Source: Oscillospiraceae bacterium
GTDB lineage: Bacteria > Bacillota > Clostridia > Oscillospirales > Ruminococcaceae
Length of the DNA stretch: 64,000 nt
Assembly: GCA_017415165.1 (NCBI GenBank)
Contig: JAFQIY010000033.1
Coordinates: 25,658-89,657 of the forward strand
Reading direction: 5' to 3'
Shown here: positions 1 to 64,000 of the stretch, in pieces
Position numbering within the stretch: the stretch's first letter is position 1
Layout: every line of letters starts with the position of its first letter
Notes under the pieces: generated by a model
The model's input: only the letters and a program-made list of their open reading frames with translations
Databases searched by the model: none
Told to the model about the DNA's origin: nothing
Position numbers and translations under genes: made by a program

Positions 1-161
1 TTTCCGACCACTGCTCAAACATTGCGGTTTACGTTCTCGGTACACAGAAAAAGCCTACCGTCCTCAACCGTCACGAGTACATTCAGACTCAGCACGCAGG
101 CGGTGACGAGGCTTTCAACAATCTTACAAAGGAATATATGGCAAAGTACAGCTTACAGTAA
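1..161 (+). CDS. C-terminal end of an unrecognised protein (partial)
   Basis: An open frame (codons in phase with position 3) runs in from the left edge and stops with TAA at 159-161. It encodes about 52 residues that begin SDHCSNIAVYVLG and end KEYMAKYSLQ. Codon use matches the neighbours and a clean hairpin terminator follows, so this is a real gene end. I do not recognise the family from this short tail. Its position upstream of two oxidoreductases and a GH9 enzyme suggests sugar metabolism, but that is only inference. Confidence 0.7.
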   Translation, partial: SDHCSNIAVYVLGTQKKPTVLNRHEYIQTQHAGGDEAFNNLTKEYMAKYSLQ

Positions 162-170
162 TGGCTCTTT

Positions 171-214
171 CAGCACCGTCCCAACATAATAATGTCAGGT
201 ACGGTGCTGTTTTT
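171..214 (+). terminator. Rho-independent terminator or attenuator
   Basis: A perfect 9-bp stem, CAGCACCGT at 171-179 and ACGGTGCTG at 201-209, is followed by six T. No convincing promoter lies between it and the next gene at 250, so it may only partly block transcription into the dehydrogenase operon. Confidence 0.75.
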
Positions 215-249
215 ATAACGTAAATTTACCAAAAGGAGGCAAAATTGTT

Positions 250-1431
250 ATGGATAATTTTACATTCCACAGTCCCACCGAGTTCGTTTTCGGCAGAGGT
301 ACCGAAAATGAGTGCGGCAAGTACGTCAAGAAATACGGCGGAAGCAAGGTGCTTATCCACTATGGCGGAGGTTCGGCAATAAAATCGGGACTTCTTGACC
401 GTGTGAAGAAATCCCTTGACGCAGAAGGAATTGCTTACTGCGAGCTTGGCGGAGTACAGCCTAATCCCCGTGATACAAAGGTTTACGAGGGTATTGAGCT
501 TTGCCGTAAGGAAAATGTTGACTTTATTCTTTCCGTAGGCGGCGGCTCCTGTATCGACAGCGCAAAGGCAATTGCAATAGGCGTGCCTTACGACGGCGAT
601 TTCTGGGATTTCTACACAAGAAAGGCTGAAATAAAAACAGCTCTCCCTATCGGTACGGTGTTGACAATTGCAGCGGCAGGCAGCGAGGGCTCAGGCGGTT
701 CTGTAGTCACTAAGGAGGACGGAATGTTAAAGCGTGATGCAGGTTCTGACCTTATGCGTCCGAGATTTTCCGTGCTCAATCCTGAACTGACCTGCACACT
801 TCCTGCATATCAGACAGGCTGTGGCGCAACAGATATTATGGCGCACGTTTTCGAGCGCTACTTCACAAACACAAAGGAAGTTGAAATTACCGACAGACTT
901 TGTGAAGCGGTGTTGCTGACAATGATTAAGGAAACTCCGAGAGTTATTGCTGACCCGAACAACTATGAAGCAAGAGCAAACATTATGTGGGCTGGTACGG
1001 TTGCGCACAACGACATTGTTGGCGTGGGCAGAAGTCAGGACTGGAACAGCCACGGCATTGAACACGAATTGTCAGGCTTGTACGACTGTGCTCACGGAGC
1101 AGGTCTTGCGGTTGTAATGCCTGCGTGGATGGAGTTTGTTATGCACCACGACGTTATGCGTTTTGCTCAGATGGCAACAAGAATATGGGGCTGTGAAATG
1201 AACTTTGAAAATCCCGAAGAAACCGCAAAGCAGGGCATTAAGGCATTCAGAAAGTTCCTCCACGAAATCGGTATGCCAATCAATTTTGAGGAGCTTGGCG
1301 CAAAGGAAGAGGACATTCCAGCCCTCGTTGAAAAGCACGGCGTAGGCGACGGACAGACCTGGGGATTTGTACGTCTTTCTGCGGCTGATATTACAGAAAT
1401 TCTTACAATTGCGGCACACGCAACACTTTAA
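250..1431 (+). CDS. Iron-containing alcohol dehydrogenase, YqhD/BdhA type
   Basis: Encodes a 393-residue group III (iron-dependent) alcohol dehydrogenase, which typically reduces aldehydes with NAD(P)H in the cytoplasm. The nucleotide-binding GGGS motif is at residues 97-100. The four metal ligands of the family are visible as D195, H199, H268 and H282, in close register with E. coli YqhD, and length is normal. A strong AAAAGGAGG site sits about 10 bases before the ATG. The SDR gene follows after 18 bases and GH9 after that, so the three are probably co-transcribed. The substrate cannot be read from sequence; a butanol dehydrogenase-like or general aldehyde-detoxifying role is likely. Confidence 0.9.
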   Translation: MDNFTFHSPTEFVFGRGTENECGKYVKKYGGSKVLIHYGGGSAIKSGLLDRVKKSLDAEGIAYCELGGVQPNPRDTKVYEGIELCRKENVDFILSVGGGSCIDSAKAIAIGVPYDGDFWDFYTRKAEIKTALPIGTVLTIAAAGSEGSGGSVVTKEDGMLKRDAGSDLMRPRFSVLNPELTCTLPAYQTGCGATDIMAHVFERYFTNTKEVEITDRLCEAVLLTMIKETPRVIADPNNYEARANIMWAGTVAHNDIVGVGRSQDWNSHGIEHELSGLYDCAHGAGLAVVMPAWMEFVMHHDVMRFAQMATRIWGCEMNFENPEETAKQGIKAFRKFLHEIGMPINFEELGAKEEDIPALVEKHGVGDGQTWGFVRLSAADITEILTIAAHATL

Positions 1432-1449
1432 TAAAAGGAGAGAAATATT

Positions 1450-2202
1450 ATGGTAAACGTAAAGGGAAGATGGGCACTTATCACAGGTGCAAGCAGAGGT
1501 ATCGGCTACCTCACAGCAATTTTTATGGCGGAGCAGGGCTGCAACCTTATCCTCCACAGCAGAAAGTCTGAAAACTGCGACAAGGTTCTCGCAGAGGTAA
1601 AGGCACTGGGCGTTGATGCTCACGTTGTTGCAGCTGAGCTTTCCGACCTTGACGCTGTTGAAAAGATGCTTGCTGAAATCGACGCTCTCGGTATGACCGT
1701 TGATATCGTGCTGAACAACGCTGGTCTGCAGATTGCTTACAGAAACGAGTATTTCAAGACACCTGTTTCCGACTACACAGAAAGCTTCAAAATCAATACA
1801 ATTGCTCCTGCAATGATTTGCTACCACTTTATGCCTAAGATGATTGAAAACGGCTTCGGCAGAATTCTCAACACAACAAGCGGTATCCGCCTTGAACCTG
1901 AGCAGGCAGGCTACTCCGCAAGTAAGGCTGCCCTCGATAAAATCACAATCGACCTCGGCTCAACCGTTGACGGTACAGACGTTTGTATCAACCTTACTGA
2001 CCCGGGCTGGTGCAGAACTGACCTTGGCGGACCACACGCTCCTAACGCGCCTGAAAGCGCAATTCCGGGAATTGTTGTGGGTGCTTTCATCGACGACAAG
2101 AAGTCAGGCAGATACCTTAATGCGCCTTTCTTTACAGGTATGACTCTTGAGGACGCTGTAAAGAAGGCAGAAGCGGAGTTTGACAGTCCATACGAAAAAT
2201 AA
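1450..2202 (+). CDS. Short-chain dehydrogenase/reductase (SDR)
   Basis: A 250-residue classical SDR oxidoreductase. It shows the Rossmann glycine motif TGASRGIG (residues 12-19), the NNAG structural motif (89-92) and the catalytic S144, Y155 and K159 (YSASK). Length is that of a classical single-domain SDR. It lies 18 bases behind the iron alcohol dehydrogenase, with a GGAGAG ribosome site, and is followed closely by GH9. It probably reduces a keto group on a sugar or short alcohol, but SDR substrate cannot be predicted from these motifs. Confidence 0.88.
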   Translation: MVNVKGRWALITGASRGIGYLTAIFMAEQGCNLILHSRKSENCDKVLAEVKALGVDAHVVAAELSDLDAVEKMLAEIDALGMTVDIVLNNAGLQIAYRNEYFKTPVSDYTESFKINTIAPAMICYHFMPKMIENGFGRILNTTSGIRLEPEQAGYSASKAALDKITIDLGSTVDGTDVCINLTDPGWCRTDLGGPHAPNAPESAIPGIVVGAFIDDKKSGRYLNAPFFTGMTLEDAVKKAEAEFDSPYEK

Positions 2203-2211
2203 GGTGATTGT

Positions 2212-3798
2212 ATGATTTATATTAATCAGTCGGGGTATTTTACGGACGGAACAAAGCGTGCCGTGATGATTAATCCTGCTGAAAAATTCGATATTCTCGA
2301 CAACAGCGGAAAGGCTGTCTTTTCGGGCAGCGTGAAGCACTTCGGCTTTGATGAGTGTTCAGGCGATAATGTGTACACGGCAGACTTTTCGGAGCTTACC
2401 GAACAGGGCACGTTTACAATCCGTACCGACAGCGGCGATGTGTCCAAAAAGTTTGAAATCGGCGCAAAGGTATACGACAAGCTTTTTGACGACGTGTCAA
2501 AAGCGTTCTATTATCTGCGCTGCGGCTGTGGTCTTGACGAGAAGCACGCGGGCGTCTACAAGCACGGAAAATGCCACTGCACAAAGGCTGTGCTATGGGA
2601 GGATAACTCCGTTGAAATTGAGGCAAGCGGCGGCTGGCACGACGCAGGGGACTACGGCAGATACGTTACCGCAGGTGCGGTTGCCCTTGCACATATTCTG
2701 TATGGCTATACGCTGTTTCCGAATGCCTTTGATAAGCAAAATCTTAACATTCCCGAAAGCGGAAACGGCGTCCCCGATATGCTTTCCGAATGCAGATATG
2801 AGCTGGAATGGCTGCTGAAAATGCAGAGAGACGACGGCGGTGTCTATCATAAGCTTACCACTAAGGGGCACGCCGCATTTGTAATGCCCGAGGACGATAA
2901 GGGTCAACTTTATCTGCTACCCGTTTCGTCAATGGCAACCGCGGATTTTGCGGCAGTCTGTGCACTTGCATACCGTGTGTATAAAAAATTCGACAGCAAC
3001 TTTGCTGACAAGCTTCTTGCGGCAGCTGAAAAGGCTGAAAAGTGGCTTGAAGCAAATCCTGATTTCCTTTTCAATAATCCGAAAGAGTGCACAACAGGCG
3101 GCTACGGCGAATGGAAGGACGATGACAACCGTTTCTGGGCGTATGCCGAATTGTTTGCGGCAACGGAAAAAGAAGTGTACTATGATAAAATGATGCTTGC
3201 GCTGGAAAAGGATTTCCCGATAACTCAGCTTGGTTACGCTTCCGTAGGCGGTCTGGGTGCGCTTGCGTATATGACCTGCGGACGTAATGATGAGTTGTCC
3301 GAAAGATTCAGAAACGCTTATACTGCCGAAGCGGAAAAGCTTGCTGAAACTGCTGAAAAAAGCGGATACGGTGCAGCAATGACAGACAAGCATTACTTCT
3401 GGGGCAGCAATATGAACCTTATGAAGCACGCTATGATTTTTGCAATCGCAACAGCCTGCGGTGAAAAGGATTTTACAGTGTACGCACAGAAACAGCTTGA
3501 CGTGCTGATGGGCGTCAATGCCCTCGGAATAAGCTATGTAACGGGCAACGGATATTACCGCTGCAACTATCCTCATCTGCGCCCCTCATCAGCGGACGGC
3601 ATTGAGGAGTGTATCCCCGGAATGGTAATCGGCGGACCGAACAGCAGACCCGTCGAACCTACCGCACGTCAGTATATCCCCGAGGGTACGCCGCCGATGA
3701 AGTCCTATGTGGACAGGGAGGAGTTCTATTCCCTCAACGAAATCACGATTTACTGGAATTCTCCCGCAGTGTTTGCACTGGCATTTCTTATGAAATAA
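2212..3798 (+). CDS. Glycoside hydrolase family 9 enzyme, apparently cytoplasmic
   Basis: A 528-residue GH9 protein with an N-terminal immunoglobulin-like domain (about residues 1-85, opening IYINQSGYF as in CelD-type cellulases) and an (alpha/alpha)6 barrel. The catalytic aspartates lie in DAGDYGRY (144-151; D144 and D147), and the acid glutamate is E510 in the C-terminal SLNEITIYWNSP motif. The HLRPSSAD segment matches the conserved GH9 histidine region. There is no signal peptide and no dockerin or cell-wall module, unlike secreted cellulases. A cytoplasmic exo-acting glucosidase on imported cello- or mixed-linkage oligosaccharides is therefore likely. It starts 9 bases after the SDR stop, with the ribosome site overlapping the SDR end. 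Confidence 0.88.
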   Translation: MIYINQSGYFTDGTKRAVMINPAEKFDILDNSGKAVFSGSVKHFGFDECSGDNVYTADFSELTEQGTFTIRTDSGDVSKKFEIGAKVYDKLFDDVSKAFYYLRCGCGLDEKHAGVYKHGKCHCTKAVLWEDNSVEIEASGGWHDAGDYGRYVTAGAVALAHILYGYTLFPNAFDKQNLNIPESGNGVPDMLSECRYELEWLLKMQRDDGGVYHKLTTKGHAAFVMPEDDKGQLYLLPVSSMATADFAAVCALAYRVYKKFDSNFADKLLAAAEKAEKWLEANPDFLFNNPKECTTGGYGEWKDDDNRFWAYAELFAATEKEVYYDKMMLALEKDFPITQLGYASVGGLGALAYMTCGRNDELSERFRNAYTAEAEKLAETAEKSGYGAAMTDKHYFWGSNMNLMKHAMIFAIATACGEKDFTVYAQKQLDVLMGVNALGISYVTGNGYYRCNYPHLRPSSADGIEECIPGMVIGGPNSRPVEPTARQYIPEGTPPMKSYVDREEFYSLNEITIYWNSPAVFALAFLMK

Positions 3799-3804
3799 AG
3801 GCTT

Positions 3805-3839
3805 AAAATTGACCCGAAATTTTCTCGGGTCAATTTTTT
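3805..3839 (+). terminator. Rho-independent terminator of the ADH-SDR-GH9 operon
   Basis: A long stem with GACCCGA (3811-3817) against TCGGGTC (3825-3831), extended by AAAATT and AATTTT, ends in a T run. Confidence 0.9.
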
Positions 3840-3907
3840 GTATATAATCGCACACAAATGTTCGACAAAATTTGTGCAAAAAATCGAACAAAATTTTCGA
3901 AAAACGC

Positions 3908-3969
3908 TTGACAAATCAGAACGGTTGTTCTATAATATAAATCAGAACAAATGTGCAGAACAAATGTAC
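3908..3969 (+). promoter_or_regulatory. Promoter with embedded LexA (SOS) box and two further boxes
   Basis: A consensus sigma-A promoter: TTGACA at 3908-3913, a 17-bp spacer and TATAAT at 3931-3936. The spacer contains GAACGGTTGTTC (3919-3930), a perfect GAAC-N4-GTTC palindrome as bound by Firmicute LexA. Two more near-boxes follow, 13 bp apart and just past the expected start point: GAACAAATGTGC (3945-3956) and GAACAAATGTAC (3958-3969). An inverted near-box CACAAATGTTCG lies upstream at 3853-3864, and a CGAA-N7-TTCG palindrome sits near 3885-3899. LexA bound here would block the promoter, so DNA-damage induction of the next gene is predicted. Confidence 0.75.
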
Positions 3970-4011
3970 AAATGCGCAGAGAAAAAAAGATGCGCCGAAA
4001 GGATTTTTATT

Positions 4012-4269
4012 ATGACAACTTCCAATGCAAGAAAGCTTACCTCTGAAAAGAATATTACAATGACACGCCGTGTTGCAAGAAAAAATTATCTGCTTGCACA
4101 GAAGCTTGCAGGTGTGCTTATGCTCGTGTTTGTCGCAGTATCATTTATGATTGGCGGACATTTTGTTGCATCTGCTATACTTGTGCCATTTGCGCTTGCA
4201 GCGCTTTTTTCCAAGGAAAAGGTGCTCGATTTCGGCATTTTTTCCAACAATGTAAGATACTATAAATAA
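4012..4269 (+). CDS. Small two-helix membrane protein, probably SOS-induced
   Basis: An 85-residue protein of unrecognised family. I chose the ATG at 4012 because GAAAGGA lies just upstream; an in-frame extension to 3838 would run through the promoter. The first 35 residues are basic and polar. Two adjacent hydrophobic segments follow (about residues 36-50 and 52-65), then a short charged tail. Small SOS-controlled membrane proteins that halt division (YneA, SidA) are known in other bacteria, but this protein has no LysM domain and no visible similarity to them. The link to DNA damage rests only on the upstream LexA-like boxes. Confidence 0.7.
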   Translation: MTTSNARKLTSEKNITMTRRVARKNYLLAQKLAGVLMLVFVAVSFMIGGHFVASAILVPFALAALFSKEKVLDFGIFSNNVRYYK

Positions 4270-4278
4270 TTATTTCGG

Positions 4279-4307
4279 TTGCATAAAAAATATTTTTGAT
4301 TTATAAT
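4279..4307 (+). promoter_or_regulatory. Predicted sigma-A promoter of the lipoprotein gene
   Basis: TTGCAT at 4279-4284, a 17-bp spacer and TATAAT at 4302-4307, with GGGAGGAATT before the ATG at 4373. Confidence 0.6.
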
Positions 4308-4372
4308 TGTATTGTGAAAAATATCAGCCGCTTGAATTGTATTTATTATGAATACATCTTGGGAGGAATTAT

Positions 4373-5323
4373 ATGAAAAAATATTTTTTAGCTGCAGCAA
4401 TATCTACGGTGCTGCTCCTGACCGCCTGCGGGAGCAATTCGGACAATACCGCCGAAACATCGGCTTTAACATTACCGCAGACCTCGGAAACAACCCTGAA
4501 CAGCGTTACCGAAATGACCGTTCCTGCATTTGAGCCTGAGTGGGTGGAAACGATAGTCACAAGCCCTGCGTATAATGCTGACAATGACGAGCCAGCCGTT
4601 ACGACAACCTCGGTTTGCTCAGTGCCGCTGGAAACTGTTGAGTTTGTTTCGGAAACAACTGCTGTTCAGACCGCTGAAACAGCTGCGGAGACCTCCATTG
4701 CAGTAACCGCTGTGGAAACAACAGTGGCTTACACCGCTGAAACAGGAACAGAAGCTTCTGAGGACGGGGAAAATGAGGACGTTTTCTTTGAAGCCTATGT
4801 TTACGGTGTTGAGGAAAACGCCGTCCTTGTGGGAATGAAGGGCGACACGTTTATCGGTCCTGACGGCACAGATGTGTATATATTCGGTAAGTATGACGTT
4901 GAAGCAGGCGATACCGTGAGCATTGTCTTTACTGAGGAGGTCGGCATAGACGATTTCTATCCGCCCGAAATCCGTGAGCAGTTTATTGTCAGCCTTGAAA
5001 AGGTTGAATATGCGCAGGATTACGATTTGCCTTATGACAGCGGAGATTATGATGTTCCTGATGTTGCACTTTCTGAAAATGAGTACGCCGCATATGTTAC
5101 TGATGTTTATGAAAATAAGAACGGCGGATATTCACTTGTTGTTGAGGCTTATGACGTTATGGGATATTACTCTCCTGTCCCGATTTCACTGTACAGCGAA
5201 ACGGAATTCTCCGTGGGCGATTGGGTCAAGGTTGAGTTTGCCCCCGAAACCTGTTTTATGGAAACTTCTCCTTTGCAGGTTGCAAAGCAGGATATATTGA
5301 GTATTGAGCTGATTGATTATTGA
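4373..5323 (+). CDS. Secreted lipoprotein with Thr-rich linker and two similar C-terminal domains
   Basis: A 316-residue predicted lipoprotein. The signal peptide ends in the lipobox LTAC (Cys at residue 19), so the mature protein should be membrane-anchored outside the cell. Residues about 25-135 are rich in Thr, Ser, Glu and Ala with repeated ETTA/ETSA-type motifs, an extended linker that may be glycosylated. The rest holds two related beta-rich segments of about 75-80 residues. Each begins with a YVYGV/YVTDV strand and ends in a GDTVSIVF/GDWVKVEF strand followed by SLEKVE/SIELID, which suggests an internal duplication. No enzyme motif is seen and the function is unknown. Confidence 0.8.
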   Translation: MKKYFLAAAISTVLLLTACGSNSDNTAETSALTLPQTSETTLNSVTEMTVPAFEPEWVETIVTSPAYNADNDEPAVTTTSVCSVPLETVEFVSETTAVQTAETAAETSIAVTAVETTVAYTAETGTEASEDGENEDVFFEAYVYGVEENAVLVGMKGDTFIGPDGTDVYIFGKYDVEAGDTVSIVFTEEVGIDDFYPPEIREQFIVSLEKVEYAQDYDLPYDSGDYDVPDVALSENEYAAYVTDVYENKNGGYSLVVEAYDVMGYYSPVPISLYSETEFSVGDWVKVEFAPETCFMETSPLQVAKQDILSIELIDY

Positions 5324-5333
5324 TTGTAAAACA

Positions 5334-5390
5334 AACGGCAGGATTTGCAGCTGCGTTACGCAGGTATAAATCTTGCCGTTCTGCTTTTAT
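5334..5390 (+). terminator. Hairpin behind the lipoprotein gene
   Basis: AACGGCAGGATTT (5334-5346) pairs with AAATCTTGCCGTT (5369-5381), with one G-T wobble. The T run behind it is weak, so termination may be completed by the next hairpin. Confidence 0.5.
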
Positions 5391-5425
5391 AAAGTTATCC
5401 GCGACATTATCGGAATATAAAAAGT

Positions 5426-5460
5426 ACAGCTGCCACATTAAATGTGACAGCTGTCTTTTT
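5426..5460. terminator. Bidirectional terminator between convergent genes
   Basis: ACAGCTGCCACATT (5426-5439) pairs with AATGTGACAGCTGT (5441-5454). It has a T run on the right and an A run on the left, so it can serve both the lipoprotein gene and the leftward giant gene ending at 5488. Confidence 0.8.
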
Positions 5461-5487
5461 AGTCAATTTGATTGACAGTGTTAGTAA

Positions 5488-8400
5488 TTAAGAAGCATAA
5501 GTGAGTTCAATTGTGAATGTACACTCTGAATCAGGATTTGCCTGCTCCACATAAATAAGAAGATTACCTGGAGAAACTCCCTCAGGTGTTTCCAATACGA
5601 AAGAGCCAGCGTATGTGTCTGTTTCTGTATTCGGCTCATAGGTAGAAGTCGTAATCCACGTAAAATCAGGATTAATACATAGTCCTGCATAACCAGAAAC
5701 CCAAGCATCTGGGTTTGCTGTATTATTTACAGAGTAATTAAGTGTAATTGATCTGATATCATTAATTGTCTTACCTTCTTCAAGAAGTGCAGAAATGTCT
5801 ATCGAACATTGTTCAAACATATCATTTGCAAAGTCATACTCTGTATCATTTTCACCTGTTTTTGAGCCATACACAGACTTGTATGTGCAAGTGTTGCCAT
5901 TTACAGTCCAGAATGAAACTTCTTCTTCCCCTGTATCTTCTACGACAACCAGCTTACCCTTAACGAGTTTAAGAGCAAAACCTTCGTGTTTTTCATCGAG
6001 AACGATGCTGCCTGCATGATATGTGCCCTTGACTGTAGCTACAACGTAACCTTTCTTGAGTGCAGCAACGTTGCCATTCTTGTCAAGAATTGTTACTGTA
6101 ATCTTGCTGTTGTCTCCCAAAATTCTACTGATATAACCTGTGGCAGTAATCTTGCTGCCCTGATTCATAACGAGGTTAGTGTCAGCGTAAATTGCTACAT
6201 TCTTAGCTGTAATGCCTCCGGAAGCTTTTACATCACCTTCAAGGAAAAGGGTTCCAGTTGCCTTTATTTTATCAGCGGTTATAGCATTTTCATTACCACG
6301 GAGATCAATATCCTTTCCTGCAATAGATGTAAGTAAGCCTGTGTTGCAATTTTCAATAAACACATAGTTCTTGCCAGCGTTGATTGTGTACTTAGCAGGA
6401 GCACCATTCTTCACTGCACCCATATTTACCATTCTAAATACTGTTTCAACTGTAAGTGTAAGGTTGCCTGTAAAGTTGAAGTTCACTTCATCAGCACAAG
6501 TAATGATAATAGTCCTGCAAGTACCAGCCTTAGGGAACTTGATTGCAGCGTTAGCGTTGTAGTCATCGCGAAGTGTGATTTTGTAAATAGCTTCGGAATT
6601 GTTTTCTGCTTCGATAACCTCAACTACTTCGCCCCAAGTAGCATATGCATCAAGTTCAGTTGGTTCTTCTTCGCCAATTGCTATTTCTACATAGAGCACC
6701 TTGCCCATATAGCAGATATCCTTGCCCATCTGTGTGAAGCCGTATTCAACATCTTCATTTGCAGGAGCAATATCGTTTGTAAGCTTATCAACGCTTACAG
6801 TCTTTGTTGTAAGAACAGCCTGACCGTTTGCAACTTCACCTGTGATTTTGAGTGTACCTGTGAAATCAGTGTCCTTACCTGTGAATGTGAGAGCCTTAGC
6901 GCCTTCTTCGTATCTGATAGCACTGTTGCTGGAAAGTGCTTCAAGAGCCTTGATTGAGGACTTTGTTGTTGCCGCAGAAATCAAAAGTGTACCTGGGGCA
7001 CTTTCAGCTTTACCAAGAACAAGCTTAGTAACGTTGAATACCTTGCCTGTTGTAAGGTTGTTATCTACCTTAACTTCGCCGAAGCCTGTGATATCAGCCT
7101 TAGCTGTATCTGCAGACTCGCCCCTCCAGTTGAGAACAGACTTAGCGCCGCCCTTGATAGCTGTTACGTTGCCGTAGAGATCGTCAACTGTAAGGTTCTT
7201 CTTAGCAGTAATTGTAAGGGACTTGCCTGTTGTTACAAATGCAATATTTTGGATTGAAAGGTCTGTATTTGCTGTGATAGCTGTTGCCTTGCCTATGTCG
7301 ATTGTGCGGGGGGCACCATCAACTGTAAGCTTAACGGATTTCGCATACTTAGGAAGTGTAAACTTAGCAGGAGCAATGTCCTTCTTGATTGTGATAACAT
7401 ACTCTGCATTGTTATCCTTAGCCGCGTCAATCTCTGCAACTGCCAATTCATAGTTTGAATAATCCTTGTCATCTTCTTCACTGTCAGGGTCTGTGGAAAC
7501 TATTACTGCACCAGGATATTCAGCCTTGATTGTCTTGCCGTAGCAGTAAGCCTTCATTTCGCCGTCATTGTTTGTGATGCTAATCTTGTCAGCAAAGTTT
7601 TCTTTCTTTGTGTAAAGAATTGCTGTGCCGCTTTCGAGGTTACTGTATACGCCATTATCCATAATGAGAACATTAATTGTTGTGTCGTTTCCAATTGCCT
7701 CGCCGATGCCTTCAAGTGTTACCTTAGGAAGAACGCCGTTTTCCTTGTTAAGCTCAATAGTAGAATTTACTGTAGCAGTCTTGATAGCAGCTGATGCCTT
7801 AGCACCGCTGAGTTCAAGGTAGCCGTCAAGTACATTAACGCCCGTTGCCTTGCCGCCCTTAACCCATACGGCGCCGCTGACCTTGTCAAATGTAGCGAGG
7901 TTCTGAACTATAAAATCGCCATCTATGTTGGATGTCTTTGTACCTGAAAGCTTGCCGATGCATTCGATATCGCCCTTAGCTGTAAGTGTAGCGTCCTTAC
8001 CAACAGCGATATCAATTGTACCCTTCTTGTTGGATACATCGATTGTGATGAATCTGTCGAATGTTACATCGTAAGGTATTGTAAGCTTTGTGCCTGTGAA
8101 TGTGAGTGTAGCATTACCTGTAAAAGTAATGCTCTTAGCATTCTTAGGAAGTGCAAACTTTGCATCGAGTGTAAGGTCTGTGTTTACTTCAATGATGTAG
8201 TCAGCTTCAGGGTCAGTGATGTCTGCAAAGAGAAGCTCAAAGTTAGGATAGTTGCCTACCTTGGTTTCTTCAGAAATTTCTTCACCCTTGTAAAGGTCAA
8301 GCGCTGTGCCTACCTCTGCCTTGATAGACTTTGTCTTTGCATAGTAGTATGCTGTGAGTTCTTCGCCGTCTTCGAGTGCTGTTTTGTTCTTAACAACGAT

Positions 8401-11208
8401 TGCGTCCTCACCTGTTGGGATAGGATTCTTAGTGTAGAGAATTGTTGTGCCGCTTGGAAGAGCAATCCTATGTTCGTCTTCATCATATACCCCTACCCAA
8501 ACAGCCTTACCGAACTTGTCGATAGTAACCTTAGGAATTACTGTGCCGTTGATTACAAGTATAATTTCTGCGTCGTCAGCAACTTCTGTGATAGCAGCTG
8601 TTGCCTTGTCGCCTATGATAACAAATATACCGCCGAGTTTAACAATACCTGTTGCCTTGCCGCCGTTTACTTTAAGGTAACCTTCCTCAACGTTAACTTC
8701 ACCGAATGTTGCGATGTTGTTTACAATTGCAAAACCGCTGAACTTGGATGTCTTTGTACCTGTAAGCTTGTTGATGAACTGAACCGGTTCATCTGTTTCC
8801 TCATCAAGTATGTAAGCATTCTCTGTGATGAAAAGTTCAACATCCTTAGCAACTGTGATGTCGATAAGGTTTGTCTTGTTCTTTGCAGCAAGCTTGACAT
8901 CAAACATTGTGTCTACAGGAACAGCAAGCTTTGTGCCTGTGAATGTGATTGAGCCTTCACCTGTGAAAGTGATTGAATCAACATTCTTAGGAATTGCCAA
9001 TGCAGCGACTTCCAAATCGTGGTTAACGATAACTTCGATATCGCCTGTTGCTGTCTTGAGTTCAGCCATAGCTTCTTCAAGTGTTTTGAAGCCTGTTTTT
9101 CCATCTGCTGTTGTTACAAATACAGGTGCATCAGGAACAACTTTTTCAATTTCTTCTGTAAAATCGCCGTCATAGGAAGTAAGAATTACTGCTTCTGTTA
9201 CTGCAAATCCCGGAGCAAATTCATCGCCGATTATTGCGGAGCCTGGAGCAACAGGACCTACATAAATGTTGTGGAAAACCTTATCCTGTAATTCGGAAAG
9301 GTCAATTACAATTGAGCCGCTTTCTTCCATTGCATAGAATTTTTCCATCCAGCCTGTGCTGTTGTCTTCCCAGCCGTGAAGAACTACAAGCACACCGTAA
9401 CAAGCCTCAGGGGACTCAGCTGTATAGTCAATCTTGATTGCTTCATAGCCTTCAAAAGGTACGGCATTATTATTTTCATAAATTGCAAATGTAGGTGTTA
9501 TATTTGGAATACCTGTTGGAATAGTGCTTGAATTGGTTTCAGGGTCCCAATCCATAGCCTCTTCGATAGTGCCGCTTTCGTAGCTGCCTGTGTCGAGAAT
9601 CATGTCAGGCTTTGAAGCGAGCATTTCATACTCTACTGTTGTGAGACTGTCTGTTGAAATCGCATACTTTTCGCCCTCTGAAAGTTCACCGACAGTATTG
9701 ATGATGTCGTTCATAGAGAACATACATTCAACATACTCTGAACCGTGACCGCCTGATGATACAGCATTGGCAGAGTAACAGTCGTAACAAGCTTCACTCC
9801 AGTTATCCTCTGCGTCAACCTTATATACACCAATGTATGGCCACGGGCAGTATGTCAGACCAGTGCCGTGATCAATACCGTCATCACCAATGTGACTATC
9901 GTGATTACATTCTTCAATTGAAATTACGTCACCTGTTATTCTGATATATTTCATATCCTGTACTTCTTCGTAGGAAACAAATGCTTCAACAGGAGGTTCT
10001 TCAATTGTATACTCGACATTAAGAGTAATCTCTGTTACGCTTACAGTAAGCTCATCATTTGGGTTGTCTGTCCACATACCGCCATTGATATCCATACAGT
10101 GAATATCTTCAACAGTTATACCTGTATCAGTGAACAAAGTGCTTGCTTTAAAAGAGTCACTGCCTGTTTTGGTTGTGATTGTTTTATAGTTTTGTTCGTT
10201 TACAGCCCAATAATCAGCCTCTACCCAGGTTTCTGTACCTGCAGGAGTATTACCCATAACAACAGGGTTAAGGTTAAATTCAAAGTTTTCCTTGTCAGTT
10301 GTAAGCTCCCAGCTGTAGTTTACAGTCATATCTGTAACCTTTACAGCCCACTGCTGAGTTTCATCACCGTTTAATGCCTTGATAGCGGCAACAATGTCAG
10401 CTGAACGGTCTCCGTCGTCCTCATTCGGAGAATGAGCCGCAAAATGCCACTGACCCGATTGTGTGTCATCGTCATAAAAACCCTTGTAGCCGCCGCTTTC
10501 GCCGTCAAGGTAAGTAACATTAAGTTCAACGCTTGTTACATTAAACTCAAATGTATCAGTTGCATTCTTACTGAAAGCTCCTGCGTTAATCCACATATGT
10601 CTCGGATTAACGATATCGCCCTTATCTGCCAGCTCGCTGAAAGCAATTGTTCCGTTGCCTACATTGCTATCAAAAGTATACGTATTGTTTTTGCCGCCAA
10701 TATATTCACCTGAAGCGTTATCACCGCTTGGAATTACAGTGATTTCACCATTAGTGACTGTTTCACCGTCAGCAGGAGTAAATTTCCAGCTGTAGCTTAC
10801 AGCAATATCATTAATGTATATTGTCGGATATTCAGGCAGATCCACATCGGCAGCATCTTCAATAGCAGCAATAATTTCTGCTGTCGGAGTTGAAGTATCA
10901 TCCCACGACTGGAATTCATAAGCTTCTGATATATTTCTGGATTCGCCGTTTTCTGTGTCAACACCTGTGAAGTCAATGCTTTTGCTCCAATCCTGAGCAA
11001 GTGTTACTGTTGTCTGTTTTTCCTCAGCTTGTGGAATATCCGAAAAGCTGAGTGTTTTGCTGTAATTATCTGTAAGCGTGATTGTAGCTGTTTTCGGTTC
11101 ATTATCCTCAGCAAAAACATTTACTGCGGGGAACACAGCTACATTGCTCATAAATACAGCAGCTGTCGTAACCAAAGCACAAAGCTTTGACTTATTAAAT
11201 TGTTTCAT
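5488..11208 (-). CDS. Giant secreted modular protein 1 (1906 aa)
   Basis: A 1906-residue exported protein with a signal peptide (about 1-34, ending VNVFAED). Residues about 35-700 form several beta-rich segments, including a Cys/His-containing part (CNHDSHIGDD, CYDCYSA). Then come four copies of a solenoid-like module. Each copy opens with a Y-x-N/T-x-E helix (for example YPNFELLFADITD), followed by a D-Y-x-I-x-x-N strand, the signature PK-x-A-K-S-I-T-F-x-G, and short beta repeats ending in GTxILYTK. The C-terminal 150 residues hold one WTVNGNTCTYKSVYG module of the type repeated in protein 2. There is no LPXTG, SLH or dockerin, so the anchoring mode is unclear. A beta-helix surface or sheath protein is inferred; no enzymatic site is visible. 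Confidence 0.82.
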   Translation of the reverse strand: MKQFNKSKLCALVTTAAVFMSNVAVFPAVNVFAEDNEPKTATITLTDNYSKTLSFSDIPQAEEKQTTVTLAQDWSKSIDFTGVDTENGESRNISEAYEFQSWDDTSTPTAEIIAAIEDAADVDLPEYPTIYINDIAVSYSWKFTPADGETVTNGEITVIPSGDNASGEYIGGKNNTYTFDSNVGNGTIAFSELADKGDIVNPRHMWINAGAFSKNATDTFEFNVTSVELNVTYLDGESGGYKGFYDDDTQSGQWHFAAHSPNEDDGDRSADIVAAIKALNGDETQQWAVKVTDMTVNYSWELTTDKENFEFNLNPVVMGNTPAGTETWVEADYWAVNEQNYKTITTKTGSDSFKASTLFTDTGITVEDIHCMDINGGMWTDNPNDELTVSVTEITLNVEYTIEEPPVEAFVSYEEVQDMKYIRITGDVISIEECNHDSHIGDDGIDHGTGLTYCPWPYIGVYKVDAEDNWSEACYDCYSANAVSSGGHGSEYVECMFSMNDIINTVGELSEGEKYAISTDSLTTVEYEMLASKPDMILDTGSYESGTIEEAMDWDPETNSSTIPTGIPNITPTFAIYENNNAVPFEGYEAIKIDYTAESPEACYGVLVVLHGWEDNSTGWMEKFYAMEESGSIVIDLSELQDKVFHNIYVGPVAPGSAIIGDEFAPGFAVTEAVILTSYDGDFTEEIEKVVPDAPVFVTTADGKTGFKTLEEAMAELKTATGDIEVIVNHDLEVAALAIPKNVDSITFTGEGSITFTGTKLAVPVDTMFDVKLAAKNKTNLIDITVAKDVELFITENAYILDEETDEPVQFINKLTGTKTSKFSGFAIVNNIATFGEVNVEEGYLKVNGGKATGIVKLGGIFVIIGDKATAAITEVADDAEIILVINGTVIPKVTIDKFGKAVWVGVYDEDEHRIALPSGTTILYTKNPIPTGEDAIVVKNKTALEDGEELTAYYYAKTKSIKAEVGTALDLYKGEEISEETKVGNYPNFELLFADITDPEADYIIEVNTDLTLDAKFALPKNAKSITFTGNATLTFTGTKLTIPYDVTFDRFITIDVSNKKGTIDIAVGKDATLTAKGDIECIGKLSGTKTSNIDGDFIVQNLATFDKVSGAVWVKGGKATGVNVLDGYLELSGAKASAAIKTATVNSTIELNKENGVLPKVTLEGIGEAIGNDTTINVLIMDNGVYSNLESGTAILYTKKENFADKISITNNDGEMKAYCYGKTIKAEYPGAVIVSTDPDSEEDDKDYSNYELAVAEIDAAKDNNAEYVITIKKDIAPAKFTLPKYAKSVKLTVDGAPRTIDIGKATAITANTDLSIQNIAFVTTGKSLTITAKKNLTVDDLYGNVTAIKGGAKSVLNWRGESADTAKADITGFGEVKVDNNLTTGKVFNVTKLVLGKAESAPGTLLISAATTKSSIKALEALSSNSAIRYEEGAKALTFTGKDTDFTGTLKITGEVANGQAVLTTKTVSVDKLTNDIAPANEDVEYGFTQMGKDICYMGKVLYVEIAIGEEEPTELDAYATWGEVVEVIEAENNSEAIYKITLRDDYNANAAIKFPKAGTCRTIIITCADEVNFNFTGNLTLTVETVFRMVNMGAVKNGAPAKYTINAGKNYVFIENCNTGLLTSIAGKDIDLRGNENAITADKIKATGTLFLEGDVKASGGITAKNVAIYADTNLVMNQGSKITATGYISRILGDNSKITVTILDKNGNVAALKKGYVVATVKGTYHAGSIVLDEKHEGFALKLVKGKLVVVEDTGEEEVSFWTVNGNTCTYKSVYGSKTGENDTEYDFANDMFEQCSIDISALLEEGKTINDIRSITLNYSVNNTANPDAWVSGYAGLCINPDFTWITTSTYEPNTETDTYAGSFVLETPEGVSPGNLLIYVEQANPDSECTFTIELTYAS

Positions 11209-11227
11209 AGCTTTTCCTCCTCATTAA

Positions 11228-11256
11228 ATTTAAGACGTCTGAGTATATTACGTCAA
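11228..11256 (-). promoter_or_regulatory. Possible promoter of giant protein gene 1
   Basis: On the minus strand TTGACG (11256-11251), 17 bp and TTAAAT (11233-11228) precede a GAGGAGG ribosome site. An imperfect GACGT/ACGTC inverted repeat overlaps the spacer. The rest of the 261-bp gap is AT-rich and holds only the terminator below. Confidence 0.35.
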
Positions 11257-11370
11257 AATAATTTTACCATAAATTGCGTAATAAAACGTGAATATATTGT
11301 TACATTTATATGTATTTAATATTAATAACGGTGGCTATAAATACATATTATGTTAATGCCTATACAAAAT

Positions 11371-11414
11371 GAAAATCCACAAAAGCCTTATCAAAAAGTC
11401 TTTTGCGGATTTTC
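11371..11414 (-). terminator. Terminator of giant protein gene 2
   Basis: AAAATCCACAAAAG (11372-11385) pairs with CTTTTGCGGATTTT (11400-11413), with one wobble. A U-rich stretch follows when read on the minus strand. Confidence 0.75.
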
Positions 11415-11469
11415 CAATAACCTATGAATTTACTCTTTTTTCACTGCCTTGAAATATGAGGTCTTATAA

Positions 11470-14400
11470 TTATACATTTGCGTCATCCTTAACCACAACC
11501 AGCTTGCCCTTGACATTTTCAATCTTCAAACCTGCATAAGCGTCCTGATTGAGAACGATATTTTCAGCGCCTGTGCCCTTGATTGTACCGATTACGTCAC
11601 CTGCTTTAAGCTGCTGAGTTATGCCTGTTGTCTTGTTGAAGATTACCACAGTAATCTTGCAGTCGGCATTAGGTGTTACATTGCCTGTGATAGCAAGCTT
11701 GCTGCCTTTGCTCATAAAGAGGTCAGTGTTCTCAGTAATTATTACATTCTTAGCTGTAATACCACCGATAGCCTCGATTTGTCCGCCAATATAAAGGTCG
11801 CCTGCCTTAATCTTCTCGGCATTTGCATAAAATAGCCCAACAAAGCCTGTGCCGTTGATGGATGTAAGCATACCTGTATCTGAACAAAGGATGTTAATAG
11901 CATTCTTGCCTGCATTAATAGTATACTTAGCCGGTTTGCCGTTTTTAACCGCACCGATATTTACGCCACTGAACGTTGTAGAAGCTGTAAGTACAAGGTT
12001 ACCTGTGAAATTGAAATTCAAAGGAATTATTACATTTTCTTCATTCGGTACGGATGTAATTGTAATAGACTTGTATGTACCAGCCTTAGGGAACTTGATT
12101 GCACCGTTAGCATTATAGTTGTCGAGGAGAGTAATCATATAACCTGCTTCGGAATTCTTTGCTTTTTCAATATATGCAACTACTTCACCCCAAGTAGCAT
12201 ATGCTACAGGTTCTTCTTCATCAAATGATACTTCAAGCACCTTGCCTATATAGCAGATATCCTTGCCTATCTGTTTGAAGATGTATTCAACATCAGGGTT
12301 TGCAGGCTCAATACCGTTTGCAAGCTTTTCAGTGTCTACGCCCTTTGCTGTAAGAACAGCCTGACCGTTTGCAACTGTGCCTGTGATTGTGAGTGTGCCT
12401 GTGAAAGCAGTGTCCTTGCCTGTGAATGCAAGAGCAGTCTTAGCACCCTCAGCGTACTCGATAATACCGACGCTTACTGCGTCGATAGCCTTTACGGATG
12501 CCTTTGCTGTTGCGTCAGAAATAACAAGTGTTGCTGTTTCTGCCTTAAACACAAGCTTAGTAACATTGAATACCTTGCCTGTTGTGAGTGTGTCAGCTAC
12601 ATTGACAGTACCGAAGCCTGTGATATCAGCCTTAACTGTGTTTTCGTCCTCACCGTTCCAGTTGAGAGCAAACTTAGCAGCACCCTTGACAGCTGTTACG
12701 TTGCCGTAAAGCTTATCAACTGTAAGATTCTTCTTAGCATTGATTGTAAGTGACTTGCCTGTTGTTACAAATGCAATGTTTTCAATCGTAAGGTCTGTAT
12801 TTGCCGCAATAGAAGTTGCCTTGCCTACGTTGATTGTGCTTCCGTTTTCGCTTCTGAAAGTTATTGAAGCGGCTGTCTTAGGCAGTGTGAACTTTTCAGC
12901 AGTTACGTCTGCATTGAGTGTAATCACATAATCCGCAGTGTTATCCTTTGCCTCGTTTATAGCTTCAAATGCCTTTTCAAGGTTAGGATAATTGCCGCCG
13001 TTCATACTTACAGCACCTGCATACTCTGCCCTGATTTCCTTCTTGTAAAGGAACGCGTTAAGCTCCTGACCTTCATCGGTTTTGTTTGTGATTGTAATTT
13101 TGTCGGTGTACTTTTCCTTTACTGCGTAAAGTATCGGTGTACCGCTTGCAATTGTACCTGTTTCGTTTTCAACGGTAACAGTAAGTGCCTCATTTACGTT
13201 TGCAACTGTTGCCTTCGGAAGCTTGCCTTCTGTTTCGGCAAGTATAATTTTTGCAGTACCGATATTTGTAATTGCCGCTGTTGTCTTTGCTCCTGTCAGC
13301 TTAATGATACCATCAAGAGTTGTGATACCCTTTGCTGAGCCTGTAACTGTCAGTGTGTATTCACCTGTGCTTACGCTGTCAAACTTTGAAAGTGTCTTTA
13401 CCGTTACGTCAGCACTGTTGATTACAAGACTTGTTCCTGCAGCACCTGAAAGTGCGTTTATGTCAAGGTCTGCACCGATAGTAAGTGTGATGCCCTTTGC
13501 TGCTGAAATGTCAAGTGTGCCCTTCTTGTTGTCTGCAATGATATTGCTGTTGAGGGTTGTATTTGTGCTGAGTGCAAGCTTTGTGTTGCCAATTGTAAGG
13601 TCAGCACCATCAATTGTTACGCTTGCAGCCTTCTTAGGCATAACAAGATTTTTAACAGAAGCCGCCTCGTTGAGAGTGATTGCATAGTCCACAGCAGGGT
13701 CTGTAACATCCTCAAGTGCCTTTTCAAGGTTAGGGTAATTTTTACCGTTTACGCTTACTGCTCCCGCATATTCCGCACGGATTTCAGTTTTGTAGAGAAA
13801 TGCATCAAGCTCCTGTTCCGCGTCAGTTTTGTTTGTAATTGTAATTTTGTCTGTGTACTTTTCCTTTACAGTGTAAAGAATTGCCGTGCCGCTTGCAAGC
13901 TTGCCTGTTTCATTTTCTACAGTAACAGCAAGTGCTTCATTTACGTTTGTAACGGTTGTCTTAGGAAGCTTGCCTTCTGTCTCCACGAGAATAATTTCAG
14001 CTGTGCCGATATTTGTGATTGCAGCAGTTGTACCTGCATTTGTAAGCTTGATTGTACCGTTGAGCAAGCCTACTCCCTTTACTGCACCTGATACTGTAAG
14101 AATTTCGCCGTCTGCAACCGTAACCTCACCAAATGTTGCGAGACCGCCCAATGCTGTGTCTGTATTAACAACAAGCTTTGAAGTTGCTGTGCCGCTTACT
14201 GCACCGAAATTCTCTGTTTTTCCGTTCAGTGTCAGGGTTTTGCCGCCTGCAACCTTTACTGTCATCGGCTTTGTGCCGTTGGATACGATTGTGTTTTCAA
14301 TTACCGTGTCGCAAGGAATTGTCAGCGATGCACCGCTGATTGTGAGCTTGCCCTCACCCTTGATGGTTACGCTCTTTGCCTTTGTCGGGAGAGTCAATGT

Positions 14401-17400
14401 CTTGATTTCTGCGTCCTCGTTGAGAGTGATTGTTACATCGCCTGTTGCTGTCTTGATTGCAGCAAGAGCATCATCAAGTGTTTCGTAGCCTGTTGTGTCG
14501 TCTCCGATGCTTACTGTTACAGCGTATGTTTTGTTGTCATCGCTATCACCATTACGGATAATAATTGTAAAGCCAAGCTCGTCTGTTGCAGTAAGAACAT
14601 CATCCGCATTGAAAACGCAAACGGAAATGCCTGTGATTTCTTCAGGGGAAATGTCTCCTGTGGAAATAATCTGCTCCAATGTTTTAGAAAGTTCAAGAAC
14701 ACCTGCTGCAGACGGAGAAAGTCTTATGTGACTTCCCTGTGCAGTTGAAAGCGAAATGCCAATCTGTACCTTAGAACCGTCAATTTCTTCGGGAAGCGTT
14801 ACACTTGCCTCGATAATATCCGTATTGCTGAGCTGGAATTCAGGAGATAAAGTATAAAGCTCCATATCAAGCGAGCCGTCGGAATTTGTACCGAGAGTAG
14901 TTTCGTTATAATCTCTGTACTTGTATTTAAGACCCGTATCCTCTGTGCTTGCGGTCACATTACTGATTGTAAGAGTTGTGTTTTCATTTACCCACCACAA
15001 TGAAATCTCAATATCTCCGCCATAGAGAACACCGAAAGGTGTTTCGAGAGTAATTGTCGCTTTTTCTCCTGCATTAAGCTTAAACTCACTGTGCTGCCAG
15101 CAGCTGTTACCATCGTTTACGCCGAAAGAGCCATTAGCAAAGCCATCAGCTTCAATATCAAATGTAATGCGTCTTACGTCTTTATCTTTGCCGTCATAAT
15201 AATCAGAAAGAATAAATCTGTAGTCCTTACCTGATCTTGACGTTTCATTTTGCTTATATGTGTAATTACCATTACCGTTGTTTGTCCATACACCGGGAAT
15301 ATCAAAAACAGGGGTAAAGTTACAGAAAGTAATAGTAGAACCCTCTACTGTGCTCCAGTCAATGTGAATAACACCTGTGCCGTTACCTGTGAATTTATTG
15401 GCAAATTCCCAGGAAACCTCAGTAGGACCGTATATACTCTGAGTCCTGTATTCAGTACCATCCCAGGAGCCAATCCACGCAACTATATTATCTTCATTTA
15501 CAACATCGAATGTCAGCGACACCATATCTTCAAGGTCGCCGTCAATAACATCGTTTAAATCTATCGGACAAGCAATACCTGCGTTTTCAGCACCGTTATG
15601 AGTGTAAATATATTTGCCGTCCTCAAAGGTCCACGTACCGATAGTATCAATATCAGTGCTGTCGTAAAATCTTGCTTCACCCAAATCAATTGTAAATGAA
15701 GCGCCTGAAGGAATTGTCTCATCGCCTTTATCAGGACGGAATGTAATACCGTTTGCCGCCGTTCCCTCGTTGGTCAAATCAATATAAACAGCATCATTTG
15801 CATAAGTAAGCGTATAGCCGTTGTTTGTTATCATATACATCTCTGACTCATTATCAACTATAGGCAGAGCGATAAATTTAATGTCAGCTGCATCGCCGTC
15901 ATAATAATCAGAGAAATCAACAGTAAGTGTCTTTTCCTCATCGGTAAATGATGGGGAATGCTTATATGTGTAAGTGCCGTCGCTGTTGTCAATCCAGCCG
16001 TATGTAATCTCATCGGTGCTGACTTTAATATTGCTGATTTCAACGGATGAAGCTTCCGCAGCCCTATAAATAAACACCTCTATATTACCGTTAGCACAGA
16101 AGCCGTCAGGGAATTCCCAAGTAACGCTGTGTGTGCTGTCTATCCATTCATAAGCATAGGAGCTGCCGTCCCATATACCTATACCTGCCTTGATATCACC
16201 TTCAACAGTAATATCAAAGCTTACTGCTGTAATATCCGTCAATTCTCCGTCGTAGTAATCGGTAAGCATAATAAGATGCTTGAGTCCATAATCCTCAGCG
16301 CCGTTGTGAGTGTACTTGACAGAAGCATCGTCATCTGTCCACGTTCCGACTGTATCAATAGTTTCTGATGTGTAGATTGTCATTTTGCTCAGGTCAAATG
16401 TGTAAACATCACCGTCAGCAAGCTTAGAAAAATCGTCATTGAACGGATACAGCGCAATTGTTGTGCCCGACATACCCTGCTCAAAAGTAATATAGCTCTT
16501 TGAAGTACCGGACTCCTGATTTGTAGCCTCGTCAGAAGTGAAAGAAATTCTGGTTCCTGAGCTTTCGGACGGAATAGCAATATATCTTATATCCGAAGCA
16601 TTTCCACCGTAATACTTTGACAAGTCAACAGTAATTTTTCTCTGCGACTCGGAAAGGTTTGCAGAGTGTATGTATGTTAAAGTATCATTGCCGTTGTCAG
16701 TCCAGCCGAAGTCAGCGGTTAAAGGATATATCTTAAGGTTGCTGATTTCAATTGAAGCACCTTCCTCAGCCCCATAAACAGACAAATCGACATTGCCGTT
16801 TCCGTTGAAGCCGTTTTCAAAGGTCCATTCAACGCTGCCGCTTTCTTCAATCCAGGAATAAGGATAGCTTGTGCCGTCCCATATTCCTGCACCGCCTTCA
16901 ATAGTACCGTTAACCGTTACATCAAAGCTTACAGCTGTAATATCCGTTAACGCTCCTTCGTAATAATCATTAAGATTGAACGAGGTTTTTAATCCGAAAT
17001 TCTCCGCACCATTGTGTGTGTATTTGAACTTTCCGTTGTCTGATACCCATTCGCCCACTGTGCCGACAGTGCTTGATGTGTAAATATTCATATTGCTGAA
17101 ATCAAATGTAAACGTTGTTCCGTCAGCAAGCTTGGAAAGGTCATCCGCCAACGGATAAAGAACCAGCACTTCGTTTGACATACCATAATCAAAACCAATG
17201 TAATTCTTATCCGTGCCTGCTTCATAATTTGATGCATTGTCTGCTGTAAATTTGAACATATCGCCTGTACTTTCGCACGGAATGGAAATAAATCTTATAT
17301 CCGAAGGATTTCCGTTGTAACCGTAATCTGGCAGATAAAGAGTAATGTATCTTTCAGATTCATTAAGCTCGGACGAATGCTTGTAGGTAGCAGTATCATC

Positions 17401-18837
17401 GCCGTTATCAAACCAGCCGTAACAGCTTGCTTCGTCCCTGACAATAATATTGTTAAGGTCAATGGTAAGCGTAGTGCCATCGGGAATTACACTTCCGTTG
17501 TTGTAGTATTCAGAAATAGATATATCAAATGTCGCAGATGTAAGACCGTTGGCAAATTCAGCTGTAGAAGATGTTTCGTTCCACAAACTTCTTGTAGGAG
17601 CCTCCCAAGACAATGTTATTGTTTCCGCTGCCGAAGCTGTATACGGAACAACAATTCTTCTTATATCCGCAATATCTCCGCTGTAATATTTGGTAATATC
17701 AAGCGAAAGACGTTTTATAGGTTTGCTGGAAGAATATGTATAAGTAAATGTGCCATCGCCATTATCAACCCAACCACAAACGGTAGATTTTATATTACTA
17801 ATGGTAATGGTAGAACCCTTTGTTATAGATTGAGGACGAATTCTAATGTTTGAATAGTCGTGTACAGCATTATCCGATACTAAATTCCAATATACAGTCT
17901 GGGTTTTGAGTGCTGTTTTTGTGTTAATATTAGATGAATAAGCATCTGGTAGATCAATATAACCGCTGACGTCACCACTCACTGTCAAATCAAAAGAAAT
18001 TGATCCTACTATACTACAGTCATCAATACCTGTCAAGAAGTCACTTAAATAGATATCATAAATAATACCGTTGGGTTCATCATTGTTATGCGTGTATGTA
18101 TATGTATTATTTGTATTAGTCCATTCACCTATATTGCTTACAGTATCTTTGTCATAAACAACCATACTGTTTAAATCTATAGACACAGTTTCACCATCAG
18201 GAACGGATAAATCTTCTGATATATCGTCTACGCCAAGTATTAATGATGTATCAGAAAAACCATTTTTATATTCAATGGCAACTCTCGGATTATCCATACA
18301 TCCAATGGTGCATCCACCACCCCATTCGTATAATTCCAAAAGCTCCGTTGACCTTTCAAAATCAAATGTAATACATCTTATATCAGAGAGATTGCCACTG
18401 TAATATTGGGCAATGTCAACTGAAAAACGTTTCCGGCTATCTGTGCTTGAAAAATTAGAAGAATGTGTGTAAGTAATAGTTCCGTCACCATTATCAACCC
18501 AACCGTAAGTAACCTCAGAATTAAGCGCCGGGACGCTTTCTTCTGCTGTTTTTTCAGCTTCCTCTGTTGTTTCTGCAGGTAATGCTGTCGTTTCCTCAGA
18601 GGTTTCTGTCATTTCCTCAGAGGTTTCTGTCATTTCTCCCGAGTCTGTTGATGTTTCTTCGGGTTCTTCTGCCGCTTCTCCTGATTCGCTGATGTTTTCA
18701 AGCGTTTCAGAAATACTGCTGTCTACAGTATCCTCCGCAAATGCAGGTACAGCAGTAAGTCCCGCACCCGTCGGCGACAAAATCATTCCGAGAGTAAGCA
18801 GACCCGAAATGATGCGTTTGCCTAGTTGTTTTTTCAC
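11470..18837 (-). CDS. Giant secreted modular protein 2 (2455 aa)
   Basis: I chose the GTG start at 18837: GGGAGG lies just before it, and the upstream ATG at 18876 falls at the predicted transcription start. The leader KKQLGKRIISGLL ends at about residue 36 (PAFAED), followed by an acidic Glu/Thr linker. Next come ten tandem modules of about 100-130 residues of two alternating kinds: GWVDNGDGTxTYxH with YYSGxxxDIRxI, and VGxWTxDxGxxxYTHNGAE with DITAVSFDVT. The C-terminal half has four solenoid-like modules (NYPNLEKAF, LPKxAxSxT). The repeats resemble carbohydrate-binding beta-sandwiches followed by a beta-helix stalk, which is inference. No wall-anchor motif is seen; the protein ends VVVKDDANV. 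Confidence 0.85.
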   Translation of the reverse strand: MKKQLGKRIISGLLTLGMILSPTGAGLTAVPAFAEDTVDSSISETLENISESGEAAEEPEETSTDSGEMTETSEEMTETSEETTALPAETTEEAEKTAEESVPALNSEVTYGWVDNGDGTITYTHSSNFSSTDSRKRFSVDIAQYYSGNLSDIRCITFDFERSTELLELYEWGGGCTIGCMDNPRVAIEYKNGFSDTSLILGVDDISEDLSVPDGETVSIDLNSMVVYDKDTVSNIGEWTNTNNTYTYTHNNDEPNGIIYDIYLSDFLTGIDDCSIVGSISFDLTVSGDVSGYIDLPDAYSSNINTKTALKTQTVYWNLVSDNAVHDYSNIRIRPQSITKGSTITISNIKSTVCGWVDNGDGTFTYTYSSSKPIKRLSLDITKYYSGDIADIRRIVVPYTASAAETITLSWEAPTRSLWNETSSTAEFANGLTSATFDISISEYYNNGSVIPDGTTLTIDLNNIIVRDEASCYGWFDNGDDTATYKHSSELNESERYITLYLPDYGYNGNPSDIRFISIPCESTGDMFKFTADNASNYEAGTDKNYIGFDYGMSNEVLVLYPLADDLSKLADGTTFTFDFSNMNIYTSSTVGTVGEWVSDNGKFKYTHNGAENFGLKTSFNLNDYYEGALTDITAVSFDVTVNGTIEGGAGIWDGTSYPYSWIEESGSVEWTFENGFNGNGNVDLSVYGAEEGASIEISNLKIYPLTADFGWTDNGNDTLTYIHSANLSESQRKITVDLSKYYGGNASDIRYIAIPSESSGTRISFTSDEATNQESGTSKSYITFEQGMSGTTIALYPFNDDFSKLADGDVYTFDLSKMTIYTSETIDTVGTWTDDDASVKYTHNGAEDYGLKHLIMLTDYYDGELTDITAVSFDITVEGDIKAGIGIWDGSSYAYEWIDSTHSVTWEFPDGFCANGNIEVFIYRAAEASSVEISNIKVSTDEITYGWIDNSDGTYTYKHSPSFTDEEKTLTVDFSDYYDGDAADIKFIALPIVDNESEMYMITNNGYTLTYANDAVYIDLTNEGTAANGITFRPDKGDETIPSGASFTIDLGEARFYDSTDIDTIGTWTFEDGKYIYTHNGAENAGIACPIDLNDVIDGDLEDMVSLTFDVVNEDNIVAWIGSWDGTEYRTQSIYGPTEVSWEFANKFTGNGTGVIHIDWSTVEGSTITFCNFTPVFDIPGVWTNNGNGNYTYKQNETSRSGKDYRFILSDYYDGKDKDVRRITFDIEADGFANGSFGVNDGNSCWQHSEFKLNAGEKATITLETPFGVLYGGDIEISLWWVNENTTLTISNVTASTEDTGLKYKYRDYNETTLGTNSDGSLDMELYTLSPEFQLSNTDIIEASVTLPEEIDGSKVQIGISLSTAQGSHIRLSPSAAGVLELSKTLEQIISTGDISPEEITGISVCVFNADDVLTATDELGFTIIIRNGDSDDNKTYAVTVSIGDDTTGYETLDDALAAIKTATGDVTITLNEDAEIKTLTLPTKAKSVTIKGEGKLTISGASLTIPCDTVIENTIVSNGTKPMTVKVAGGKTLTLNGKTENFGAVSGTATSKLVVNTDTALGGLATFGEVTVADGEILTVSGAVKGVGLLNGTIKLTNAGTTAAITNIGTAEIILVETEGKLPKTTVTNVNEALAVTVENETGKLASGTAILYTVKEKYTDKITITNKTDAEQELDAFLYKTEIRAEYAGAVSVNGKNYPNLEKALEDVTDPAVDYAITLNEAASVKNLVMPKKAASVTIDGADLTIGNTKLALSTNTTLNSNIIADNKKGTLDISAAKGITLTIGADLDINALSGAAGTSLVINSADVTVKTLSKFDSVSTGEYTLTVTGSAKGITTLDGIIKLTGAKTTAAITNIGTAKIILAETEGKLPKATVANVNEALTVTVENETGTIASGTPILYAVKEKYTDKITITNKTDEGQELNAFLYKKEIRAEYAGAVSMNGGNYPNLEKAFEAINEAKDNTADYVITLNADVTAEKFTLPKTAASITFRSENGSTINVGKATSIAANTDLTIENIAFVTTGKSLTINAKKNLTVDKLYGNVTAVKGAAKFALNWNGEDENTVKADITGFGTVNVADTLTTGKVFNVTKLVFKAETATLVISDATAKASVKAIDAVSVGIIEYAEGAKTALAFTGKDTAFTGTLTITGTVANGQAVLTAKGVDTEKLANGIEPANPDVEYIFKQIGKDICYIGKVLEVSFDEEEPVAYATWGEVVAYIEKAKNSEAGYMITLLDNYNANGAIKFPKAGTYKSITITSVPNEENVIIPLNFNFTGNLVLTASTTFSGVNIGAVKNGKPAKYTINAGKNAINILCSDTGMLTSINGTGFVGLFYANAEKIKAGDLYIGGQIEAIGGITAKNVIITENTDLFMSKGSKLAITGNVTPNADCKITVVIFNKTTGITQQLKAGDVIGTIKGTGAENIVLNQDAYAGLKIENVKGKLVVVKDDANV

Positions 18838-18877
18838 ACAAATTCCTCCCAATAATAATTTTGAAAAATACAACAAT

Positions 18878-18906
18878 ATTATATCTTTTTTTCAAATTTC
18901 TTTCAA
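18878..18906 (-). promoter_or_regulatory. Promoter of giant protein gene 2
   Basis: Minus-strand TTGAAA (18906-18901), 17 bp and TATAAT (18883-18878). It has the same hexamers and spacing as the promoter of divergent gene 3. The 300-bp divergent gap holds these two promoters and otherwise AT-rich sequence. Confidence 0.7.
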
Positions 18907-19065
18907 TACACTTTATGTATAATTTTAACTGTTTTATTTTGTGCATTGATTATTAGAGGGTATCGCCTATAAATATTTCTGCAATACCCGTTGTTTGTGT
19001 TTCAGATGTACTTGTGAATATTTCGTGTTTAATATGTTTATAATCGTGAATTTTTTGAAAAAACA

Positions 19066-19094
19066 TTGAAACAAAAAGTTAAAAAAGGTATAAT
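19066..19094 (+). promoter_or_regulatory. Promoter of giant protein gene 3
   Basis: TTGAAA at 19066-19071, 17 bp and TATAAT at 19089-19094. The ATG at 19066 overlaps the -35 box, so it cannot be the translation start. Confidence 0.7.
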
Positions 19095-19137
19095 TATTGT
19101 ATGCTGTTTAACATTAATTTTATTGGGAGGTAATCAA

Positions 19138-22100
19138 GTGAAAAAACAATTGGGCAATCGTATCATTTCGTGGCTGCTTGCGCTTGGAATGATTATGTCG
19201 CCGACAGGTGCAGGACTTACTGCTGTCCCTGTTTTTGCAGAGGAAAGCGGTATCGTCGAACCTGTGGAGGAAGATAACATTACCACAGATGAAAATGTCT
19301 CCGATGAGGAAGAAACTCCTTCATCTGAGGGCAATGACATCGTTGCAGACGAAAACAATCCTACTGAAGATGTACTTCCTTCAGAAGGTGATAACATTGC
19401 GGAAGAAACTCAAAGCCTTGATGCAGATGGAGAGGCTGTAATCGGTGAAGGTACCTGGACTGAAAATAACGGTACATATACATTCACATCACAGTACGGC
19501 AGCAATACATCAGATGAGGAAGAAGGTACTGTAGATACCGAATACGATGCTGAGTATGATGCTATGACAATCAACCTTTTAGACCTGATGGAAGAAGGCA
19601 GGTCAGCTGCTGATATTGCATTTGTTTCTGTAGACATTAAAACTTTAAAAGGTTATGTAAGCGGTGCAATAGGCGGAACTGATGCAGACAGCACTCTCGG
19701 TAAGGGCGGTTGGATTACCGAAAGTTACCCTGTATTGGAGGATAAAATTCTTCTTAAATTCAGTGATGAAGGTGCGGCAAGCACAAGCATACAGCTTCAG
19801 GTATGGTATGCAGATGCTGATTCATCAATAGAATTCAGCAATGTAACAATTGCCTATAAGGATTCAGACGATTCCTTATACAAGTGGACAGAGAGCAATG
19901 ACGGTTCTTTGACACTTGAAATTTTCAGAAGTCCTGAAAGCGGTGAGAAAATTTCCAATTACGCTGTTGACCTTGTGGCACTGCTGGAAGGAACAGAATT
20001 TGAAGATGTTAAGTCAATCGGATTTGAAATTACCGAATTCTATGGTAATATGAACGGCGGTTTAGGTATTGAAGCCCCTGGTTTTACTGATAACTGGGCT
20101 TCTGTATCCTGGTCAGGAACAGGCAAATACCGCCTTGTAACACCTAATGGTATAACAGCTTCAACTATCAATATCCAGCATTGGTGGTCAGAGGGCGAGG
20201 CTAAGGTGACATTTGATAACTTTGTTATTAACCCTCCTCAGCCTTTCAATGTAATAATTGAAAGTGAATACAAAACAATACCCGCCGCAAGCTGGGAAGA
20301 AGCCGCAGAATATATCACAGACCCATCTGTTGATTATATTGTAGAAATTACAACTATATCTGAAATTGAAAATTTTGTTATTCCAAAGACAGCTGCATCT
20401 ATTACATTTGTAGGTGAAGCTATTACAATCGGCAACAAAACCCTTGCAATTCCTGTTGACACAACATTCAGCAATGAGGGACTCAAATCAGAGAATTTGT
20501 CTGTAACTGTAGCGGCAGGAAAGACACTTACAGTATCAAGCATATGGACTGAATGGGATAAACCTATAGCAAATATCACAGGTACAGCAACTTCAAAATT
20601 CATCACAAATGCTTCATTTGACGTAGTAAACATAAAGAATTTTGAAACTGTAGATTCAGGTGACCTGAGAGTATCAGGCACAATGAGCGGCATAAAGAAT
20701 TTTACGGGTTGCCTCCATGCAAGAGAAAATTCAAAGATAACTATAGACAATATCATCAACAGTTTATCCAGTGAAACTTACTTGACTTATTCACCGCACG
20801 AAACAATTCCTACAGTAAACAACATTTCTGAGGGTGCAAAGCTTGTTCTTAATTGCGCAGGCGGAGTGTCTATACAGACAGGCACAACCGTGCTTTACAG
20901 CCCTAAGGATATAAGCTCGGCTATAGAAATCGGCTCTTACAACCACACAGAAGCTTTCTACTATCCTAAGACAAAGGAAATCAAGGCTGAAAACCCTGAT
21001 GCGGTATCACTAAGCAAAAACGGTGACCTTGCAGAAAGCTTCCAGAATCTCGACGCTGCTTTTGCGGCTGTAACAGACAAAACAGCTGATTACACAATCG
21101 AGATTAACGACGATATTGAAATCGAAAATTTAGTAATTCCAAAGACAGCAAACAGCATTACATTTACAGGCGACGGCAGAATAACAATGGCAAATAAAAA
21201 GCTTGTAATTCCTGTAAACACCACATTTGATGTATTTCTGGCAATAGACAGATACATTTTGGGAGAAGAAATTCACAAGATTATGCCTGAAACAACTATA
21301 ACGGTTGCAGCAGGCAAAAAGCTTACCGTAAACAAGGAATGGCTGTACCATATTGACACAATAACAGGTACAAAGACATCTGAGCTTGTACTTAACGCCG
21401 GGGCAAGTTTTGATGATGTTAAAAATTTCGGAACAGTAACAGCTGTTGACCTTTCTTTATGGAACAATATGTCGGGAATAGGCAATTTCAGCGGTAACCT
21501 GACATCAAACCGTGCAACAGTAACAATTGATAACATTTCTGCAAACTCTGACATTCACATCTGGAATTCAAATACAAAGCTGACCGTTAATTCAATTGCA
21601 GAAAATGCTGTTCTTACACTGACTGTTGATGAAGATGCGGCACTTGCAAGCGGCACGACGGTTCTTTACTCCAAGAACAACATTTCACCAAATGTTAAAA
21701 TTGCAAACAAGACAGCAGACGGCGATGAGCTTTCGGCTTACTACTACACAAAGACAAAGTCTATCAAGGCAGAGGTCGGCACGGCTCTTACGCTTTCATA
21801 CGGCAATTTTGAAAAGTCCTACCCTAACTTTGAGCTTCTCTTTGCTGACATCACTGACAAGAATGTTGACTATACGATTACACTCAACACTGATATGTTT
21901 GTTGAGAAGCTTACTTTCCCAAAGACAGCAAAGAGTATCACAATCAACGGTGCTCAACTCGGCTTCGATAACAAGACTGTTGCAATTCCTGTTGATATGA
22001 CAATCGCAACAGAAAGATTTGCGTGGTCGATAGGCGAGATAACCGAAGAATTGCCTGCAGGTCAGGGCTATACATTGACTGTTGCGGCAGGCAAAACACT

Positions 22101-24921
22101 TACCATTAATTCAAATGTATGCGATGTAAAGGCTATTACAGGTACTAAAACATCAAAACTCAACATTATCGGTGATGGTACTGTATCTGTTTATGATTTA
22201 AAAACATTTGAAAATGTTACAACAGCACCTTCTGCGTGGCTTTGTGTACGCGGCTCAATGTCAGCTGTCAGCAATTTCAGCGGCAGACTTATTTTCAGTC
22301 CTACTATCAAATCAAAGGACGTTGCAATCAGCAATATTGCGGCGGATTCCCTTATTCAGGCGTGGATTTACGACAATCAAAAGCATAAGATAACTGTCAA
22401 TGCAATTGCCGAAAATGCAACTCTCACATACCGTGCCTGGGTAAATGATTCAACAGGCGACCTTGCAAACGGCACAACAATTCTTTACGCACCTAAGGAC
22501 ATTACCGAGCAGATTGTTATTGAAAACAAGACAGAATCAGGTAAGTCACTCAAGCCTTTCTATTACAAAAAGACAAAGGAAATCAAGGCAGAGGTAGCTG
22601 AGGCAATTACTCTTTCTGACGGAACAACAGAAAATAATTATCCGAACCTTGAAAAAGCCTTTGAAAACATTACAGACAGCACAAAGAATTACACAATTAC
22701 ACTTTATGAAGATGTAAAATCAGAAAAGCTTACACTTCCGAAAACAGCCGCTTCAATAACCATCAGAAGCGACAACCTTAGCACAATCAACGTGGGCAAG
22801 CTTACTTCGATTACAGCAAATACAGACCTTACAATCGAAAATATTGCATTTGAAACATCGGGCAAGACTCTCACAATCAACGCTAAGAAAAATCTTACGG
22901 TTGACGGACTTTACGGCAACGTAACAGCACTCAAGGGCGGCGCTAAGTTTGCTCTTAACTGGCTCGGCGAGGATGAGGGACTGTTTGCAGATATCACAGG
23001 CTTTGGTACTGTTAACATAGCTGAACAGCTTACAACAGGCAAGGTATTCAATGCAACTAATCTCGTGTTCAAATCAGCAACAGCAACGCTTGTTATTTCC
23101 GATGCAGCAGCAAAGGTATCCGTAAAGGCTATCAATGCAGCAAGCGGCGGTATTATCAAGTATGCTGAGGGTGCTAAGACTGCTCTTGCTTTCACTGGCA
23201 AGGACGCAGCTTTCACAGGTACACTCACAATCACAGGTGCAGTTGCAAACGGTCAGGCAGTCCTCACAGCAAAGGACATAAGCCTTGACAAGCTTACAAA
23301 CGGTATTGCTCCTGCAAATGTAAACGTTGAATACGGCTTTACACAGGTTGGCAATAACATCTGCTATATGGGCAAGGTGATTGCTCTCAATTCAGATAAC
23401 AGCACTGAAAAATATGCACTCTGGAGTGAAGTGGTTGCAGTTATCGAAAAAGCAAAGAATGCAAAGGCTGACTACGAAATCACACTCCTCGACAACTACA
23501 ACTTTAACGGTGCAATCAAGCTCCCTAAGGCAGGCACTTACAAATCAATCACAATTGACGGTGCCGACCTCTATGAGCTTACATTCACAGGCAATATCGC
23601 TCTCACAGGTAATCTTAACATTGAAAACACTACTACTGTATGCACCACAAAAACAGGTGCAGAAAGCCCATTCAAGATTAACGCAGGCAAGTACAGCCTT
23701 ACACTGACAGAGGTAATCACAGGCGCATGCACAATCAGCGGCAGCACAGGCTCTGTAATTACCCTTAATGATGTAAAAATCAACGGCAGCGTTTCGGGCG
23801 ACACTGTTATCTGTAACGGTACTGATATGGTTTATATCGCAGGCAACCTTGCTGCAAAGAAGTCACTTGTTGCAAACGACAGTATCTTTATCCGCGGAAA
23901 TATCAATGCATATGCACTTTCTTCCACATCCGCAAACGGTGCGGACTTCGAATTCTCCCACGGCAAAAAGATTACAATCGGCAAGGGCGGCATCACAGCA
24001 GGCGAGCTTTCATTCAGAGTTGTAGACAGCGATTTCCACTTAGATGCTATTGAAGACGGCGAGGTAATCGGTACAATTGCAGGTGCTATCAGCAGCAATG
24101 CAAGCGTTGAGGTTTACGGTGCAGACGACTTTGAAGGCACACTTAAAGCTGTTAAGGGCAAGCTTATTATCAGCAGCGAAGCTGCTGAGGAGGTTGTAGA
24201 AACAGGAAAGTGGATTGAAAACAACGGTACATATACCTATGTCCACGGCGATACAGCAGGTGCAGGTGAAACTCTTGTTATTCCATTCAGCAAGTTCTGC
24301 AGCGATGGTTCTTCTTCTGTAATGAGAATTAAGTTCGATGTAACAAGAACTGCAACGGCAGATGTATCTTGCCAATATGGTGAGTTGCCTTCCTCCCCAA
24401 TTTTTTATGATGACATAACGAAAGAAAGCTCAAATGTCATTAATACTGAAAATGTAGGAATATTAGTTGATTCATCTCTGAGTTTTTTTATAGAGAATAT
24501 TTCAACTGGCGAAAAAATTGTTATCAGTAATTTGGTTGTTTATGATGATATATCATACGCTAAGTTAGGAAATTGGACTTATAACGAGGAAGAAGGTTCA
24601 TATACCTATACACATCTTTCTGCTGATGATTCCAGAGGTGTTGATTATCGTCTCCCAATAAGTGAAATTTACGACGGATATGCATATGACATAAGCAGTA
24701 TATCTTTCAGTGTTACAGCAAATGGAAATGCACAGATTGATATTTGGTGGGGTGGAGAAGTATGTGAATTTGATTTCAATAATGAAAATGGAGCAACTCA
24801 AACTCAAACAATTGAATCATCAAGTGAGTATTCTGCTGCTAATGATATATCTTTTTTTATGTCAGAGATTGATAGCAACACAACAGTTACAATCAGCAAC
24901 ATTCAGGTTACTACAAAATAA
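19138..24921 (+). CDS. Giant secreted modular protein 3 (1927 aa)
   Basis: The start is the GTG at 19138 behind TTGGGAGGTAATCAA. The leader KKQLGNRIISWLL is almost identical to that of protein 2. An acidic Glu/Asp-rich linker follows, then two WTENNGTYTFTSQYG-type modules. Five solenoid-like modules come next (signature PKTAxSITFxG, ending SGTTVLYS or NGTTILYA). A glycine- and serine-rich region and two more C-terminal modules (WIENNGTYTYVHG; WTYNEEEGSYTYTH with TVTISNIQV at the end) complete it. Proteins 1-3 therefore share module types in different order and number. No anchor motif, dockerin or catalytic signature is visible. Role: probably a surface or matrix protein, possibly binding glycans. 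Confidence 0.85.
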   Translation: MKKQLGNRIISWLLALGMIMSPTGAGLTAVPVFAEESGIVEPVEEDNITTDENVSDEEETPSSEGNDIVADENNPTEDVLPSEGDNIAEETQSLDADGEAVIGEGTWTENNGTYTFTSQYGSNTSDEEEGTVDTEYDAEYDAMTINLLDLMEEGRSAADIAFVSVDIKTLKGYVSGAIGGTDADSTLGKGGWITESYPVLEDKILLKFSDEGAASTSIQLQVWYADADSSIEFSNVTIAYKDSDDSLYKWTESNDGSLTLEIFRSPESGEKISNYAVDLVALLEGTEFEDVKSIGFEITEFYGNMNGGLGIEAPGFTDNWASVSWSGTGKYRLVTPNGITASTINIQHWWSEGEAKVTFDNFVINPPQPFNVIIESEYKTIPAASWEEAAEYITDPSVDYIVEITTISEIENFVIPKTAASITFVGEAITIGNKTLAIPVDTTFSNEGLKSENLSVTVAAGKTLTVSSIWTEWDKPIANITGTATSKFITNASFDVVNIKNFETVDSGDLRVSGTMSGIKNFTGCLHARENSKITIDNIINSLSSETYLTYSPHETIPTVNNISEGAKLVLNCAGGVSIQTGTTVLYSPKDISSAIEIGSYNHTEAFYYPKTKEIKAENPDAVSLSKNGDLAESFQNLDAAFAAVTDKTADYTIEINDDIEIENLVIPKTANSITFTGDGRITMANKKLVIPVNTTFDVFLAIDRYILGEEIHKIMPETTITVAAGKKLTVNKEWLYHIDTITGTKTSELVLNAGASFDDVKNFGTVTAVDLSLWNNMSGIGNFSGNLTSNRATVTIDNISANSDIHIWNSNTKLTVNSIAENAVLTLTVDEDAALASGTTVLYSKNNISPNVKIANKTADGDELSAYYYTKTKSIKAEVGTALTLSYGNFEKSYPNFELLFADITDKNVDYTITLNTDMFVEKLTFPKTAKSITINGAQLGFDNKTVAIPVDMTIATERFAWSIGEITEELPAGQGYTLTVAAGKTLTINSNVCDVKAITGTKTSKLNIIGDGTVSVYDLKTFENVTTAPSAWLCVRGSMSAVSNFSGRLIFSPTIKSKDVAISNIAADSLIQAWIYDNQKHKITVNAIAENATLTYRAWVNDSTGDLANGTTILYAPKDITEQIVIENKTESGKSLKPFYYKKTKEIKAEVAEAITLSDGTTENNYPNLEKAFENITDSTKNYTITLYEDVKSEKLTLPKTAASITIRSDNLSTINVGKLTSITANTDLTIENIAFETSGKTLTINAKKNLTVDGLYGNVTALKGGAKFALNWLGEDEGLFADITGFGTVNIAEQLTTGKVFNATNLVFKSATATLVISDAAAKVSVKAINAASGGIIKYAEGAKTALAFTGKDAAFTGTLTITGAVANGQAVLTAKDISLDKLTNGIAPANVNVEYGFTQVGNNICYMGKVIALNSDNSTEKYALWSEVVAVIEKAKNAKADYEITLLDNYNFNGAIKLPKAGTYKSITIDGADLYELTFTGNIALTGNLNIENTTTVCTTKTGAESPFKINAGKYSLTLTEVITGACTISGSTGSVITLNDVKINGSVSGDTVICNGTDMVYIAGNLAAKKSLVANDSIFIRGNINAYALSSTSANGADFEFSHGKKITIGKGGITAGELSFRVVDSDFHLDAIEDGEVIGTIAGAISSNASVEVYGADDFEGTLKAVKGKLIISSEAAEEVVETGKWIENNGTYTYVHGDTAGAGETLVIPFSKFCSDGSSSVMRIKFDVTRTATADVSCQYGELPSSPIFYDDITKESSNVINTENVGILVDSSLSFFIENISTGEKIVISNLVVYDDISYAKLGNWTYNEEEGSYTYTHLSADDSRGVDYRLPISEIYDGYAYDISSISFSVTANGNAQIDIWWGGEVCEFDFNNENGATQTQTIESSSEYSAANDISFFMSEIDSNTTVTISNIQVTTK

Positions 24922-24988
24922 TTCACAGCCGCAGGTCTGATATAAAATGATAACATATCAGACACTGACGAAACAGCAATAAGAAATC

Positions 24989-25033
24989 AGCCCTCCTATG
25001 GTAAAACAGAAATACCATAGGAGGGCTTTTTTA
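24989..25033 (+). terminator. Terminator of giant protein gene 3
   Basis: A perfect 15-bp stem, AGCCCTCCTATGGTA (24989-25003) with TACCATAGGAGGGCT (25013-25027), is followed by six T. The rest of the 311-bp gap up to 25232 shows no clear gene or promoter. Confidence 0.93.
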
Positions 25034-25232
25034 TTGTGCTGTGCGGAATAGCTTCCTGACGTTTTATCTTATCTCAAGTAAATACACTCCACCGCACAGC
25101 TTGCCGATATGCTCGTACAGACAGACGCACAAAACGCAAAAATTGACACGCAAAATAAAAAAATTCGTTTCCAAGTGTCTTTAAGGCATATGTTTTGCAG
25201 GTTGCGGAAAGAGCAGGAGTACATACAAAAGA

Positions 25233-25958
25233 ATGATATTAAAGGCAAAGTATCTTGACAGCATTATCTGTGACGCAGATAATCAGCTTATTCTTGCAGG
25301 TGCTGGAACAAGCAAGACCACCACGATTGTCGGAAAGGTAAAATATCTTCTCCGCACGGGAAAATGCAAGCCTGAGGAATTGCTGCTGCTTTCATTTACA
25401 AGAAAAGCCGCTGACGAAATGCGTGAGCGTGTCGAAGGTGAAACAGGCTGTAGGCTTGATGTAAAAACCTTTCACAAGCTTGGCACGGATATTATTACCG
25501 AAGTAAACGGCAGATGTTCTTCGATTTGCTCCAAAACTATTCAGGATTACATACGAAAGAACATCGGCAAGCATATAAATAATCCCGTTTTCAAGAACAG
25601 TTTTCTTGCGTACTGTTTCTTTGCACCGCCGAAATCCATTACTCATTTTGATGTAAAGTCACAGAAGGAATACGACGAATACCTTGAAGTAAATCCGCCG
25701 ATAACAATCAAGCGTGAAACGGTAAAGGGTTACTGTGAAATGGAGATTGCCAATTTCCTTTATCGCAATGGAATAAATTACACCTACGAAAAGCCTTATG
25801 AGTACGATGTTGCAGATAAGGAGTACGCAGGCTATCACCCTGATTTTTATCTTGATGATTACGGTATTTATATTGAATTTTATGCGGTTGACAAGAATGG
25901 CAAGGGTGATTTGCTCACAAACACTGCATTTCTGCTGTCACATAACAAAACAGTATAA
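25233..25958 (+). pseudogene. Truncated UvrD/HelD-like DNA helicase fragment
   Basis: A 241-residue frame similar to the N-terminal part of helicase IV (HelD-like superfamily 1) proteins, which are normally about 700 residues. The Walker A region reads AGAGTSKTTT, where AGAGSGKT is expected, so the glycine before the lysine is replaced by serine. Motif Ia is visible as LLSFTRKAADEMRERV. Residues 200-225 match the internal HPDFYLxDxxIYIEF segment, but motifs II-VI are missing and the frame ends after FLLSHNKTV. The N-terminus also lacks the usual leading domain. It is most likely a decaying remnant; a small stand-alone DNA-binding derivative cannot be excluded. Confidence 0.65.
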
Positions 25959-26004
25959 CCGACAGATTCAGATAAATGAAACTGTCGGTTATTTATTTTT
26001 TTAT
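25956..26004 (+). terminator. Rho-independent terminator
   Basis: TAACCGACAG (25956-25965) pairs with CTGTCGGTTA (25982-25991), followed by a T-rich tract. It overlaps the stop of the helicase fragment. Confidence 0.85.
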
Positions 26005-26138
26005 TGAGCAGAAATAAGCATTTTGATACTTACCAAAATTATCAAAACACAAATAAAAACTTGAAATGTATAATCCAAAATCTCCGTGAAAAACTATTAG
26101 GGCAACAAAATTAAAGCTAATAAACGGAGGAATATACA

Positions 26139-26681
26139 ATGAAAGCTACGGGTATTGTCAGAAGGATTGACGACCTGGGTCGTGTGGTAATCCCAAAGGA
26201 AATCAGACGCACTATGCGTATTCGTGAGGGTGACCCCCTCGAAATCTACACAAGCAATGACGGTGAGGTTATCTTCAAGAAGTACAGCGCTATCAACGAA
26301 ATGGCTGGGTCTGCGGCGCAGGTTGCTGAGGTTATGACAAAGCTTGCAAACTGTCCTACGGTTGTTTTTGACCGTGACCACGTTGTTGCTGTTGCGGGTG
26401 TACAGAAGAAGGAATTCAGCGAAAGACGAGTTTCTCAGGCGCTTGAGGAATACCTCGAAAACCGCAAAAACTATCTTTACACCTCTCACAATGACGCAAA
26501 GGTTTTCCCTGTTGAGGGAATTGACCGTCCTGCGATTGCCTGCTCGCCTATTCTTGCTTCGGGCGATGTTACGGGTGCGGTTGCATTTCTTGCTCCCAAC
26601 AACGAGTCTGTTGCAAATGAGGTTCAGCAAAATCTCATTCAGGCGGCGGCGCAGTTCCTTGGAAAGCAGATTGAGGAATAA
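26139..26681 (+). CDS. spoVT: Stage V sporulation protein T-like transcription factor
   Basis: A 180-residue SpoVT: an N-terminal AbrB-type swapped-hairpin DNA-binding domain (MKATGIVRRIDDLGRVVIPKE, residues 1-21, through about 50) and a C-terminal GAF-like domain. In Bacillus SpoVT tunes sigma-G-dependent forespore genes; in clostridia it affects sporulation and metabolism. Length and domain order are full. The ribosome site GGAGGA precedes the ATG. Its last 23 bases, coding for GKQIEE and the stop, recur at 27635-27657, so the 3' end may be an integration site. No convincing promoter was assigned upstream. Confidence 0.92.
   Translation: MKATGIVRRIDDLGRVVIPKEIRRTMRIREGDPLEIYTSNDGEVIFKKYSAINEMAGSAAQVAEVMTKLANCPTVVFDRDHVVAVAGVQKKEFSERRVSQALEEYLENRKNYLYTSHNDAKVFPVEGIDRPAIACSPILASGDVTGAVAFLAPNNESVANEVQQNLIQAAAQFLGKQIEE
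26659..26681 (+). repeat. Left copy of a 23-bp direct repeat (candidate attL), spoVT 3' end
   Basis: The end of spoVT, starting TTGGAAAGCAGATTGA and finishing at the stop codon, matches 27635-27657 at 22 of 23 positions. Sequence upstream of the repeat is not shared, so the match is confined to a short core. Confidence 0.6.
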
Positions 26682-26683
26682 CA

Positions 26684-26717
26684 AAACGGACATCTTACAA
26701 TAGTAGGATGTCCGTTT
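26684..26717. terminator. Bidirectional terminator between spoVT and the XRE gene
   Basis: AAACGGACATCTTAC (26684-26698) pairs with GTAGGATGTCCGTTT (26703-26717), with one mismatch or wobble, and the flanks are AT-rich. The stop of the leftward regulator abuts the stem. Confidence 0.75.
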
Positions 26718-27036
26718 ATTTTAATTTTTCAATTTCGTTTTTACAAATATTTTCAAAGTCACACAATACTTTATATTGTGCCTTGCTAGGAACAGAACGA
26801 TAAAGTACAATCAGATTTTTTTCATCCGCATCTAAATCTGTGACATAATTTCCTGTCAACAACCAATCTATAGATACATTAAGATAATTAGAGATTTTTA
26901 TTAGTGCATCACCTTTGGGTAATTGTCCTTTTTTCCAATATCCTGTATTTGCACTGCTTAAACCAATATCGTGGAGCATTTTTGTGACAGTTGTATTTTT
27001 TTGGGCACATATTTGCCTTAATCGTTCATAAAACAC
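26716..27036 (-). CDS. XRE-family HTH transcriptional regulator
   Basis: A 106-residue protein with an N-terminal helix-turn-helix of the Cro/CI type (YERLRQICAQKNTTVTKML, then the WKKGQLPKGDALIKISNYL recognition region and SIDWLLTG) and a short C-terminal helical tail. I chose the GTG at 27036 because GAGGAGG lies 6 bases upstream; the frame extends to a TTG at 27051, but that start would swallow the ribosome site. It is divergent from two small genes. The promoter between them carries inverted repeats, as expected for an autoregulated phage-like repressor. Confidence 0.85.
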   Translation of the reverse strand: MFYERLRQICAQKNTTVTKMLHDIGLSSANTGYWKKGQLPKGDALIKISNYLNVSIDWLLTGNYVTDLDADEKNLIVLYRSVPSKAQYKVLCDFENICKNEIEKLK

Positions 27037-27096
27037 AAAACTCCTCCTCAAAATTTGTACAAGTAAACAAAAACTATAAATTTCTACTTAGATAGC

Positions 27097-27135
27097 TTGA
27101 CAAACTCGAAAAATCTAGTTATAATATAACTAAGT
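27097..27135 (+). promoter_or_regulatory. Strong promoter with operator-like palindrome
   Basis: TTGACA at 27097-27102, 17 bp and TATAAT at 27120-27125, a full consensus. The palindrome TAGTTAT-AAT-ATAACTA (27116-27132) covers the -10 box. The inverted hexamers ACTTAG (27087-27092) and CTAAGT (27130-27135) bracket the promoter. These are plausible sites for the divergent XRE regulator. Confidence 0.7.
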
Positions 27136-27228
27136 AAAAGTATATTGCCAATTTTATTGTGTACCTTTTATTATAACATAATCAGCAAAATTAAGCAAGA
27201 AAAATAATTTGTTAAAGGAAGTGTGATT

Positions 27229-27435
27229 ATGAGCAAGTTTGTGACAGATGCTATTTTATTTTTTTTAGAAAATATTTTCACACGGTTGGATAAGGTTGAA
27301 AGAGCTGTTGGAATTGCCAAAACAGCACATACAGCAGCTAAAACAGTACATACCGCAACCAATGCTGCAAAAGTTGCCAAAACGGTGGCAACAACAGCTA
27401 AAGTGGCAAATACTGCAAGTAAGATAATAAAATAA
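27229..27435 (+). CDS. Small basic alanine/threonine/lysine-rich helical protein
   Basis: A 68-residue protein with an AAAGGAAG ribosome site before the ATG at 27229. The first 20 residues contain a hydrophobic stretch (AILFFLENIF). The remainder is a highly biased series of AKTAHT/AAKTVH/AKVAKT steps rich in Ala, Thr, Val and Lys, predicted helical and strongly basic. No known family is recognised. It sits alone behind a strong, probably repressed promoter, next to a small acidic frame. A membrane-active peptide, toxin or phage-type small protein are the main options; sequence alone cannot decide. Confidence 0.65.
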   Translation: MSKFVTDAILFFLENIFTRLDKVERAVGIAKTAHTAAKTVHTATNAAKVAKTVATTAKVANTASKIIK

Positions 27436-27467
27436 TTTACATTATTCAGAACAAGGGGCGATAATAC

Positions 27468-27608
27468 TTGAAATGTTATTATAATAATCATTGGAAATTT
27501 TATTTTGAGGATGAAAATGATGATGAATTTGATCCGTTTCCAAATTGTGAAAATGCTGATGAAAGAGACGAAGCCTACGAAGATGTATTCAGTAGAATGT
27601 TTGAGTGA
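27468..27608 (+). CDS. Small acidic protein of 46 residues (TTG start)
   Basis: A short frame with a TTG start at 27468 behind AAGGGGCGA, encoding 46 residues that open with KCYYNNHWKFYFEDEND. It has about 17 Asp or Glu against 5 Lys or Arg, so it is strongly acidic. It follows the basic 68-residue protein by 32 bases and would be co-transcribed. Opposite charge and tight linkage suggest the two may bind each other, as in toxin-antitoxin or peptide-immunity pairs. This is inference and the frame is short enough to be chance. Confidence 0.5.
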   Translation: MKCYYNNHWKFYFEDENDDEFDPFPNCENADERDEAYEDVFSRMFE

Positions 27609-27634
27609 TTTATTAAAAAATAAGGTTTTAAGTT

Positions 27635-27657
27635 TTGGAAAGCAGATTGAAGAATAA
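27635..27657 (+). repeat. Right copy of the 23-bp direct repeat (candidate attR)
   Basis: It repeats the spoVT tail with one change (GAAGAATAA for GAGGAATAA) and is directly followed by a hairpin terminator. This layout would be expected if spoVT once ended here and a segment of about 976 bp was inserted. Confidence 0.6.
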
Positions 27658-27658
27658 G

Positions 27659-27694
27659 AAAAATCCCGTGAAGAATGTGCTTCACGGGATTTTT
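27659..27694. terminator. Bidirectional terminator
   Basis: A perfect 15-bp stem, AAAAATCCCGTGAAG (27659-27673) with CTTCACGGGATTTTT (27680-27694). It ends the leftward histidine-kinase operon and anything reading rightward from the small genes. Confidence 0.92.
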
Positions 27695-29028
27695 TATGGC
27701 AATTTTACGGTAAAGGTTGTACCGCTGCTCTCCTTACTTGACACGGTTATATCACCGCCGTGGAGCAAGGCAATTTTTCTTGCGATGGCAAGTCCGAGTC
27801 CTGTACCCTCGGAATTTCTTGATTTGTCTGCTTTATAAAATCTGCGGAAAACGTTCTTTGTTTCTTCTTCGGTCATTCCTTTGCCATTGTCGGAAACAGT
27901 GAAGACTGCGGCATCCTTTTTTTCAAGGGTAATTCTAATCTCTCCGTCCTTATCAGTGTAGCGTACTGCATTGGAAATAAGGTTGACCCAGACCTGATAG
28001 AGCAATGCTTCATCGCCGCTGTATTTTATTTTGTCAAGGTTGATATCGAGGCTGATATTCTTGCTTTCCCAGCTGTGCTGGAGCAGGATTATCACGGAAC
28101 GCACCTGCTCGTCCAATGAAAACTCCGTGCGTTCGGAGATGCTGCCCTTGTTTTCAAGCTCGGACAGCTTGAGCAGGTCGGATGAGAGCCGTGACAGACG
28201 TGCACTTTCGCTGATTATTATTTCTGCGTACTCCGCACGCTGTTCAGCTGTAAGGCTGTCACGCTTCATCAGTTTTGCGTACCCCTGAATGGAGGTGATA
28301 GGCGTGCCGAATTCGTGGGAAACATTGCTGACGAATTCCTTATGGAGATATTCATTTGCGGAAAGCTCCTCAACCATACTGTTGAAGTTGTCTGCAAGTT
28401 CACGGATTTCGCCGCTGCCCTTTGGTTTAAGGCGTACCGAAAAATCGCCCTTGGCAACTTTTTGTGACGCTTTGGAAATTTCCTTCACAGGCTTTGCGAC
28501 GGTTATTGATGCAAGTATTATCAGCACCGTACCGAGAACAAGCGGCACCAGAACAAACAAAATCTGACTCTGACGGAAGCTTGCTACAGGGTCGTGCTGA
28601 CCGTCGGGGGTAATCATCACCCATTTTTCCTGCACCTCAAAAAGCACGAATAACTCAAATTCATCGTGTTGTCTGTTACGGTCGGGGAAGCCGTCCTTTG
28701 AAAGCATACCTGTTTTTTCAAGCAGACTTTTATCCTTGTCGTTAAGCGGAATTCCGATTTCGTCAAGGCTGCTGCTGATTTTTATGTTCACGCCCTTGTC
28801 GGAAAAGAATTCCGCTGCTTCTTCAAGGGACATTTCGTGGTTATCGGTAAGCTCCTTGATTTTCCGTGCTGTTTCGGTCATTGACAAATGGGTGTCACGC
28901 TTGATTTCGGGTGCACGGGTTACGTTTGCTCCCAAAGCGGGAATGAGAATTGAAACAAAAAACACGCCGATAAAAATTGCAAGAAAACGTATATAAACCG
29001 ACCCGAAAATTTTTTTCAGCTTACTCAT
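27694..29028 (-). CDS. Sensor histidine kinase (HAMP-HisKA-HATPase)
   Basis: A 444-residue membrane kinase. The start at 29028 overlaps the regulator stop by 8 bases (ATGAGTAA); a longer frame to 29061 would overlap more without a ribosome site. Transmembrane helix 1 is at about 12-32, an extracytoplasmic segment of about 120 residues follows, helix 2 is at about 155-175, then HAMP. The phosphorylated histidine is H238 in SNVSHEFGTPITS. The ATPase domain shows NLISNAVRYT (N box), SDNGKGM (G1) and GTGLGLAIA (G2). It partners with the OmpR-type regulator immediately upstream and is co-transcribed with the CotH-like gene. Confidence 0.92.
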   Translation of the reverse strand: MSKLKKIFGSVYIRFLAIFIGVFFVSILIPALGANVTRAPEIKRDTHLSMTETARKIKELTDNHEMSLEEAAEFFSDKGVNIKISSSLDEIGIPLNDKDKSLLEKTGMLSKDGFPDRNRQHDEFELFVLFEVQEKWVMITPDGQHDPVASFRQSQILFVLVPLVLGTVLIILASITVAKPVKEISKASQKVAKGDFSVRLKPKGSGEIRELADNFNSMVEELSANEYLHKEFVSNVSHEFGTPITSIQGYAKLMKRDSLTAEQRAEYAEIIISESARLSRLSSDLLKLSELENKGSISERTEFSLDEQVRSVIILLQHSWESKNISLDINLDKIKYSGDEALLYQVWVNLISNAVRYTDKDGEIRITLEKKDAAVFTVSDNGKGMTEEETKNVFRRFYKADKSRNSEGTGLGLAIARKIALLHGGDITVSSKESSGTTFTVKLP

Positions 29029-29707
29029 TTTCAGCCGCCTTTCTGACCGCCTTATAGCCAAGACCCTTCACGGTTATAATTTCAAAATCGGGACAGCTGC
29101 CGAACTTTTCACGGAGATGACTGATATGCACATCAACTGTTCTTTCGGTGCTGTCACTGTCATAGCCCCATATTTCGTCCATAAGTTGAGTACGGGTAAA
29201 GATGCGGTTTGACTGAGAAAGAAGCTTGAACAGCATAAGAAATTCCTTGTTTGTAAGCGTAACGCTTTCGCCGTTTGATACAGCGGTATAGTTGTCATAG
29301 TCAAGAATAGTGCTGCCGACAGTGAGCTTTCTGTCGCTTATTGCCTTTGCACGGCGGAGAAGCGCCGAAACACGGAGAAGCATTTCCTCCATATCGATAG
29401 GCTTTACCATATAGTCGTCAGCACCGCATCCGAAGCCTGTTTTCTTATCTTCCACAGATGCCTTTGCGGTAATTATCAGCACGGGAATTTCTGCTCCTGT
29501 TTTTCTTATTTCACGGACAAGCTCAAAGCCGTCCATTTCGGGCATCATCACATCTGTTATAAGCAGGTCAATGTGATTTTCCGAAAGTATGCCCAGCGCC
29601 TCCTCTCCGTTACTGCTTTCGAGCACCGTATAGCCGTCCTGCAAAAGGTATTCGCACATAAGCTTTCGGATATTTCTGTCGTCCTCACAGACAAGTACGC
29701 TGAACAT
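29021..29707 (-). CDS. OmpR/PhoB-family response regulator
   Basis: A 228-residue regulator: a receiver domain with acidic pocket E8, D9 and D10 and phosphoacceptor D52 (LLITDVMMPEMDG), a switch lysine in ITAKAS, and a C-terminal winged helix (LTNKEFLMLFKLLSQ, RTVDVHISHLREKF). Length is full. It is the partner of the kinase that overlaps its 3' end. The CotH-like gene lies 42 bases upstream in the same direction, so the system may respond to envelope or adhesion state and control its own operon. Confidence 0.93.
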   Translation of the reverse strand: MFSVLVCEDDRNIRKLMCEYLLQDGYTVLESSNGEEALGILSENHIDLLITDVMMPEMDGFELVREIRKTGAEIPVLIITAKASVEDKKTGFGCGADDYMVKPIDMEEMLLRVSALLRRAKAISDRKLTVGSTILDYDNYTAVSNGESVTLTNKEFLMLFKLLSQSNRIFTRTQLMDEIWGYDSDSTERTVDVHISHLREKFGSCPDFEIITVKGLGYKAVRKAAENE

Positions 29708-29749
29708 ATTATTCCCCCTGAAATTTATTTTTAAGTGACAAAGCCTTTG

Positions 29750-31495
29750 TTATGACTGAGTTTGCTCCGACGGCTTCTGAGGAAAATCCGTACCGTTCGG
29801 CGGGAAATTCCCCTCAGCTCCGTCAGGCATTTGCGGAAATTCACCGTCTGGCATCTGAGGAAAATCACCATTCGGTATCTGCGGAGGTTCATTTCCTGCT
29901 GGAAAATTATTATCGGGACGATTATTTCTGCCGAAATTCCCAAAATCACCTTTGCCGCCCATTCCTGTGCCAAGGTCGGAAAGGCTGACGCTTGAAGCGT
30001 CCACAAGCTTGTCGGGATTTGCTTTCTGCTCATCGGTTGTTGAAGGTACTGTGCCGTCAAGCTGACCGATGATGCTTGTCATACGAAGCTCTGCAATTGC
30101 TTTGAAGGCGTCGATTGCCTTTGTGTACTCGTCAAATGTATGGAATGCTGTGGGGTCGTTTTCGACGTAACTGCCGATTGCTGAATTTATCTTATCAAGC
30201 TTTGCGGCAAATTTTCCGTCAGCAAAGTAATTATCCATAAGCTGTTTCAGATATCCGTGATATTTTGCTAGGTACTCCTCATTTTCAAGCAGCTTTGAGA
30301 TAAGCGGTCTTTCGGACATATCCACGCTGCTTACGGGAGTATCCACAGGAAAATTCACGGTGTCGGATGCTCCGCCGCCCTGAAATCCGCCCCAGGCATA
30401 GTTGTAGTCCCAGGGGAGAATTTGCAGCTTTCCGCCGTACTCATAGATATAGTAATTCTGTGCCATATTCGAAGAATAGCTGTCCAGATTTACCACAACC
30501 GTATGTACTGCAAGATAACGGAGAATTTCGTCCACGTCAAAATATTCTTCTATATTTTCACCCTCATTTAGCGCTTTTATTGCAGCTATTACACGCTGAT
30601 AATCCTCCTCAGTGCTGTCATTTCCGACGGCATTGCTGAAAATTGCGGGGTAGCTTGAGCTGTTGTCATCAATATAGAGAAGTGCGCCGCCTGTTGAGCC
30701 TGCACCCATACCTCCACCGCCGAAGCCGCCTTTACCGTCTTTGCCGAAGTGCTGCTTTTCGGAATTTTCTTCCGCAGGCTTTTCACTTTCGGAAAAGCTT
30801 TTGCCGAAGTCATCACGGAAGCTTTCAAAATTCATTGCATCTTTATTGTTTCCGCCCATTCCGTCTACAGATTTTACGTTGTACAGCACGCCGCTTTCGT
30901 TGCCGCTGTTTACACGATGCTCGTAGCTGTCGTTGTATGCTTCAAGGGCAAAGTACAGTCCCCATTTTTCTCCGTTGAGGGAGATATCTGCATAGTTGAA
31001 GTATGGTGTTTCAATGCCCATTGATTTCATCATATCAAAGGTTGTGTATTCCTTCATACAGGTTGCATCGCCAATCATATTGTTAAGCACCAGCATATCA
31101 AGCCCGTAACAGGTCTGTCCGTCGACGTATTCGTCAAACTTGATTTTGAAGCTGTAGCGGTCGCTGTCAGAGGACGAGACCTGCTGAAGGCTGTTGTTGC
31201 CCTTAGGACGTATTCCTGCGTTTGTGAATTTTCTGCCGTTTATGACCACGTCTACGGAAATGTATTCCTCATTCATAGCGTTGTCAAGCATATTCTGCCA
31301 CGTTGTTTCGTCAGCGATAATGTCAATTGTCATAACCTCCGTGCCGAAAAACTGACTTGCATACATCGGCTCTGCTTTTGCAGATAAGGTTTCCTTCAAT
31401 TCGCCGTTGGGAATAATCAGCATAATGAGCACGACTGCAACGGCAATAATTATTGCTGACACTGCTATGACGGTTGTTCTTTTATTTTCTTTCAC
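29750..31495 (-). CDS. CotH-family kinase-like membrane-anchored protein
   Basis: A 581-residue protein of the CotH family (atypical protein kinases first known from the spore coat, also found on the surface or in cellulosomes of ruminococci). The GTG start at 31495 follows AAAGGGTG. An N-terminal transmembrane segment (about residues 9-27) anchors an extracytoplasmic domain. Family motifs visible are GIRPKGNNSL, DMLVLNNMIGD, GEKWGLYFALEAY and the metal-binding LQILPWDYNYAWGG. The C-terminal 90 residues are a Gly/Asn/Pro-rich tail with repeats of FPQMPDGE. There is no dockerin. It heads an operon with the two-component system, an unusual partner for CotH. Confidence 0.85.
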   Translation of the reverse strand: MKENKRTTVIAVSAIIIAVAVVLIMLIIPNGELKETLSAKAEPMYASQFFGTEVMTIDIIADETTWQNMLDNAMNEEYISVDVVINGRKFTNAGIRPKGNNSLQQVSSSDSDRYSFKIKFDEYVDGQTCYGLDMLVLNNMIGDATCMKEYTTFDMMKSMGIETPYFNYADISLNGEKWGLYFALEAYNDSYEHRVNSGNESGVLYNVKSVDGMGGNNKDAMNFESFRDDFGKSFSESEKPAEENSEKQHFGKDGKGGFGGGGMGAGSTGGALLYIDDNSSSYPAIFSNAVGNDSTEEDYQRVIAAIKALNEGENIEEYFDVDEILRYLAVHTVVVNLDSYSSNMAQNYYIYEYGGKLQILPWDYNYAWGGFQGGGASDTVNFPVDTPVSSVDMSERPLISKLLENEEYLAKYHGYLKQLMDNYFADGKFAAKLDKINSAIGSYVENDPTAFHTFDEYTKAIDAFKAIAELRMTSIIGQLDGTVPSTTDEQKANPDKLVDASSVSLSDLGTGMGGKGDFGNFGRNNRPDNNFPAGNEPPQIPNGDFPQMPDGEFPQMPDGAEGNFPPNGTDFPQKPSEQTQS

Positions 31496-31590
31496 TTGCG
31501 TTCACCCTTTTTTCATATTGACAAGGACTATTATATAGGTGCAATATTAAATCTGTGTTAAATAAAGTGATTTTAAGATGAAAGGTTTGT

Positions 31591-31623
31591 GAAAAAGCCG
31601 CTGTTTCGGTGAAACAACGGCTT
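31591..31623 (-). terminator. Terminator of the diguanylate cyclase gene
   Basis: AAGCCG-CT-GTTTC (from 31595) pairs with GAAAC-AA-CGGCTT (to 31623), followed on the minus strand by a U run. Confidence 0.75.
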
Positions 31624-31628
31624 GAATA

Positions 31629-32648
31629 TTAAAGTATAACCTGATTTCTGCCATTCTGCTTTGCTGTATAAAGCTTTTCGTCGGCGTCCTTGATGTTGTC
31701 TTCAATGGATTTGGACAAATCAATTTCGGTTACACCGAAGCTCATTGTAACCTTGATTTCCAAATCCTCAAACTTACAGACGGAATCCATAATTACCAGT
31801 CTTAAACGTTCGGCAATTTCCGCCGCCTGCTTTGCTTCGGTATCGGGAAGAATTACAATGAATTCCTCACCGCCCCAACGGTAGATGCCGTCGCAGTATC
31901 TTGAATTCTGACGGAAAGCGGATGCAACGTGTCTCAGCACGGCGTCACCTGCGTTATGACCGTATGTATCGTTGACCTTCTTGAAGAAGTCAATGTCACA
32001 GATGAACAGTGAAACTGTATGGAATTCATCGGGATTGTCCAGAAGCTTTTTATATGTGTTGTTATAGTCGTGATGGAAGCCCATTCTGTTTTTAAGCTCG
32101 GTAAGCTTATCGTGCATCGAGTCATCAAGGAATGTTTCGGACTCAAGTGTTATTCCGCAGATAAATGCAGCAAGAGAAAGCTTGCGCACGTCCTCAACGA
32201 TATCAAACTTACCGTCGTTATCAAGCTTGTTTATAGCCTGATAAGCGCCGATAAACTCGCCCTTGCAGTTGGAAACAGGCATAACAAGGATTGATTTTGT
32301 CACATAGCCTGTCTTTTTATCAACAGCAGAATTGAAGTCAGGGTGGTTGTAAGGGTCATTGGTAACAATCGGCTTGCCCTCGGCAAGAGCCTTGCCTACG
32401 AGACCTGTACCTTCGGGAATAGTAATTCTGCCCGTACCTACAGCAGCGGTTGTCCAGATTTCGTGGGCACGCTTATCCCACTTCCAGAAGCTGGCTCTGT
32501 CGGCATTGACAAGCACCTTGCTCAGCTCGGTAAGGAGTCTGAATATTTCGGCGTGGTCGTTGGAAGCGTCGGAGTCGTCCACGCTCATCTGCTTATATAA
32601 ATCTGACGTGATTTCAAAAATATGGTCAAGCATAGCATTGTTATTCAT
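31629..32648 (-). CDS. GAF-GGDEF diguanylate cyclase
   Basis: A 339-residue cytoplasmic enzyme predicted to make cyclic di-GMP from two GTP. I chose the ATG at 32648 behind GAAAGGA, rather than 32666. The N-terminal half is a GAF sensor domain (WKWDKRAHEIWTTAAVGTG, GLVGKALAEGKPIVTNDP). The C-terminal half is a GGDEF domain with the active-site motif GGEEF at 259-263. An intact RxxD inhibitory site, RYCD, lies five residues before it, so product feedback is expected. It has its own terminator and is divergent from the FecR gene. The ligand of the GAF domain is unknown. Confidence 0.93.
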   Translation of the reverse strand: MNNNAMLDHIFEITSDLYKQMSVDDSDASNDHAEIFRLLTELSKVLVNADRASFWKWDKRAHEIWTTAAVGTGRITIPEGTGLVGKALAEGKPIVTNDPYNHPDFNSAVDKKTGYVTKSILVMPVSNCKGEFIGAYQAINKLDNDGKFDIVEDVRKLSLAAFICGITLESETFLDDSMHDKLTELKNRMGFHHDYNNTYKKLLDNPDEFHTVSLFICDIDFFKKVNDTYGHNAGDAVLRHVASAFRQNSRYCDGIYRWGGEEFIVILPDTEAKQAAEIAERLRLVIMDSVCKFEDLEIKVTMSFGVTEIDLSKSIEDNIKDADEKLYTAKQNGRNQVIL

Positions 32649-32739
32649 ACAAAAGCGTCCTTTCACGGAGTATTTAATGATATTATACCATTTTACGAAA
32701 AAAAAGTAAATAGAAATTCAAAAAAAATTCATAAAAGTA

Positions 32740-32768
32740 GTGACAAATTAATTTTGATGTGGTATAAT
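32740..32768 (+). promoter_or_regulatory. Predicted promoter of the FecR-domain gene
   Basis: GTGACA (32740-32745), 17 bp and TATAAT (32763-32768), followed by AAAGGAGAG before the ATG at 32839. Confidence 0.6.
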
Positions 32769-32838
32769 ATATGTCAGTAAATAAATCTCAGCTTCGTTTT
32801 GAACAGCATTTTATTTTTTACACAAAAGGAGAGCATTT

Positions 32839-35385
32839 ATGAAATTTCTTGCTGCGCTTTCACTGAAGGCTAAAATTATAGCAGGAGCTGTGACGGTTGC
32901 TGCAATTGCGGGTACTGCCGCGATTGTAATCGTTATTTCGGCTATGCCTGAGGCTTTCAGACTGCTGAAAATATTTGAAATGACAGGAACTTCGGTTGTA
33001 ACCCGTGCAGATGCGGGGGCGATTGACGCTTATACGGGAATGAACCTTGAAAGCGGCGATATTGTTGAGGTCGGTGCTGAAAGTACGATGACGCTTTCCC
33101 TTGACAGTGACAAATATCTTACGCTTGACCCGAATACCGTTCTGGAGCTTATTGCCGAGGGTACGGAGGAGGACAGCAAAACAACTGTAAATCTCAGGAA
33201 TGGCGGCGTGCTGAATGAAATTACCGAGCCGCTTTCCGATGAGTCATCCTACTCGGTAAACACCCCTAAGGCAACTATGGCTGTACGCGGAACAAGCTTC
33301 TATGTTTCGGTAATGGTGCTTGACGACGGTTCGTACATAACAGATATTTCTGTTTTCCACGGCAAGGTGGAAATTCAGCTTATTGACGAGGAGGGCAATC
33401 CGAGAGGTGAACCTGTTATGGTTCAGCCTAATGAAAGCGCTGCTATTCTTACTGTGCCGTCAGAGGGCAGCATAACAGGCGCTGAAATCAACGGTACGTC
33501 CTGCTTCATTCTCCGCAAGAGTGACGGCAGCAATACCTTTGCTGTGCTGGAATACGGTGAAAATCCGATTATGCCGCTGAATCTCAATATTATACCGAAA
33601 AGTGTCATTGAACGCATACTGAATACTCACGACAAGACAGATATTGTGCTTTCAGAAGATGTTCTCCGTTCGATTTTAGGTGACGATTCGCTTTCTGCAA
33701 ATTCAGAAACAACAGCACAGATAGCTGCCGATGAAACAACTGCTTCCGAAACAATGGCTGAAACCACTGTTCCTGAAACTACAACGACTGTGCTTTTGGA
33801 AACTACCGTTCCTGAAACCACTGTGACAGAGGAGACCGTTATTCCAAGTGAAATAACATCTGTTCCCGAAACAGAAGCTTCCGAAACATCATTTACCGAG
33901 ACGACTGCTGTTTCGAAGGTGCAGAATATGACTGATACGACAACGGTTTCAAAAGCGACTAAGAAAACCACAATTACCGAAAAGACAACTACTGCTGCTA
34001 AAACAACAGTGAAGACCACTGCTGCAGTGACAGAAACAACTACTGTTCCTTCGGACCCCAAATATATTGTGACCACAACTCCGGTAACTAAACCTGCGGT
34101 TACCACAACACCTGTTATTACCTCTACAACAAAAGCTGTAACAACTACGGAAGAAACCACAACGACAGAAGAAACAACTACTACCGAAGAAACCACTGAG
34201 GCTGAACCTGTTTATTATACGGTGAACTTTGTTTCAGACCCGGGCGGTATTACAGTAGCGGCACCACAGACTGTCGAAGAAGGCGGATATGCTGAACAGC
34301 CGACTGATTATTCAGAATCCATCAATATTGGCGGTGAAGAATATACATTCTGGGGATTTGAAGCATCATTCGGTCCGATTACAGCTGATACGGATATACC
34401 TGTCAAATATGTTAAGAAGGTTACTGTATTCAGCGTTTATGTAACAGACAACGGCACAACAACTCTTGTGGGCGAATATGATGAGGGCGCAAGCTTCACA
34501 CTTCCTTCGCCTGCGGGCAAGGAGGGTGCTACCTTTAAATACTGGGGACTCAGGGGAGTAACCTCAGGCGGTACACAAAAAGAGAGGGGACAGTATCAGC
34601 CAGGTGCTTCTTTGACAGCAAGTTACGGCAATGCTTACGAATTTGAGTCCAACTCTGATACTAATATCAAGTTTGAGGCGGTTTATGAGGATAAGACACC
34701 TGCAACTATAACTTATGTATATAATGGTGTGACATATAAGACCGAAAACCGTTATGTGGGAGATTCACTTCTTGTACCTGGATTTGATGCGACTGCGGCA
34801 GGTATTCCTGCGGAAACTTCCTATACATTTAATGGTTACAAATATGGTAATAACCAAAGCTGTACGATAGGTGATACTATTACGATTGAGGGCGATCTGA
34901 CTTTGAATGCTGATATTGCAATATCTGTAACGGTAACATTCCTTGATCATGCGGATAACGTAATTGGCACAAGCACTGGAAACGCTGGTTCTGCAATTGC
35001 CGATAGCCCTACCGCACCTGCTCGTAACGGCTACAGCTTCACAGGCTGGCTTCGTGTTGACAATGGTGCTTCTTTCGACGGAAATATTCCCGCAGATGCA
35101 ACAACTGATTTCAGCGTAAAGGCGGATTATTTGGGAGACCCTGTTACAATTACATTTACATATAACGGAAATACATATGCAACATATTCAGGTGACCTTT
35201 ATAGAGTTGGCGAAGAGTTTATACTCCCTGAATTTGATTATGCAGCGGCTGGAATATCCAGTACTACTCATACATTTTCAGCATATACCTATGGCACGGG
35301 TGATCTTCTTCCACATTATCCGGCAGGAACAAAAGTTACTCTTTCAGGTGACAGAACGTATCAGGCCATTGTAACATCACCATAA
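32839..35385 (+). CDS. FecR-domain surface protein with long Thr-rich linker
   Basis: An 848-residue membrane-anchored protein. Residues about 12-36 form an N-terminal transmembrane helix. A FecR-type beta domain follows (about 50-190: LESGDIVEVGAESTMTLSL, VNTPKATMAVRGTSFYV). Residues about 286-456 are an extended linker dominated by Thr, Glu, Val and Pro (ETTVPETT, TTTEETTT), likely glycosylated or wall-spanning. The last 390 residues hold several InlB/Flg_new-like beta repeats of about 70-90 residues, two of them closely alike (TITYVYNGVTYKT and TITFTYNGNTYAT). There is no LPXTG. The FecR part suggests scaffolding or sensing rather than iron transport, as no sigma factor or TonB gene is near. 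Confidence 0.82.
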   Translation: MKFLAALSLKAKIIAGAVTVAAIAGTAAIVIVISAMPEAFRLLKIFEMTGTSVVTRADAGAIDAYTGMNLESGDIVEVGAESTMTLSLDSDKYLTLDPNTVLELIAEGTEEDSKTTVNLRNGGVLNEITEPLSDESSYSVNTPKATMAVRGTSFYVSVMVLDDGSYITDISVFHGKVEIQLIDEEGNPRGEPVMVQPNESAAILTVPSEGSITGAEINGTSCFILRKSDGSNTFAVLEYGENPIMPLNLNIIPKSVIERILNTHDKTDIVLSEDVLRSILGDDSLSANSETTAQIAADETTASETMAETTVPETTTTVLLETTVPETTVTEETVIPSEITSVPETEASETSFTETTAVSKVQNMTDTTTVSKATKKTTITEKTTTAAKTTVKTTAAVTETTTVPSDPKYIVTTTPVTKPAVTTTPVITSTTKAVTTTEETTTTEETTTTEETTEAEPVYYTVNFVSDPGGITVAAPQTVEEGGYAEQPTDYSESINIGGEEYTFWGFEASFGPITADTDIPVKYVKKVTVFSVYVTDNGTTTLVGEYDEGASFTLPSPAGKEGATFKYWGLRGVTSGGTQKERGQYQPGASLTASYGNAYEFESNSDTNIKFEAVYEDKTPATITYVYNGVTYKTENRYVGDSLLVPGFDATAAGIPAETSYTFNGYKYGNNQSCTIGDTITIEGDLTLNADIAISVTVTFLDHADNVIGTSTGNAGSAIADSPTAPARNGYSFTGWLRVDNGASFDGNIPADATTDFSVKADYLGDPVTITFTYNGNTYATYSGDLYRVGEEFILPEFDYAAAGISSTTHTFSAYTYGTGDLLPHYPAGTKVTLSGDRTYQAIVTSP

Positions 35386-35390
35386 ATTCC

Positions 35391-35420
35391 AAAACCGATG
35401 GACATTTCTCCGTCGGTTTT
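35391..35420 (+). terminator. Terminator of the FecR-domain gene
   Basis: AAAACCGATGGA (35391-35402) pairs with TCCGTCGGTTTT (35409-35420), with one wobble. Confidence 0.75.
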
Positions 35421-35440
35421 GCTTTTGCACAAAAAGTCAG

Positions 35441-35489
35441 TTGTCGGACACAATATGCTATTGATTTGTCGGAATTAATAGTGTATAAT
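35441..35489 (+). promoter_or_regulatory. Promoter of the araD operon with direct repeats
   Basis: TTGATT (35461-35466), 17 bp and TATAAT (35484-35489). Two copies of TTGTCGGA (35441-35448 and 35466-35473) are spaced 25 bp apart, one just upstream and one within the spacer, which suggests a regulator binding one face of the helix. No regulator gene is adjacent. Confidence 0.55.
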
Positions 35490-35526
35490 TAGCACGATAT
35501 TTTATTACTTGCAAAGGAGAACTGCT

Positions 35527-36222
35527 ATGCTTGAAAATTTAAAGCAGGAAGTGCTGAAGGCTAATCTTCTGCTTCCGAAATATAATCTTGTTACATTTAC
35601 CTGGGGCAACGTTTCGGCAATTGACCGTGAAAGCGGTATGGTTGTCATCAAGCCGTCAGGGGTGGAATATGACGGTATGACCGCTGAGGATATGGTTGTG
35701 GTTGAGCTTGCTACGGGCAAGGTTGCTGAGGGCAAGTACAAGCCTTCAAGCGATACGCCTACTCATCTTGAGCTTTACCGTGCGTTTGAAAATATCGGTG
35801 GAATTGTTCACACCCACAGCCGTTGGGCAACTTCATTTGCGCAGGCAGGTGCGGGAATTGTCCCGATGGGCACGACTCAGGCGGATTATTTCTATGGTGA
35901 AATTCCCTGCACAAGGGCAATGACACCTGAGGAGATTGCAGGGGAGTACGAAAAGGAAACGGGCACGGTTATCATTGAGGCTTTCAAGGGACTTGACCCG
36001 ATGGATATTCCTGCGGTGCTGGTAAAGAGTCACGGACCTTTTGCCTGGGGCACGGACGCTATGAATGCGGTGCACAATGCAGTGGTGCTTGAAGAAATTG
36101 CATTTATGAATTATCACGCTATGGGTGTCAACCCTGCGGCGGGACGTATGCAGCAGGAATTGCTTGACAAGCATTATCTCCGCAAGCACGGTGCTAATGC
36201 TTATTATGGACAAAAAATCTAA
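35527..36222 (+). CDS. araD: L-ribulose-5-phosphate 4-epimerase
   Basis: A 231-residue class II aldolase-fold epimerase, exactly the length of E. coli AraD and with the same C-terminal motif (HGANAYYGQ). It converts L-ribulose-5-phosphate to D-xylulose-5-phosphate using a divalent metal. Visible residues are D76, H95 and H97 (VHTHSRW) as metal-site residues and the conserved D120 and H169 (VKSHGPF). The ATG at 35527 follows AAAGGAGA. It heads the operon araD-MFS-GH43-GH27, pointing to use of L-arabinose released from arabinose-bearing oligosaccharides. No araA or araB lies in the window. Confidence 0.93.
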
Positions 36223-36255
36223 AATCAAGATTTTAGGTTTGATGGGTGAGTAAAT

Positions 36256-37422
36256 ATGTTTTCATTCCTGATAGTTATAATTTACATTGCGTTTATCAGC
36301 CTTGGTCTGCCTGACTCAATTACGGGGTCAGCGTGGCCTGTTATGCACGGTGAGCTTGATGTGCCCCTTTCCTATGTGGGAATTGTGACGATGATTATTG
36401 CAGGCTGCACCATAATATCGGGACTGACTTCCGACTGGCTGACGAGAAAGCTTGGTGCAGGACTTGTAACGGCGATAAGCGTAGCAATGACGGCGGCTGC
36501 ACTGTTCGGATTTTCCGTTTCACACAGCTTTCTTCCCCTTTGCTTCTGGGCAATTCCTTATGGACTGGGAGCAGGTGCTGTTGATGCGGCACTGAACAAT
36601 TATGTTGCACTCCATTATGCTTCACGGCATATGAGCTGGCTTCACTGCTTCTGGGGAGTGGGTGCGGCGGCAGGACCGTATATAATGTCCTATGCACTGA
36701 CTTCGGGGGCAGGCTGGAACAACGGTTACAGAATAATTTCGGTAATTCAGTTTGTGCTTACGGCTGTGCTTTTTGCAAGTCTGCCGATGTGGAAAAAGCG
36801 TACTGACGAAGCTGAAAACGGCGAGGAAACAAAATCAAAGGGCATTATCGGCTCACTGAAAATCAAGGGCGTGCCGCTGGTGCTGGTGATGTTTTTCGGT
36901 TACTGTGCACTTGAAGCTACGGCGGGAATTTGGGCAAGCAGTTACCTTGTTGAATACAAGGGTACGGACGCTGAAACTGCGGCGAGGTTTGCTTCGCTGT
37001 TTTATATAGGTATAACCGTGGGAAGGTTTGTATGCGGATTTGTTGCGGACAAAATCGGGGACAGAAATCTGATAAGGCTTGGTCTTACGGTTATTACGGT
37101 GGGACTTGTGATGATTATGCTTCCCGTGGAAAGCAATGCGGTTGCGCTTGTTGGTCTTGTGGTGGTGGGAATTGGCTGTGCGCCGATTTATCCGTCGGTT
37201 ATTCACGCTACCCCTGCAAACTTTGGCAAGGAAAATTCTCAGGCTATTATCGGCATACAGATGGCGAGTGCTTACGTTGGCACGACTTTTATGCCACCGC
37301 TGTTTGGGGTGATTGCGGAAAATATAAACATTGGTCTGTATCCGTTCTATATGGCGGTTTTTGCGGTACTGATGGTTATCTGTTCGGAATGGCTCAACAA
37401 AAAAGTTTCGGAAAGGAATTGA
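36256..37422 (+). CDS. MFS sugar transporter (FucP-like)
   Basis: A 388-residue major facilitator with about 12 predicted transmembrane helices in two halves, separated by a charged loop near residues 177-195 (KKRTDEAENGEETKSKG). It opens LIVIIYIAFISLGLPDSITGS, similar to fucose-permease-like transporters. The central GIWASSYLVEYKG and VGRFVCGFVADKIGDR motifs are typical. It lies 33 bases after araD and only 4 before GH43, so it probably imports the sugar or short oligosaccharide processed by these enzymes. A small CTAAAATC/GATTTTAG hairpin sits at the araD stop. Confidence 0.85.
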   Translation: MFSFLIVIIYIAFISLGLPDSITGSAWPVMHGELDVPLSYVGIVTMIIAGCTIISGLTSDWLTRKLGAGLVTAISVAMTAAALFGFSVSHSFLPLCFWAIPYGLGAGAVDAALNNYVALHYASRHMSWLHCFWGVGAAAGPYIMSYALTSGAGWNNGYRIISVIQFVLTAVLFASLPMWKKRTDEAENGEETKSKGIIGSLKIKGVPLVLVMFFGYCALEATAGIWASSYLVEYKGTDAETAARFASLFYIGITVGRFVCGFVADKIGDRNLIRLGLTVITVGLVMIMLPVESNAVALVGLVVVGIGCAPIYPSVIHATPANFGKENSQAIIGIQMASAYVGTTFMPPLFGVIAENINIGLYPFYMAVFAVLMVICSEWLNKKVSERN

Positions 37423-37426
37423 TTAT

Positions 37427-38914
37427 ATGAAGTACACAAACCCTATTGTCAAGGGATTTTACCCTGACCCAAGCGTATGCTTTGCAAACGGCAAATTCTA
37501 CCTCGTTTGCAGTTCGTTCCAGTACTTCCCGGGCGTGCCTCTTTTTGAGAGCGACGACCTTGTAAACTGGAAGCAGATTGGTCACGTTTTAACACGCAAG
37601 ACTCAGGTTATGCTGGAGAAAATCAATAGCTCGGGCGGTGTGTTTGCGCCTACAATCCGTTACCACGACGGACGCTTCTATATGGTTACCACAAATGACA
37701 CCACACATCAGAATTTCTACGTTTACACTGACGACATCTACGGGGAATGGTCTGAGCCGATTTTTGTTGACCAGGGCGGTATTGACCCGTCACTGCTGTT
37801 TGATGAGGGCAAGGTTTATTTTATGAGCAACGGCGCTGATGATGACGGCGTGGGCGGAGTTGTTCAGTGTGAAATCAACGTTGAAACAGGAGAGAAGCTG
37901 TCCCGAAGCAAGTGTATATGGCAAGGCTCCGGCGGACGATATCTTGAAAGTCCGCACCTGTACAAGATTAACGGCGGCTACTACCTTATGGCTGCTGAGG
38001 GCGGTACTGAGTACGGTCATATGATTACTTATGCACGTTCCGACTCGCCTTGGGGTCCGTTTGTGAATTACCCGAACAATCCTGTGCTGACAAACAGAAA
38101 CAAAGCGCCTTTTATCATTCAGGGTATCGGTCACGGCGACCTTATTCAGCATATGAACGGCGACTGGTTCATTCTTTCCCTCGGTTTCCGTCAGATACAT
38201 ATCTGGCAGCCTTACCATCACCTTGGACGTGAGGTGTTCCTGACACCTGTCAAGTTCGGCGAGGACGGCTGGTTTGCTGCTGGGACAAACGGTATTACCG
38301 ATTGGGAGTACGAAATCAGGGGCGATTTTGAGCAGGTCGAGAAGAAGAATTACACCTTTGAGAATACGGCTTGGAATCTGGACTGGGTTTATCTTCGTCA
38401 TCCTGTACTTGAAAACTATGAGCTTTCTGAGGGCAAGGCTGTGCTTCACGGCACGGATATTACCCTCGATATGGTTGACACGCCGACTTTTCTCGGCATA
38501 AGACAGCGCGATTTCAATATGGATTTTGCCGTTGATGTTACTGCTGACAAGGGCGAGGCAGGCGTGACGATGTATATGTGCGAAAGCGAGCATTACGACA
38601 TTACAATCCGTGAAAACGGTGACGGCTTTGAGGCTGTGCTGAAGCTGAATATCGGTGATATCAAGCACATTCAGAGCACACTTCCGCTTTCGGGTAACAA
38701 GGCAAGGCTGATTGTCCGTGCTGACAATTTCGGCTACAAGTTCTTTGTAAGCGATAACGGCAAGGAAACAGGTCTTGGCTACGGCAGCACGAAGTACCTT
38801 TCAAGTGAGGTTTCGGGCGGCTTTACGGGAGTTGTAATGGGACTTTATGCTGTTGGAAACAACACTGCTGAATTTACAAAGCTTAACATTGACTATTTTG
38901 AAAATAAGGAGTAA
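37427..38914 (+). CDS. Glycoside hydrolase family 43, beta-xylosidase/arabinofuranosidase
   Basis: A 495-residue intracellular GH43 enzyme: a five-bladed propeller with catalytic base D14 (FYPDPSV), pKa-modulating D120 (GGIDPSL) and acid E174 (YLESPHL), then a C-terminal beta-sandwich typical of beta-xylosidases (from about 315). There is no signal peptide. It releases xylose or arabinose from the ends of xylo- or arabino-oligosaccharides. Its position between a sugar transporter and GH27, downstream of araD, fits arabinoxylan-type substrates taken up by the cell. Xylosidase versus arabinofuranosidase activity cannot be decided here. Confidence 0.9.
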   Translation: MKYTNPIVKGFYPDPSVCFANGKFYLVCSSFQYFPGVPLFESDDLVNWKQIGHVLTRKTQVMLEKINSSGGVFAPTIRYHDGRFYMVTTNDTTHQNFYVYTDDIYGEWSEPIFVDQGGIDPSLLFDEGKVYFMSNGADDDGVGGVVQCEINVETGEKLSRSKCIWQGSGGRYLESPHLYKINGGYYLMAAEGGTEYGHMITYARSDSPWGPFVNYPNNPVLTNRNKAPFIIQGIGHGDLIQHMNGDWFILSLGFRQIHIWQPYHHLGREVFLTPVKFGEDGWFAAGTNGITDWEYEIRGDFEQVEKKNYTFENTAWNLDWVYLRHPVLENYELSEGKAVLHGTDITLDMVDTPTFLGIRQRDFNMDFAVDVTADKGEAGVTMYMCESEHYDITIRENGDGFEAVLKLNIGDIKHIQSTLPLSGNKARLIVRADNFGYKFFVSDNGKETGLGYGSTKYLSSEVSGGFTGVVMGLYAVGNNTAEFTKLNIDYFENKE

Positions 38915-38919
38915 TTGAT

Positions 38920-40179
38920 ATGAAACCATTGACCGCACCTATGGGCTGGAACAGCTGGGATTGCTACGGCGCAGCTGTTGATGAGGCAACTGTCAGAAAA
39001 AATGCTGAATTTATGGCGAAGCATCTTAAACAGTACGGCTGGGAGTACGTTGTTGTTGACATTCAGTGGAGTGCGCCGAATGCGACCTGTCACGAATATG
39101 AGCCGTTCGGTGAGCTTTGTATGGACGAATATTCACGGCTTATTCCTGCTGTGAACCGTTTTCCGTCTGCTGCTGACGGAAAGGGCTTTGCACCTCTTGC
39201 GGAGTACGTTCACTCTCTCGGATTGAAATTCGGTATTCACATTATGAGAGGTATTCCTCGTCACGCTGTTCACAAGAATCTGAAAATCAAGGGCACTGAT
39301 ATGACAGCAAAGGAAGTTGCACGTTCTTCAAGCATTTGTGCGTGGAACCCTGATATGTACGGCGTAAACGCTGAAACTGAGGGCGGACGTGCTTACTACG
39401 ACAGCATTTTTGAGCTTTATGCAAGCTGGGGCGTGGACTTCATCAAGTGCGATGACATCTGCCGTGAGCTTCCTCACGAAGAAGCTGAGCTTGTTATGCT
39501 GAGTGAGGCGCTTCACGGCTGCGGACGTGATATGGTGCTGAGTCTTTCTCCGGGACCTGCACTTCTTGAAAAGGCTGAGCTTTATAAGCAGATTTCAAAT
39601 ATGTGGCGTATCACAGACGATTTCTGGGACAAGTGGGAGCTTCTTTACGCTATGTTTGAGCGTGCGGAAAAGTGGAGTATCCACACAGGTGCAGGGCACT
39701 GGCCTGATGCGGATATGCTTCCGATTGGCCCGCTTCTTCAGGATTACGACAAGTCAATCCGCACTAAGTTTACCGAAGATGAGCAGGTTACGATGATGAC
39801 TCTCTGGAGTATTTTCCGTTCACCGCTTATGATTGGCGGCGAAATGACAGGCTTTGACGAGTTCACAATGAGCCTGCTGACAAATGAAAAAATTCTTGCT
39901 ATGCACAGCAACGCACGTCACTCTCATCAGGTTTGGAAAAAGGAAATTAATGGTGTTGAGCATATTCTCTGGACGGCGGCTTCATCTGAGGGCGGACAGT
40001 ATATTGCTGTATTCAACACGGGTGACACGGCAAGTGAGATTGAGATTTCCCTTGCCGATGTGGAAATTTATGGCGGTGTAACTGCAACTGAACTTTGGAG
40101 CGGCGAAGCTGTTGACGCTGATAAGGCAATTTCTGTAAGTCTTAACAGCCACGGCGCAAAGGCGTTTTATCTGAAATGA
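38920..40179 (+). CDS. Glycoside hydrolase family 27 alpha-galactosidase-like enzyme
   Basis: A 419-residue GH27 protein: a (beta/alpha)8 barrel with the PMGWNSWDCYG opening, nucleophile D178 (DFIKCDD), acid/base D233 (RITDDFW), and a C-terminal beta domain ending SLNSHGAKAFYLK. There is no signal peptide, so it acts in the cytoplasm. GH27 includes alpha-galactosidases and beta-L-arabinopyranosidases. The linked araD and GH43 make arabinopyranoside cleavage plausible, but that is inferred from context. It starts 5 bases after GH43 and ends the operon. Confidence 0.9.
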   Translation: MKPLTAPMGWNSWDCYGAAVDEATVRKNAEFMAKHLKQYGWEYVVVDIQWSAPNATCHEYEPFGELCMDEYSRLIPAVNRFPSAADGKGFAPLAEYVHSLGLKFGIHIMRGIPRHAVHKNLKIKGTDMTAKEVARSSSICAWNPDMYGVNAETEGGRAYYDSIFELYASWGVDFIKCDDICRELPHEEAELVMLSEALHGCGRDMVLSLSPGPALLEKAELYKQISNMWRITDDFWDKWELLYAMFERAEKWSIHTGAGHWPDADMLPIGPLLQDYDKSIRTKFTEDEQVTMMTLWSIFRSPLMIGGEMTGFDEFTMSLLTNEKILAMHSNARHSHQVWKKEINGVEHILWTAASSEGGQYIAVFNTGDTASEIEISLADVEIYGGVTATELWSGEAVDADKAISVSLNSHGAKAFYLK

Positions 40180-40182
40180 TTA

Positions 40183-40230
40183 TTAACCGTGAGTATTTTA
40201 CTTATAAATTATACTCACGGTTAATTTTAT
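40183..40230 (+). terminator. Terminator of the araD-GH27 operon
   Basis: TTAACCGTGAGTAT pairs with ATACTCACGGTTAA (40211-40224), followed by TTTTAT. The next 110 bases are extremely AT-rich without other clear signals. Confidence 0.88.
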
Positions 40231-40340
40231 GATTTATAATAATTTATACAAATAATAATATTAAGTAATTAATATACTGATAGTTTTATGTTATATCTTG
40301 AAATTATGGGGAACTATAGAATATAGTTATATTAAAAGGG

Positions 40341-40369
40341 TTGATTTTAACTATAAAATATGGTATCAT
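40341..40369 (+). promoter_or_regulatory. Predicted promoter of the isomerase-ligase fusion
   Basis: TTGATT (40341-40346), 17 bp and TATCAT (40364-40369), with GGGAGGAAAC before the ATG at 40411. Confidence 0.55.
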
Positions 40370-40410
40370 TAAATTGTATTGCTTTATAATAAAATTTGGG
40401 AGGAAACTAA

Positions 40411-42933
40411 ATGAAAATCAGTTTTTCTACGCTTGCGTGTCCTGACTATTCCTGGGTTGACATATATACTATGGCTAAGGACCTTGGCTTCCACGGTATT
40501 GAGGTAAGAGGTCTCGGAAATGAAATTTCTTCTGTAAGGGCAAAACCCTTTACAGCAGCAAACATTGATGCTACAATTGCAAAGCTGAATAAGCTCGGTC
40601 TTGAAATTCCTTGTCTTTCCAGCGGTGCGTGCCTTAAATTTGCGGACAAGCACGACGAAACTGTTGAGGATATTACTCAGTACGCTGAGCTTGCAAACAA
40701 GCTTGGTACTCCATATATCAGAATTCTTGCAGACCTTGAGCCTGCTCCTGTTGACGAGGTTGAGGACAATGCAATCATTGCTTTTCTCAAGGAAGTTGCT
40801 CCGATTGCTGAAAAGAACAACGTTACACTTCTCGTTGAAACAAACGGCGTTTACGCTGACACAGCACGTCTGAGAAAGGTTCTTGACGCTGTTGCACACA
40901 AGAACATTGCTGCACTTTGGGATATGCACCACCCTGCTCGCTACGTTGGCGAAACAGGTCAGCAGACTGTTGAAAATCTCGGTGATTACATCAAGTATAT
41001 TCACGTCAAGGACTCCGTTATGGAGGACGGCAAGCTTGTTTACAAGATGATGGGCGAGGGTGACCTTCCTATTGCTGAAATGCTTGCGGCACTTCAGAAG
41101 ATTGAATATGACGGATACGTTTCCCTTGAATGGGTAAAGAGATGGTCAAGAGATTTGTATGCGGCAGGTATCGTATTCCCACAGTTTGCAAAGTATATGA
41201 AGCCATATCTGCGTGCAAAGAAGCACAAGCTTCAGATTGACGCAAGAGGCACAGGCTACTACCCTTGGCCAAAGGAAACAATCCTTGATGAAACATTTCC
41301 TGACGTACTGGACAGAATTTGTGAGGAATTCCCTAATCAGTACGCTTTCAGATACACAGAGCTTGACTACACAAGAACTTACCCTGAATTCCGTGATGAC
41401 GTAAGACGCTTTGCTAAGGCACTGGTTGCTATGGGCGTTAAGAAGGGCGACCACGTTGCTATCTGGGCAACAAACGTACCTGCGTGGTACATCACTTTCT
41501 GGGCTTGTACAACTATCGGCGCTGTTCTTGTTACAGTTAACACAGCTTACAAGATTCACGAGGCTGAATATCTGCTTCACCAGTCCGACACACACACACT
41601 TGTTATGGTTGACGGCTACAAGGACTCCGACTATGTTGGAATTATGAAGGAGCTCTGTCCTGAGCTTCAGACCTGCAAGCCGGGTGAGCTCAACTCCAAG
41701 AGACTGCCTTTCCTCAAGAACATTGTTACAACAGATTCCAAGCAGGACGGCTGCTTCACCTGGGACGAGGCTATGGCTCTTGCTGACAATGTTTCCGATG
41801 AAAAGATTGACGCAATGCGTGCTAAGCTTGACAAGCACGACGTTGTAAATATGCAGTACACATCAGGTACAACAGGCTTCCCTAAGGGCGTAATGCTCAC
41901 ACACTACAACGTTGTAAACAACGGTAAGGCTATCGGCGACTGTATGGACCTTTCCACAAACGACAGAATGATGATTCAGGTGCCTATGTTCCACTGCTTC
42001 GGTATGGTACTTGCTATGACTGCAAGTGTTACCCACGGTGTAACAATGTCCCCTATCCCTGCGTTCTCCCCAAGAAAGGGTCTTGCTTGTATCAACAAGG
42101 AAAAGATTACTGCTTTCCACGGCGTACCGACAATGTTTATCGCTATGCTTGGTCACGAGGACTTCGACAAGACAGACTTCTCCCATATGAGAACAGGTAT
42201 TATGGCAGGTTCACCTTGTCCAATCAAGACTATGCAGGAAGTTATCGAAAAGATGCATATGCCTGAAATCTGTATCACTTACGGTCAGACAGAGGCTTCT
42301 CCTGCTACTACAATGTCCAAGACAACTGACAGCATTGAAACACGTGTAAATACTGTCGGCGGACCAATCTTCGGCGTAGAGTGCAAGATTGTTGACCCTG
42401 AAACAGGCGAGGAGCTTGGTGACGATATGGACGGCGAATTCTGCGCAAGAGGCTACAATATTATGAAGGGCTACTACAAGATGCCTGAGGCTACTGCTGC
42501 GGCTATCGACGAGGAAGGCTGGCTCCACTCAGGTGACCTTGCAAGACGTACACCTGAGGGTTATTTCAAGATTACAGGTCGTATCAAGGATATGATTATC
42601 CGCGGCGGTGAAAATATCTACCCTAAGGAAATCGAAGAATTCTTCTACACAAATCCTAAGGTCAAGGACGTTCAGGTTATTGGTGTTCCTGACAAGGCTT
42701 ACGGTGAGGAAATTATGGCTTGTATCGTGCTTAAACCGGGCGAGGAGGCTACTGTTGAGGAAATGAAGCAGTACGCTCTCGAAAGACTTGCAAAGCACAA
42801 GGTACCGAGGTACATTGCTTTCGTTGAGGGCTTCCCGATGAATGCGGCAGGTAAGATTCTCAAGTACAAGATGCGTGAGTGGGCTGTTGATTATCTCGAC
42901 CTCCACGACGCAAGCAAGATTGTTACAGCATAA
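40411..42933 (+). CDS. Fusion of a sugar isomerase-like TIM barrel and an acyl-CoA synthetase
   Basis: An uninterrupted 840-residue frame with two complete domains. Residues 1 to about 270 are a xylose isomerase-like TIM barrel (sugar phosphate isomerase/epimerase family) with the metal ligands E143, D171, H198 (YIHVKD) and E240. After a short linker (to about 290), residues about 290-835 form an acyl-CoA synthetase of the AMP-binding family. This part has the P-loop YTSGTTGFPKG (483-493), ITYGQTEASP, the hinge GRIKDMIIRGGENIYP and the catalytic lysine region PMNAAGKILKYKMRE. The ligase half resembles medium-chain fatty-acid CoA ligases. One promoter and one ribosome site serve both, so the fusion looks real. 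The shared pathway is unknown. Confidence 0.88.
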   Translation: MKISFSTLACPDYSWVDIYTMAKDLGFHGIEVRGLGNEISSVRAKPFTAANIDATIAKLNKLGLEIPCLSSGACLKFADKHDETVEDITQYAELANKLGTPYIRILADLEPAPVDEVEDNAIIAFLKEVAPIAEKNNVTLLVETNGVYADTARLRKVLDAVAHKNIAALWDMHHPARYVGETGQQTVENLGDYIKYIHVKDSVMEDGKLVYKMMGEGDLPIAEMLAALQKIEYDGYVSLEWVKRWSRDLYAAGIVFPQFAKYMKPYLRAKKHKLQIDARGTGYYPWPKETILDETFPDVLDRICEEFPNQYAFRYTELDYTRTYPEFRDDVRRFAKALVAMGVKKGDHVAIWATNVPAWYITFWACTTIGAVLVTVNTAYKIHEAEYLLHQSDTHTLVMVDGYKDSDYVGIMKELCPELQTCKPGELNSKRLPFLKNIVTTDSKQDGCFTWDEAMALADNVSDEKIDAMRAKLDKHDVVNMQYTSGTTGFPKGVMLTHYNVVNNGKAIGDCMDLSTNDRMMIQVPMFHCFGMVLAMTASVTHGVTMSPIPAFSPRKGLACINKEKITAFHGVPTMFIAMLGHEDFDKTDFSHMRTGIMAGSPCPIKTMQEVIEKMHMPEICITYGQTEASPATTMSKTTDSIETRVNTVGGPIFGVECKIVDPETGEELGDDMDGEFCARGYNIMKGYYKMPEATAAAIDEEGWLHSGDLARRTPEGYFKITGRIKDMIIRGGENIYPKEIEEFFYTNPKVKDVQVIGVPDKAYGEEIMACIVLKPGEEATVEEMKQYALERLAKHKVPRYIAFVEGFPMNAAGKILKYKMREWAVDYLDLHDASKIVTA

Positions 42934-42940
42934 AATCAAA

Positions 42941-43173
42941 ACGCTTCCGATAAATTTCGGAAGCGTCAGTTTGTCAAAAAAGACTTTTCGACAATGAATA
43001 GTGAATATTGAATAATGAATAATTAAGGAATTGCCTTCGGCAATAATATTAAAAATGTCCGCAAAGCGGACACCTTAACTATTCATTATTCTTTATTCAT
43101 TATTCATTTTTCATTAGCCTGTCGACTTTATCGACAGGCTCACGCTTCCGATTGATTTCGGAAGCGTTTTTTT
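42941..43173. repeat. MITE-like palindromic element nested between two copies of a terminator hairpin
   Basis: Outer hairpins ACGCTTCCGA/TCGGAAGCGT occur twice (42941-42966 and 43142-43167), the second with a long T run. Inside lie TTGTC/GACAA (42971-42994) and GCCTGTCGA/TCGACAGGC (43117-43139). The core from about 42993 to 43115 has imperfect terminal inverted repeats built from AATGAATA/TATTCATT units, around two small hairpins, TTGCCTTCGGCAA and TGTCCGCAAAGCGGACA. The outer hairpins can terminate both the fusion gene and the leftward peptidase gene. Arrangement and repeat type fit a non-autonomous mobile element. Confidence 0.7.
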
Positions 43174-43174
43174 G

Positions 43175-43753
43175 CTAAATGATAATTCCGCCCATAAATC
43201 CGAAGTGCTGCTGCAAATCGGAAAGGGACATTTCGCCTGTGCCGCCCCAGGAGGAAAACGTCAGTATGTCATTTTCCAGTCCTGTTACGGTTATATAGTG
43301 CCAGGACATCGTGCCCTGCGAAATTCTGCCGTTGACGGTGTAGGTTATACAGTAGGGGAGTTTCTTTCCGTTAAGACCGATACGGACGATAACGGGGGTG
43401 TCGTTTTCAAGGGACTTTTTTATGGTTTGTTCAAGGGTCTCGCCTTTCAGGCTGTAACGAGGGATAAAACGGAAGGTATAGCCTTGTTTACGCAGAAATT
43501 TAATAATGCGGCGTGCCGATATTCCTATTAAATTGAAGTGGAATTTATAGAAAAAGCTTTGACTGTTTTCGGTTATAAACTGTTTGTAATCGTCCATTGT
43601 CAGGGCTTTTTTATTTTGCTTGTACAGCAGCATATCACAGGCGGCAATCATTCCGCAGCCGCTTCGGTGTATATTCCTTCCAAAAAGGCATTGGTTTCCG
43701 CCGTGCATTACTCCGCCGTTTTCGTTGGTAATTTTTATATAGTCAAGCCTCAT
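43175..43753 (-). CDS. Peptidase C39-like (papain-fold) protein
   Basis: A 192-residue protein. I chose the ATG at 43753 behind AAGGGGGCGGCG; the frame extends to 43813 without a better site. It has a papain-like cysteine peptidase layout: catalytic Cys in HRSGCGMIAACDMLLY (about residue 35) and His in MSWHYITVTG (about residue 152), followed by FSSWGG. This resembles the C39-like (BtrH/Peptidase_C39_2) group. No signal peptide or ABC transporter domain is present. It is divergent from spoIIE and shares its upstream region. The substrate is unknown. Confidence 0.75.
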   Translation of the reverse strand: MRLDYIKITNENGGVMHGGNQCLFGRNIHRSGCGMIAACDMLLYKQNKKALTMDDYKQFITENSQSFFYKFHFNLIGISARRIIKFLRKQGYTFRFIPRYSLKGETLEQTIKKSLENDTPVIVRIGLNGKKLPYCITYTVNGRISQGTMSWHYITVTGLENDILTFSSWGGTGEMSLSDLQQHFGFMGGIII

Positions 43754-43819
43754 TGCGCCGCCCCCTTTCCGAATATTATAGCACGGCTTTTCTTTTGTTT
43801 CAACTGTATTCACATCTGT

Positions 43820-43853
43820 TTCGACACATTTTTTCTGACTTGTCTGATATACT
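43820..43853 (+). promoter_or_regulatory. Candidate Spo0A-dependent promoter of spoIIE
   Basis: A perfect 0A box in reverse orientation, TTCGACA (43820-43826; complement TGTCGAA), lies 21 bp before TATACT (43848-43853). Over-long spacing with 0A boxes at the -35 position is the known design of Bacillus spoIIE and spoIIG promoters. This also shows that the upstream ATGs from 43753 on are not the start of spoIIE. Confidence 0.65.
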
Positions 43854-43893
43854 TATGCAGAATGAGTATAAATCGGAAGGACTGTTCAGAATT

Positions 43894-46179
43894 ATGAAGC
43901 TTAAAGAAAGAAAATACGCCGAAGCCGCTGTCCTCAACGAAACAAAAAAGAAACCGCCTGCGCTTGCTGTGATATTTGCTTCTGCGCTTTTCGGATTTCT
44001 TGCGGCAGGCACGTCGCTTGGAAACGGTGCGCCGCTATGCACGGCTATCACGGCTGTTGCGCCGCTTTTCAGCGGTGTTGCGGCATTTATCGGGGCAATG
44101 CTGAATTTTTTCATTGCAGATAATCTTACGGATTTTGTAACGGAAATAATTTCTATGCCTGCGGTAATTTTTGCAAGGGCGGCGGTGACTATGATTTTCG
44201 GCAGAAGCCTTACCCCGAAAGGAATTTCCGCAATTTCCGCATTTGCTTACATAACGGGCGGAATAATTGCCGCTTTTTTCTGCGAGATTACACCTGCGCT
44301 GATTATGGCGATTGTTTTCCGTGGGGCAATAAGCGGCTGTGCGGCTTATTTTGCGGCAAGGGCGTTTTACTTCGCACGGGACGGTTTTGGAATAACCGTT
44401 GAATGTACCCTTTCGTATGCGGTTGTGTACGCTTTTTCAATATGTATGCTTTGCGGAGTAAGCTTCGGTACGGTAAATGCAGGACGTGTTGCAGGCTTGC
44501 TTGCGACTGCTGTTTTTGCTTACCGCTACGGTGTTGCGGGGGGCGGTGCGGTTGGTGCACTTTCGGCATTTTCCTTTGGTGCGGCTTCTTCTTCGATGTC
44601 ACCTACCTCTGCGATAACGGTGTGCTCCGGACTTACTCTCGGACTTGCAGCGAAAAAGGGCAAGCTTGTTTCTGCGGCTGTGTTTGTGGGCACGGCTGTT
44701 GGCTGCTCACTTGTTTACGGAATGCCTGCGGACACGCTTAAACTTATTCCCGACATAACAATTGCAGCTGCAATTTTCTGCATTGTTCCCGAAAGTGTGA
44801 TGCGCAAGCCTATTGCCGCAGAATTCTCCGCACCCTCCTCTGCTGTGAGGCAGTACGGCAACAGACTGCGGTTTGCGGCTTCTGCTGTGTCAGACATAAA
44901 AACAAGCTTTACAAAGGCGGCTGATGTTTTCGACAGGAGGGGACGTGAAAATGACATTGCTTCAGAGGTTTGCGGCAAGGTATGCTCACTGTGCAGAAGC
45001 AGTGCGTTCTGCGGCGAAAGTGAGGAGCATCGCATACGGACTTACCTTTTCCCTGCAGAGGAAATACTTGAGAAGAAGGGTTATGTTACTGAAAATGAGC
45101 TGCACAAGGGACTTGAAAGCTGCACGCAGAAAAATATGATTGTTGAGACCTTCAACGAGCTGCATCGTCTTGACCTGCTGGAAAAACGTTCGGGCAACAT
45201 CACGGGCTGTATGCGTGAGATAACGCTTGAACAGCTTTCGGGCACGGAGGATATGCTGAACTTTTTCAGCAAAACCTCAGAACAGTTTCCCTGCTGTGAT
45301 GAGCGGCTTTCGGGGTACATCCGCGAGGCTCTTACAGAATACGGAATAAAGTCGCCGACTGCAACGGTTTTTTCTGACAACGACGGACGGGTTTACATTG
45401 AGTGCTTCTATGAGGGACTGCTGAACACAAAGCTTGAAACGGCTGCGGAAAACTTCGGGAAAATCTGCGACCGTGATTTCGCTCCGCCTGAGGTTATTTC
45501 CTTCAACCGAACAACAAGGCTCTGCTTCAGTGAACTGCCTGTTTTCGAGGTTGAAACGGGACGTGCTGCCATAAACGGACGTGAGGACACAAGCGGCGAC
45601 TCGGACGCTTTCTTCCGTGACGGCTTCGGCAACGTTTATATGCTTATTTCGGACGGTATGGGAAGCGGAGTCCGTGCGGCTGTAGAGAGCCGTATGACGG
45701 TTTCACTTATGTCGAGAATTATCCGTGCAGGATTGGGAATCAATGCGGCAGTACGGCTTATCAATCTGCTTCTGCTGACAAAGTCCGCTGACGAAAGCTT
45801 TGCGACGGTTGACCTGATGAAGCTTAATCTTTTCACGGGCAAGGCTGAAATCGTCAAGCTTGGTGCGGCTCAGACATTCATCAAGTCAAACGGCACGGTA
45901 AAGACGGTTGAAAGCTGGTCAACACCTGTGGGGATTGTAAGCTCGGTGGAAATTTCCAGACGTAACATCCAGCTTTCCGACGGCGATGAAATTGTTATGA
46001 TTACTGACGGAATATGCGAGGAATGTTTCCCGAGGGTTAGAGAGCTTATGCTGAGTATGGGTGTTACTGCTCAGGAGTGTGCTGAAAGAATTATCGGATT
46101 TGCCGAAAATACCAATTCGGGCAAAAATTCCCACAATGACGACAAAACTGTGTATGTGGCAAAATTGCACAAAATATAA
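43894..46179 (+). CDS. spoIIE: Stage II sporulation protein E, serine phosphatase
   Basis: A 761-residue SpoIIE. Residues about 20-315 form a block of about ten transmembrane helices, followed by a central regulatory region with several Cys (CGKVCSLCRSSAFCGE) and a C-terminal PP2C-type phosphatase (about 535-760). Metal-site motifs are SDGMGSGVRA, FATVDLM and MITDGICEE. In Bacillus it dephosphorylates SpoIIAA, activating sigma-F in the forespore, and acts at the polar septum. I chose the ATG at 43894 because it lies downstream of the predicted promoter; CGGAAGG lies 14 bases before it. B. subtilis SpoIIE has 827 residues, so this version is slightly short. Confidence 0.93.
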   Translation: MKLKERKYAEAAVLNETKKKPPALAVIFASALFGFLAAGTSLGNGAPLCTAITAVAPLFSGVAAFIGAMLNFFIADNLTDFVTEIISMPAVIFARAAVTMIFGRSLTPKGISAISAFAYITGGIIAAFFCEITPALIMAIVFRGAISGCAAYFAARAFYFARDGFGITVECTLSYAVVYAFSICMLCGVSFGTVNAGRVAGLLATAVFAYRYGVAGGGAVGALSAFSFGAASSSMSPTSAITVCSGLTLGLAAKKGKLVSAAVFVGTAVGCSLVYGMPADTLKLIPDITIAAAIFCIVPESVMRKPIAAEFSAPSSAVRQYGNRLRFAASAVSDIKTSFTKAADVFDRRGRENDIASEVCGKVCSLCRSSAFCGESEEHRIRTYLFPAEEILEKKGYVTENELHKGLESCTQKNMIVETFNELHRLDLLEKRSGNITGCMREITLEQLSGTEDMLNFFSKTSEQFPCCDERLSGYIREALTEYGIKSPTATVFSDNDGRVYIECFYEGLLNTKLETAAENFGKICDRDFAPPEVISFNRTTRLCFSELPVFEVETGRAAINGREDTSGDSDAFFRDGFGNVYMLISDGMGSGVRAAVESRMTVSLMSRIIRAGLGINAAVRLINLLLLTKSADESFATVDLMKLNLFTGKAEIVKLGAAQTFIKSNGTVKTVESWSTPVGIVSSVEISRRNIQLSDGDEIVMITDGICEECFPRVRELMLSMGVTAQECAERIIGFAENTNSGKNSHNDDKTVYVAKLHKI

Positions 46180-46200
46180 TTCACAAAATCTACACCTGAG

Positions 46201-46243
46201 TTGTGATAATTGTACATAAAAATGTATAATTATCACAATTTTG
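46201..46243 (+). terminator. Terminator of spoIIE
   Basis: TTGTGATAATTGTACAT (46201-46217) pairs with ATGTATAATTATCACAA (46222-46238), with one small mismatch, followed by TTTTG. Confidence 0.8.
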
Positions 46244-46358
46244 TCTGTTATATATATTTTGTTAATTTTTTGAAGTTTTATCTCCTAAAAATTATGTCAA
46301 GGTTGCACAAATTGAGTTTGTCTTTTACGTCAAGATTATAAAACTTTACTAAAAAGGG

Positions 46359-46387
46359 TTGCAATATGATACATAATCTGTTAAAAT
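46359..46387 (+). promoter_or_regulatory. Predicted promoter of the glycogen operon
   Basis: TTGCAA (46359-46364), 17 bp and TAAAAT (46382-46387). About 70 bases of leader follow before AAAGGAGC and the glgB ATG at 46465. Confidence 0.6.
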
Positions 46388-46464
46388 ATAAACATAGTAA
46401 AAGTATACTATGGGTGTAATGTGTCCGCTTGACATATTTGCCCGTATTTAAAGGAGCTTTTGAT

Positions 46465-48603
46465 ATGGCGAATAATGACAGAAAATTCCCTGAGGGCTAC
46501 GAGTTTCCGCTCCACGTCTTCCACGAGGGAACAAACTATGTTGCATACGAGTTCTTCGGTGCACACAAGGGCAAAAAGGATGGTAAGGACGGCGTGTTCT
46601 TCCGTGTGTGGGCTCCACACGCGAAATCGGTTTCAATTGTTGGCGATTTCAACGACTGGGACAGAAACCGCAATCCTATGGAGCAGCTTGCTGACCCGTC
46701 TGTATGGGAAATCTTTTTGACTGATGTTGAACAGTATTTTACTTATAAGTACAGCATCGAAACTTCCCACAGAAGCGTTGTTATGAAGTCTGACCCGTAT
46801 GGTACTCATATGGAGACACGTCCTAACACTGCTACAAAGTATTTCGATATTGACAATTATAAGTGGAACGACGCAAAATGGTTCAAGGAAAGAGATTCCA
46901 AGAACATTTACCAGAGTGCTGTAAATATTTACGAGGCACATCTCGGTTCCTGGCGTACATATGAAAACGGTGAACCTTTCAGCTATGTGAAGTTCGCTGA
47001 GGAGATGATTCCGTATCTTCAGGATATGGGGTATACTCACATTGAGCTTATGCCCCTTGCTGAATATCCCTTCGACGGTTCGTGGGGTTATCAGGTAATC
47101 GGTTATTATGCACCGACTTCCCGTTACGGTACTCCTGAGGATATGATGAAGATGGTGGATATGTTCCATCAGGCAGGTATCGGCGTAATCCTTGACTGGG
47201 TTCCTGCTCACTTCCCTAAGGATGCTGCAGGTCTTTTCGAATTTGACGGCGACTGTCTGTATGAATATACTGACCCGCTCAAAAAGGAGCATATGTCCTG
47301 GGGTACAAGAGTGTTTGACTTCGGCAGACCTGAGGTTCAGTCATTCCTTATTTCCAATGCAATTTACTGGCTTGAAAAATATCACATCGACGGTCTGAGA
47401 GTTGACGCTGTTGCTTCTATGCTCTACCTTGACTACGACCGCCGTGAATGGCGTCCCAACAAGGACGGCGGCAACGAAAACTACGAGGCTATCGAGTTCC
47501 TCCGCAAGCTCAACACGGCTGTTTTCGGACGCTGCGGCAACATTCTTATGATTGCTGAAGAATCCACAGCCTGGCCACTTGTTACTAAGCCTGCCGACGT
47601 TGGCGGTCTTGGCTTCAACTTCAAGTGGAATATGGGCTGGATGAACGATATGCTGGACTATATGAAGATGGACCCTATCTTCCGTGCAAACAACCACGGC
47701 AAGCTTACTTTCTCCTTCTTCTACAGCTTCAGCGAAAACTATATTCTTCCGATTTCTCACGATGAGGTTGTTCACGGTAAGGCTTCGCTGTTCAATAAGA
47801 TGAGCGGCAGAAGTATGGAAGAAAAATTTGCTTCCCTCCGTGCGTTCCTCGCTTATATGTTTGCACACCCCGGCAAGAAGCTTAACTTTATGGGCACTGA
47901 ATTTGCTCAGGTTATCGAATGGAACTACAAGCAGGGTCTTGACTGGCTGCTTCTTGATTACGAGACACACCGCAAGACTCTCGACTTCAACCGCGACCTG
48001 AACAAGCTTTATCTCGCAAATTCTCCGCTGTGGGAAAATGACGAGTCCTGGGAAGGTTTCTCCTGGATTTGCCACGATGACTATATGCAGAGTATCATCT
48101 CTTTCCGCCGTATCGACAGAAAGGGCAACGAAATCATCGCTGTGTGCAACTTTGTCCCTGTCGGCAGAGACAACTACCGCATTGGTGTTCCTTATGAGGG
48201 AACTTACGAGCAGATTCTCTGTACAGATGACGAAAAGTACGGCGGTACAGGTGTTGTTCAGAACGGCAAGGTCAAGGCTGAGGATTACTCAATGCACGGC
48301 TATGAGCAGTCCATTGTTATTGACATTCCGCCTATGAGCGTTATGTACTTCAAGTGCACACCTAAGAAAAAGCGTACTCCTAAGGCAAAGCCCGACGCAA
48401 ATGCGTCTGCTGATAAGAAAACAACTGCTAAGGCTGCATCAAAGAAAGCTTCTTCCAAGACCTCTGCAAAGACTTCTTCCAAGACAGCTTCAAAGAGCAG
48501 CAAGACAACAGATGCTGCAAAGGAGGCGAAATCTACAGCGGCTAAGAAGCCTGCTTCAAAATCTCCGTCAAAGAAAAAGACGGCTGCTAAAACTGATAAA
48601 TAA
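46465..48603 (+). CDS. glgB: 1,4-alpha-glucan branching enzyme with a histone-like basic tail
   Basis: A 712-residue GlgB that adds alpha-1,6 branches to glycogen. The ATG at 46465 follows AAAGGAG. An N-terminal CBM48-like domain (FFRVWAPHAKSVSIVGDFN) precedes the GH13 barrel, with nucleophile D314 (GLRVDAVAS), acid E365 (MIAEEST) and D433 (ISHDEVVHGK). The C-terminal beta domain ends near residue 633. Residues 634-712 are an added tail of Lys, Ala, Ser and Thr with 25 lysines and only five acidic residues, resembling histone H1 tails. Such a tail is not part of the usual enzyme. It leads the operon glgB-glgC-glgD-glgA. Confidence 0.93.
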   Translation: MANNDRKFPEGYEFPLHVFHEGTNYVAYEFFGAHKGKKDGKDGVFFRVWAPHAKSVSIVGDFNDWDRNRNPMEQLADPSVWEIFLTDVEQYFTYKYSIETSHRSVVMKSDPYGTHMETRPNTATKYFDIDNYKWNDAKWFKERDSKNIYQSAVNIYEAHLGSWRTYENGEPFSYVKFAEEMIPYLQDMGYTHIELMPLAEYPFDGSWGYQVIGYYAPTSRYGTPEDMMKMVDMFHQAGIGVILDWVPAHFPKDAAGLFEFDGDCLYEYTDPLKKEHMSWGTRVFDFGRPEVQSFLISNAIYWLEKYHIDGLRVDAVASMLYLDYDRREWRPNKDGGNENYEAIEFLRKLNTAVFGRCGNILMIAEESTAWPLVTKPADVGGLGFNFKWNMGWMNDMLDYMKMDPIFRANNHGKLTFSFFYSFSENYILPISHDEVVHGKASLFNKMSGRSMEEKFASLRAFLAYMFAHPGKKLNFMGTEFAQVIEWNYKQGLDWLLLDYETHRKTLDFNRDLNKLYLANSPLWENDESWEGFSWICHDDYMQSIISFRRIDRKGNEIIAVCNFVPVGRDNYRIGVPYEGTYEQILCTDDEKYGGTGVVQNGKVKAEDYSMHGYEQSIVIDIPPMSVMYFKCTPKKKRTPKAKPDANASADKKTTAKAASKKASSKTSAKTSSKTASKSSKTTDAAKEAKSTAAKKPASKSPSKKKTAAKTDK

Positions 48604-48629
48604 TCCCATAGATATAGGAGGATACAAGA

Positions 48630-49835
48630 ATGTATAAAACCAAAAAAGAATGCGTTGCAATGCTGCTTGCAGGCGGTCAGGGAAGCCGTCTGTACGCTCT
48701 CACACACGATATGGCTAAGCCTGCTGTTCCTTACGGCGGTAAGTACAGAATTATCGACTTCCCACTTTCCAACTGCGTAAACTCAGGCATTGATACTGTC
48801 GGCGTACTTACTCAGTATCAGCCTCTCGCTCTCCACGATTACATCGGCAACGGTCAGCCTTGGGACCTTGACAAGCTCAACGGCGGTGCACACTGCCTCC
48901 CACCATACCAGACAGCTCTCGGCGCTGAATGGTACAAGGGTACTGCAAATGCTATCTACCAGAACATTGCGTTCATCGACAGATATGACCCTGATTACGT
49001 TGTAATGCTTTCAGGTGACCACATCTACAAGATGGACTACAACAAGATGCTTCAGTTCCACAAGGAAAAGGGTGCTGTTGCTACAATCGCTGTTCAGGAC
49101 GTTCCTCTTGAGGAAGCTTCCCGTTTCGGTATTATGATTACTGACGATGACAGCAACATCATCGATTTTGAAGAAAAGCCAAAGAATCCACGTTCTACTT
49201 TTGCTTCAATGGGTATCTACATCTTCAGCTGGAAGGAACTCCGTCAGTACCTTATCGACAACGAAAATAATCCTGATGAAGACAAGGACTTCGGTAAGGC
49301 AATTATCCCTAATATGCTCAAGGCTAATGAGAAGATGGTTGCTTATATGTTCGAAGGCTACTGGAAGGACGTTGGTACACTTGATTCCCTCTGGGAAGCT
49401 AATATGGACCTTCTCAATCCAAACATTCCTATCGACCTTTATGACCCTGAGTGGAAGATGTATTCCAAAAACCCGATTATGCCTCCGCAGTACATAGGTC
49501 CGAACGCTGTTATCGAAAACTCTATGGTTACAGACGGCTGTGTTGTTGACGGTACAGTTGACTTCTCCGTAATTTACGAGGGCGTTACAATTGAAAAGGG
49601 TGCTACAGTTACAGATTCCATCATTATGCCAGGCTCTGTAATCAAGTCAGGTGCTGTTGTTGAATATGCAATCGTTGGTGAAAACTGCGTTGTAGGCGAA
49701 GGCGCACAGATTGGTGTACGTCCTGAAGCTGTTGAAAACAGAGATGACTGGGGCATTGCTGTTGTAGGTCACAACATTACAATATCCGAAAATGCAAAGG
49801 TTCTTCCGAAGCAGATTATTTCGGAAAACATATAA
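48630..49835 (+). CDS. glgC: Glucose-1-phosphate adenylyltransferase, catalytic subunit
   Basis: A 401-residue GlgC that makes ADP-glucose from glucose-1-phosphate and ATP. It has the pyrophosphorylase signature [14 protein letters not shown] (residues 12-25), [10 protein letters not shown], the substrate-site [10 protein letters not shown] and a C-terminal left-handed beta-helix (from about 285). It lies 26 bases after glgB, with AGGAGG before the ATG. In Firmicutes GlgC usually works with GlgD, encoded next, as a heterotetramer with altered allosteric behaviour. Confidence 0.95.
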
Positions 49836-49855
49836 CCGTTAGGAGGAACTGAATT

Positions 49856-50980
49856 ATGAGCAATAACAGAAATGTTTTAGGTTTGATTTTCTCAAATATG
49901 CACGACGGCACTATTCCTGATTTAACCAAGGAAAGAACTATGGGCTCCGTGCTTTTCGGCGGACGCTACCGTCTTATCGACTTCCCGCTTTCCAATATGG
50001 TAAACAGCGGAATTGACGAAGTCGGCGTTGTTACAAAGTCCAATTACCAGTCACTTCTTGACCACCTCGGCAGCGGCCGTGAGTGGGATTTGGCAAGAAA
50101 AATCGGCGGTCTTCACCTTCTCCCTCCGTTCAGCCACGTTCAGAGCGGTATGTACAGAGGCAGACTTGAAGCTCTCTACGGCGTGTTTAACTTTATCAAT
50201 TACTCCAACGCTGATTATGTAGTGCTTTCCGACTGTGATGTTGTTACAAGCATTGACTTCTCAAAGGTTATCGACCAGCACATCGCAACAGGTGCTGATA
50301 TCACAGCTGTTTACGCTAAGGATATTATCAACGCTGAACAGGCTCAGCACGCTACTGTTTTCAGCTTCAATGAAGAAGGCAGAATTGTTGATGTCCTTCT
50401 TGCTCCGCACATCAGCGGTGCTGCAAATATTTCCCTGAATATGTTCGTTCTTTCCAAGGAATTCCTCAAGAACATCGTTCTTGAAGCTGCTTCAAAGAGC
50501 CTTTACAGCTTTGAGCAGGCTATCCTCCAGGGCAGAACACGCGAATACAAGATTATGGGTTATGAGCACGAAGGCTACTTCAGCAAGATTACTTCTATGG
50601 AAACCTTCTATAAGGCTAACCTTGACCTTCTCAATCTTGACAACCGCAACAAGCTGTTCCCTGAAAACAGACCTGTTTACACAAAGGTACGCGATAATCC
50701 GCCTGTTAAGTTTGCTATCGGTGCAAGCGTTAAGAACTCCCTTATCGGCGACGGCTGTATCATTGAGGGTACTGTTGAAAACTGCGTACTGTTCCGCGGC
50801 GTAAAGATTGGCAAGGGTGCTGTTGTAAAGAATGCTATCCTTATGCAGGATACTGTTATCGGCAGCAAGTGCGATATCAACGCTGTTATCACTGACAAGA
50901 ACGTTACTATCAGCGATATGCGTATGCTGACAGGCTCTCAGAATTACCCACTGTATATCGGCAAGGGCGCTGTTATCTAA
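49856..50980 (+). CDS. glgD: Glucose-1-phosphate adenylyltransferase, regulatory subunit
   Basis: A 374-residue GlgD. It keeps the fold (YRLIDFPLSNMVNSGIDEVG and a C-terminal beta-helix) but the N-terminal nucleotide motif AGGxGxR is replaced by LIFSNMHDGTIPDLT, so it is expected to be catalytically weak and to modulate GlgC. It starts 20 bases after glgC behind AGGAGG. It is the typical third gene of ruminococcal and clostridial glycogen operons. Confidence 0.94.
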   Translation: MSNNRNVLGLIFSNMHDGTIPDLTKERTMGSVLFGGRYRLIDFPLSNMVNSGIDEVGVVTKSNYQSLLDHLGSGREWDLARKIGGLHLLPPFSHVQSGMYRGRLEALYGVFNFINYSNADYVVLSDCDVVTSIDFSKVIDQHIATGADITAVYAKDIINAEQAQHATVFSFNEEGRIVDVLLAPHISGAANISLNMFVLSKEFLKNIVLEAASKSLYSFEQAILQGRTREYKIMGYEHEGYFSKITSMETFYKANLDLLNLDNRNKLFPENRPVYTKVRDNPPVKFAIGASVKNSLIGDGCIIEGTVENCVLFRGVKIGKGAVVKNAILMQDTVIGSKCDINAVITDKNVTISDMRMLTGSQNYPLYIGKGAVI

Positions 50981-50987
50981 AATAATA

Positions 50988-51017
50988 ATGGGTACTGTAC
51001 ATCAGTGCAGTACCCAT
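50988..51017 (+). other. Intercistronic hairpin between glgD and glgA
   Basis: ATGGGTACTG (50988-50997) pairs with CAGTACCCAT (51008-51017). No T run follows, so it is more likely an mRNA-stability or processing element than a terminator. It could set the level of glgA relative to glgBCD. Confidence 0.55.
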
Positions 51018-51052
51018 AAAGTGTAAATATTATTGAAAGGAAATTTTGCTAT

Positions 51053-52474
51053 ATGAATATTTTATATGCTGCTTCGGAAGCTGTTCCTTACGCTGCATCG
51101 GGCGGACTTGCTGACGTTGCCGGTTCTCTCCCTCGTGCACTTAACAAAGCAGGTCAGGACTGCCGCGTTGTTCTCCCTCTTTATAAGAACTGCAAGCCTG
51201 AGCTTCGTGAAGGTCTTGAATTCATCACAAATTTCACTGTTGACGTAGGCTGGAGAAAACAGTACTGCGGCGTGTTCAAGGGCGAGGTTAACGGCGTTAC
51301 ATACTACCTCCTCGACAACGAATACTATTTCGGCAGAGACGGTCTTTACGGCTTCTATGATGATTGTGAAAGATTTGTTTTCCTCTCAAGAGCTGTTATG
51401 GAAATGCTGAAATATATCGGCTGGAAGCCTGATATCATCAACTGTAACGACTGGCAGACTGCACTTGTTCCTGTTTACTACAACGTATTCTACAAGTATC
51501 AGTACGGCTATGACAACATCAAGACTGTTTTCACTATCCACAACATCCAGTATCAGGGCAAGTACGGTATGGAGGTTCTCAACGAGGTTCTCGGTATTCC
51601 TATGTACCACACAAAGCTTCTTGAATACGATGGCTGCGTGAACCTTATGAAGGGTGCTTTTGAAACTGCTGACAAGATTACAACAGTTTCTCCAAGCTAT
51701 GCTTGGGAAATTCTTGACCCTTGGTACTCCCACGGTCTTGACAGAGCCCTCAACAACAAGCAGTATAAGCTCTGCGGTTTCCTCAACGGTATCGATGTTG
51801 ACACATTCGACCCTGAAAAGGACCCTCTCCTTGTGAAGAACTTCTCCACAAAGAACCTCAAGGGCAAGGCTGAGTGTAAGAAGGCGCTCCTCGAAGAACT
51901 CCACCTCCAGGAAGGTGACGAGCCTGTTATCGGTATCATCACTCGTTTCGTATCCCACAAGGGTATTGACCTTATCAAGTACGTTTTCGAGGATATGGTA
52001 AATATGGGCTGCAAGTTTGCTATCCTTGGCTCAGGCGAAAAGATTTACGAGGATTTCTTCAAGGAAATGGCTTGGCGTTATCCTGACAAGGTAAGCGCTA
52101 CAATCGGCTTCCTGCCTGACCTCGCAAGAAGAATTTACTCATCTGCGGATATGTTCCTTATGCCGTCCCAGAGTGAGCCTTGCGGACTTGCACAGATGAT
52201 TTCCCTCCGTTACGGTACAATTCCGATTGTCCGTGAAACAGGCGGTCTCCGTGACAGTATCCGTGATGCAGGCGGTGAAAACGGCAACGGTTTCACATTC
52301 AAGACCTACAATGCACACGATATGCTTGACGCTGTTCGCCGTGCTAAGGAATACTACGACAACAGTGCTGAATGGAAGAAGCTTGTTGTTGCAGCTATGA
52401 AGAATGACTATAGCTGGGATGTTTCCGCTGAGCTTTATATGGGTCTGTACAGAGAGCTTGCAGGCAATAACTAA
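51053..52474 (+). CDS. glgA: Glycogen synthase (GT5)
   Basis: A 473-residue GT5 glycogen synthase that transfers glucose from ADP-glucose to the glucan chain. Conserved features: an N-terminal ADP-binding loop ASGGLADVAGSLP (where many bacterial enzymes read KTGGL), HNIQYQGKYG, the VSPSYAWEI region, and the C-terminal nucleotide site MPSQSEPCGLAQM. Length is normal. AAAGGAAA precedes the ATG. It is the last gene of the operon and is followed by a strong terminator. No glycogen phosphorylase is in the window. Confidence 0.94.
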   Translation: MNILYAASEAVPYAASGGLADVAGSLPRALNKAGQDCRVVLPLYKNCKPELREGLEFITNFTVDVGWRKQYCGVFKGEVNGVTYYLLDNEYYFGRDGLYGFYDDCERFVFLSRAVMEMLKYIGWKPDIINCNDWQTALVPVYYNVFYKYQYGYDNIKTVFTIHNIQYQGKYGMEVLNEVLGIPMYHTKLLEYDGCVNLMKGAFETADKITTVSPSYAWEILDPWYSHGLDRALNNKQYKLCGFLNGIDVDTFDPEKDPLLVKNFSTKNLKGKAECKKALLEELHLQEGDEPVIGIITRFVSHKGIDLIKYVFEDMVNMGCKFAILGSGEKIYEDFFKEMAWRYPDKVSATIGFLPDLARRIYSSADMFLMPSQSEPCGLAQMISLRYGTIPIVRETGGLRDSIRDAGGENGNGFTFKTYNAHDMLDAVRRAKEYYDNSAEWKKLVVAAMKNDYSWDVSAELYMGLYRELAGNN

Positions 52475-52480
52475 AATTCA

Positions 52481-52513
52481 AAACACGGTATCGTTACGGT
52501 ACCGTGTTTTTTC
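52481..52513 (+). terminator. Terminator of the glycogen operon
   Basis: AAACACGGTA (52481-52490) pairs with TACCGTGTTT (52500-52509), followed by TTTTC. Confidence 0.9.
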
Positions 52514-52542
52514 TTGCATATTTACTTGCTTTGCTGTATAAT
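52514..52542 (+). promoter_or_regulatory. Predicted promoter of the small membrane protein gene
   Basis: TTGCAT (52514-52519), 17 bp and TATAAT (52537-52542). AAGGGGTGA just downstream serves the ATG at 52563, giving a very short leader. Confidence 0.6.
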
Positions 52543-52562
52543 AAGCATAAGGGGTGACCGAT

Positions 52563-53189
52563 ATGGAGAAAACAGAATATAAGGCTGTACGGTTTGCACA
52601 GGACTTCTACAATGACATAACTGCTGATGAAATCAATGATATCTACGCTTTCCAGAAGAAGGTAAAAAAAGTTGCACTTTTGGATATGATGTTTGATATT
52701 ATTCAATTTATAGTCGTTGCTGCTATTGCACTTCCAATTATCATTATATCCGTAAAACAGAGTACAGCTTTTATACTTTCAGAAAGTTTTTTTGAAATGC
52801 TTTGCTATATTATTCTATACTTAGCAGGTGCAATCGCTTCTATTGCAGCAGTTGTAAAAACAATACGCAAATGGAAACATTTCTACTTTGCAAAGGGAAC
52901 AATTATTGACCTTGAAAGCGAATTTTATGAGGCTGACAAAACTCACCCTGACGGCTACTGGCGACATACAATTACTTTAGCTGTTAGCGAAACAGAATGT
53001 CTGAAAAACATTTTTTACTTCGACGATAAAAAATGGAAAAAAGATAATTACATAGGTGAAAGTGCTGTCGCAGTATATTTTCCTGATGTTCATCTTATGT
53101 ATGCGATGATGAACGGCGAAGACGCTGAAAACTTTGACAAGTTCAGCGATGAAATGTTCAAAAAGAAAAACAAGGCTGTGAAGAATTGA
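52563..53189 (+). CDS. Membrane protein of unknown function, two transmembrane helices
   Basis: A 208-residue protein. I chose the ATG at 52563 behind AAGGGGTGA; an in-frame GTG at 52554 lies inside that site. An N-terminal cytoplasmic helix of about 40 residues is followed by two hydrophobic segments (about residues 46-64 and 76-100). A soluble C-terminal domain of about 100 residues comes next, with a beta-rich segment and a lysine-rich end (EMFKKKNKAVKN). No recognisable family. It stands as a single gene with its own promoter and a shared terminator. Confidence 0.75.
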   Translation: MEKTEYKAVRFAQDFYNDITADEINDIYAFQKKVKKVALLDMMFDIIQFIVVAAIALPIIIISVKQSTAFILSESFFEMLCYIILYLAGAIASIAAVVKTIRKWKHFYFAKGTIIDLESEFYEADKTHPDGYWRHTITLAVSETECLKNIFYFDDKKWKKDNYIGESAVAVYFPDVHLMYAMMNGEDAENFDKFSDEMFKKKNKAVKN

Positions 53190-53205
53190 TTTTCTTCACA
53201 GCCTT
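53172..53205. terminator. Bidirectional terminator between convergent genes
   Basis: AAGGCTGTGAAGAA (53172-53185) pairs with TTCTTCACAGCCTT (53192-53205). The stem overlaps the end of the small membrane protein gene and also serves the leftward kinase gene ending at 53209. Confidence 0.85.
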
Positions 53206-53208
53206 TTA

Positions 53209-55752
53209 CTATTCAAGGAACTTTTTCGCCTGAGCAATTACCTCTCTGTACATTTTCATTACGTCAGCGTGGTTGTTCTTGATAAATTCAATCTGTGCGT
53301 CGGGATTGTCTCCCGCCTGAATTGCCTTTCCTGCCTTTTCAAGCTCAAGACAACGCTTTGAAAGGACAGGTGCACCAACATTCAGCGAGTTGGATTTTAG
53401 CGCGTGAATATTCACGGTGTAGTTTTTCCAGTTGCCCTCAGAAATCATACGCTCAAAGCAGACGATTGTTTCGTCGTATTCCTCACAGTAAATTTCAAGG
53501 ATTTCGCGGTACATCCCCTCGTCACCGCCGCAGTATTTCATACCAAGTGAGGAATCAAACTGTTCCTGCGGAGCGGAAGTTTCCTCAGAAGGCTTTTCAG
53601 CTGTTTCTTTAACAACTTCCTTAACGGTTTCTTTGACAGGCTTTGCTTCGGCAGACTTTTCTTTTTCACCGTACACAAGCTTTTCCTGCGGGATATATTT
53701 GGCAAGTATTTTCTCAAACAGCTCACCGTCAATCGGTTTGCCTATGTAATCTGTAAAGCCTGCTTTAAGATACATCTCACGGACGCCCGAAACAACATTT
53801 GCTGTAAGAGCGATAACAGGCACGCCAACGCACTTGTTGCCCTCAAGAGTCTTAGAACGTTCAAGCGTTTCTATGCCGTCCATTTCAGGCATCATATGGT
53901 CAAGGAGAATTACGTCAAAGTGCTTTCTCTGCATAGCTTTCAGTGCGTCCTTACCGCTCTTGCAGGATATAACCTTGATTTCAGTCTTTTTAAGCAGATT
54001 GCGTGCAACAATCAGGTTCATCTCGTTGTCGTCAACAACGAGAATTTCAGCTTTTGGAGCTGTAAATGCAGCGTGGTAGTGGTCTTTGCCTGAGGTTTCA
54101 CGTGCTCTTTTTTCAAAGTCACCAACCAGTTCATTGCCATCGATTGTCTGCGGAATATATGCCGTAAACTCAGAGCCTTCGCCGTAAACGCTTGAAACCT
54201 CAATATGTCCGTCCATAAGCTCGGCAAGCCTGTGGGTAATTACAAGACCAAGACCTGTGCCCTCGATGTTCCTGTTCTTATTCATATCAAGGCGCTGGAA
54301 ATCCTGAAAAAGCAGGGTCAAATCTTCTTCCTTGATACCGATGCCCGTATCCTTTACGGAGATTTTCAGAATAGTCTTAGTGCCATCAGGTTCACCGCTG
54401 ACATTAAGTGTAACAGTACCCTCGTGAGTGTACTTGACAGCATTGTTAAGCAGATTGAGAATTATCTGCGTAACCCTGACATCGTCACCGATAAGCTGCT
54501 CAGGGAGTGTTCCGTCAATCTTCGTCACAAAGCGCAAGCCTTTGTCTTCTGCCTTGATTTTAACCATATTCACTATATTGTGAAGCATATCGCTGAGGCT
54601 GTACGGCTGTTCGGTAATATCCATTTTGCCCGACTCAATCTTCGAAAAGTCAAGAATATCATTGATAATGGAAAGCAGGCTTCGGCTTGCTTTTTTTATG
54701 TTTTCGGCATAACTCAGAACTGTTTTGTCGTTGCTTTCGCGCAGTATCATTTCATTCATACCGATTACCGCATTGATAGGTGTACGGATTTCGTGGGACA
54801 TATTTGCAAGGAAGTCGCTTTTTGCCTTACTTGCATTTTCGGCAACATCCTTTGCCTCACGTAGCTCGTCGCTTTCCTTAGCCTTCTGTTCAACGCTCAG
54901 AAGGTAAATTGTGATAATCACAAGCAGCATACCCAGCATACCGAATGTCCAGATTACAAGGGTACTTACCACGCTGATTTCACCGCTTACCTCGTCATAC
55001 GGAACAACGCCGATAAGATAAAAATCAGAATATTCAAGCTCAGCCGCAAACAGGCAATTGTCGCCTGTATCGTCTGAAAAACGAATTGCCGCAGAAGCAG
55101 AGGTGCTGATTTTTTTTGCAATTTTAGCGGCAGCACCCTTCAAATCACGTTCTTTGAAATAGTCATCACGGCTTAAATCCAGCACAATTTTACCGTTTTT
55201 GTCAACGACAACCATAGAAACGTTTTCCGTGCCGAAATCACAGCCGTAATTATTTGTAAGGATATCACATCTGTACAGCTTGTAAAGCACATATTTTACA
55301 TTCTGACCGCTGTATACGGGCACTGTAAACATAATCGTGTCCGCAGGACCGCATATTACGCCCTCATTGCCTCTGAATGAGTCGAGGATTGCAGGGTAAT
55401 CCGCAAAATTAACGGGCGCACCCTCCGCTGCTTCACCATTTATTTTCAGTACACCATACACTGTTCCGTTTTCACTTGTGTCGTTGAGATATGTTACATA
55501 TCCTCCGCCTTCATTTTCATTCTGAAAAATATCAGATACATCCGAAAGCTGCTCCAGTTCTTCTGTGAGTTTATCGTTAAGCGAGTCCGCCGCAAGTTCC
55601 GCACGCACTGCAACGTCGCCGACAATACTGTTTTCAACCTCTATATTAATTCTGAGAACCAACAGCAGGCACACAAAGCTGATAACAACTATATAAATAA
55701 TTGCTATGGATATTTTACTCAGAATTTTTTTACTGCGGTGCTCGTTATTCAT
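53209..55752 (-). CDS. Hybrid sensor histidine kinase (Cache-like, HisKA, HATPase, REC, HPt)
   Basis: An 847-residue hybrid kinase. Transmembrane helices at about 13-34 and 264-286 enclose an extracytoplasmic domain of about 230 residues with a Cache-like layout ([28 protein letters not shown]). Then come HisKA with H320 ([17 protein letters not shown]), HATPase ([29 protein letters not shown]), a receiver domain ([22 protein letters not shown]) and a C-terminal HPt domain ([12 protein letters not shown]). A Lys/Glu/Thr-rich linker joins REC and HPt. It overlaps the upstream BMP-like gene by 8 bases (ATGAATAA) and ends the operon BMP-BMP-kinase. Phosphate may be passed to the divergent REC-GGDEF protein. 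Confidence 0.92.
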
Positions 55753-56839
55753 TAATTACCACTCCATCTACATACCAGTCAAAATCGTCCATAAGGGCTG
55801 CGTCACTGATAAATTCGTCTTCATCACAGCGTTTTACGCCATTGATGTCATAAATTTCACCTGAGAAAACGTCCTTGCCGGAAAGAATTTCCGCTTTTGC
55901 CTTTTCTACCTCAGCACGGATTTCATCAGTAACAAGGGGAGAAAACTCCGAAAGCCCGATTGCACCCGTTTCCATTCCGCACCAGTGATGCTGACGGGAG
56001 TTTGCCCTGCCCTGAAGGAATTCCTTTATTATGTCAAAATAAAGATACTCCCAATCCCATACTGCTGCAGTAAGGTATTTATCAGAATAGCCCTCTGCTG
56101 CCTCATTGTATCCGATTGAGTAAACGCCTTCCTCATCTGCGGCTGCTACTACATACGGCTGATTCTGATGATATGCAAGCACGTCAGCACCGTCGGAAAT
56201 AAGTGTCTTTGCAACGGATTTCGCCTTAGCTTCATCGTCCCAGCTGTCAGTCCACATCACATTCACAACAGCATCGGGGTTTACTCTCTTTACACCCATA
56301 GTAAACGCGTTTATACCACGGTTGACCTCATCGTTTGCCATTGCCGCAACATATCCGATGTTATTGCTTTCGGTAATCATACCTGCAATTATTCCCGTAA
56401 GATATCTCATCTGATACATTCTGCCGAAATACGAGCTCATATTATCAGCGTAATACTGAGAGGAAATTCCGTAAAATGATATTTTCGGATACTTGTCAAT
56501 AAGCTCAGTAACCTCGCCAGGATAACCAAAGCTTGAAAGGATTATCATTTCCGCCCCTGCCTCAGCAAGCTCGGAGACTGCCTTTATGCACATTCCTGTC
56601 CCCTCAAGGACATTTTCTTTAACCATAAGCTCTACCCCAAGGCTGCTGCACACGGCTTCTATTCCCTTATAATTCATACCATTCCAGCCGTGCTCATCAA
56701 TTGTACCTGTCATTATGTAGCCGATTTTCTTAGCTTCATCATCCTTAGAGTTGTTAAAATACAGCACAAGCAGCGCTATAGCTGTCAAAAGCACCACAAC
56801 AGAAATAATGAGTATAGTCAGCTTTGTTTTATTCTTCAT
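55745..56839 (-). CDS. Membrane-anchored BMP/PnrA-like binding protein 2
   Basis: A 364-residue basic membrane protein (BMP) family member. BMP proteins, such as PnrA, bind nucleosides for ABC importers. The ATG at 56839 overlaps the previous gene by 11 bases; the frame also opens with a TTG three bases earlier. The N-terminus is a transmembrane helix (about 8-28) without a lipobox cysteine, so it is anchored rather than lipidated. Family segments include [20 protein letters not shown]-like strands, [17 protein letters not shown] and [19 protein letters not shown]. No ABC transporter genes are nearby. Its partner is probably the hybrid kinase encoded next. Confidence 0.87.
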
Positions 56840-57914
56840 CAATTACTACCCCTTCAACATACCAATCAAAGCTGTTAAGCATAACATCGTCAGACATACT
56901 CTCACCTTCGGAAACTCTGATGCTTCCGTTACTGTCCATTACAGGTCCATAGAAAACATCAAACCTTCCGCTTGTCAGCGCTTCGGTTTCTTCATCTATT
57001 TTTTTCTGAATTTCAGGCTTTGCATTTTTTCCGAGCGGCGCAAGGGATACTATCCCCGTATCAATACCATTCCAGTAATTTCTTCCGTTAAATCTGTTCT
57101 GTATACATTCATTTATCTGACTGATATAAAAATTTTCCCAGCTCCAGACTGCTGCTGTAAGGTAGGTATCAGGATACTCGGCACTGTTATCAATATTATA
57201 TCCGATACTCATCACACCGTTTTCATCGGCAACTTTAAGTGGAGCTACCGAGTCAACGTGCATAGTAAGAATATCAATATTATGATTGTCAATAAGCTGC
57301 TTTGAAGCATTTTCGGCAGCAGTATCATCTACCCACGAATTTGTCCAACTGACAAAAACCTTTGCATCGGGGTTGACAGAGCGTACTCCGAGAGTGAAAG
57401 CATTAATGCCGCGGTTTACTTCTGAGATAGGAAATGCCGCAACATAGCCGATTTCATTGGTTTCCGTCTGCATACCCGCAACAATTCCCGAAAGATATCT
57501 TATCTGATACATTCGTCCGAAGAAAGTGGTTACATTGTCGCTGTGCTCAATACCCGAAGCGTGGTAAAAATATACCTCAGGATACTTTTCAGCCGCCTCA
57601 GGAAGATATTCACCATATCCGAATGAATTGCAGATGATGATATTGCTGCCTTCTTCAACAAGCTCATCCACAACCTTTACCAAATCAGATTCCAAAACGC
57701 TCTCTCTGTATACAAGATTTATTCCCAATTCCTCAGCAGTTTCAGCCATAGCTTCATAATGTGACTGACTCCAGCTTTTGTCTGACGCGCTTCCGTTAAG
57801 GATGAGCCCGACTGTCACAACGCTTTCGTCGTCCGATTCGTAGCTTTGTATAGCTAATATACCTATTACTATTGCAGCAACTATTATCACTGCAGCGATT
57901 ATTATTTTTTTCAT
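56829..57914 (-). CDS. Membrane-anchored BMP/PnrA-like binding protein 1
   Basis: A 361-residue paralogue of the next protein, about the same length, with matching segments ([51 protein letters not shown]) and the same C-terminal motif ([10 protein letters not shown]). An N-terminal hydrophobic helix (residues 3-23) has no lipobox. It is the first gene of the operon, with AGGGAAG before the ATG. Two tandem copies suggest a heterodimer or two ligands. A nucleoside-type ligand follows from the family but is not shown by the sequence. Confidence 0.87.
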   Translation of the reverse strand: MKKIIIAAVIIVAAIVIGILAIQSYESDDESVVTVGLILNGSASDKSWSQSHYEAMAETAEELGINLVYRESVLESDLVKVVDELVEEGSNIIICNSFGYGEYLPEAAEKYPEVYFYHASGIEHSDNVTTFFGRMYQIRYLSGIVAGMQTETNEIGYVAAFPISEVNRGINAFTLGVRSVNPDAKVFVSWTNSWVDDTAAENASKQLIDNHNIDILTMHVDSVAPLKVADENGVMSIGYNIDNSAEYPDTYLTAAVWSWENFYISQINECIQNRFNGRNYWNGIDTGIVSLAPLGKNAKPEIQKKIDEETEALTSGRFDVFYGPVMDSNGSIRVSEGESMSDDVMLNSFDWYVEGVVIDEE

Positions 57915-57954
57915 ATATCTTCCCTTTTTTCTATGTATTTCTAAATTTTATTCA

Positions 57955-58042
57955 ATTATAACACGATATATATTCATTTTCAAGTGCAAAACACCAAAAA
58001 TCCTTTAAAGCTGTTGAAGTTTCTGAGATAATATGGTAAAAT
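57955..58042. promoter_or_regulatory. Divergent promoters of the BMP-kinase operon and the REC-GGDEF gene
   Basis: Leftward: TTGAAA (57983-57978), 17 bp and TATAAT (57960-57955). Rightward: TTGAAG (58014-58019), 17 bp and TAAAAT (58037-58042). The two -35 boxes lie about 30 bp apart, so one regulator could control both. Confidence 0.6.
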
Positions 58043-58091
58043 CAGTTTAATAACATTTGTATATTCCAAACTGAATGAAAGGAAGAACGAA

Positions 58092-59471
58092 ATGAAGAAA
58101 ATTCTTATTGTGGATGACAATAAGCTCAATCTGACGGTTGCAAAGAATGTTCTGCGGAGTATTTACGAGGTTACTGCCGTTACAAACGGAGCAGATGCAC
58201 TTGAAGCTGTCGGAAATCAAGGCTTTGACCTTATATTGCTGGATATCAATATGCCTGAAATGGACGGTTTTGAGGTGCTTGAAAAGCTCAAGTCCGATTC
58301 TGCCAGCAAGGATATTCCCATAATCTTCCTTACTGCTGACTCTGATGCAGACACGGAAACGAAGTGCTTTGAATCAGGTGCACTTGACTTTATTGCAAAG
58401 CCCTTTGTTCCCGAAGTTATGCGTTCAAGAATATCCCGTATCCTTGAGCTTGAGGACCTGCGTAAGAGCCTTGCAAAGAAGCTTCTGCTTAAAACTCAGG
58501 AGGTTGAGGATATACAGAACAAATCCCAGAAGGATGCGCTTACAGGGCTGTGGAACAGAAACTACACCGAAAAGCTTGTTGATGAGTTCTTTGAAAACGG
58601 TGAAAATGGCGCTCTGATGATGATTGATATGGACAACTTCAAGGCAATCAACGATAACTACGGTCACATTGCAGGCGACCGTACCCTTAAAATGTTCGCT
58701 GAGACGCTTGAAAAATACTGCGGTAAAGAAGACGTCCTGTGCCGTATCGGCGGCGATGAATTCGTTGTCTTTGTAAGAAGTGCACGCACAAAAAATGAGC
58801 TGAGCAACCTTGCAGGAGATATTCTTGCGGACCTTTGCAGAAAGCTTGATGAGTGCAAATTTGAAACCAATTCTTCCGTTTCAATCGGTATTGCTCAATC
58901 ACCTGCTGACGGCAAGGAATTCAAGGAGCTTTATAACTCTGCTGACAAGGCGCTTTACTATGTAAAGCAGAACGGTAAAAATTCCTTCCATTTCTACAGC
59001 GATAAAAAGAAAGCGGAAGACAGCCGAACAAGCAATGCTGTTGACCTTAACTACCTGCGTGAAATTATGGGAAGAACAGACAGCGGTCACGGCGCGTACC
59101 TTATGGACTACGATAACTTCCACCACGTCTATAATTTTATCCGCAGATTTGTGGAAAGAAATAATCACGATGTTTCAACGCTGCTTTTCACAGCAGTTTC
59201 TGCAGCAGGCGGAGAGCCTGAAATCAGCGAGGTTGAAGCTGCGCTTGAAATCCTTGAAAAGGCAATCTACAATTCACTTCGCCGTGTTGACGTTTCTACA
59301 CGCTACTCCAGCAAGCAGCTTATCGTAATTCTTATGAATGCAAATGCTGAAAACAGCGAAATGGTTGCACAAAGAATAATTGATGTGTTCAACAAGCTGT
59401 ATACAAACGGCAAAATCCGCCTTGAGTACGGCATTGCACAGATGAATGAAGAATCCAACTTATTTATATAA
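58092..59471 (+). CDS. REC-GGDEF diguanylate cyclase with a degenerate second GGDEF-like domain
   Basis: A 459-residue response regulator. The receiver domain (1-120) has D8, D9 and phosphoacceptor D51 (LILLDINMPEMDG). A helical linker leads to a GGDEF domain with an intact active site GGDEF at 220-224. The inhibitory RxxD site is lost: the position reads GKED. Residues about 315-455 resemble another GGDEF fold (LLFTAVSAAGG, SLRRVDVSTRYSSKQLIVILM), but the motif is replaced by SSKQL, so it is inactive as a cyclase and may sense or dimerise. The gene is divergent from the BMP-kinase operon, its likely input. Confidence 0.9.
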   Translation: MKKILIVDDNKLNLTVAKNVLRSIYEVTAVTNGADALEAVGNQGFDLILLDINMPEMDGFEVLEKLKSDSASKDIPIIFLTADSDADTETKCFESGALDFIAKPFVPEVMRSRISRILELEDLRKSLAKKLLLKTQEVEDIQNKSQKDALTGLWNRNYTEKLVDEFFENGENGALMMIDMDNFKAINDNYGHIAGDRTLKMFAETLEKYCGKEDVLCRIGGDEFVVFVRSARTKNELSNLAGDILADLCRKLDECKFETNSSVSIGIAQSPADGKEFKELYNSADKALYYVKQNGKNSFHFYSDKKKAEDSRTSNAVDLNYLREIMGRTDSGHGAYLMDYDNFHHVYNFIRRFVERNNHDVSTLLFTAVSAAGGEPEISEVEAALEILEKAIYNSLRRVDVSTRYSSKQLIVILMNANAENSEMVAQRIIDVFNKLYTNGKIRLEYGIAQMNEESNLFI

Positions 59472-59489
59472 CATATATAATAGTATAAG

Positions 59490-59531
59490 AACATCCCGAC
59501 GGCATATCTCAGTATGCACTGTCGGGATGTT
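59490..59531. terminator. Bidirectional terminator
   Basis: AACATCCCGAC (59490-59500) pairs with GTCGGGATGTT (59521-59531). It lies between the convergent REC-GGDEF and CPBP genes. Confidence 0.8.
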
Positions 59532-59550
59532 TTGTTACATATAAATAATT

Positions 59551-60441
59551 TTATTCAGCCTGTTCATCCTTCTTTTTCATAAGAAGCACCATACTTACAA
59601 CAGCGATGACAACTGAAATCGGCAGAACTGTAAAAAAGGTCGATACACTTGATACCTCGGATATTTTTTCTACAGCTGTCTGACTTCCGAATATCATAAG
59701 CCAGGTTGCTCCTGCAAAGTTGTTGTTTACCATATGACAGAATGAAGCGGGGTACACTGATTTTGTGCGCTCGGTGATGAGGGTCAGGAATGTGTTGAAA
59801 GTTATGCACATTGTACACATAAGAACAATTCCGAGCCACGGATAACCCCAATGGGTTGTTTCGAAGTTATGTCCCGAAAGGGTGAGGGGAGCGTGCCACA
59901 ATCCCCATATAATTCCGCCGACAGCAACCGCCGCAGGCTTCGGCAGCAGCTCCATAAGCTTCGGCATCATATATCCGCGCCAGCCCCATTCCTCACCGAA
60001 AGCGGGAAAGAACACAATTACCGACGCAGCAAGGTTCAGAAGAAACGTGCCTGTTCTCATTTTCATATCATCAAACGAGAAAACCTCGCTGAAAGTCATA
60101 TCCTTCAGAAATACCGCCCACAGAAGAAGTGTACCGAGGGCAATTTCCGCAAGCTTCACCCATATTGAAGCAGCGTAGTATTTAACGTTGCCCTCAATAT
60201 TCAGACCGAGGTAGGAATTTCGGAAGCCTTCCTTCGTTGCAAGCCTTGTGATAATATTTGCAGCCGAGGGTATCAACATTCCGAACACGCCGAGGGCATA
60301 GACAGCAGGAATTGCTTCCTCGCATTCATAAATAGGCTTGCCGAAATGTGAGTTCATTATGGGTACTATTATTATAAAAGGCAGAAATGATATAACGAGA
60401 AAAATTATCAGTCTTTTCACGGTAAGCTTTTTATCAGTCAT
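59551..60441 (-). CDS. CPBP-family intramembrane metalloprotease
   Basis: A 296-residue membrane protein of the CPBP (CAAX protease and bacteriocin-processing, Abi) family. The ATG at 60441 follows AAAGGGGGCAG and overlaps the previous stop by 8 bases. It has about eight transmembrane helices and all family motifs: EExxxR as GEEWGWRGYMMP, FxxxH as WGLWHAPL, and the C-terminal HxxxN as CHMVNNNF. It is the last gene of a GntR-ABC operon. Possible roles are processing of an exported peptide or self-immunity; the substrate is unknown. Confidence 0.88.
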   Translation of the reverse strand: MTDKKLTVKRLIIFLVISFLPFIIIVPIMNSHFGKPIYECEEAIPAVYALGVFGMLIPSAANIITRLATKEGFRNSYLGLNIEGNVKYYAASIWVKLAEIALGTLLLWAVFLKDMTFSEVFSFDDMKMRTGTFLLNLAASVIVFFPAFGEEWGWRGYMMPKLMELLPKPAAVAVGGIIWGLWHAPLTLSGHNFETTHWGYPWLGIVLMCTMCITFNTFLTLITERTKSVYPASFCHMVNNNFAGATWLMIFGSQTAVEKISEVSSVSTFFTVLPISVVIAVVSMVLLMKKKDEQAE

Positions 60442-61138
60442 AATTTTCTGCCCCCTTTCTGTAAAGTGCAAGAGAAATTCTGTAAGAAATATAATACAGA
60501 ATTATAGCCGCATAGGGAATGAATGAAAGCACCAGCATAACATTTTCGGCTGTAAGAAGCTTCATAAGCTCGGCAACCGGGTCGTCAGCCATAAAAAATG
60601 ATATGTCACCGAAAAGAAGATAAATTCCGATTAACAATATCAGCACGCCGACTGTTGAAATCTTGATGTTGCCGCCGTTGTTTGAACCGAAACGGATAAT
60701 GAACGGCACGCCGAAAGCGGTGAGGATAATGCTGAACGAAAAAAAGATTATCATAAATGATGCGCAGGAATAAAGCACGCTGTCCATTATAACACAGCAG
60801 ATAACATCTGTTACAAAGCAGAAGAAAAGCACCGCAAGGTTTACGATAAGCAGGGTGTAATACTTGCTCTGAATCTGACTTTTTGCGCCCTTAGGAGTGG
60901 AAATCGCAAAGCAGGTTGCTACACGCTTTTCATCGTTTGCAAACAATCCGCTGTCGAAAAGGCTTGTCAGGAAAAACATACTGAAATGTACTATCATATT
61001 GAGCAGCATAGTTTCCTCGCTGCCGCCTGTCTGTGCTGAGTTGAGGATGACTGTAAACGAGCAGATGATTTGCAGCACGCCGATAACGATAAGCTCAATT
61101 CTGTAAAGGAAGAAATTTTTGTAAAGCAGACCACTCAT
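60434..61138 (-). CDS. ABC-2-type permease subunit (second)
   Basis: A 234-residue protein with about six predicted transmembrane helices, in the position and size of an ABC-2 exporter permease. The ATG at 61138 shares its A with the preceding stop (TAATG), and the upstream ATG at 61180 lies within the previous gene. It opens SGLLYKNFFLYRIELIVIG. It is translationally coupled to the genes on both sides and presumably pairs with the permease before it. Confidence 0.8.
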   Translation of the reverse strand: MSGLLYKNFFLYRIELIVIGVLQIICSFTVILNSAQTGGSEETMLLNMIVHFSMFFLTSLFDSGLFANDEKRVATCFAISTPKGAKSQIQSKYYTLLIVNLAVLFFCFVTDVICCVIMDSVLYSCASFMIIFFSFSIILTAFGVPFIIRFGSNNGGNIKISTVGVLILLIGIYLLFGDISFFMADDPVAELMKLLTAENVMLVLSFIPYAAIILYYISYRISLALYRKGAENYD

Positions 61139-61878
61139 TATTTTTCCCTCCTTTTGTAAAGCATAGCAGTTGCATAACATCCGCCGCAGATGAGAACAAT
61201 TATCACCAGCACCATAATCGGCGCAACATCTACAAGAGCATTCTTCACTTCAAGAACAAATGCATTCACTTCTTCCGTATTGCGTCCCTCTTTGCTGAAA
61301 GAGTCTGTAAGTGTAAATATCATTACAAGCATACCCATAAGTACAACCATAGTTGCGAGCATACCCTTGTCACGGTGTCTGAAATATGTAATAAGAAGCT
61401 GACCTGATACTACATACAGAACGCAGAAAGCAATTACTGCCAATGTAAGTGCAATATCGCCTGCTGTAACAGGTGTACCGACAACGGCGCACATCATCAG
61501 GAGTGTTCCGAATGAAAGGAATACAGAAGCAGCAATTACAATAGTAATTGCTGCGTATTTAGCAAGAGCAAGACGCATAGCACTTACAGGAGTTGTTTTG
61601 CGGAAGCGTTCCCATACAGGAGAAATGTCGCGAACAGTGGCATCTGCAGCTGATAATGAAAACATTGCTGCACCCAAAACAGGAAACAGCTTTATTCCCT
61701 CGGCAAAATCCTCAAACTTTAATTCTTCTATGAGTGCAAGGTTGCCAAATCTGAAACTCAGCACCACAAGAACAGACAGAACAGTCATACTGAGTGTTCC
61801 AATCAGCATTTCGGGAATTGAAGGCTTTATCAGATAGAACTCACGGCAGAGCAGCCCTTTGAATGAACCCTTTTTCAT
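61138..61878 (-). CDS. ABC-2-type permease subunit (first)
   Basis: A 246-residue membrane protein with about six transmembrane helices, beginning KKGSFKGLLCREFYLIKPS, a common start for ABC-2 permeases. The ATG at 61878 overlaps the ATPase stop by one base and has AAAGGAGTG upstream. It forms an exporter with the ATPase and the next permease. Cargo is not predictable; similar GntR-controlled (YtrA-type) exporters respond to cell-wall antibiotics. Confidence 0.82.
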   Translation of the reverse strand: MKKGSFKGLLCREFYLIKPSIPEMLIGTLSMTVLSVLVVLSFRFGNLALIEELKFEDFAEGIKLFPVLGAAMFSLSAADATVRDISPVWERFRKTTPVSAMRLALAKYAAITIVIAASVFLSFGTLLMMCAVVGTPVTAGDIALTLAVIAFCVLYVVSGQLLITYFRHRDKGMLATMVVLMGMLVMIFTLTDSFSKEGRNTEEVNAFVLEVKNALVDVAPIMVLVIIVLICGGCYATAMLYKRREK

Positions 61879-62756
61879 TATGTCCACTCCTTTTTATCAC
61901 GGTTAACATAGAAAAGCATAATTTCTTCAAGGTTGGTCTTGTCGATAGTTGCACCCGAATATTTTTTCTTTGCCATATTCACATCTGCAACCATTACCTC
62001 TGCACCGAAATCGTTGATGCGTGCGCTGATAAAATCTTCCGCTGCAATTTCCTTGAAATCCGCTTTTGTGCATTTGAGAAGTCCGTGGCTTTCGAGGATT
62101 TCATCCTTGTAGCCTGTGAGAAGAATTTTGCCCTTGTCGATAAAGGTCACGCAGTCAGCAATCTTTTCAAGGTCGCTTGTGATGTGGGAGGACATCAGAA
62201 TACTGTTGTTCTCGTCCTGCAGATACTCACGGAAGATGTCAAGAATTTCGTTTCGTACAACAGGGTCAAGACCTGTTGTTGCCTCGTCCATAATGAGAAG
62301 CTTTGCGCCGTGGGAAAGAGCCGTGGCAATCTGGAGCTTCATTTTCATACCCTTGGAGAACTGCTTCAGCTTTTTCTTACGTGGGAGTGCAAAACGGTCG
62401 AGGTATTCAAAATATTTTTCATCGTTCCAGTTTCCGTAAAGTCCGCTGAACATTACGTTAATCTGATTTGCGTTGAAGCTTTCGTGGAATGGAAGCTCGT
62501 CAAAGACTGCGGCAATCTGCTCCTTGATTTCATATTCGTTCTTGATATGGTCAAGTCCAAGCATTGTAATTGTGCCGCCGTCGGTTTTAATGATGTTCAG
62601 CAGGGAACGGATTGTGGTGGTTTTGCCTGCACCATTCTGACCGATAAAGCCCATAATTGTGCCCTTTGGCACGCTGAAACTCACGTTGTCGAGGGTGAAG
62701 CCGTCATATTTCTTGGTCAGGTTCTTTATTTCTATTGCATTCTCATAGTTAGCCAT
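61878..62756 (-). CDS. ABC transporter ATP-binding protein (YtrB-like)
   Basis: A 292-residue ATPase with Walker A GQNGAGKTT, a modified signature FSKGMKMKLQIATAL in place of LSGGQ, Walker B LLIMDEATTGLDP and an H-loop SSHIT. A C-terminal extension of about 80 residues is typical of exporter ATPases. The ATG at 62756 follows GGAGGCGACG and overlaps the GntR stop by 8 bases. It energises the two permeases downstream. Confidence 0.92.
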   Translation of the reverse strand: MANYENAIEIKNLTKKYDGFTLDNVSFSVPKGTIMGFIGQNGAGKTTTIRSLLNIIKTDGGTITMLGLDHIKNEYEIKEQIAAVFDELPFHESFNANQINVMFSGLYGNWNDEKYFEYLDRFALPRKKKLKQFSKGMKMKLQIATALSHGAKLLIMDEATTGLDPVVRNEILDIFREYLQDENNSILMSSHITSDLEKIADCVTFIDKGKILLTGYKDEILESHGLLKCTKADFKEIAAEDFISARINDFGAEVMVADVNMAKKKYSGATIDKTNLEEIMLFYVNRDKKEWT

Positions 62757-63132
62757 TATCGTCGCCTCCATAGACAAGTTCAAGGATTTCCTTCATTTCG
62801 TCAAGAGTAAGTCCGCAAAGCTTTGCCTTTTCGCAAGCCTTTGCAAGCAGTTCCTCTGTCTGACGGACACTTTCCTCACGGAGGAAATCCGTATTCTGTG
62901 ACTTTACAAAGCAGCCCCGTCCCGTGAAATTCTCGATAAATCCGTCACGTTCAAGCTCCTCGTAAGCACGTTTTGTTGTTATAACGCTTATCCGCAGCTG
63001 CTGAGCAAGCGCACGCATTGACGGAAGGGCGTCCCCTGCCGCAAGCTCGCCGCTCATAATGTGTGATTTAATCTGCGATACAATCTGCTGATAAATCGGC
63101 TCGTCGGAAGAATTGCTTAAAATAATATCCAT
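62749..63132 (-). CDS. GntR-family (YtrA-type) transcriptional regulator
   Basis: A 127-residue short GntR regulator: a winged helix (PIYQQIVSQIKSHIMSGEL, LPSMRALAQQLRISVITTKRAYEEL, GRGCFV) plus a short helical dimerisation tail, the layout of the YtrA subfamily. I chose the ATG at 63132 behind GAGGTG; the longer frame to 63174 would start within the promoter. It is first in a five-gene operon with overlapping genes and probably represses it through the palindrome just upstream. Confidence 0.9.
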   Translation of the reverse strand: MDIILSNSSDEPIYQQIVSQIKSHIMSGELAAGDALPSMRALAQQLRISVITTKRAYEELERDGFIENFTGRGCFVKSQNTDFLREESVRQTEELLAKACEKAKLCGLTLDEMKEILELVYGGDDNG

Positions 63133-63147
63133 TAGTGCACCTCTGAA

Positions 63148-63181
63148 ATTATATTGTATATATACGATATACACAATATAA
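63148..63181 (-). promoter_or_regulatory. Promoter and GntR operator of the ABC operon
   Basis: Minus-strand TTGTGT (63176-63171), 17 bp and TATAAT (63153-63148). A 14-bp inverted repeat (63149-63162 and 63168-63181, 13 of 14 positions pairing, 5-bp centre TACGA) covers nearly the whole promoter. A repressor bound here would block RNA polymerase, which fits autoregulation by the GntR protein. Confidence 0.75.
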
Positions 63182-63182
63182 C

Positions 63183-63575
63183 ACGAATATACACACTTGT
63201 CAAGGCTTTTTTGAAATATTTTCGGGTAACAGCTCGTTTTTCAGACGATAAAATAGCAATAAAATTCCAAAAAACGGCAAATTATGCGTGTCAAGATGTA
63301 AATATTACCTATTTATAGAATGAATTTTGTACATAGTTGTGAATTTAATATAAAATCGTGGTGATTATTTTGTTAAAAAAATATCGCGTTTGTGTATTGT
63401 GACTCATTGACTTTTTAGTGCAAAGTGGTATAATTATGGTAAGCATAATTGCGTATTGATGCAATTGCTTTTGGACGTCTCTGATTGGTATTGGTCAGCG
63501 GTATCGCAGGGAAAAGTGCATCTGCAATTTACATTGTATGGAATATGCAAATAATTAAAATGGAGGAAAAACGAT
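63183..63575 (+). promoter_or_regulatory. Upstream region and promoter of the last gene, with a long leader
   Basis: About 390 bases without a gene. TTGACT (63407-63412), 16 bp and TATAAT (63429-63434) form a promoter, leaving a leader of about 135 bases. The leader can fold AAGC/AATTGC against GCAATT/GCTT near 63438-63470. I do not recognise a riboswitch class. The first 200 bases are AT-rich, with nothing else evident. Confidence 0.5.
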
Positions 63576-64000
63576 ATGAAGAAGAATGGCTTGACTAAAA
63601 GAATAGTCAGCTTAATTACAGCAGTTGGCTTAACGCTTACTTCTACTGTAATGCTTATTCCTGTCAGCGCGGCTGTTGGCGATATTTGTGCAACTTGTGT
63701 AGAAACAGATGCTGAAACAACTAACGCATATGCTTGGACAGAAGTTGAAGGCGGACATCAGCTCGCTTGCCCAGCAGGTCACACTGACGGCGAAGTTCAT
63801 GAAGCAAACTCATTGGTTGGCACATGTACTCTTTGTGTTGATGAGGGTGAATCTGAGGTTAATTACACAGTAACAGTCAGCGAAGTAGACAACGGTACAA
63901 TTACCGCTGCATACGGCGAGGCTCAGACAATTGCTGAGGGTGCTAATGCAGAAGTTGCTGAAAACACAGAAATCACACTCACAGCTGTAGCTGCTGAAAA
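63576..64000 (+). CDS. Secreted protein with Cys/His-rich N-terminus (partial, runs off the window)
   Basis: An open frame from ATG 63576, behind TGGAGG, to the window end (141 codons, no stop). The signal peptide is clear: KKNGLTKRIVSLITAVGLTL to about residue 33 (PVSAAV). The mature part begins with three Cys-containing motifs, CATC, CPAGH and CTLC, spaced over about 50 residues. That pattern suggests a zinc-ribbon-like or disulfide-bonded domain. A beta-rich repeat follows (YTVTVSEVDNGTITAAYGE), similar to Big/InlB-like surface modules. It is another large exported protein in style, but not a close relative of the three giants. Confidence 0.8.
   Translation, partial: MKKNGLTKRIVSLITAVGLTLTSTVMLIPVSAAVGDICATCVETDAETTNAYAWTEVEGGHQLACPAGHTDGEVHEANSLVGTCTLCVDEGESEVNYTVTVSEVDNGTITAAYGEAQTIAEGANAEVAENTEITLTAVAAE

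Follow-up and report, generated by a model that had tools for sequence, protein, structure and literature searches.

Three giant genes, designated P1, P2 and P3 in this study, are encoded at positions 5488-24921 of the window, by which we mean the whole stretch of 64,000 bases analysed here. The window belongs to an assembly of 2.62 Mb in 75 contigs, estimated to be 93% complete. The open reading frames and their starts agree with the lengths that a preliminary description of the sequence had given for the three proteins (Table 1). P1 starts at an ATG preceded by the Shine-Dalgarno sequence GAGGAGG. The list of open reading frames starts P2 and P3 at TTG codons upstream of the GTG codons chosen here, which are preceded by GGGAGG and yield the lengths in Table 1 (both Shine-Dalgarno sequences were recognised by eye). 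P2 and P3 are divergently oriented. The coding length of the three genes amounts to 18,873 of 64,000 bases, or 29.5%, close to the earlier estimate of about 30%. Judged by eye, all three proteins begin with a signal-peptide-like start, as had been supposed, and P2, P3 and L047, a giant encoded elsewhere in the same genome, have this start in common.

Table 1. Genes and modules of the three giant proteins (R, Q, T, solenoid modules by position; W, W modules)
Feature	Position	Strand	Remarks
P1	5488..11208	-	1906 aa; unnamed N-terminal region behind a signal-peptide-like start, then solenoid R-R-Q-T and one W
P1 N-terminal region, aa 40-690	9139..11091	-	no family match
P1 solenoid array, 4 modules R-R-Q-T	5899..9123	-	
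P1 Q-T unit	5899..7506	-	60% identity to P2 Q-T
P1 C-terminal W module	5491..5862	-	
P2	11470..18837	-	2455 aa from GTG; acidic linker after a signal-peptide-like start, then 10 W, linker region, R-R-Q-T
P2 tandem W modules, n=10	14941..18507	-	
P2 stretch of ~140 aa separating W10 from solenoid	14521..14940	-	no family match
P2 solenoid array, 4 modules R-R-Q-T	11473..14520	-	reaches C-terminus
P2 Q-T unit	11473..13014	-	
P3	19138..24921	+	1927 aa from GTG; R-R-R-Q-T flanked by 2 W on each side, after a signal-peptide-like start
P3 N-terminal W modules 1-2	19450..20247	+	
P3 solenoid array, 5 modules R-R-R-Q-T	20251..24189	+	
P3 Q-T unit	22606..24189	+	57% identity to P2 Q-T
P3 C-terminal W modules 3-4	24205..24918	+	

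Modules of the giants and their order

The three proteins are composed largely of two kinds of module, a solenoid module of ~250 aa and a W module of ~115 aa, the first Trp of which is near-invariant. Hidden Markov models found four, four and five solenoid modules and one, ten and four W modules in P1, P2 and P3, respectively, the same numbers as in the preliminary description. The E-values of these counts are partly circular, as the models were built from the same modules. BLAST among the three proteins, which needs no module model and is an independent check, concurs with the counts: similarity of 40-47% extends over ~1000 aa in the solenoid regions, with E-values of 1e-169 to 0, and the W stretches match one another with E 2e-4 to 1e-9. 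The three proteins are explained by no Pfam or NCBIfam family and, as had been noted, no anchor, dockerin or catalytic family matches P1-P3 above its cut-off. A Pfam scan also found no adhesive domain of known type in P1-P3, and the W modules could not be assigned to a family above cut-off. Two families, DUF1391 (E 6.6e-9) and DUF7045 (E 2.7e-6), did exceed the Pfam cut-offs in P2; each match is confined to ~30 residues around the point where a W module begins, and we dropped both identities as chance resemblance of short motifs. The Rfam scan of the window gave no match.

The giants had been described as built by shuffling two module types, and this holds in part. The number and position of the W modules do differ between P1, P2 and P3, and paralogues exchange modules; the order within the solenoid array, on the other hand, is constant. 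When the last module is labelled T, the penultimate one Q and all others R, every array in the window reads R..R-Q-T. On a tree built with 76 modules of 19 proteins these labels changed 7 times, against a mean of 31.5 for shuffled labels, and none of 200 shuffles was as low; the tree is a quick one, with 22 starred and 21 open among its 73 branches, and near-copies favour clustering of the labels. The 76 modules were taken from 81 stretches; the five excluded were four of L107 and one of L088:15682 (which is the same protein), where the array is cut or divergent, and L091 received new labels since the contig end truncates its T unit. Random shuffling thus does not describe the arrays. Between P1 and L047, identity is 90% for the third modules, 73% for the second and 67% for the fourth, and paralogues accordingly swap modules while the R..R-Q-T order stays. 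In the divergent arrays of L049, L092 and L107, Q- and T-like units are kept and further T-like units are added. The array is not always the extreme C-terminus: W modules follow the T unit in P1, P3 and L046, and an acidic tail follows it in L048, L088 and both L089 proteins.

A protein of a related genome, G317, is 57% identical to P1 over aa 2-702 and 59% over the array. Only the G317 protein carries W modules and InlB repeats between the N-terminal part and the array, and only P1 carries a W module after it. This comparison would fit a history in which W modules come and go and the array persists.

The surroundings of the giants gave several separate observations. A 316-aa ORF that looks lipoprotein-like by eye (4373-5323, +) adjoins P1 and has no Pfam match. 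The CelD_N match of a 528-aa GH9 protein (2212-3798, +) begins at residue 2, and therefore this enzyme probably has no signal peptide. Downstream of P3 lies a 241-aa ORF (25233-25958, +) that matches the N-terminal part of UvrD helicase only, possibly a truncated gene, and a CotH kinase protein (29750-31495, -) adjoins a two-component system a few kb from the giants. An 848-aa protein (32839-35385, +) shows by eye an N-terminal hydrophobic segment, a FecR-like stretch, a Thr-rich linker and InlB-like repeats; it has no Pfam match at E 0.001. In an unusual protein of 840 aa (40411-42933, +), a xylose-isomerase-like TIM barrel (AP_endonuc_2) is joined with an AMP-binding enzyme that includes its C-terminal domain, and the gene for this protein adjoins those for a class II aldolase, an MFS protein, a GH43 and an alpha-galactosidase. 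Two Bmp/PnrA substrate-binding-like proteins adjoin a hybrid histidine kinase that contains an Hpt domain (53209-57914, -), possibly as a sensing system.

Array proteins in the genome and its relatives

Profile searches seeded with the modules, a check proposed in the preliminary description, brought up four more array giants in the genome. The solenoid profile gave 26 matches at E 1e-3 (30 with a wider profile), all in seven proteins on four contigs, namely P1-P3 and four giants (L046-L049) on three other contigs. L046 (contig C49, cut at its 5' end) carries two W modules, InlB repeats, four solenoid modules and two further W modules. L047 (C41) has an unnamed N-terminal part and four solenoid modules, and adjoins a GH31-type and two GH43-type genes. 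Both remaining giants lie on C39: L048 combines a GH5 cellulase and CBM65_1 with four solenoid modules and an acidic tail, and L049 a transglutaminase core (39.8 bits, cut-off 23) with divergent solenoid units. Two of the giants outside the window adjoin GH2-, GH31- and GH43-type genes (these glycoside hydrolase names were assigned by eye). At E 0.001 the W-module profile matched 19 times in the genome, always in array proteins (15 in P1-P3 and four in L046). W modules are missing from L047, L048 and L049, which leaves the array as what all seven proteins share; and as catalytic heads occur in the giants outside the window, the preliminary description had seen the non-catalytic part of the family.

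The distribution of the array is patchy. The solenoid profile (A2) matched one of 21 genomes of the genus, that of the present organism, and six of 396 sampled from the family, again including it; a profile of the Q-T unit (A4) matched two of 394 genomes sampled from the order. A profile from the three Q-T units alone found no loci among genome contigs. A4, from a 12-row alignment, found seven: one in RGIG2166, a goat-colon metagenome-assembled genome (MAG), three in the MAG SUG65, and the remainder in UBA3215, a sheep-rumen Lachnospiraceae MAG and an uncultured Clostridia MAG. A mobile or viral origin of the array was considered and set aside, as 40 pattern matches on viral contigs included no confirmed relative and plasmids gave none. 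Contamination of the assembly is also unlikely, because array genes are spread over four contigs, two of which measure 157 and 290 kb, and arginyl-tRNA synthetase-, D-Ala-D-Ala ligase- and glutamate racemase-like genes (named by eye) adjoin one array gene.

We catalogued 23 array proteins, 16 of which come from seven relatives: seven in the present genome, eight in G217, three in G317, one each in G380 and G143, and L106, L109 (a fragment) and L110. G399 encodes a single distant protein, L093 (4806-9140, +), which was not counted. It combines two solenoid-like units with LRR_5, Pectate_lyase_5 (25.8 bits, cut-off 24.3) and a PQTSD-type sorting tail, and may possibly represent an anchored ancestral type.

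The heads in front of the array are variable. The commonest named head is the transglutaminase core: Transglut_core exceeds its cut-off in six proteins of five genomes (L049, L087, L091, L092 and two in L121), and L089:9252 has it just below (22.2 bits, cut-off 23) together with LRR_5. The pattern Cys...GHAWNQ...Asp-x-Thr-Trp, which we take to be the transglutaminase-type triad, was found intact in five of the six proteins above the cut-off with a regular expression. A head of GH5 plus CBM65_1 occurs in two proteins of two genomes (L048 and L089:465; GH5 E 1.1e-61 and 2.3e-64, respectively). RCC1 and fn3 heads were found in one protein each (L088 and L090), LRR_5 with Big_3 in L106, and InlB repeats in three proteins (L046 and two in L086); the Pfam matches of the heads include Flg_new_2. 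In seven proteins (P1-P3, L047, L110, L122 and L123) no family explains the head, and the fragment L109 includes none.

Fold of the solenoid module and nature of the W module

The profile of 77 solenoid modules had a single match in the PDB, pectin methylesterase 1gq8 (E 3.8e-5), limited to positions 5-82 of 250. With Pfam at E 0.1, the 77 modules matched 52 families, 25 of them listed; the weak matches comprise Bactofilin (6 modules, best E 4.3e-4), Pectate_lyase_5 (PF20585; 3, best E 2.8e-4), Pectinesterase (2) and Beta_helix (1), alongside many single matches that look like chance. The NCBIfam scan of the solenoid modules gave nothing useful. The strongest period in hydrophobicity is near 2.2, as in beta strands; no rung period exceeded the 99% null in R or Q, and in T one lag (26) of the 44 tried did so, which is compatible with chance. 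Taken at the level of sequence, these data suggest that the solenoid is probably a non-catalytic, all-beta, parallel beta-helical rod.

Conservation differs between the positions. At a threshold of 70%, R modules (n=40) have four conserved aromatic or polar columns and T modules (n=18) have 12 (seven aromatic and four Lys), with Tyr25 in 18 of 18, the R set being the larger and more diverse one. Conserved acidic columns are E10 and D31 in Q and D31 in T, whereas no D, E, H or R column reaches 70% in the 40 R modules. Pectate lyases and pectin methylesterases are defined as enzymes by conserved catalytic acid/base residues. It is thus very improbable that the solenoid modules are themselves enzymes related to these families, as the remote match to 1gq8 and the one or two acidic columns of Q and T could be taken to indicate: the match is limited in extent, and we rank this reading last because R modules have no conserved acidic, His or Arg positions. 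In our reading, the array would be not an enzyme but a rod in which R units lead up to a specialised end.

A rod of this kind could nevertheless bind polysaccharides by itself. If the solenoid modules are lectin-like beta-helices that bind cellulose or pectin, in the manner of Cthe_2159 or of the SRRP binding region of L. reuteri, the arrays would hold the proteins on the fibre and not on the cell. The nearest solved sequence being a pectin methylesterase and the weak matches to Pectate_lyase_5, Pectinesterase and Beta_helix point in this direction. So do known systems: PMC6712302 describes Cthe_2159 (PF14262), a beta-helix protein that binds cellulose and pectate (polygalacturonate), is pectate-lyase-like in fold and has rumen clostridial homologues, and beta-solenoid adhesive regions in Firmicutes appear in PMC9210967. 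A further beta-helix adhesin in print is PfbA (PMC3718772). We nevertheless consider this reading doubtful, as (i) the four conserved columns of the R modules form no evident common binding face, and (ii) PF14262 is not among the 25 listed of the 52 matched families. Pectate_lyase_5, by its name in Pfam a family of the same pectate-lyase-like kind, is matched weakly by three of 77 modules.

Bactofilin, the commonest of the weak matches, raises another possibility, namely that the arrays self-assemble like a bactofilin polymer into an S-layer-like or biofilm matrix decorated with heads, which transglutaminase heads may cross-link. Up to eight array proteins per genome and the high frequency of transglutaminase cores among the named heads would suit a matrix. 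However, the Bactofilin (PF04519) match of P3 stays at 15.6 bits against a cut-off of 27.9, and the 13 solenoid copies of the window have diverged (17-53% identity to the first alignment row), unlike a lattice of near-identical units. We regard such a matrix as unlikely, although a major surface or matrix function of the giants in general, as proposed in the preliminary description, is plausible.

The W module is by our by-eye reading a candidate jelly-roll fold. Its best Pfam match is DUF5620 (PF18522), which spans nearly the entire module (positions 5-119 of 120) but appears in two of 32 W modules and stays below the cut-off (E 0.003; 18.4 bits, cut-off 25). A DUF5620 search of the genome gave 14 bits, and at E up to 1 two of 14 control genomes also had matches below the cut-off. 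The W-module profile had no significant match in the PDB (best E 0.033, and 0.15 in another search). W modules occur in 15 of 396 family genomes, the present one included. Outside array proteins they are found, in other genomes, in Big_2 proteins and in L095 (362-4642, +), a protein of another genus with several W modules followed by a C-terminal dockerin; the W modules are therefore also part of a cellulosome-type protein. Four smaller proteins (L096, L097, L094 and L071) have one W module each and signal-peptide-like starts, and two of them also have Big_2. The modules appear CBM-like, and glycan binding would be their likeliest role.

Attachment and function of the array

No dockerin, cohesin or sorting signal was found that could attach the array proteins. 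Dockerins (PF00404) are absent from the present genome (93% complete) and from all six genomes with the module, against 13 of 25 comparison genomes (Fisher P = 0.028), a set chosen by ourselves; without six genomes picked for their W modules the contrast becomes 0 of 6 against 8 of 19 (P = 0.13). Congeners with dockerins hold just 1-3. Cohesins (PF00963) were not found in any of five genomes. A sorting motif was detected in none of 22 intact C-termini of array proteins (18 + 4, L093 not included). Their last 60 residues contain no strongly hydrophobic tail, the highest mean hydropathy over 17 residues being 1.26. Pfam scans of whole P1-P3, the 77 modules and the N-terminal parts revealed no other anchor domain. 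As the sorting motif is absent, retention, if there is any, would have to proceed through the array, the W modules or another signal.

Repeated stalk modules in large proteins, by which fibrillar adhesins are recognised, are found in the array proteins, and these could simply be ordinary fibrillar adhesins with a repeat stalk and adhesive heads, in which the sortase signal was lost or replaced and Q-T is nothing special. The length, the repeats and the variable heads match what PMC9210967 sets out for fibrillar adhesins; with those that have beta-solenoid adhesive regions (SRRP type) the array proteins also have in common that they are giant, repetitive proteins of Firmicutes with a probable beta-solenoid. 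The genome has five sortase matches, and the distant L093 has a sorting tail beside its two solenoid-like units. Nevertheless, neither the sorting motif nor a hydrophobic tail was seen in the 22 C-termini, a GH5 cellulase is among the heads, and different genera conserve the Q-T unit, which would be needless in a mere spacer. In the array proteins, unlike SRRP-type adhesins, the solenoid lies toward the C-terminus, the heads include a hydrolase and transglutaminase cores, and no anchor was found. This explanation is thus rather improbable.

Our preferred explanation, to which we assign a probability of about 0.5 as a whole, is that a probably beta-helical rod displays or retains variable fibre-active heads, as a functional alternative to dockerin or CBM37 tails. 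P1-P3 would be members of a family that is probably secreted and has in common an ordered array of at least three units of ~250 aa at or near the C-terminus. The array would act as a rod presenting interchangeable N-terminal heads (GH5 with CBM65, transglutaminase core, LRR, RCC1, fn3, InlB or W), and its Q-T end would probably hold them on the surface of the cell or of the fibre, independently of sortase and cohesin. Among these proteins P1-P3 would be non-catalytic members, whose W modules probably bind plant polysaccharide, and the ten tandem copies of P2 could provide high-avidity binding, so that a role in fibre attachment suggests itself. A more specific version, which we put forward tentatively, is that Q-T is, in gut clostridia that lack cohesins, a new dockerin-like 'tail plug' that docks cellulases, transglutaminases and glycan-binding arrays to the cell wall or to a common beta-helical fibre, and would do so without sortase, SLH or cohesin. 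If this is the case, members with transglutaminase heads could make the attachment covalent.

Close parallels exist in Ruminococcus. In R. flavefaciens FD-1, PMC2930009 describes dockerins on transglutaminase-like, LRR, GH5 and CBM proteins, and the array resembles them as one non-catalytic C-terminal unit common to proteins of these kinds. A dockerin is, however, one domain of ~60 aa, whereas the array spans several hundred to ~1500 aa, and the cellulosome of FD-1 contrasts with six module genomes without dockerin and five without cohesin. PMC4081043 presents R. albus as a cohesin-poor, dockerin-encoding bacterium in which CBM37 attaches enzymes to the cell wall. CBM37 resembles the array as a non-dockerin module on many unrelated enzymes and non-catalytic proteins in a cohesin-poor bacterium, although the array is far larger and ordered and R. 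albus still has dockerins. CBM37 was not among the matches of the Pfam scans, in which no CBM37 profile was run by name. A literature search with general words only, for modules that are nameless, yielded no description of the array in the titles and abstract openings among the matches listed.

The family thus brings two module families, the R/Q/T units and W, that have no confident Pfam or NCBIfam match in the scans made. Its parts (a rod with heads, CBM-like modules and a transglutaminase core) are of known kinds and not categorically new. The family varies a known principle, by which one tail serves numerous fibre-active proteins, in that neither dockerin, cohesin nor sortase signal was detected. 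To our knowledge, one answer has been described to how cohesin-less gut clostridia hold their fibre proteins together, CBM37 in R. albus. The array, which is combined with a cellulase plus CBM65, with transglutaminase cores and with ten CBM-like modules in tandem, is a second candidate beside it.
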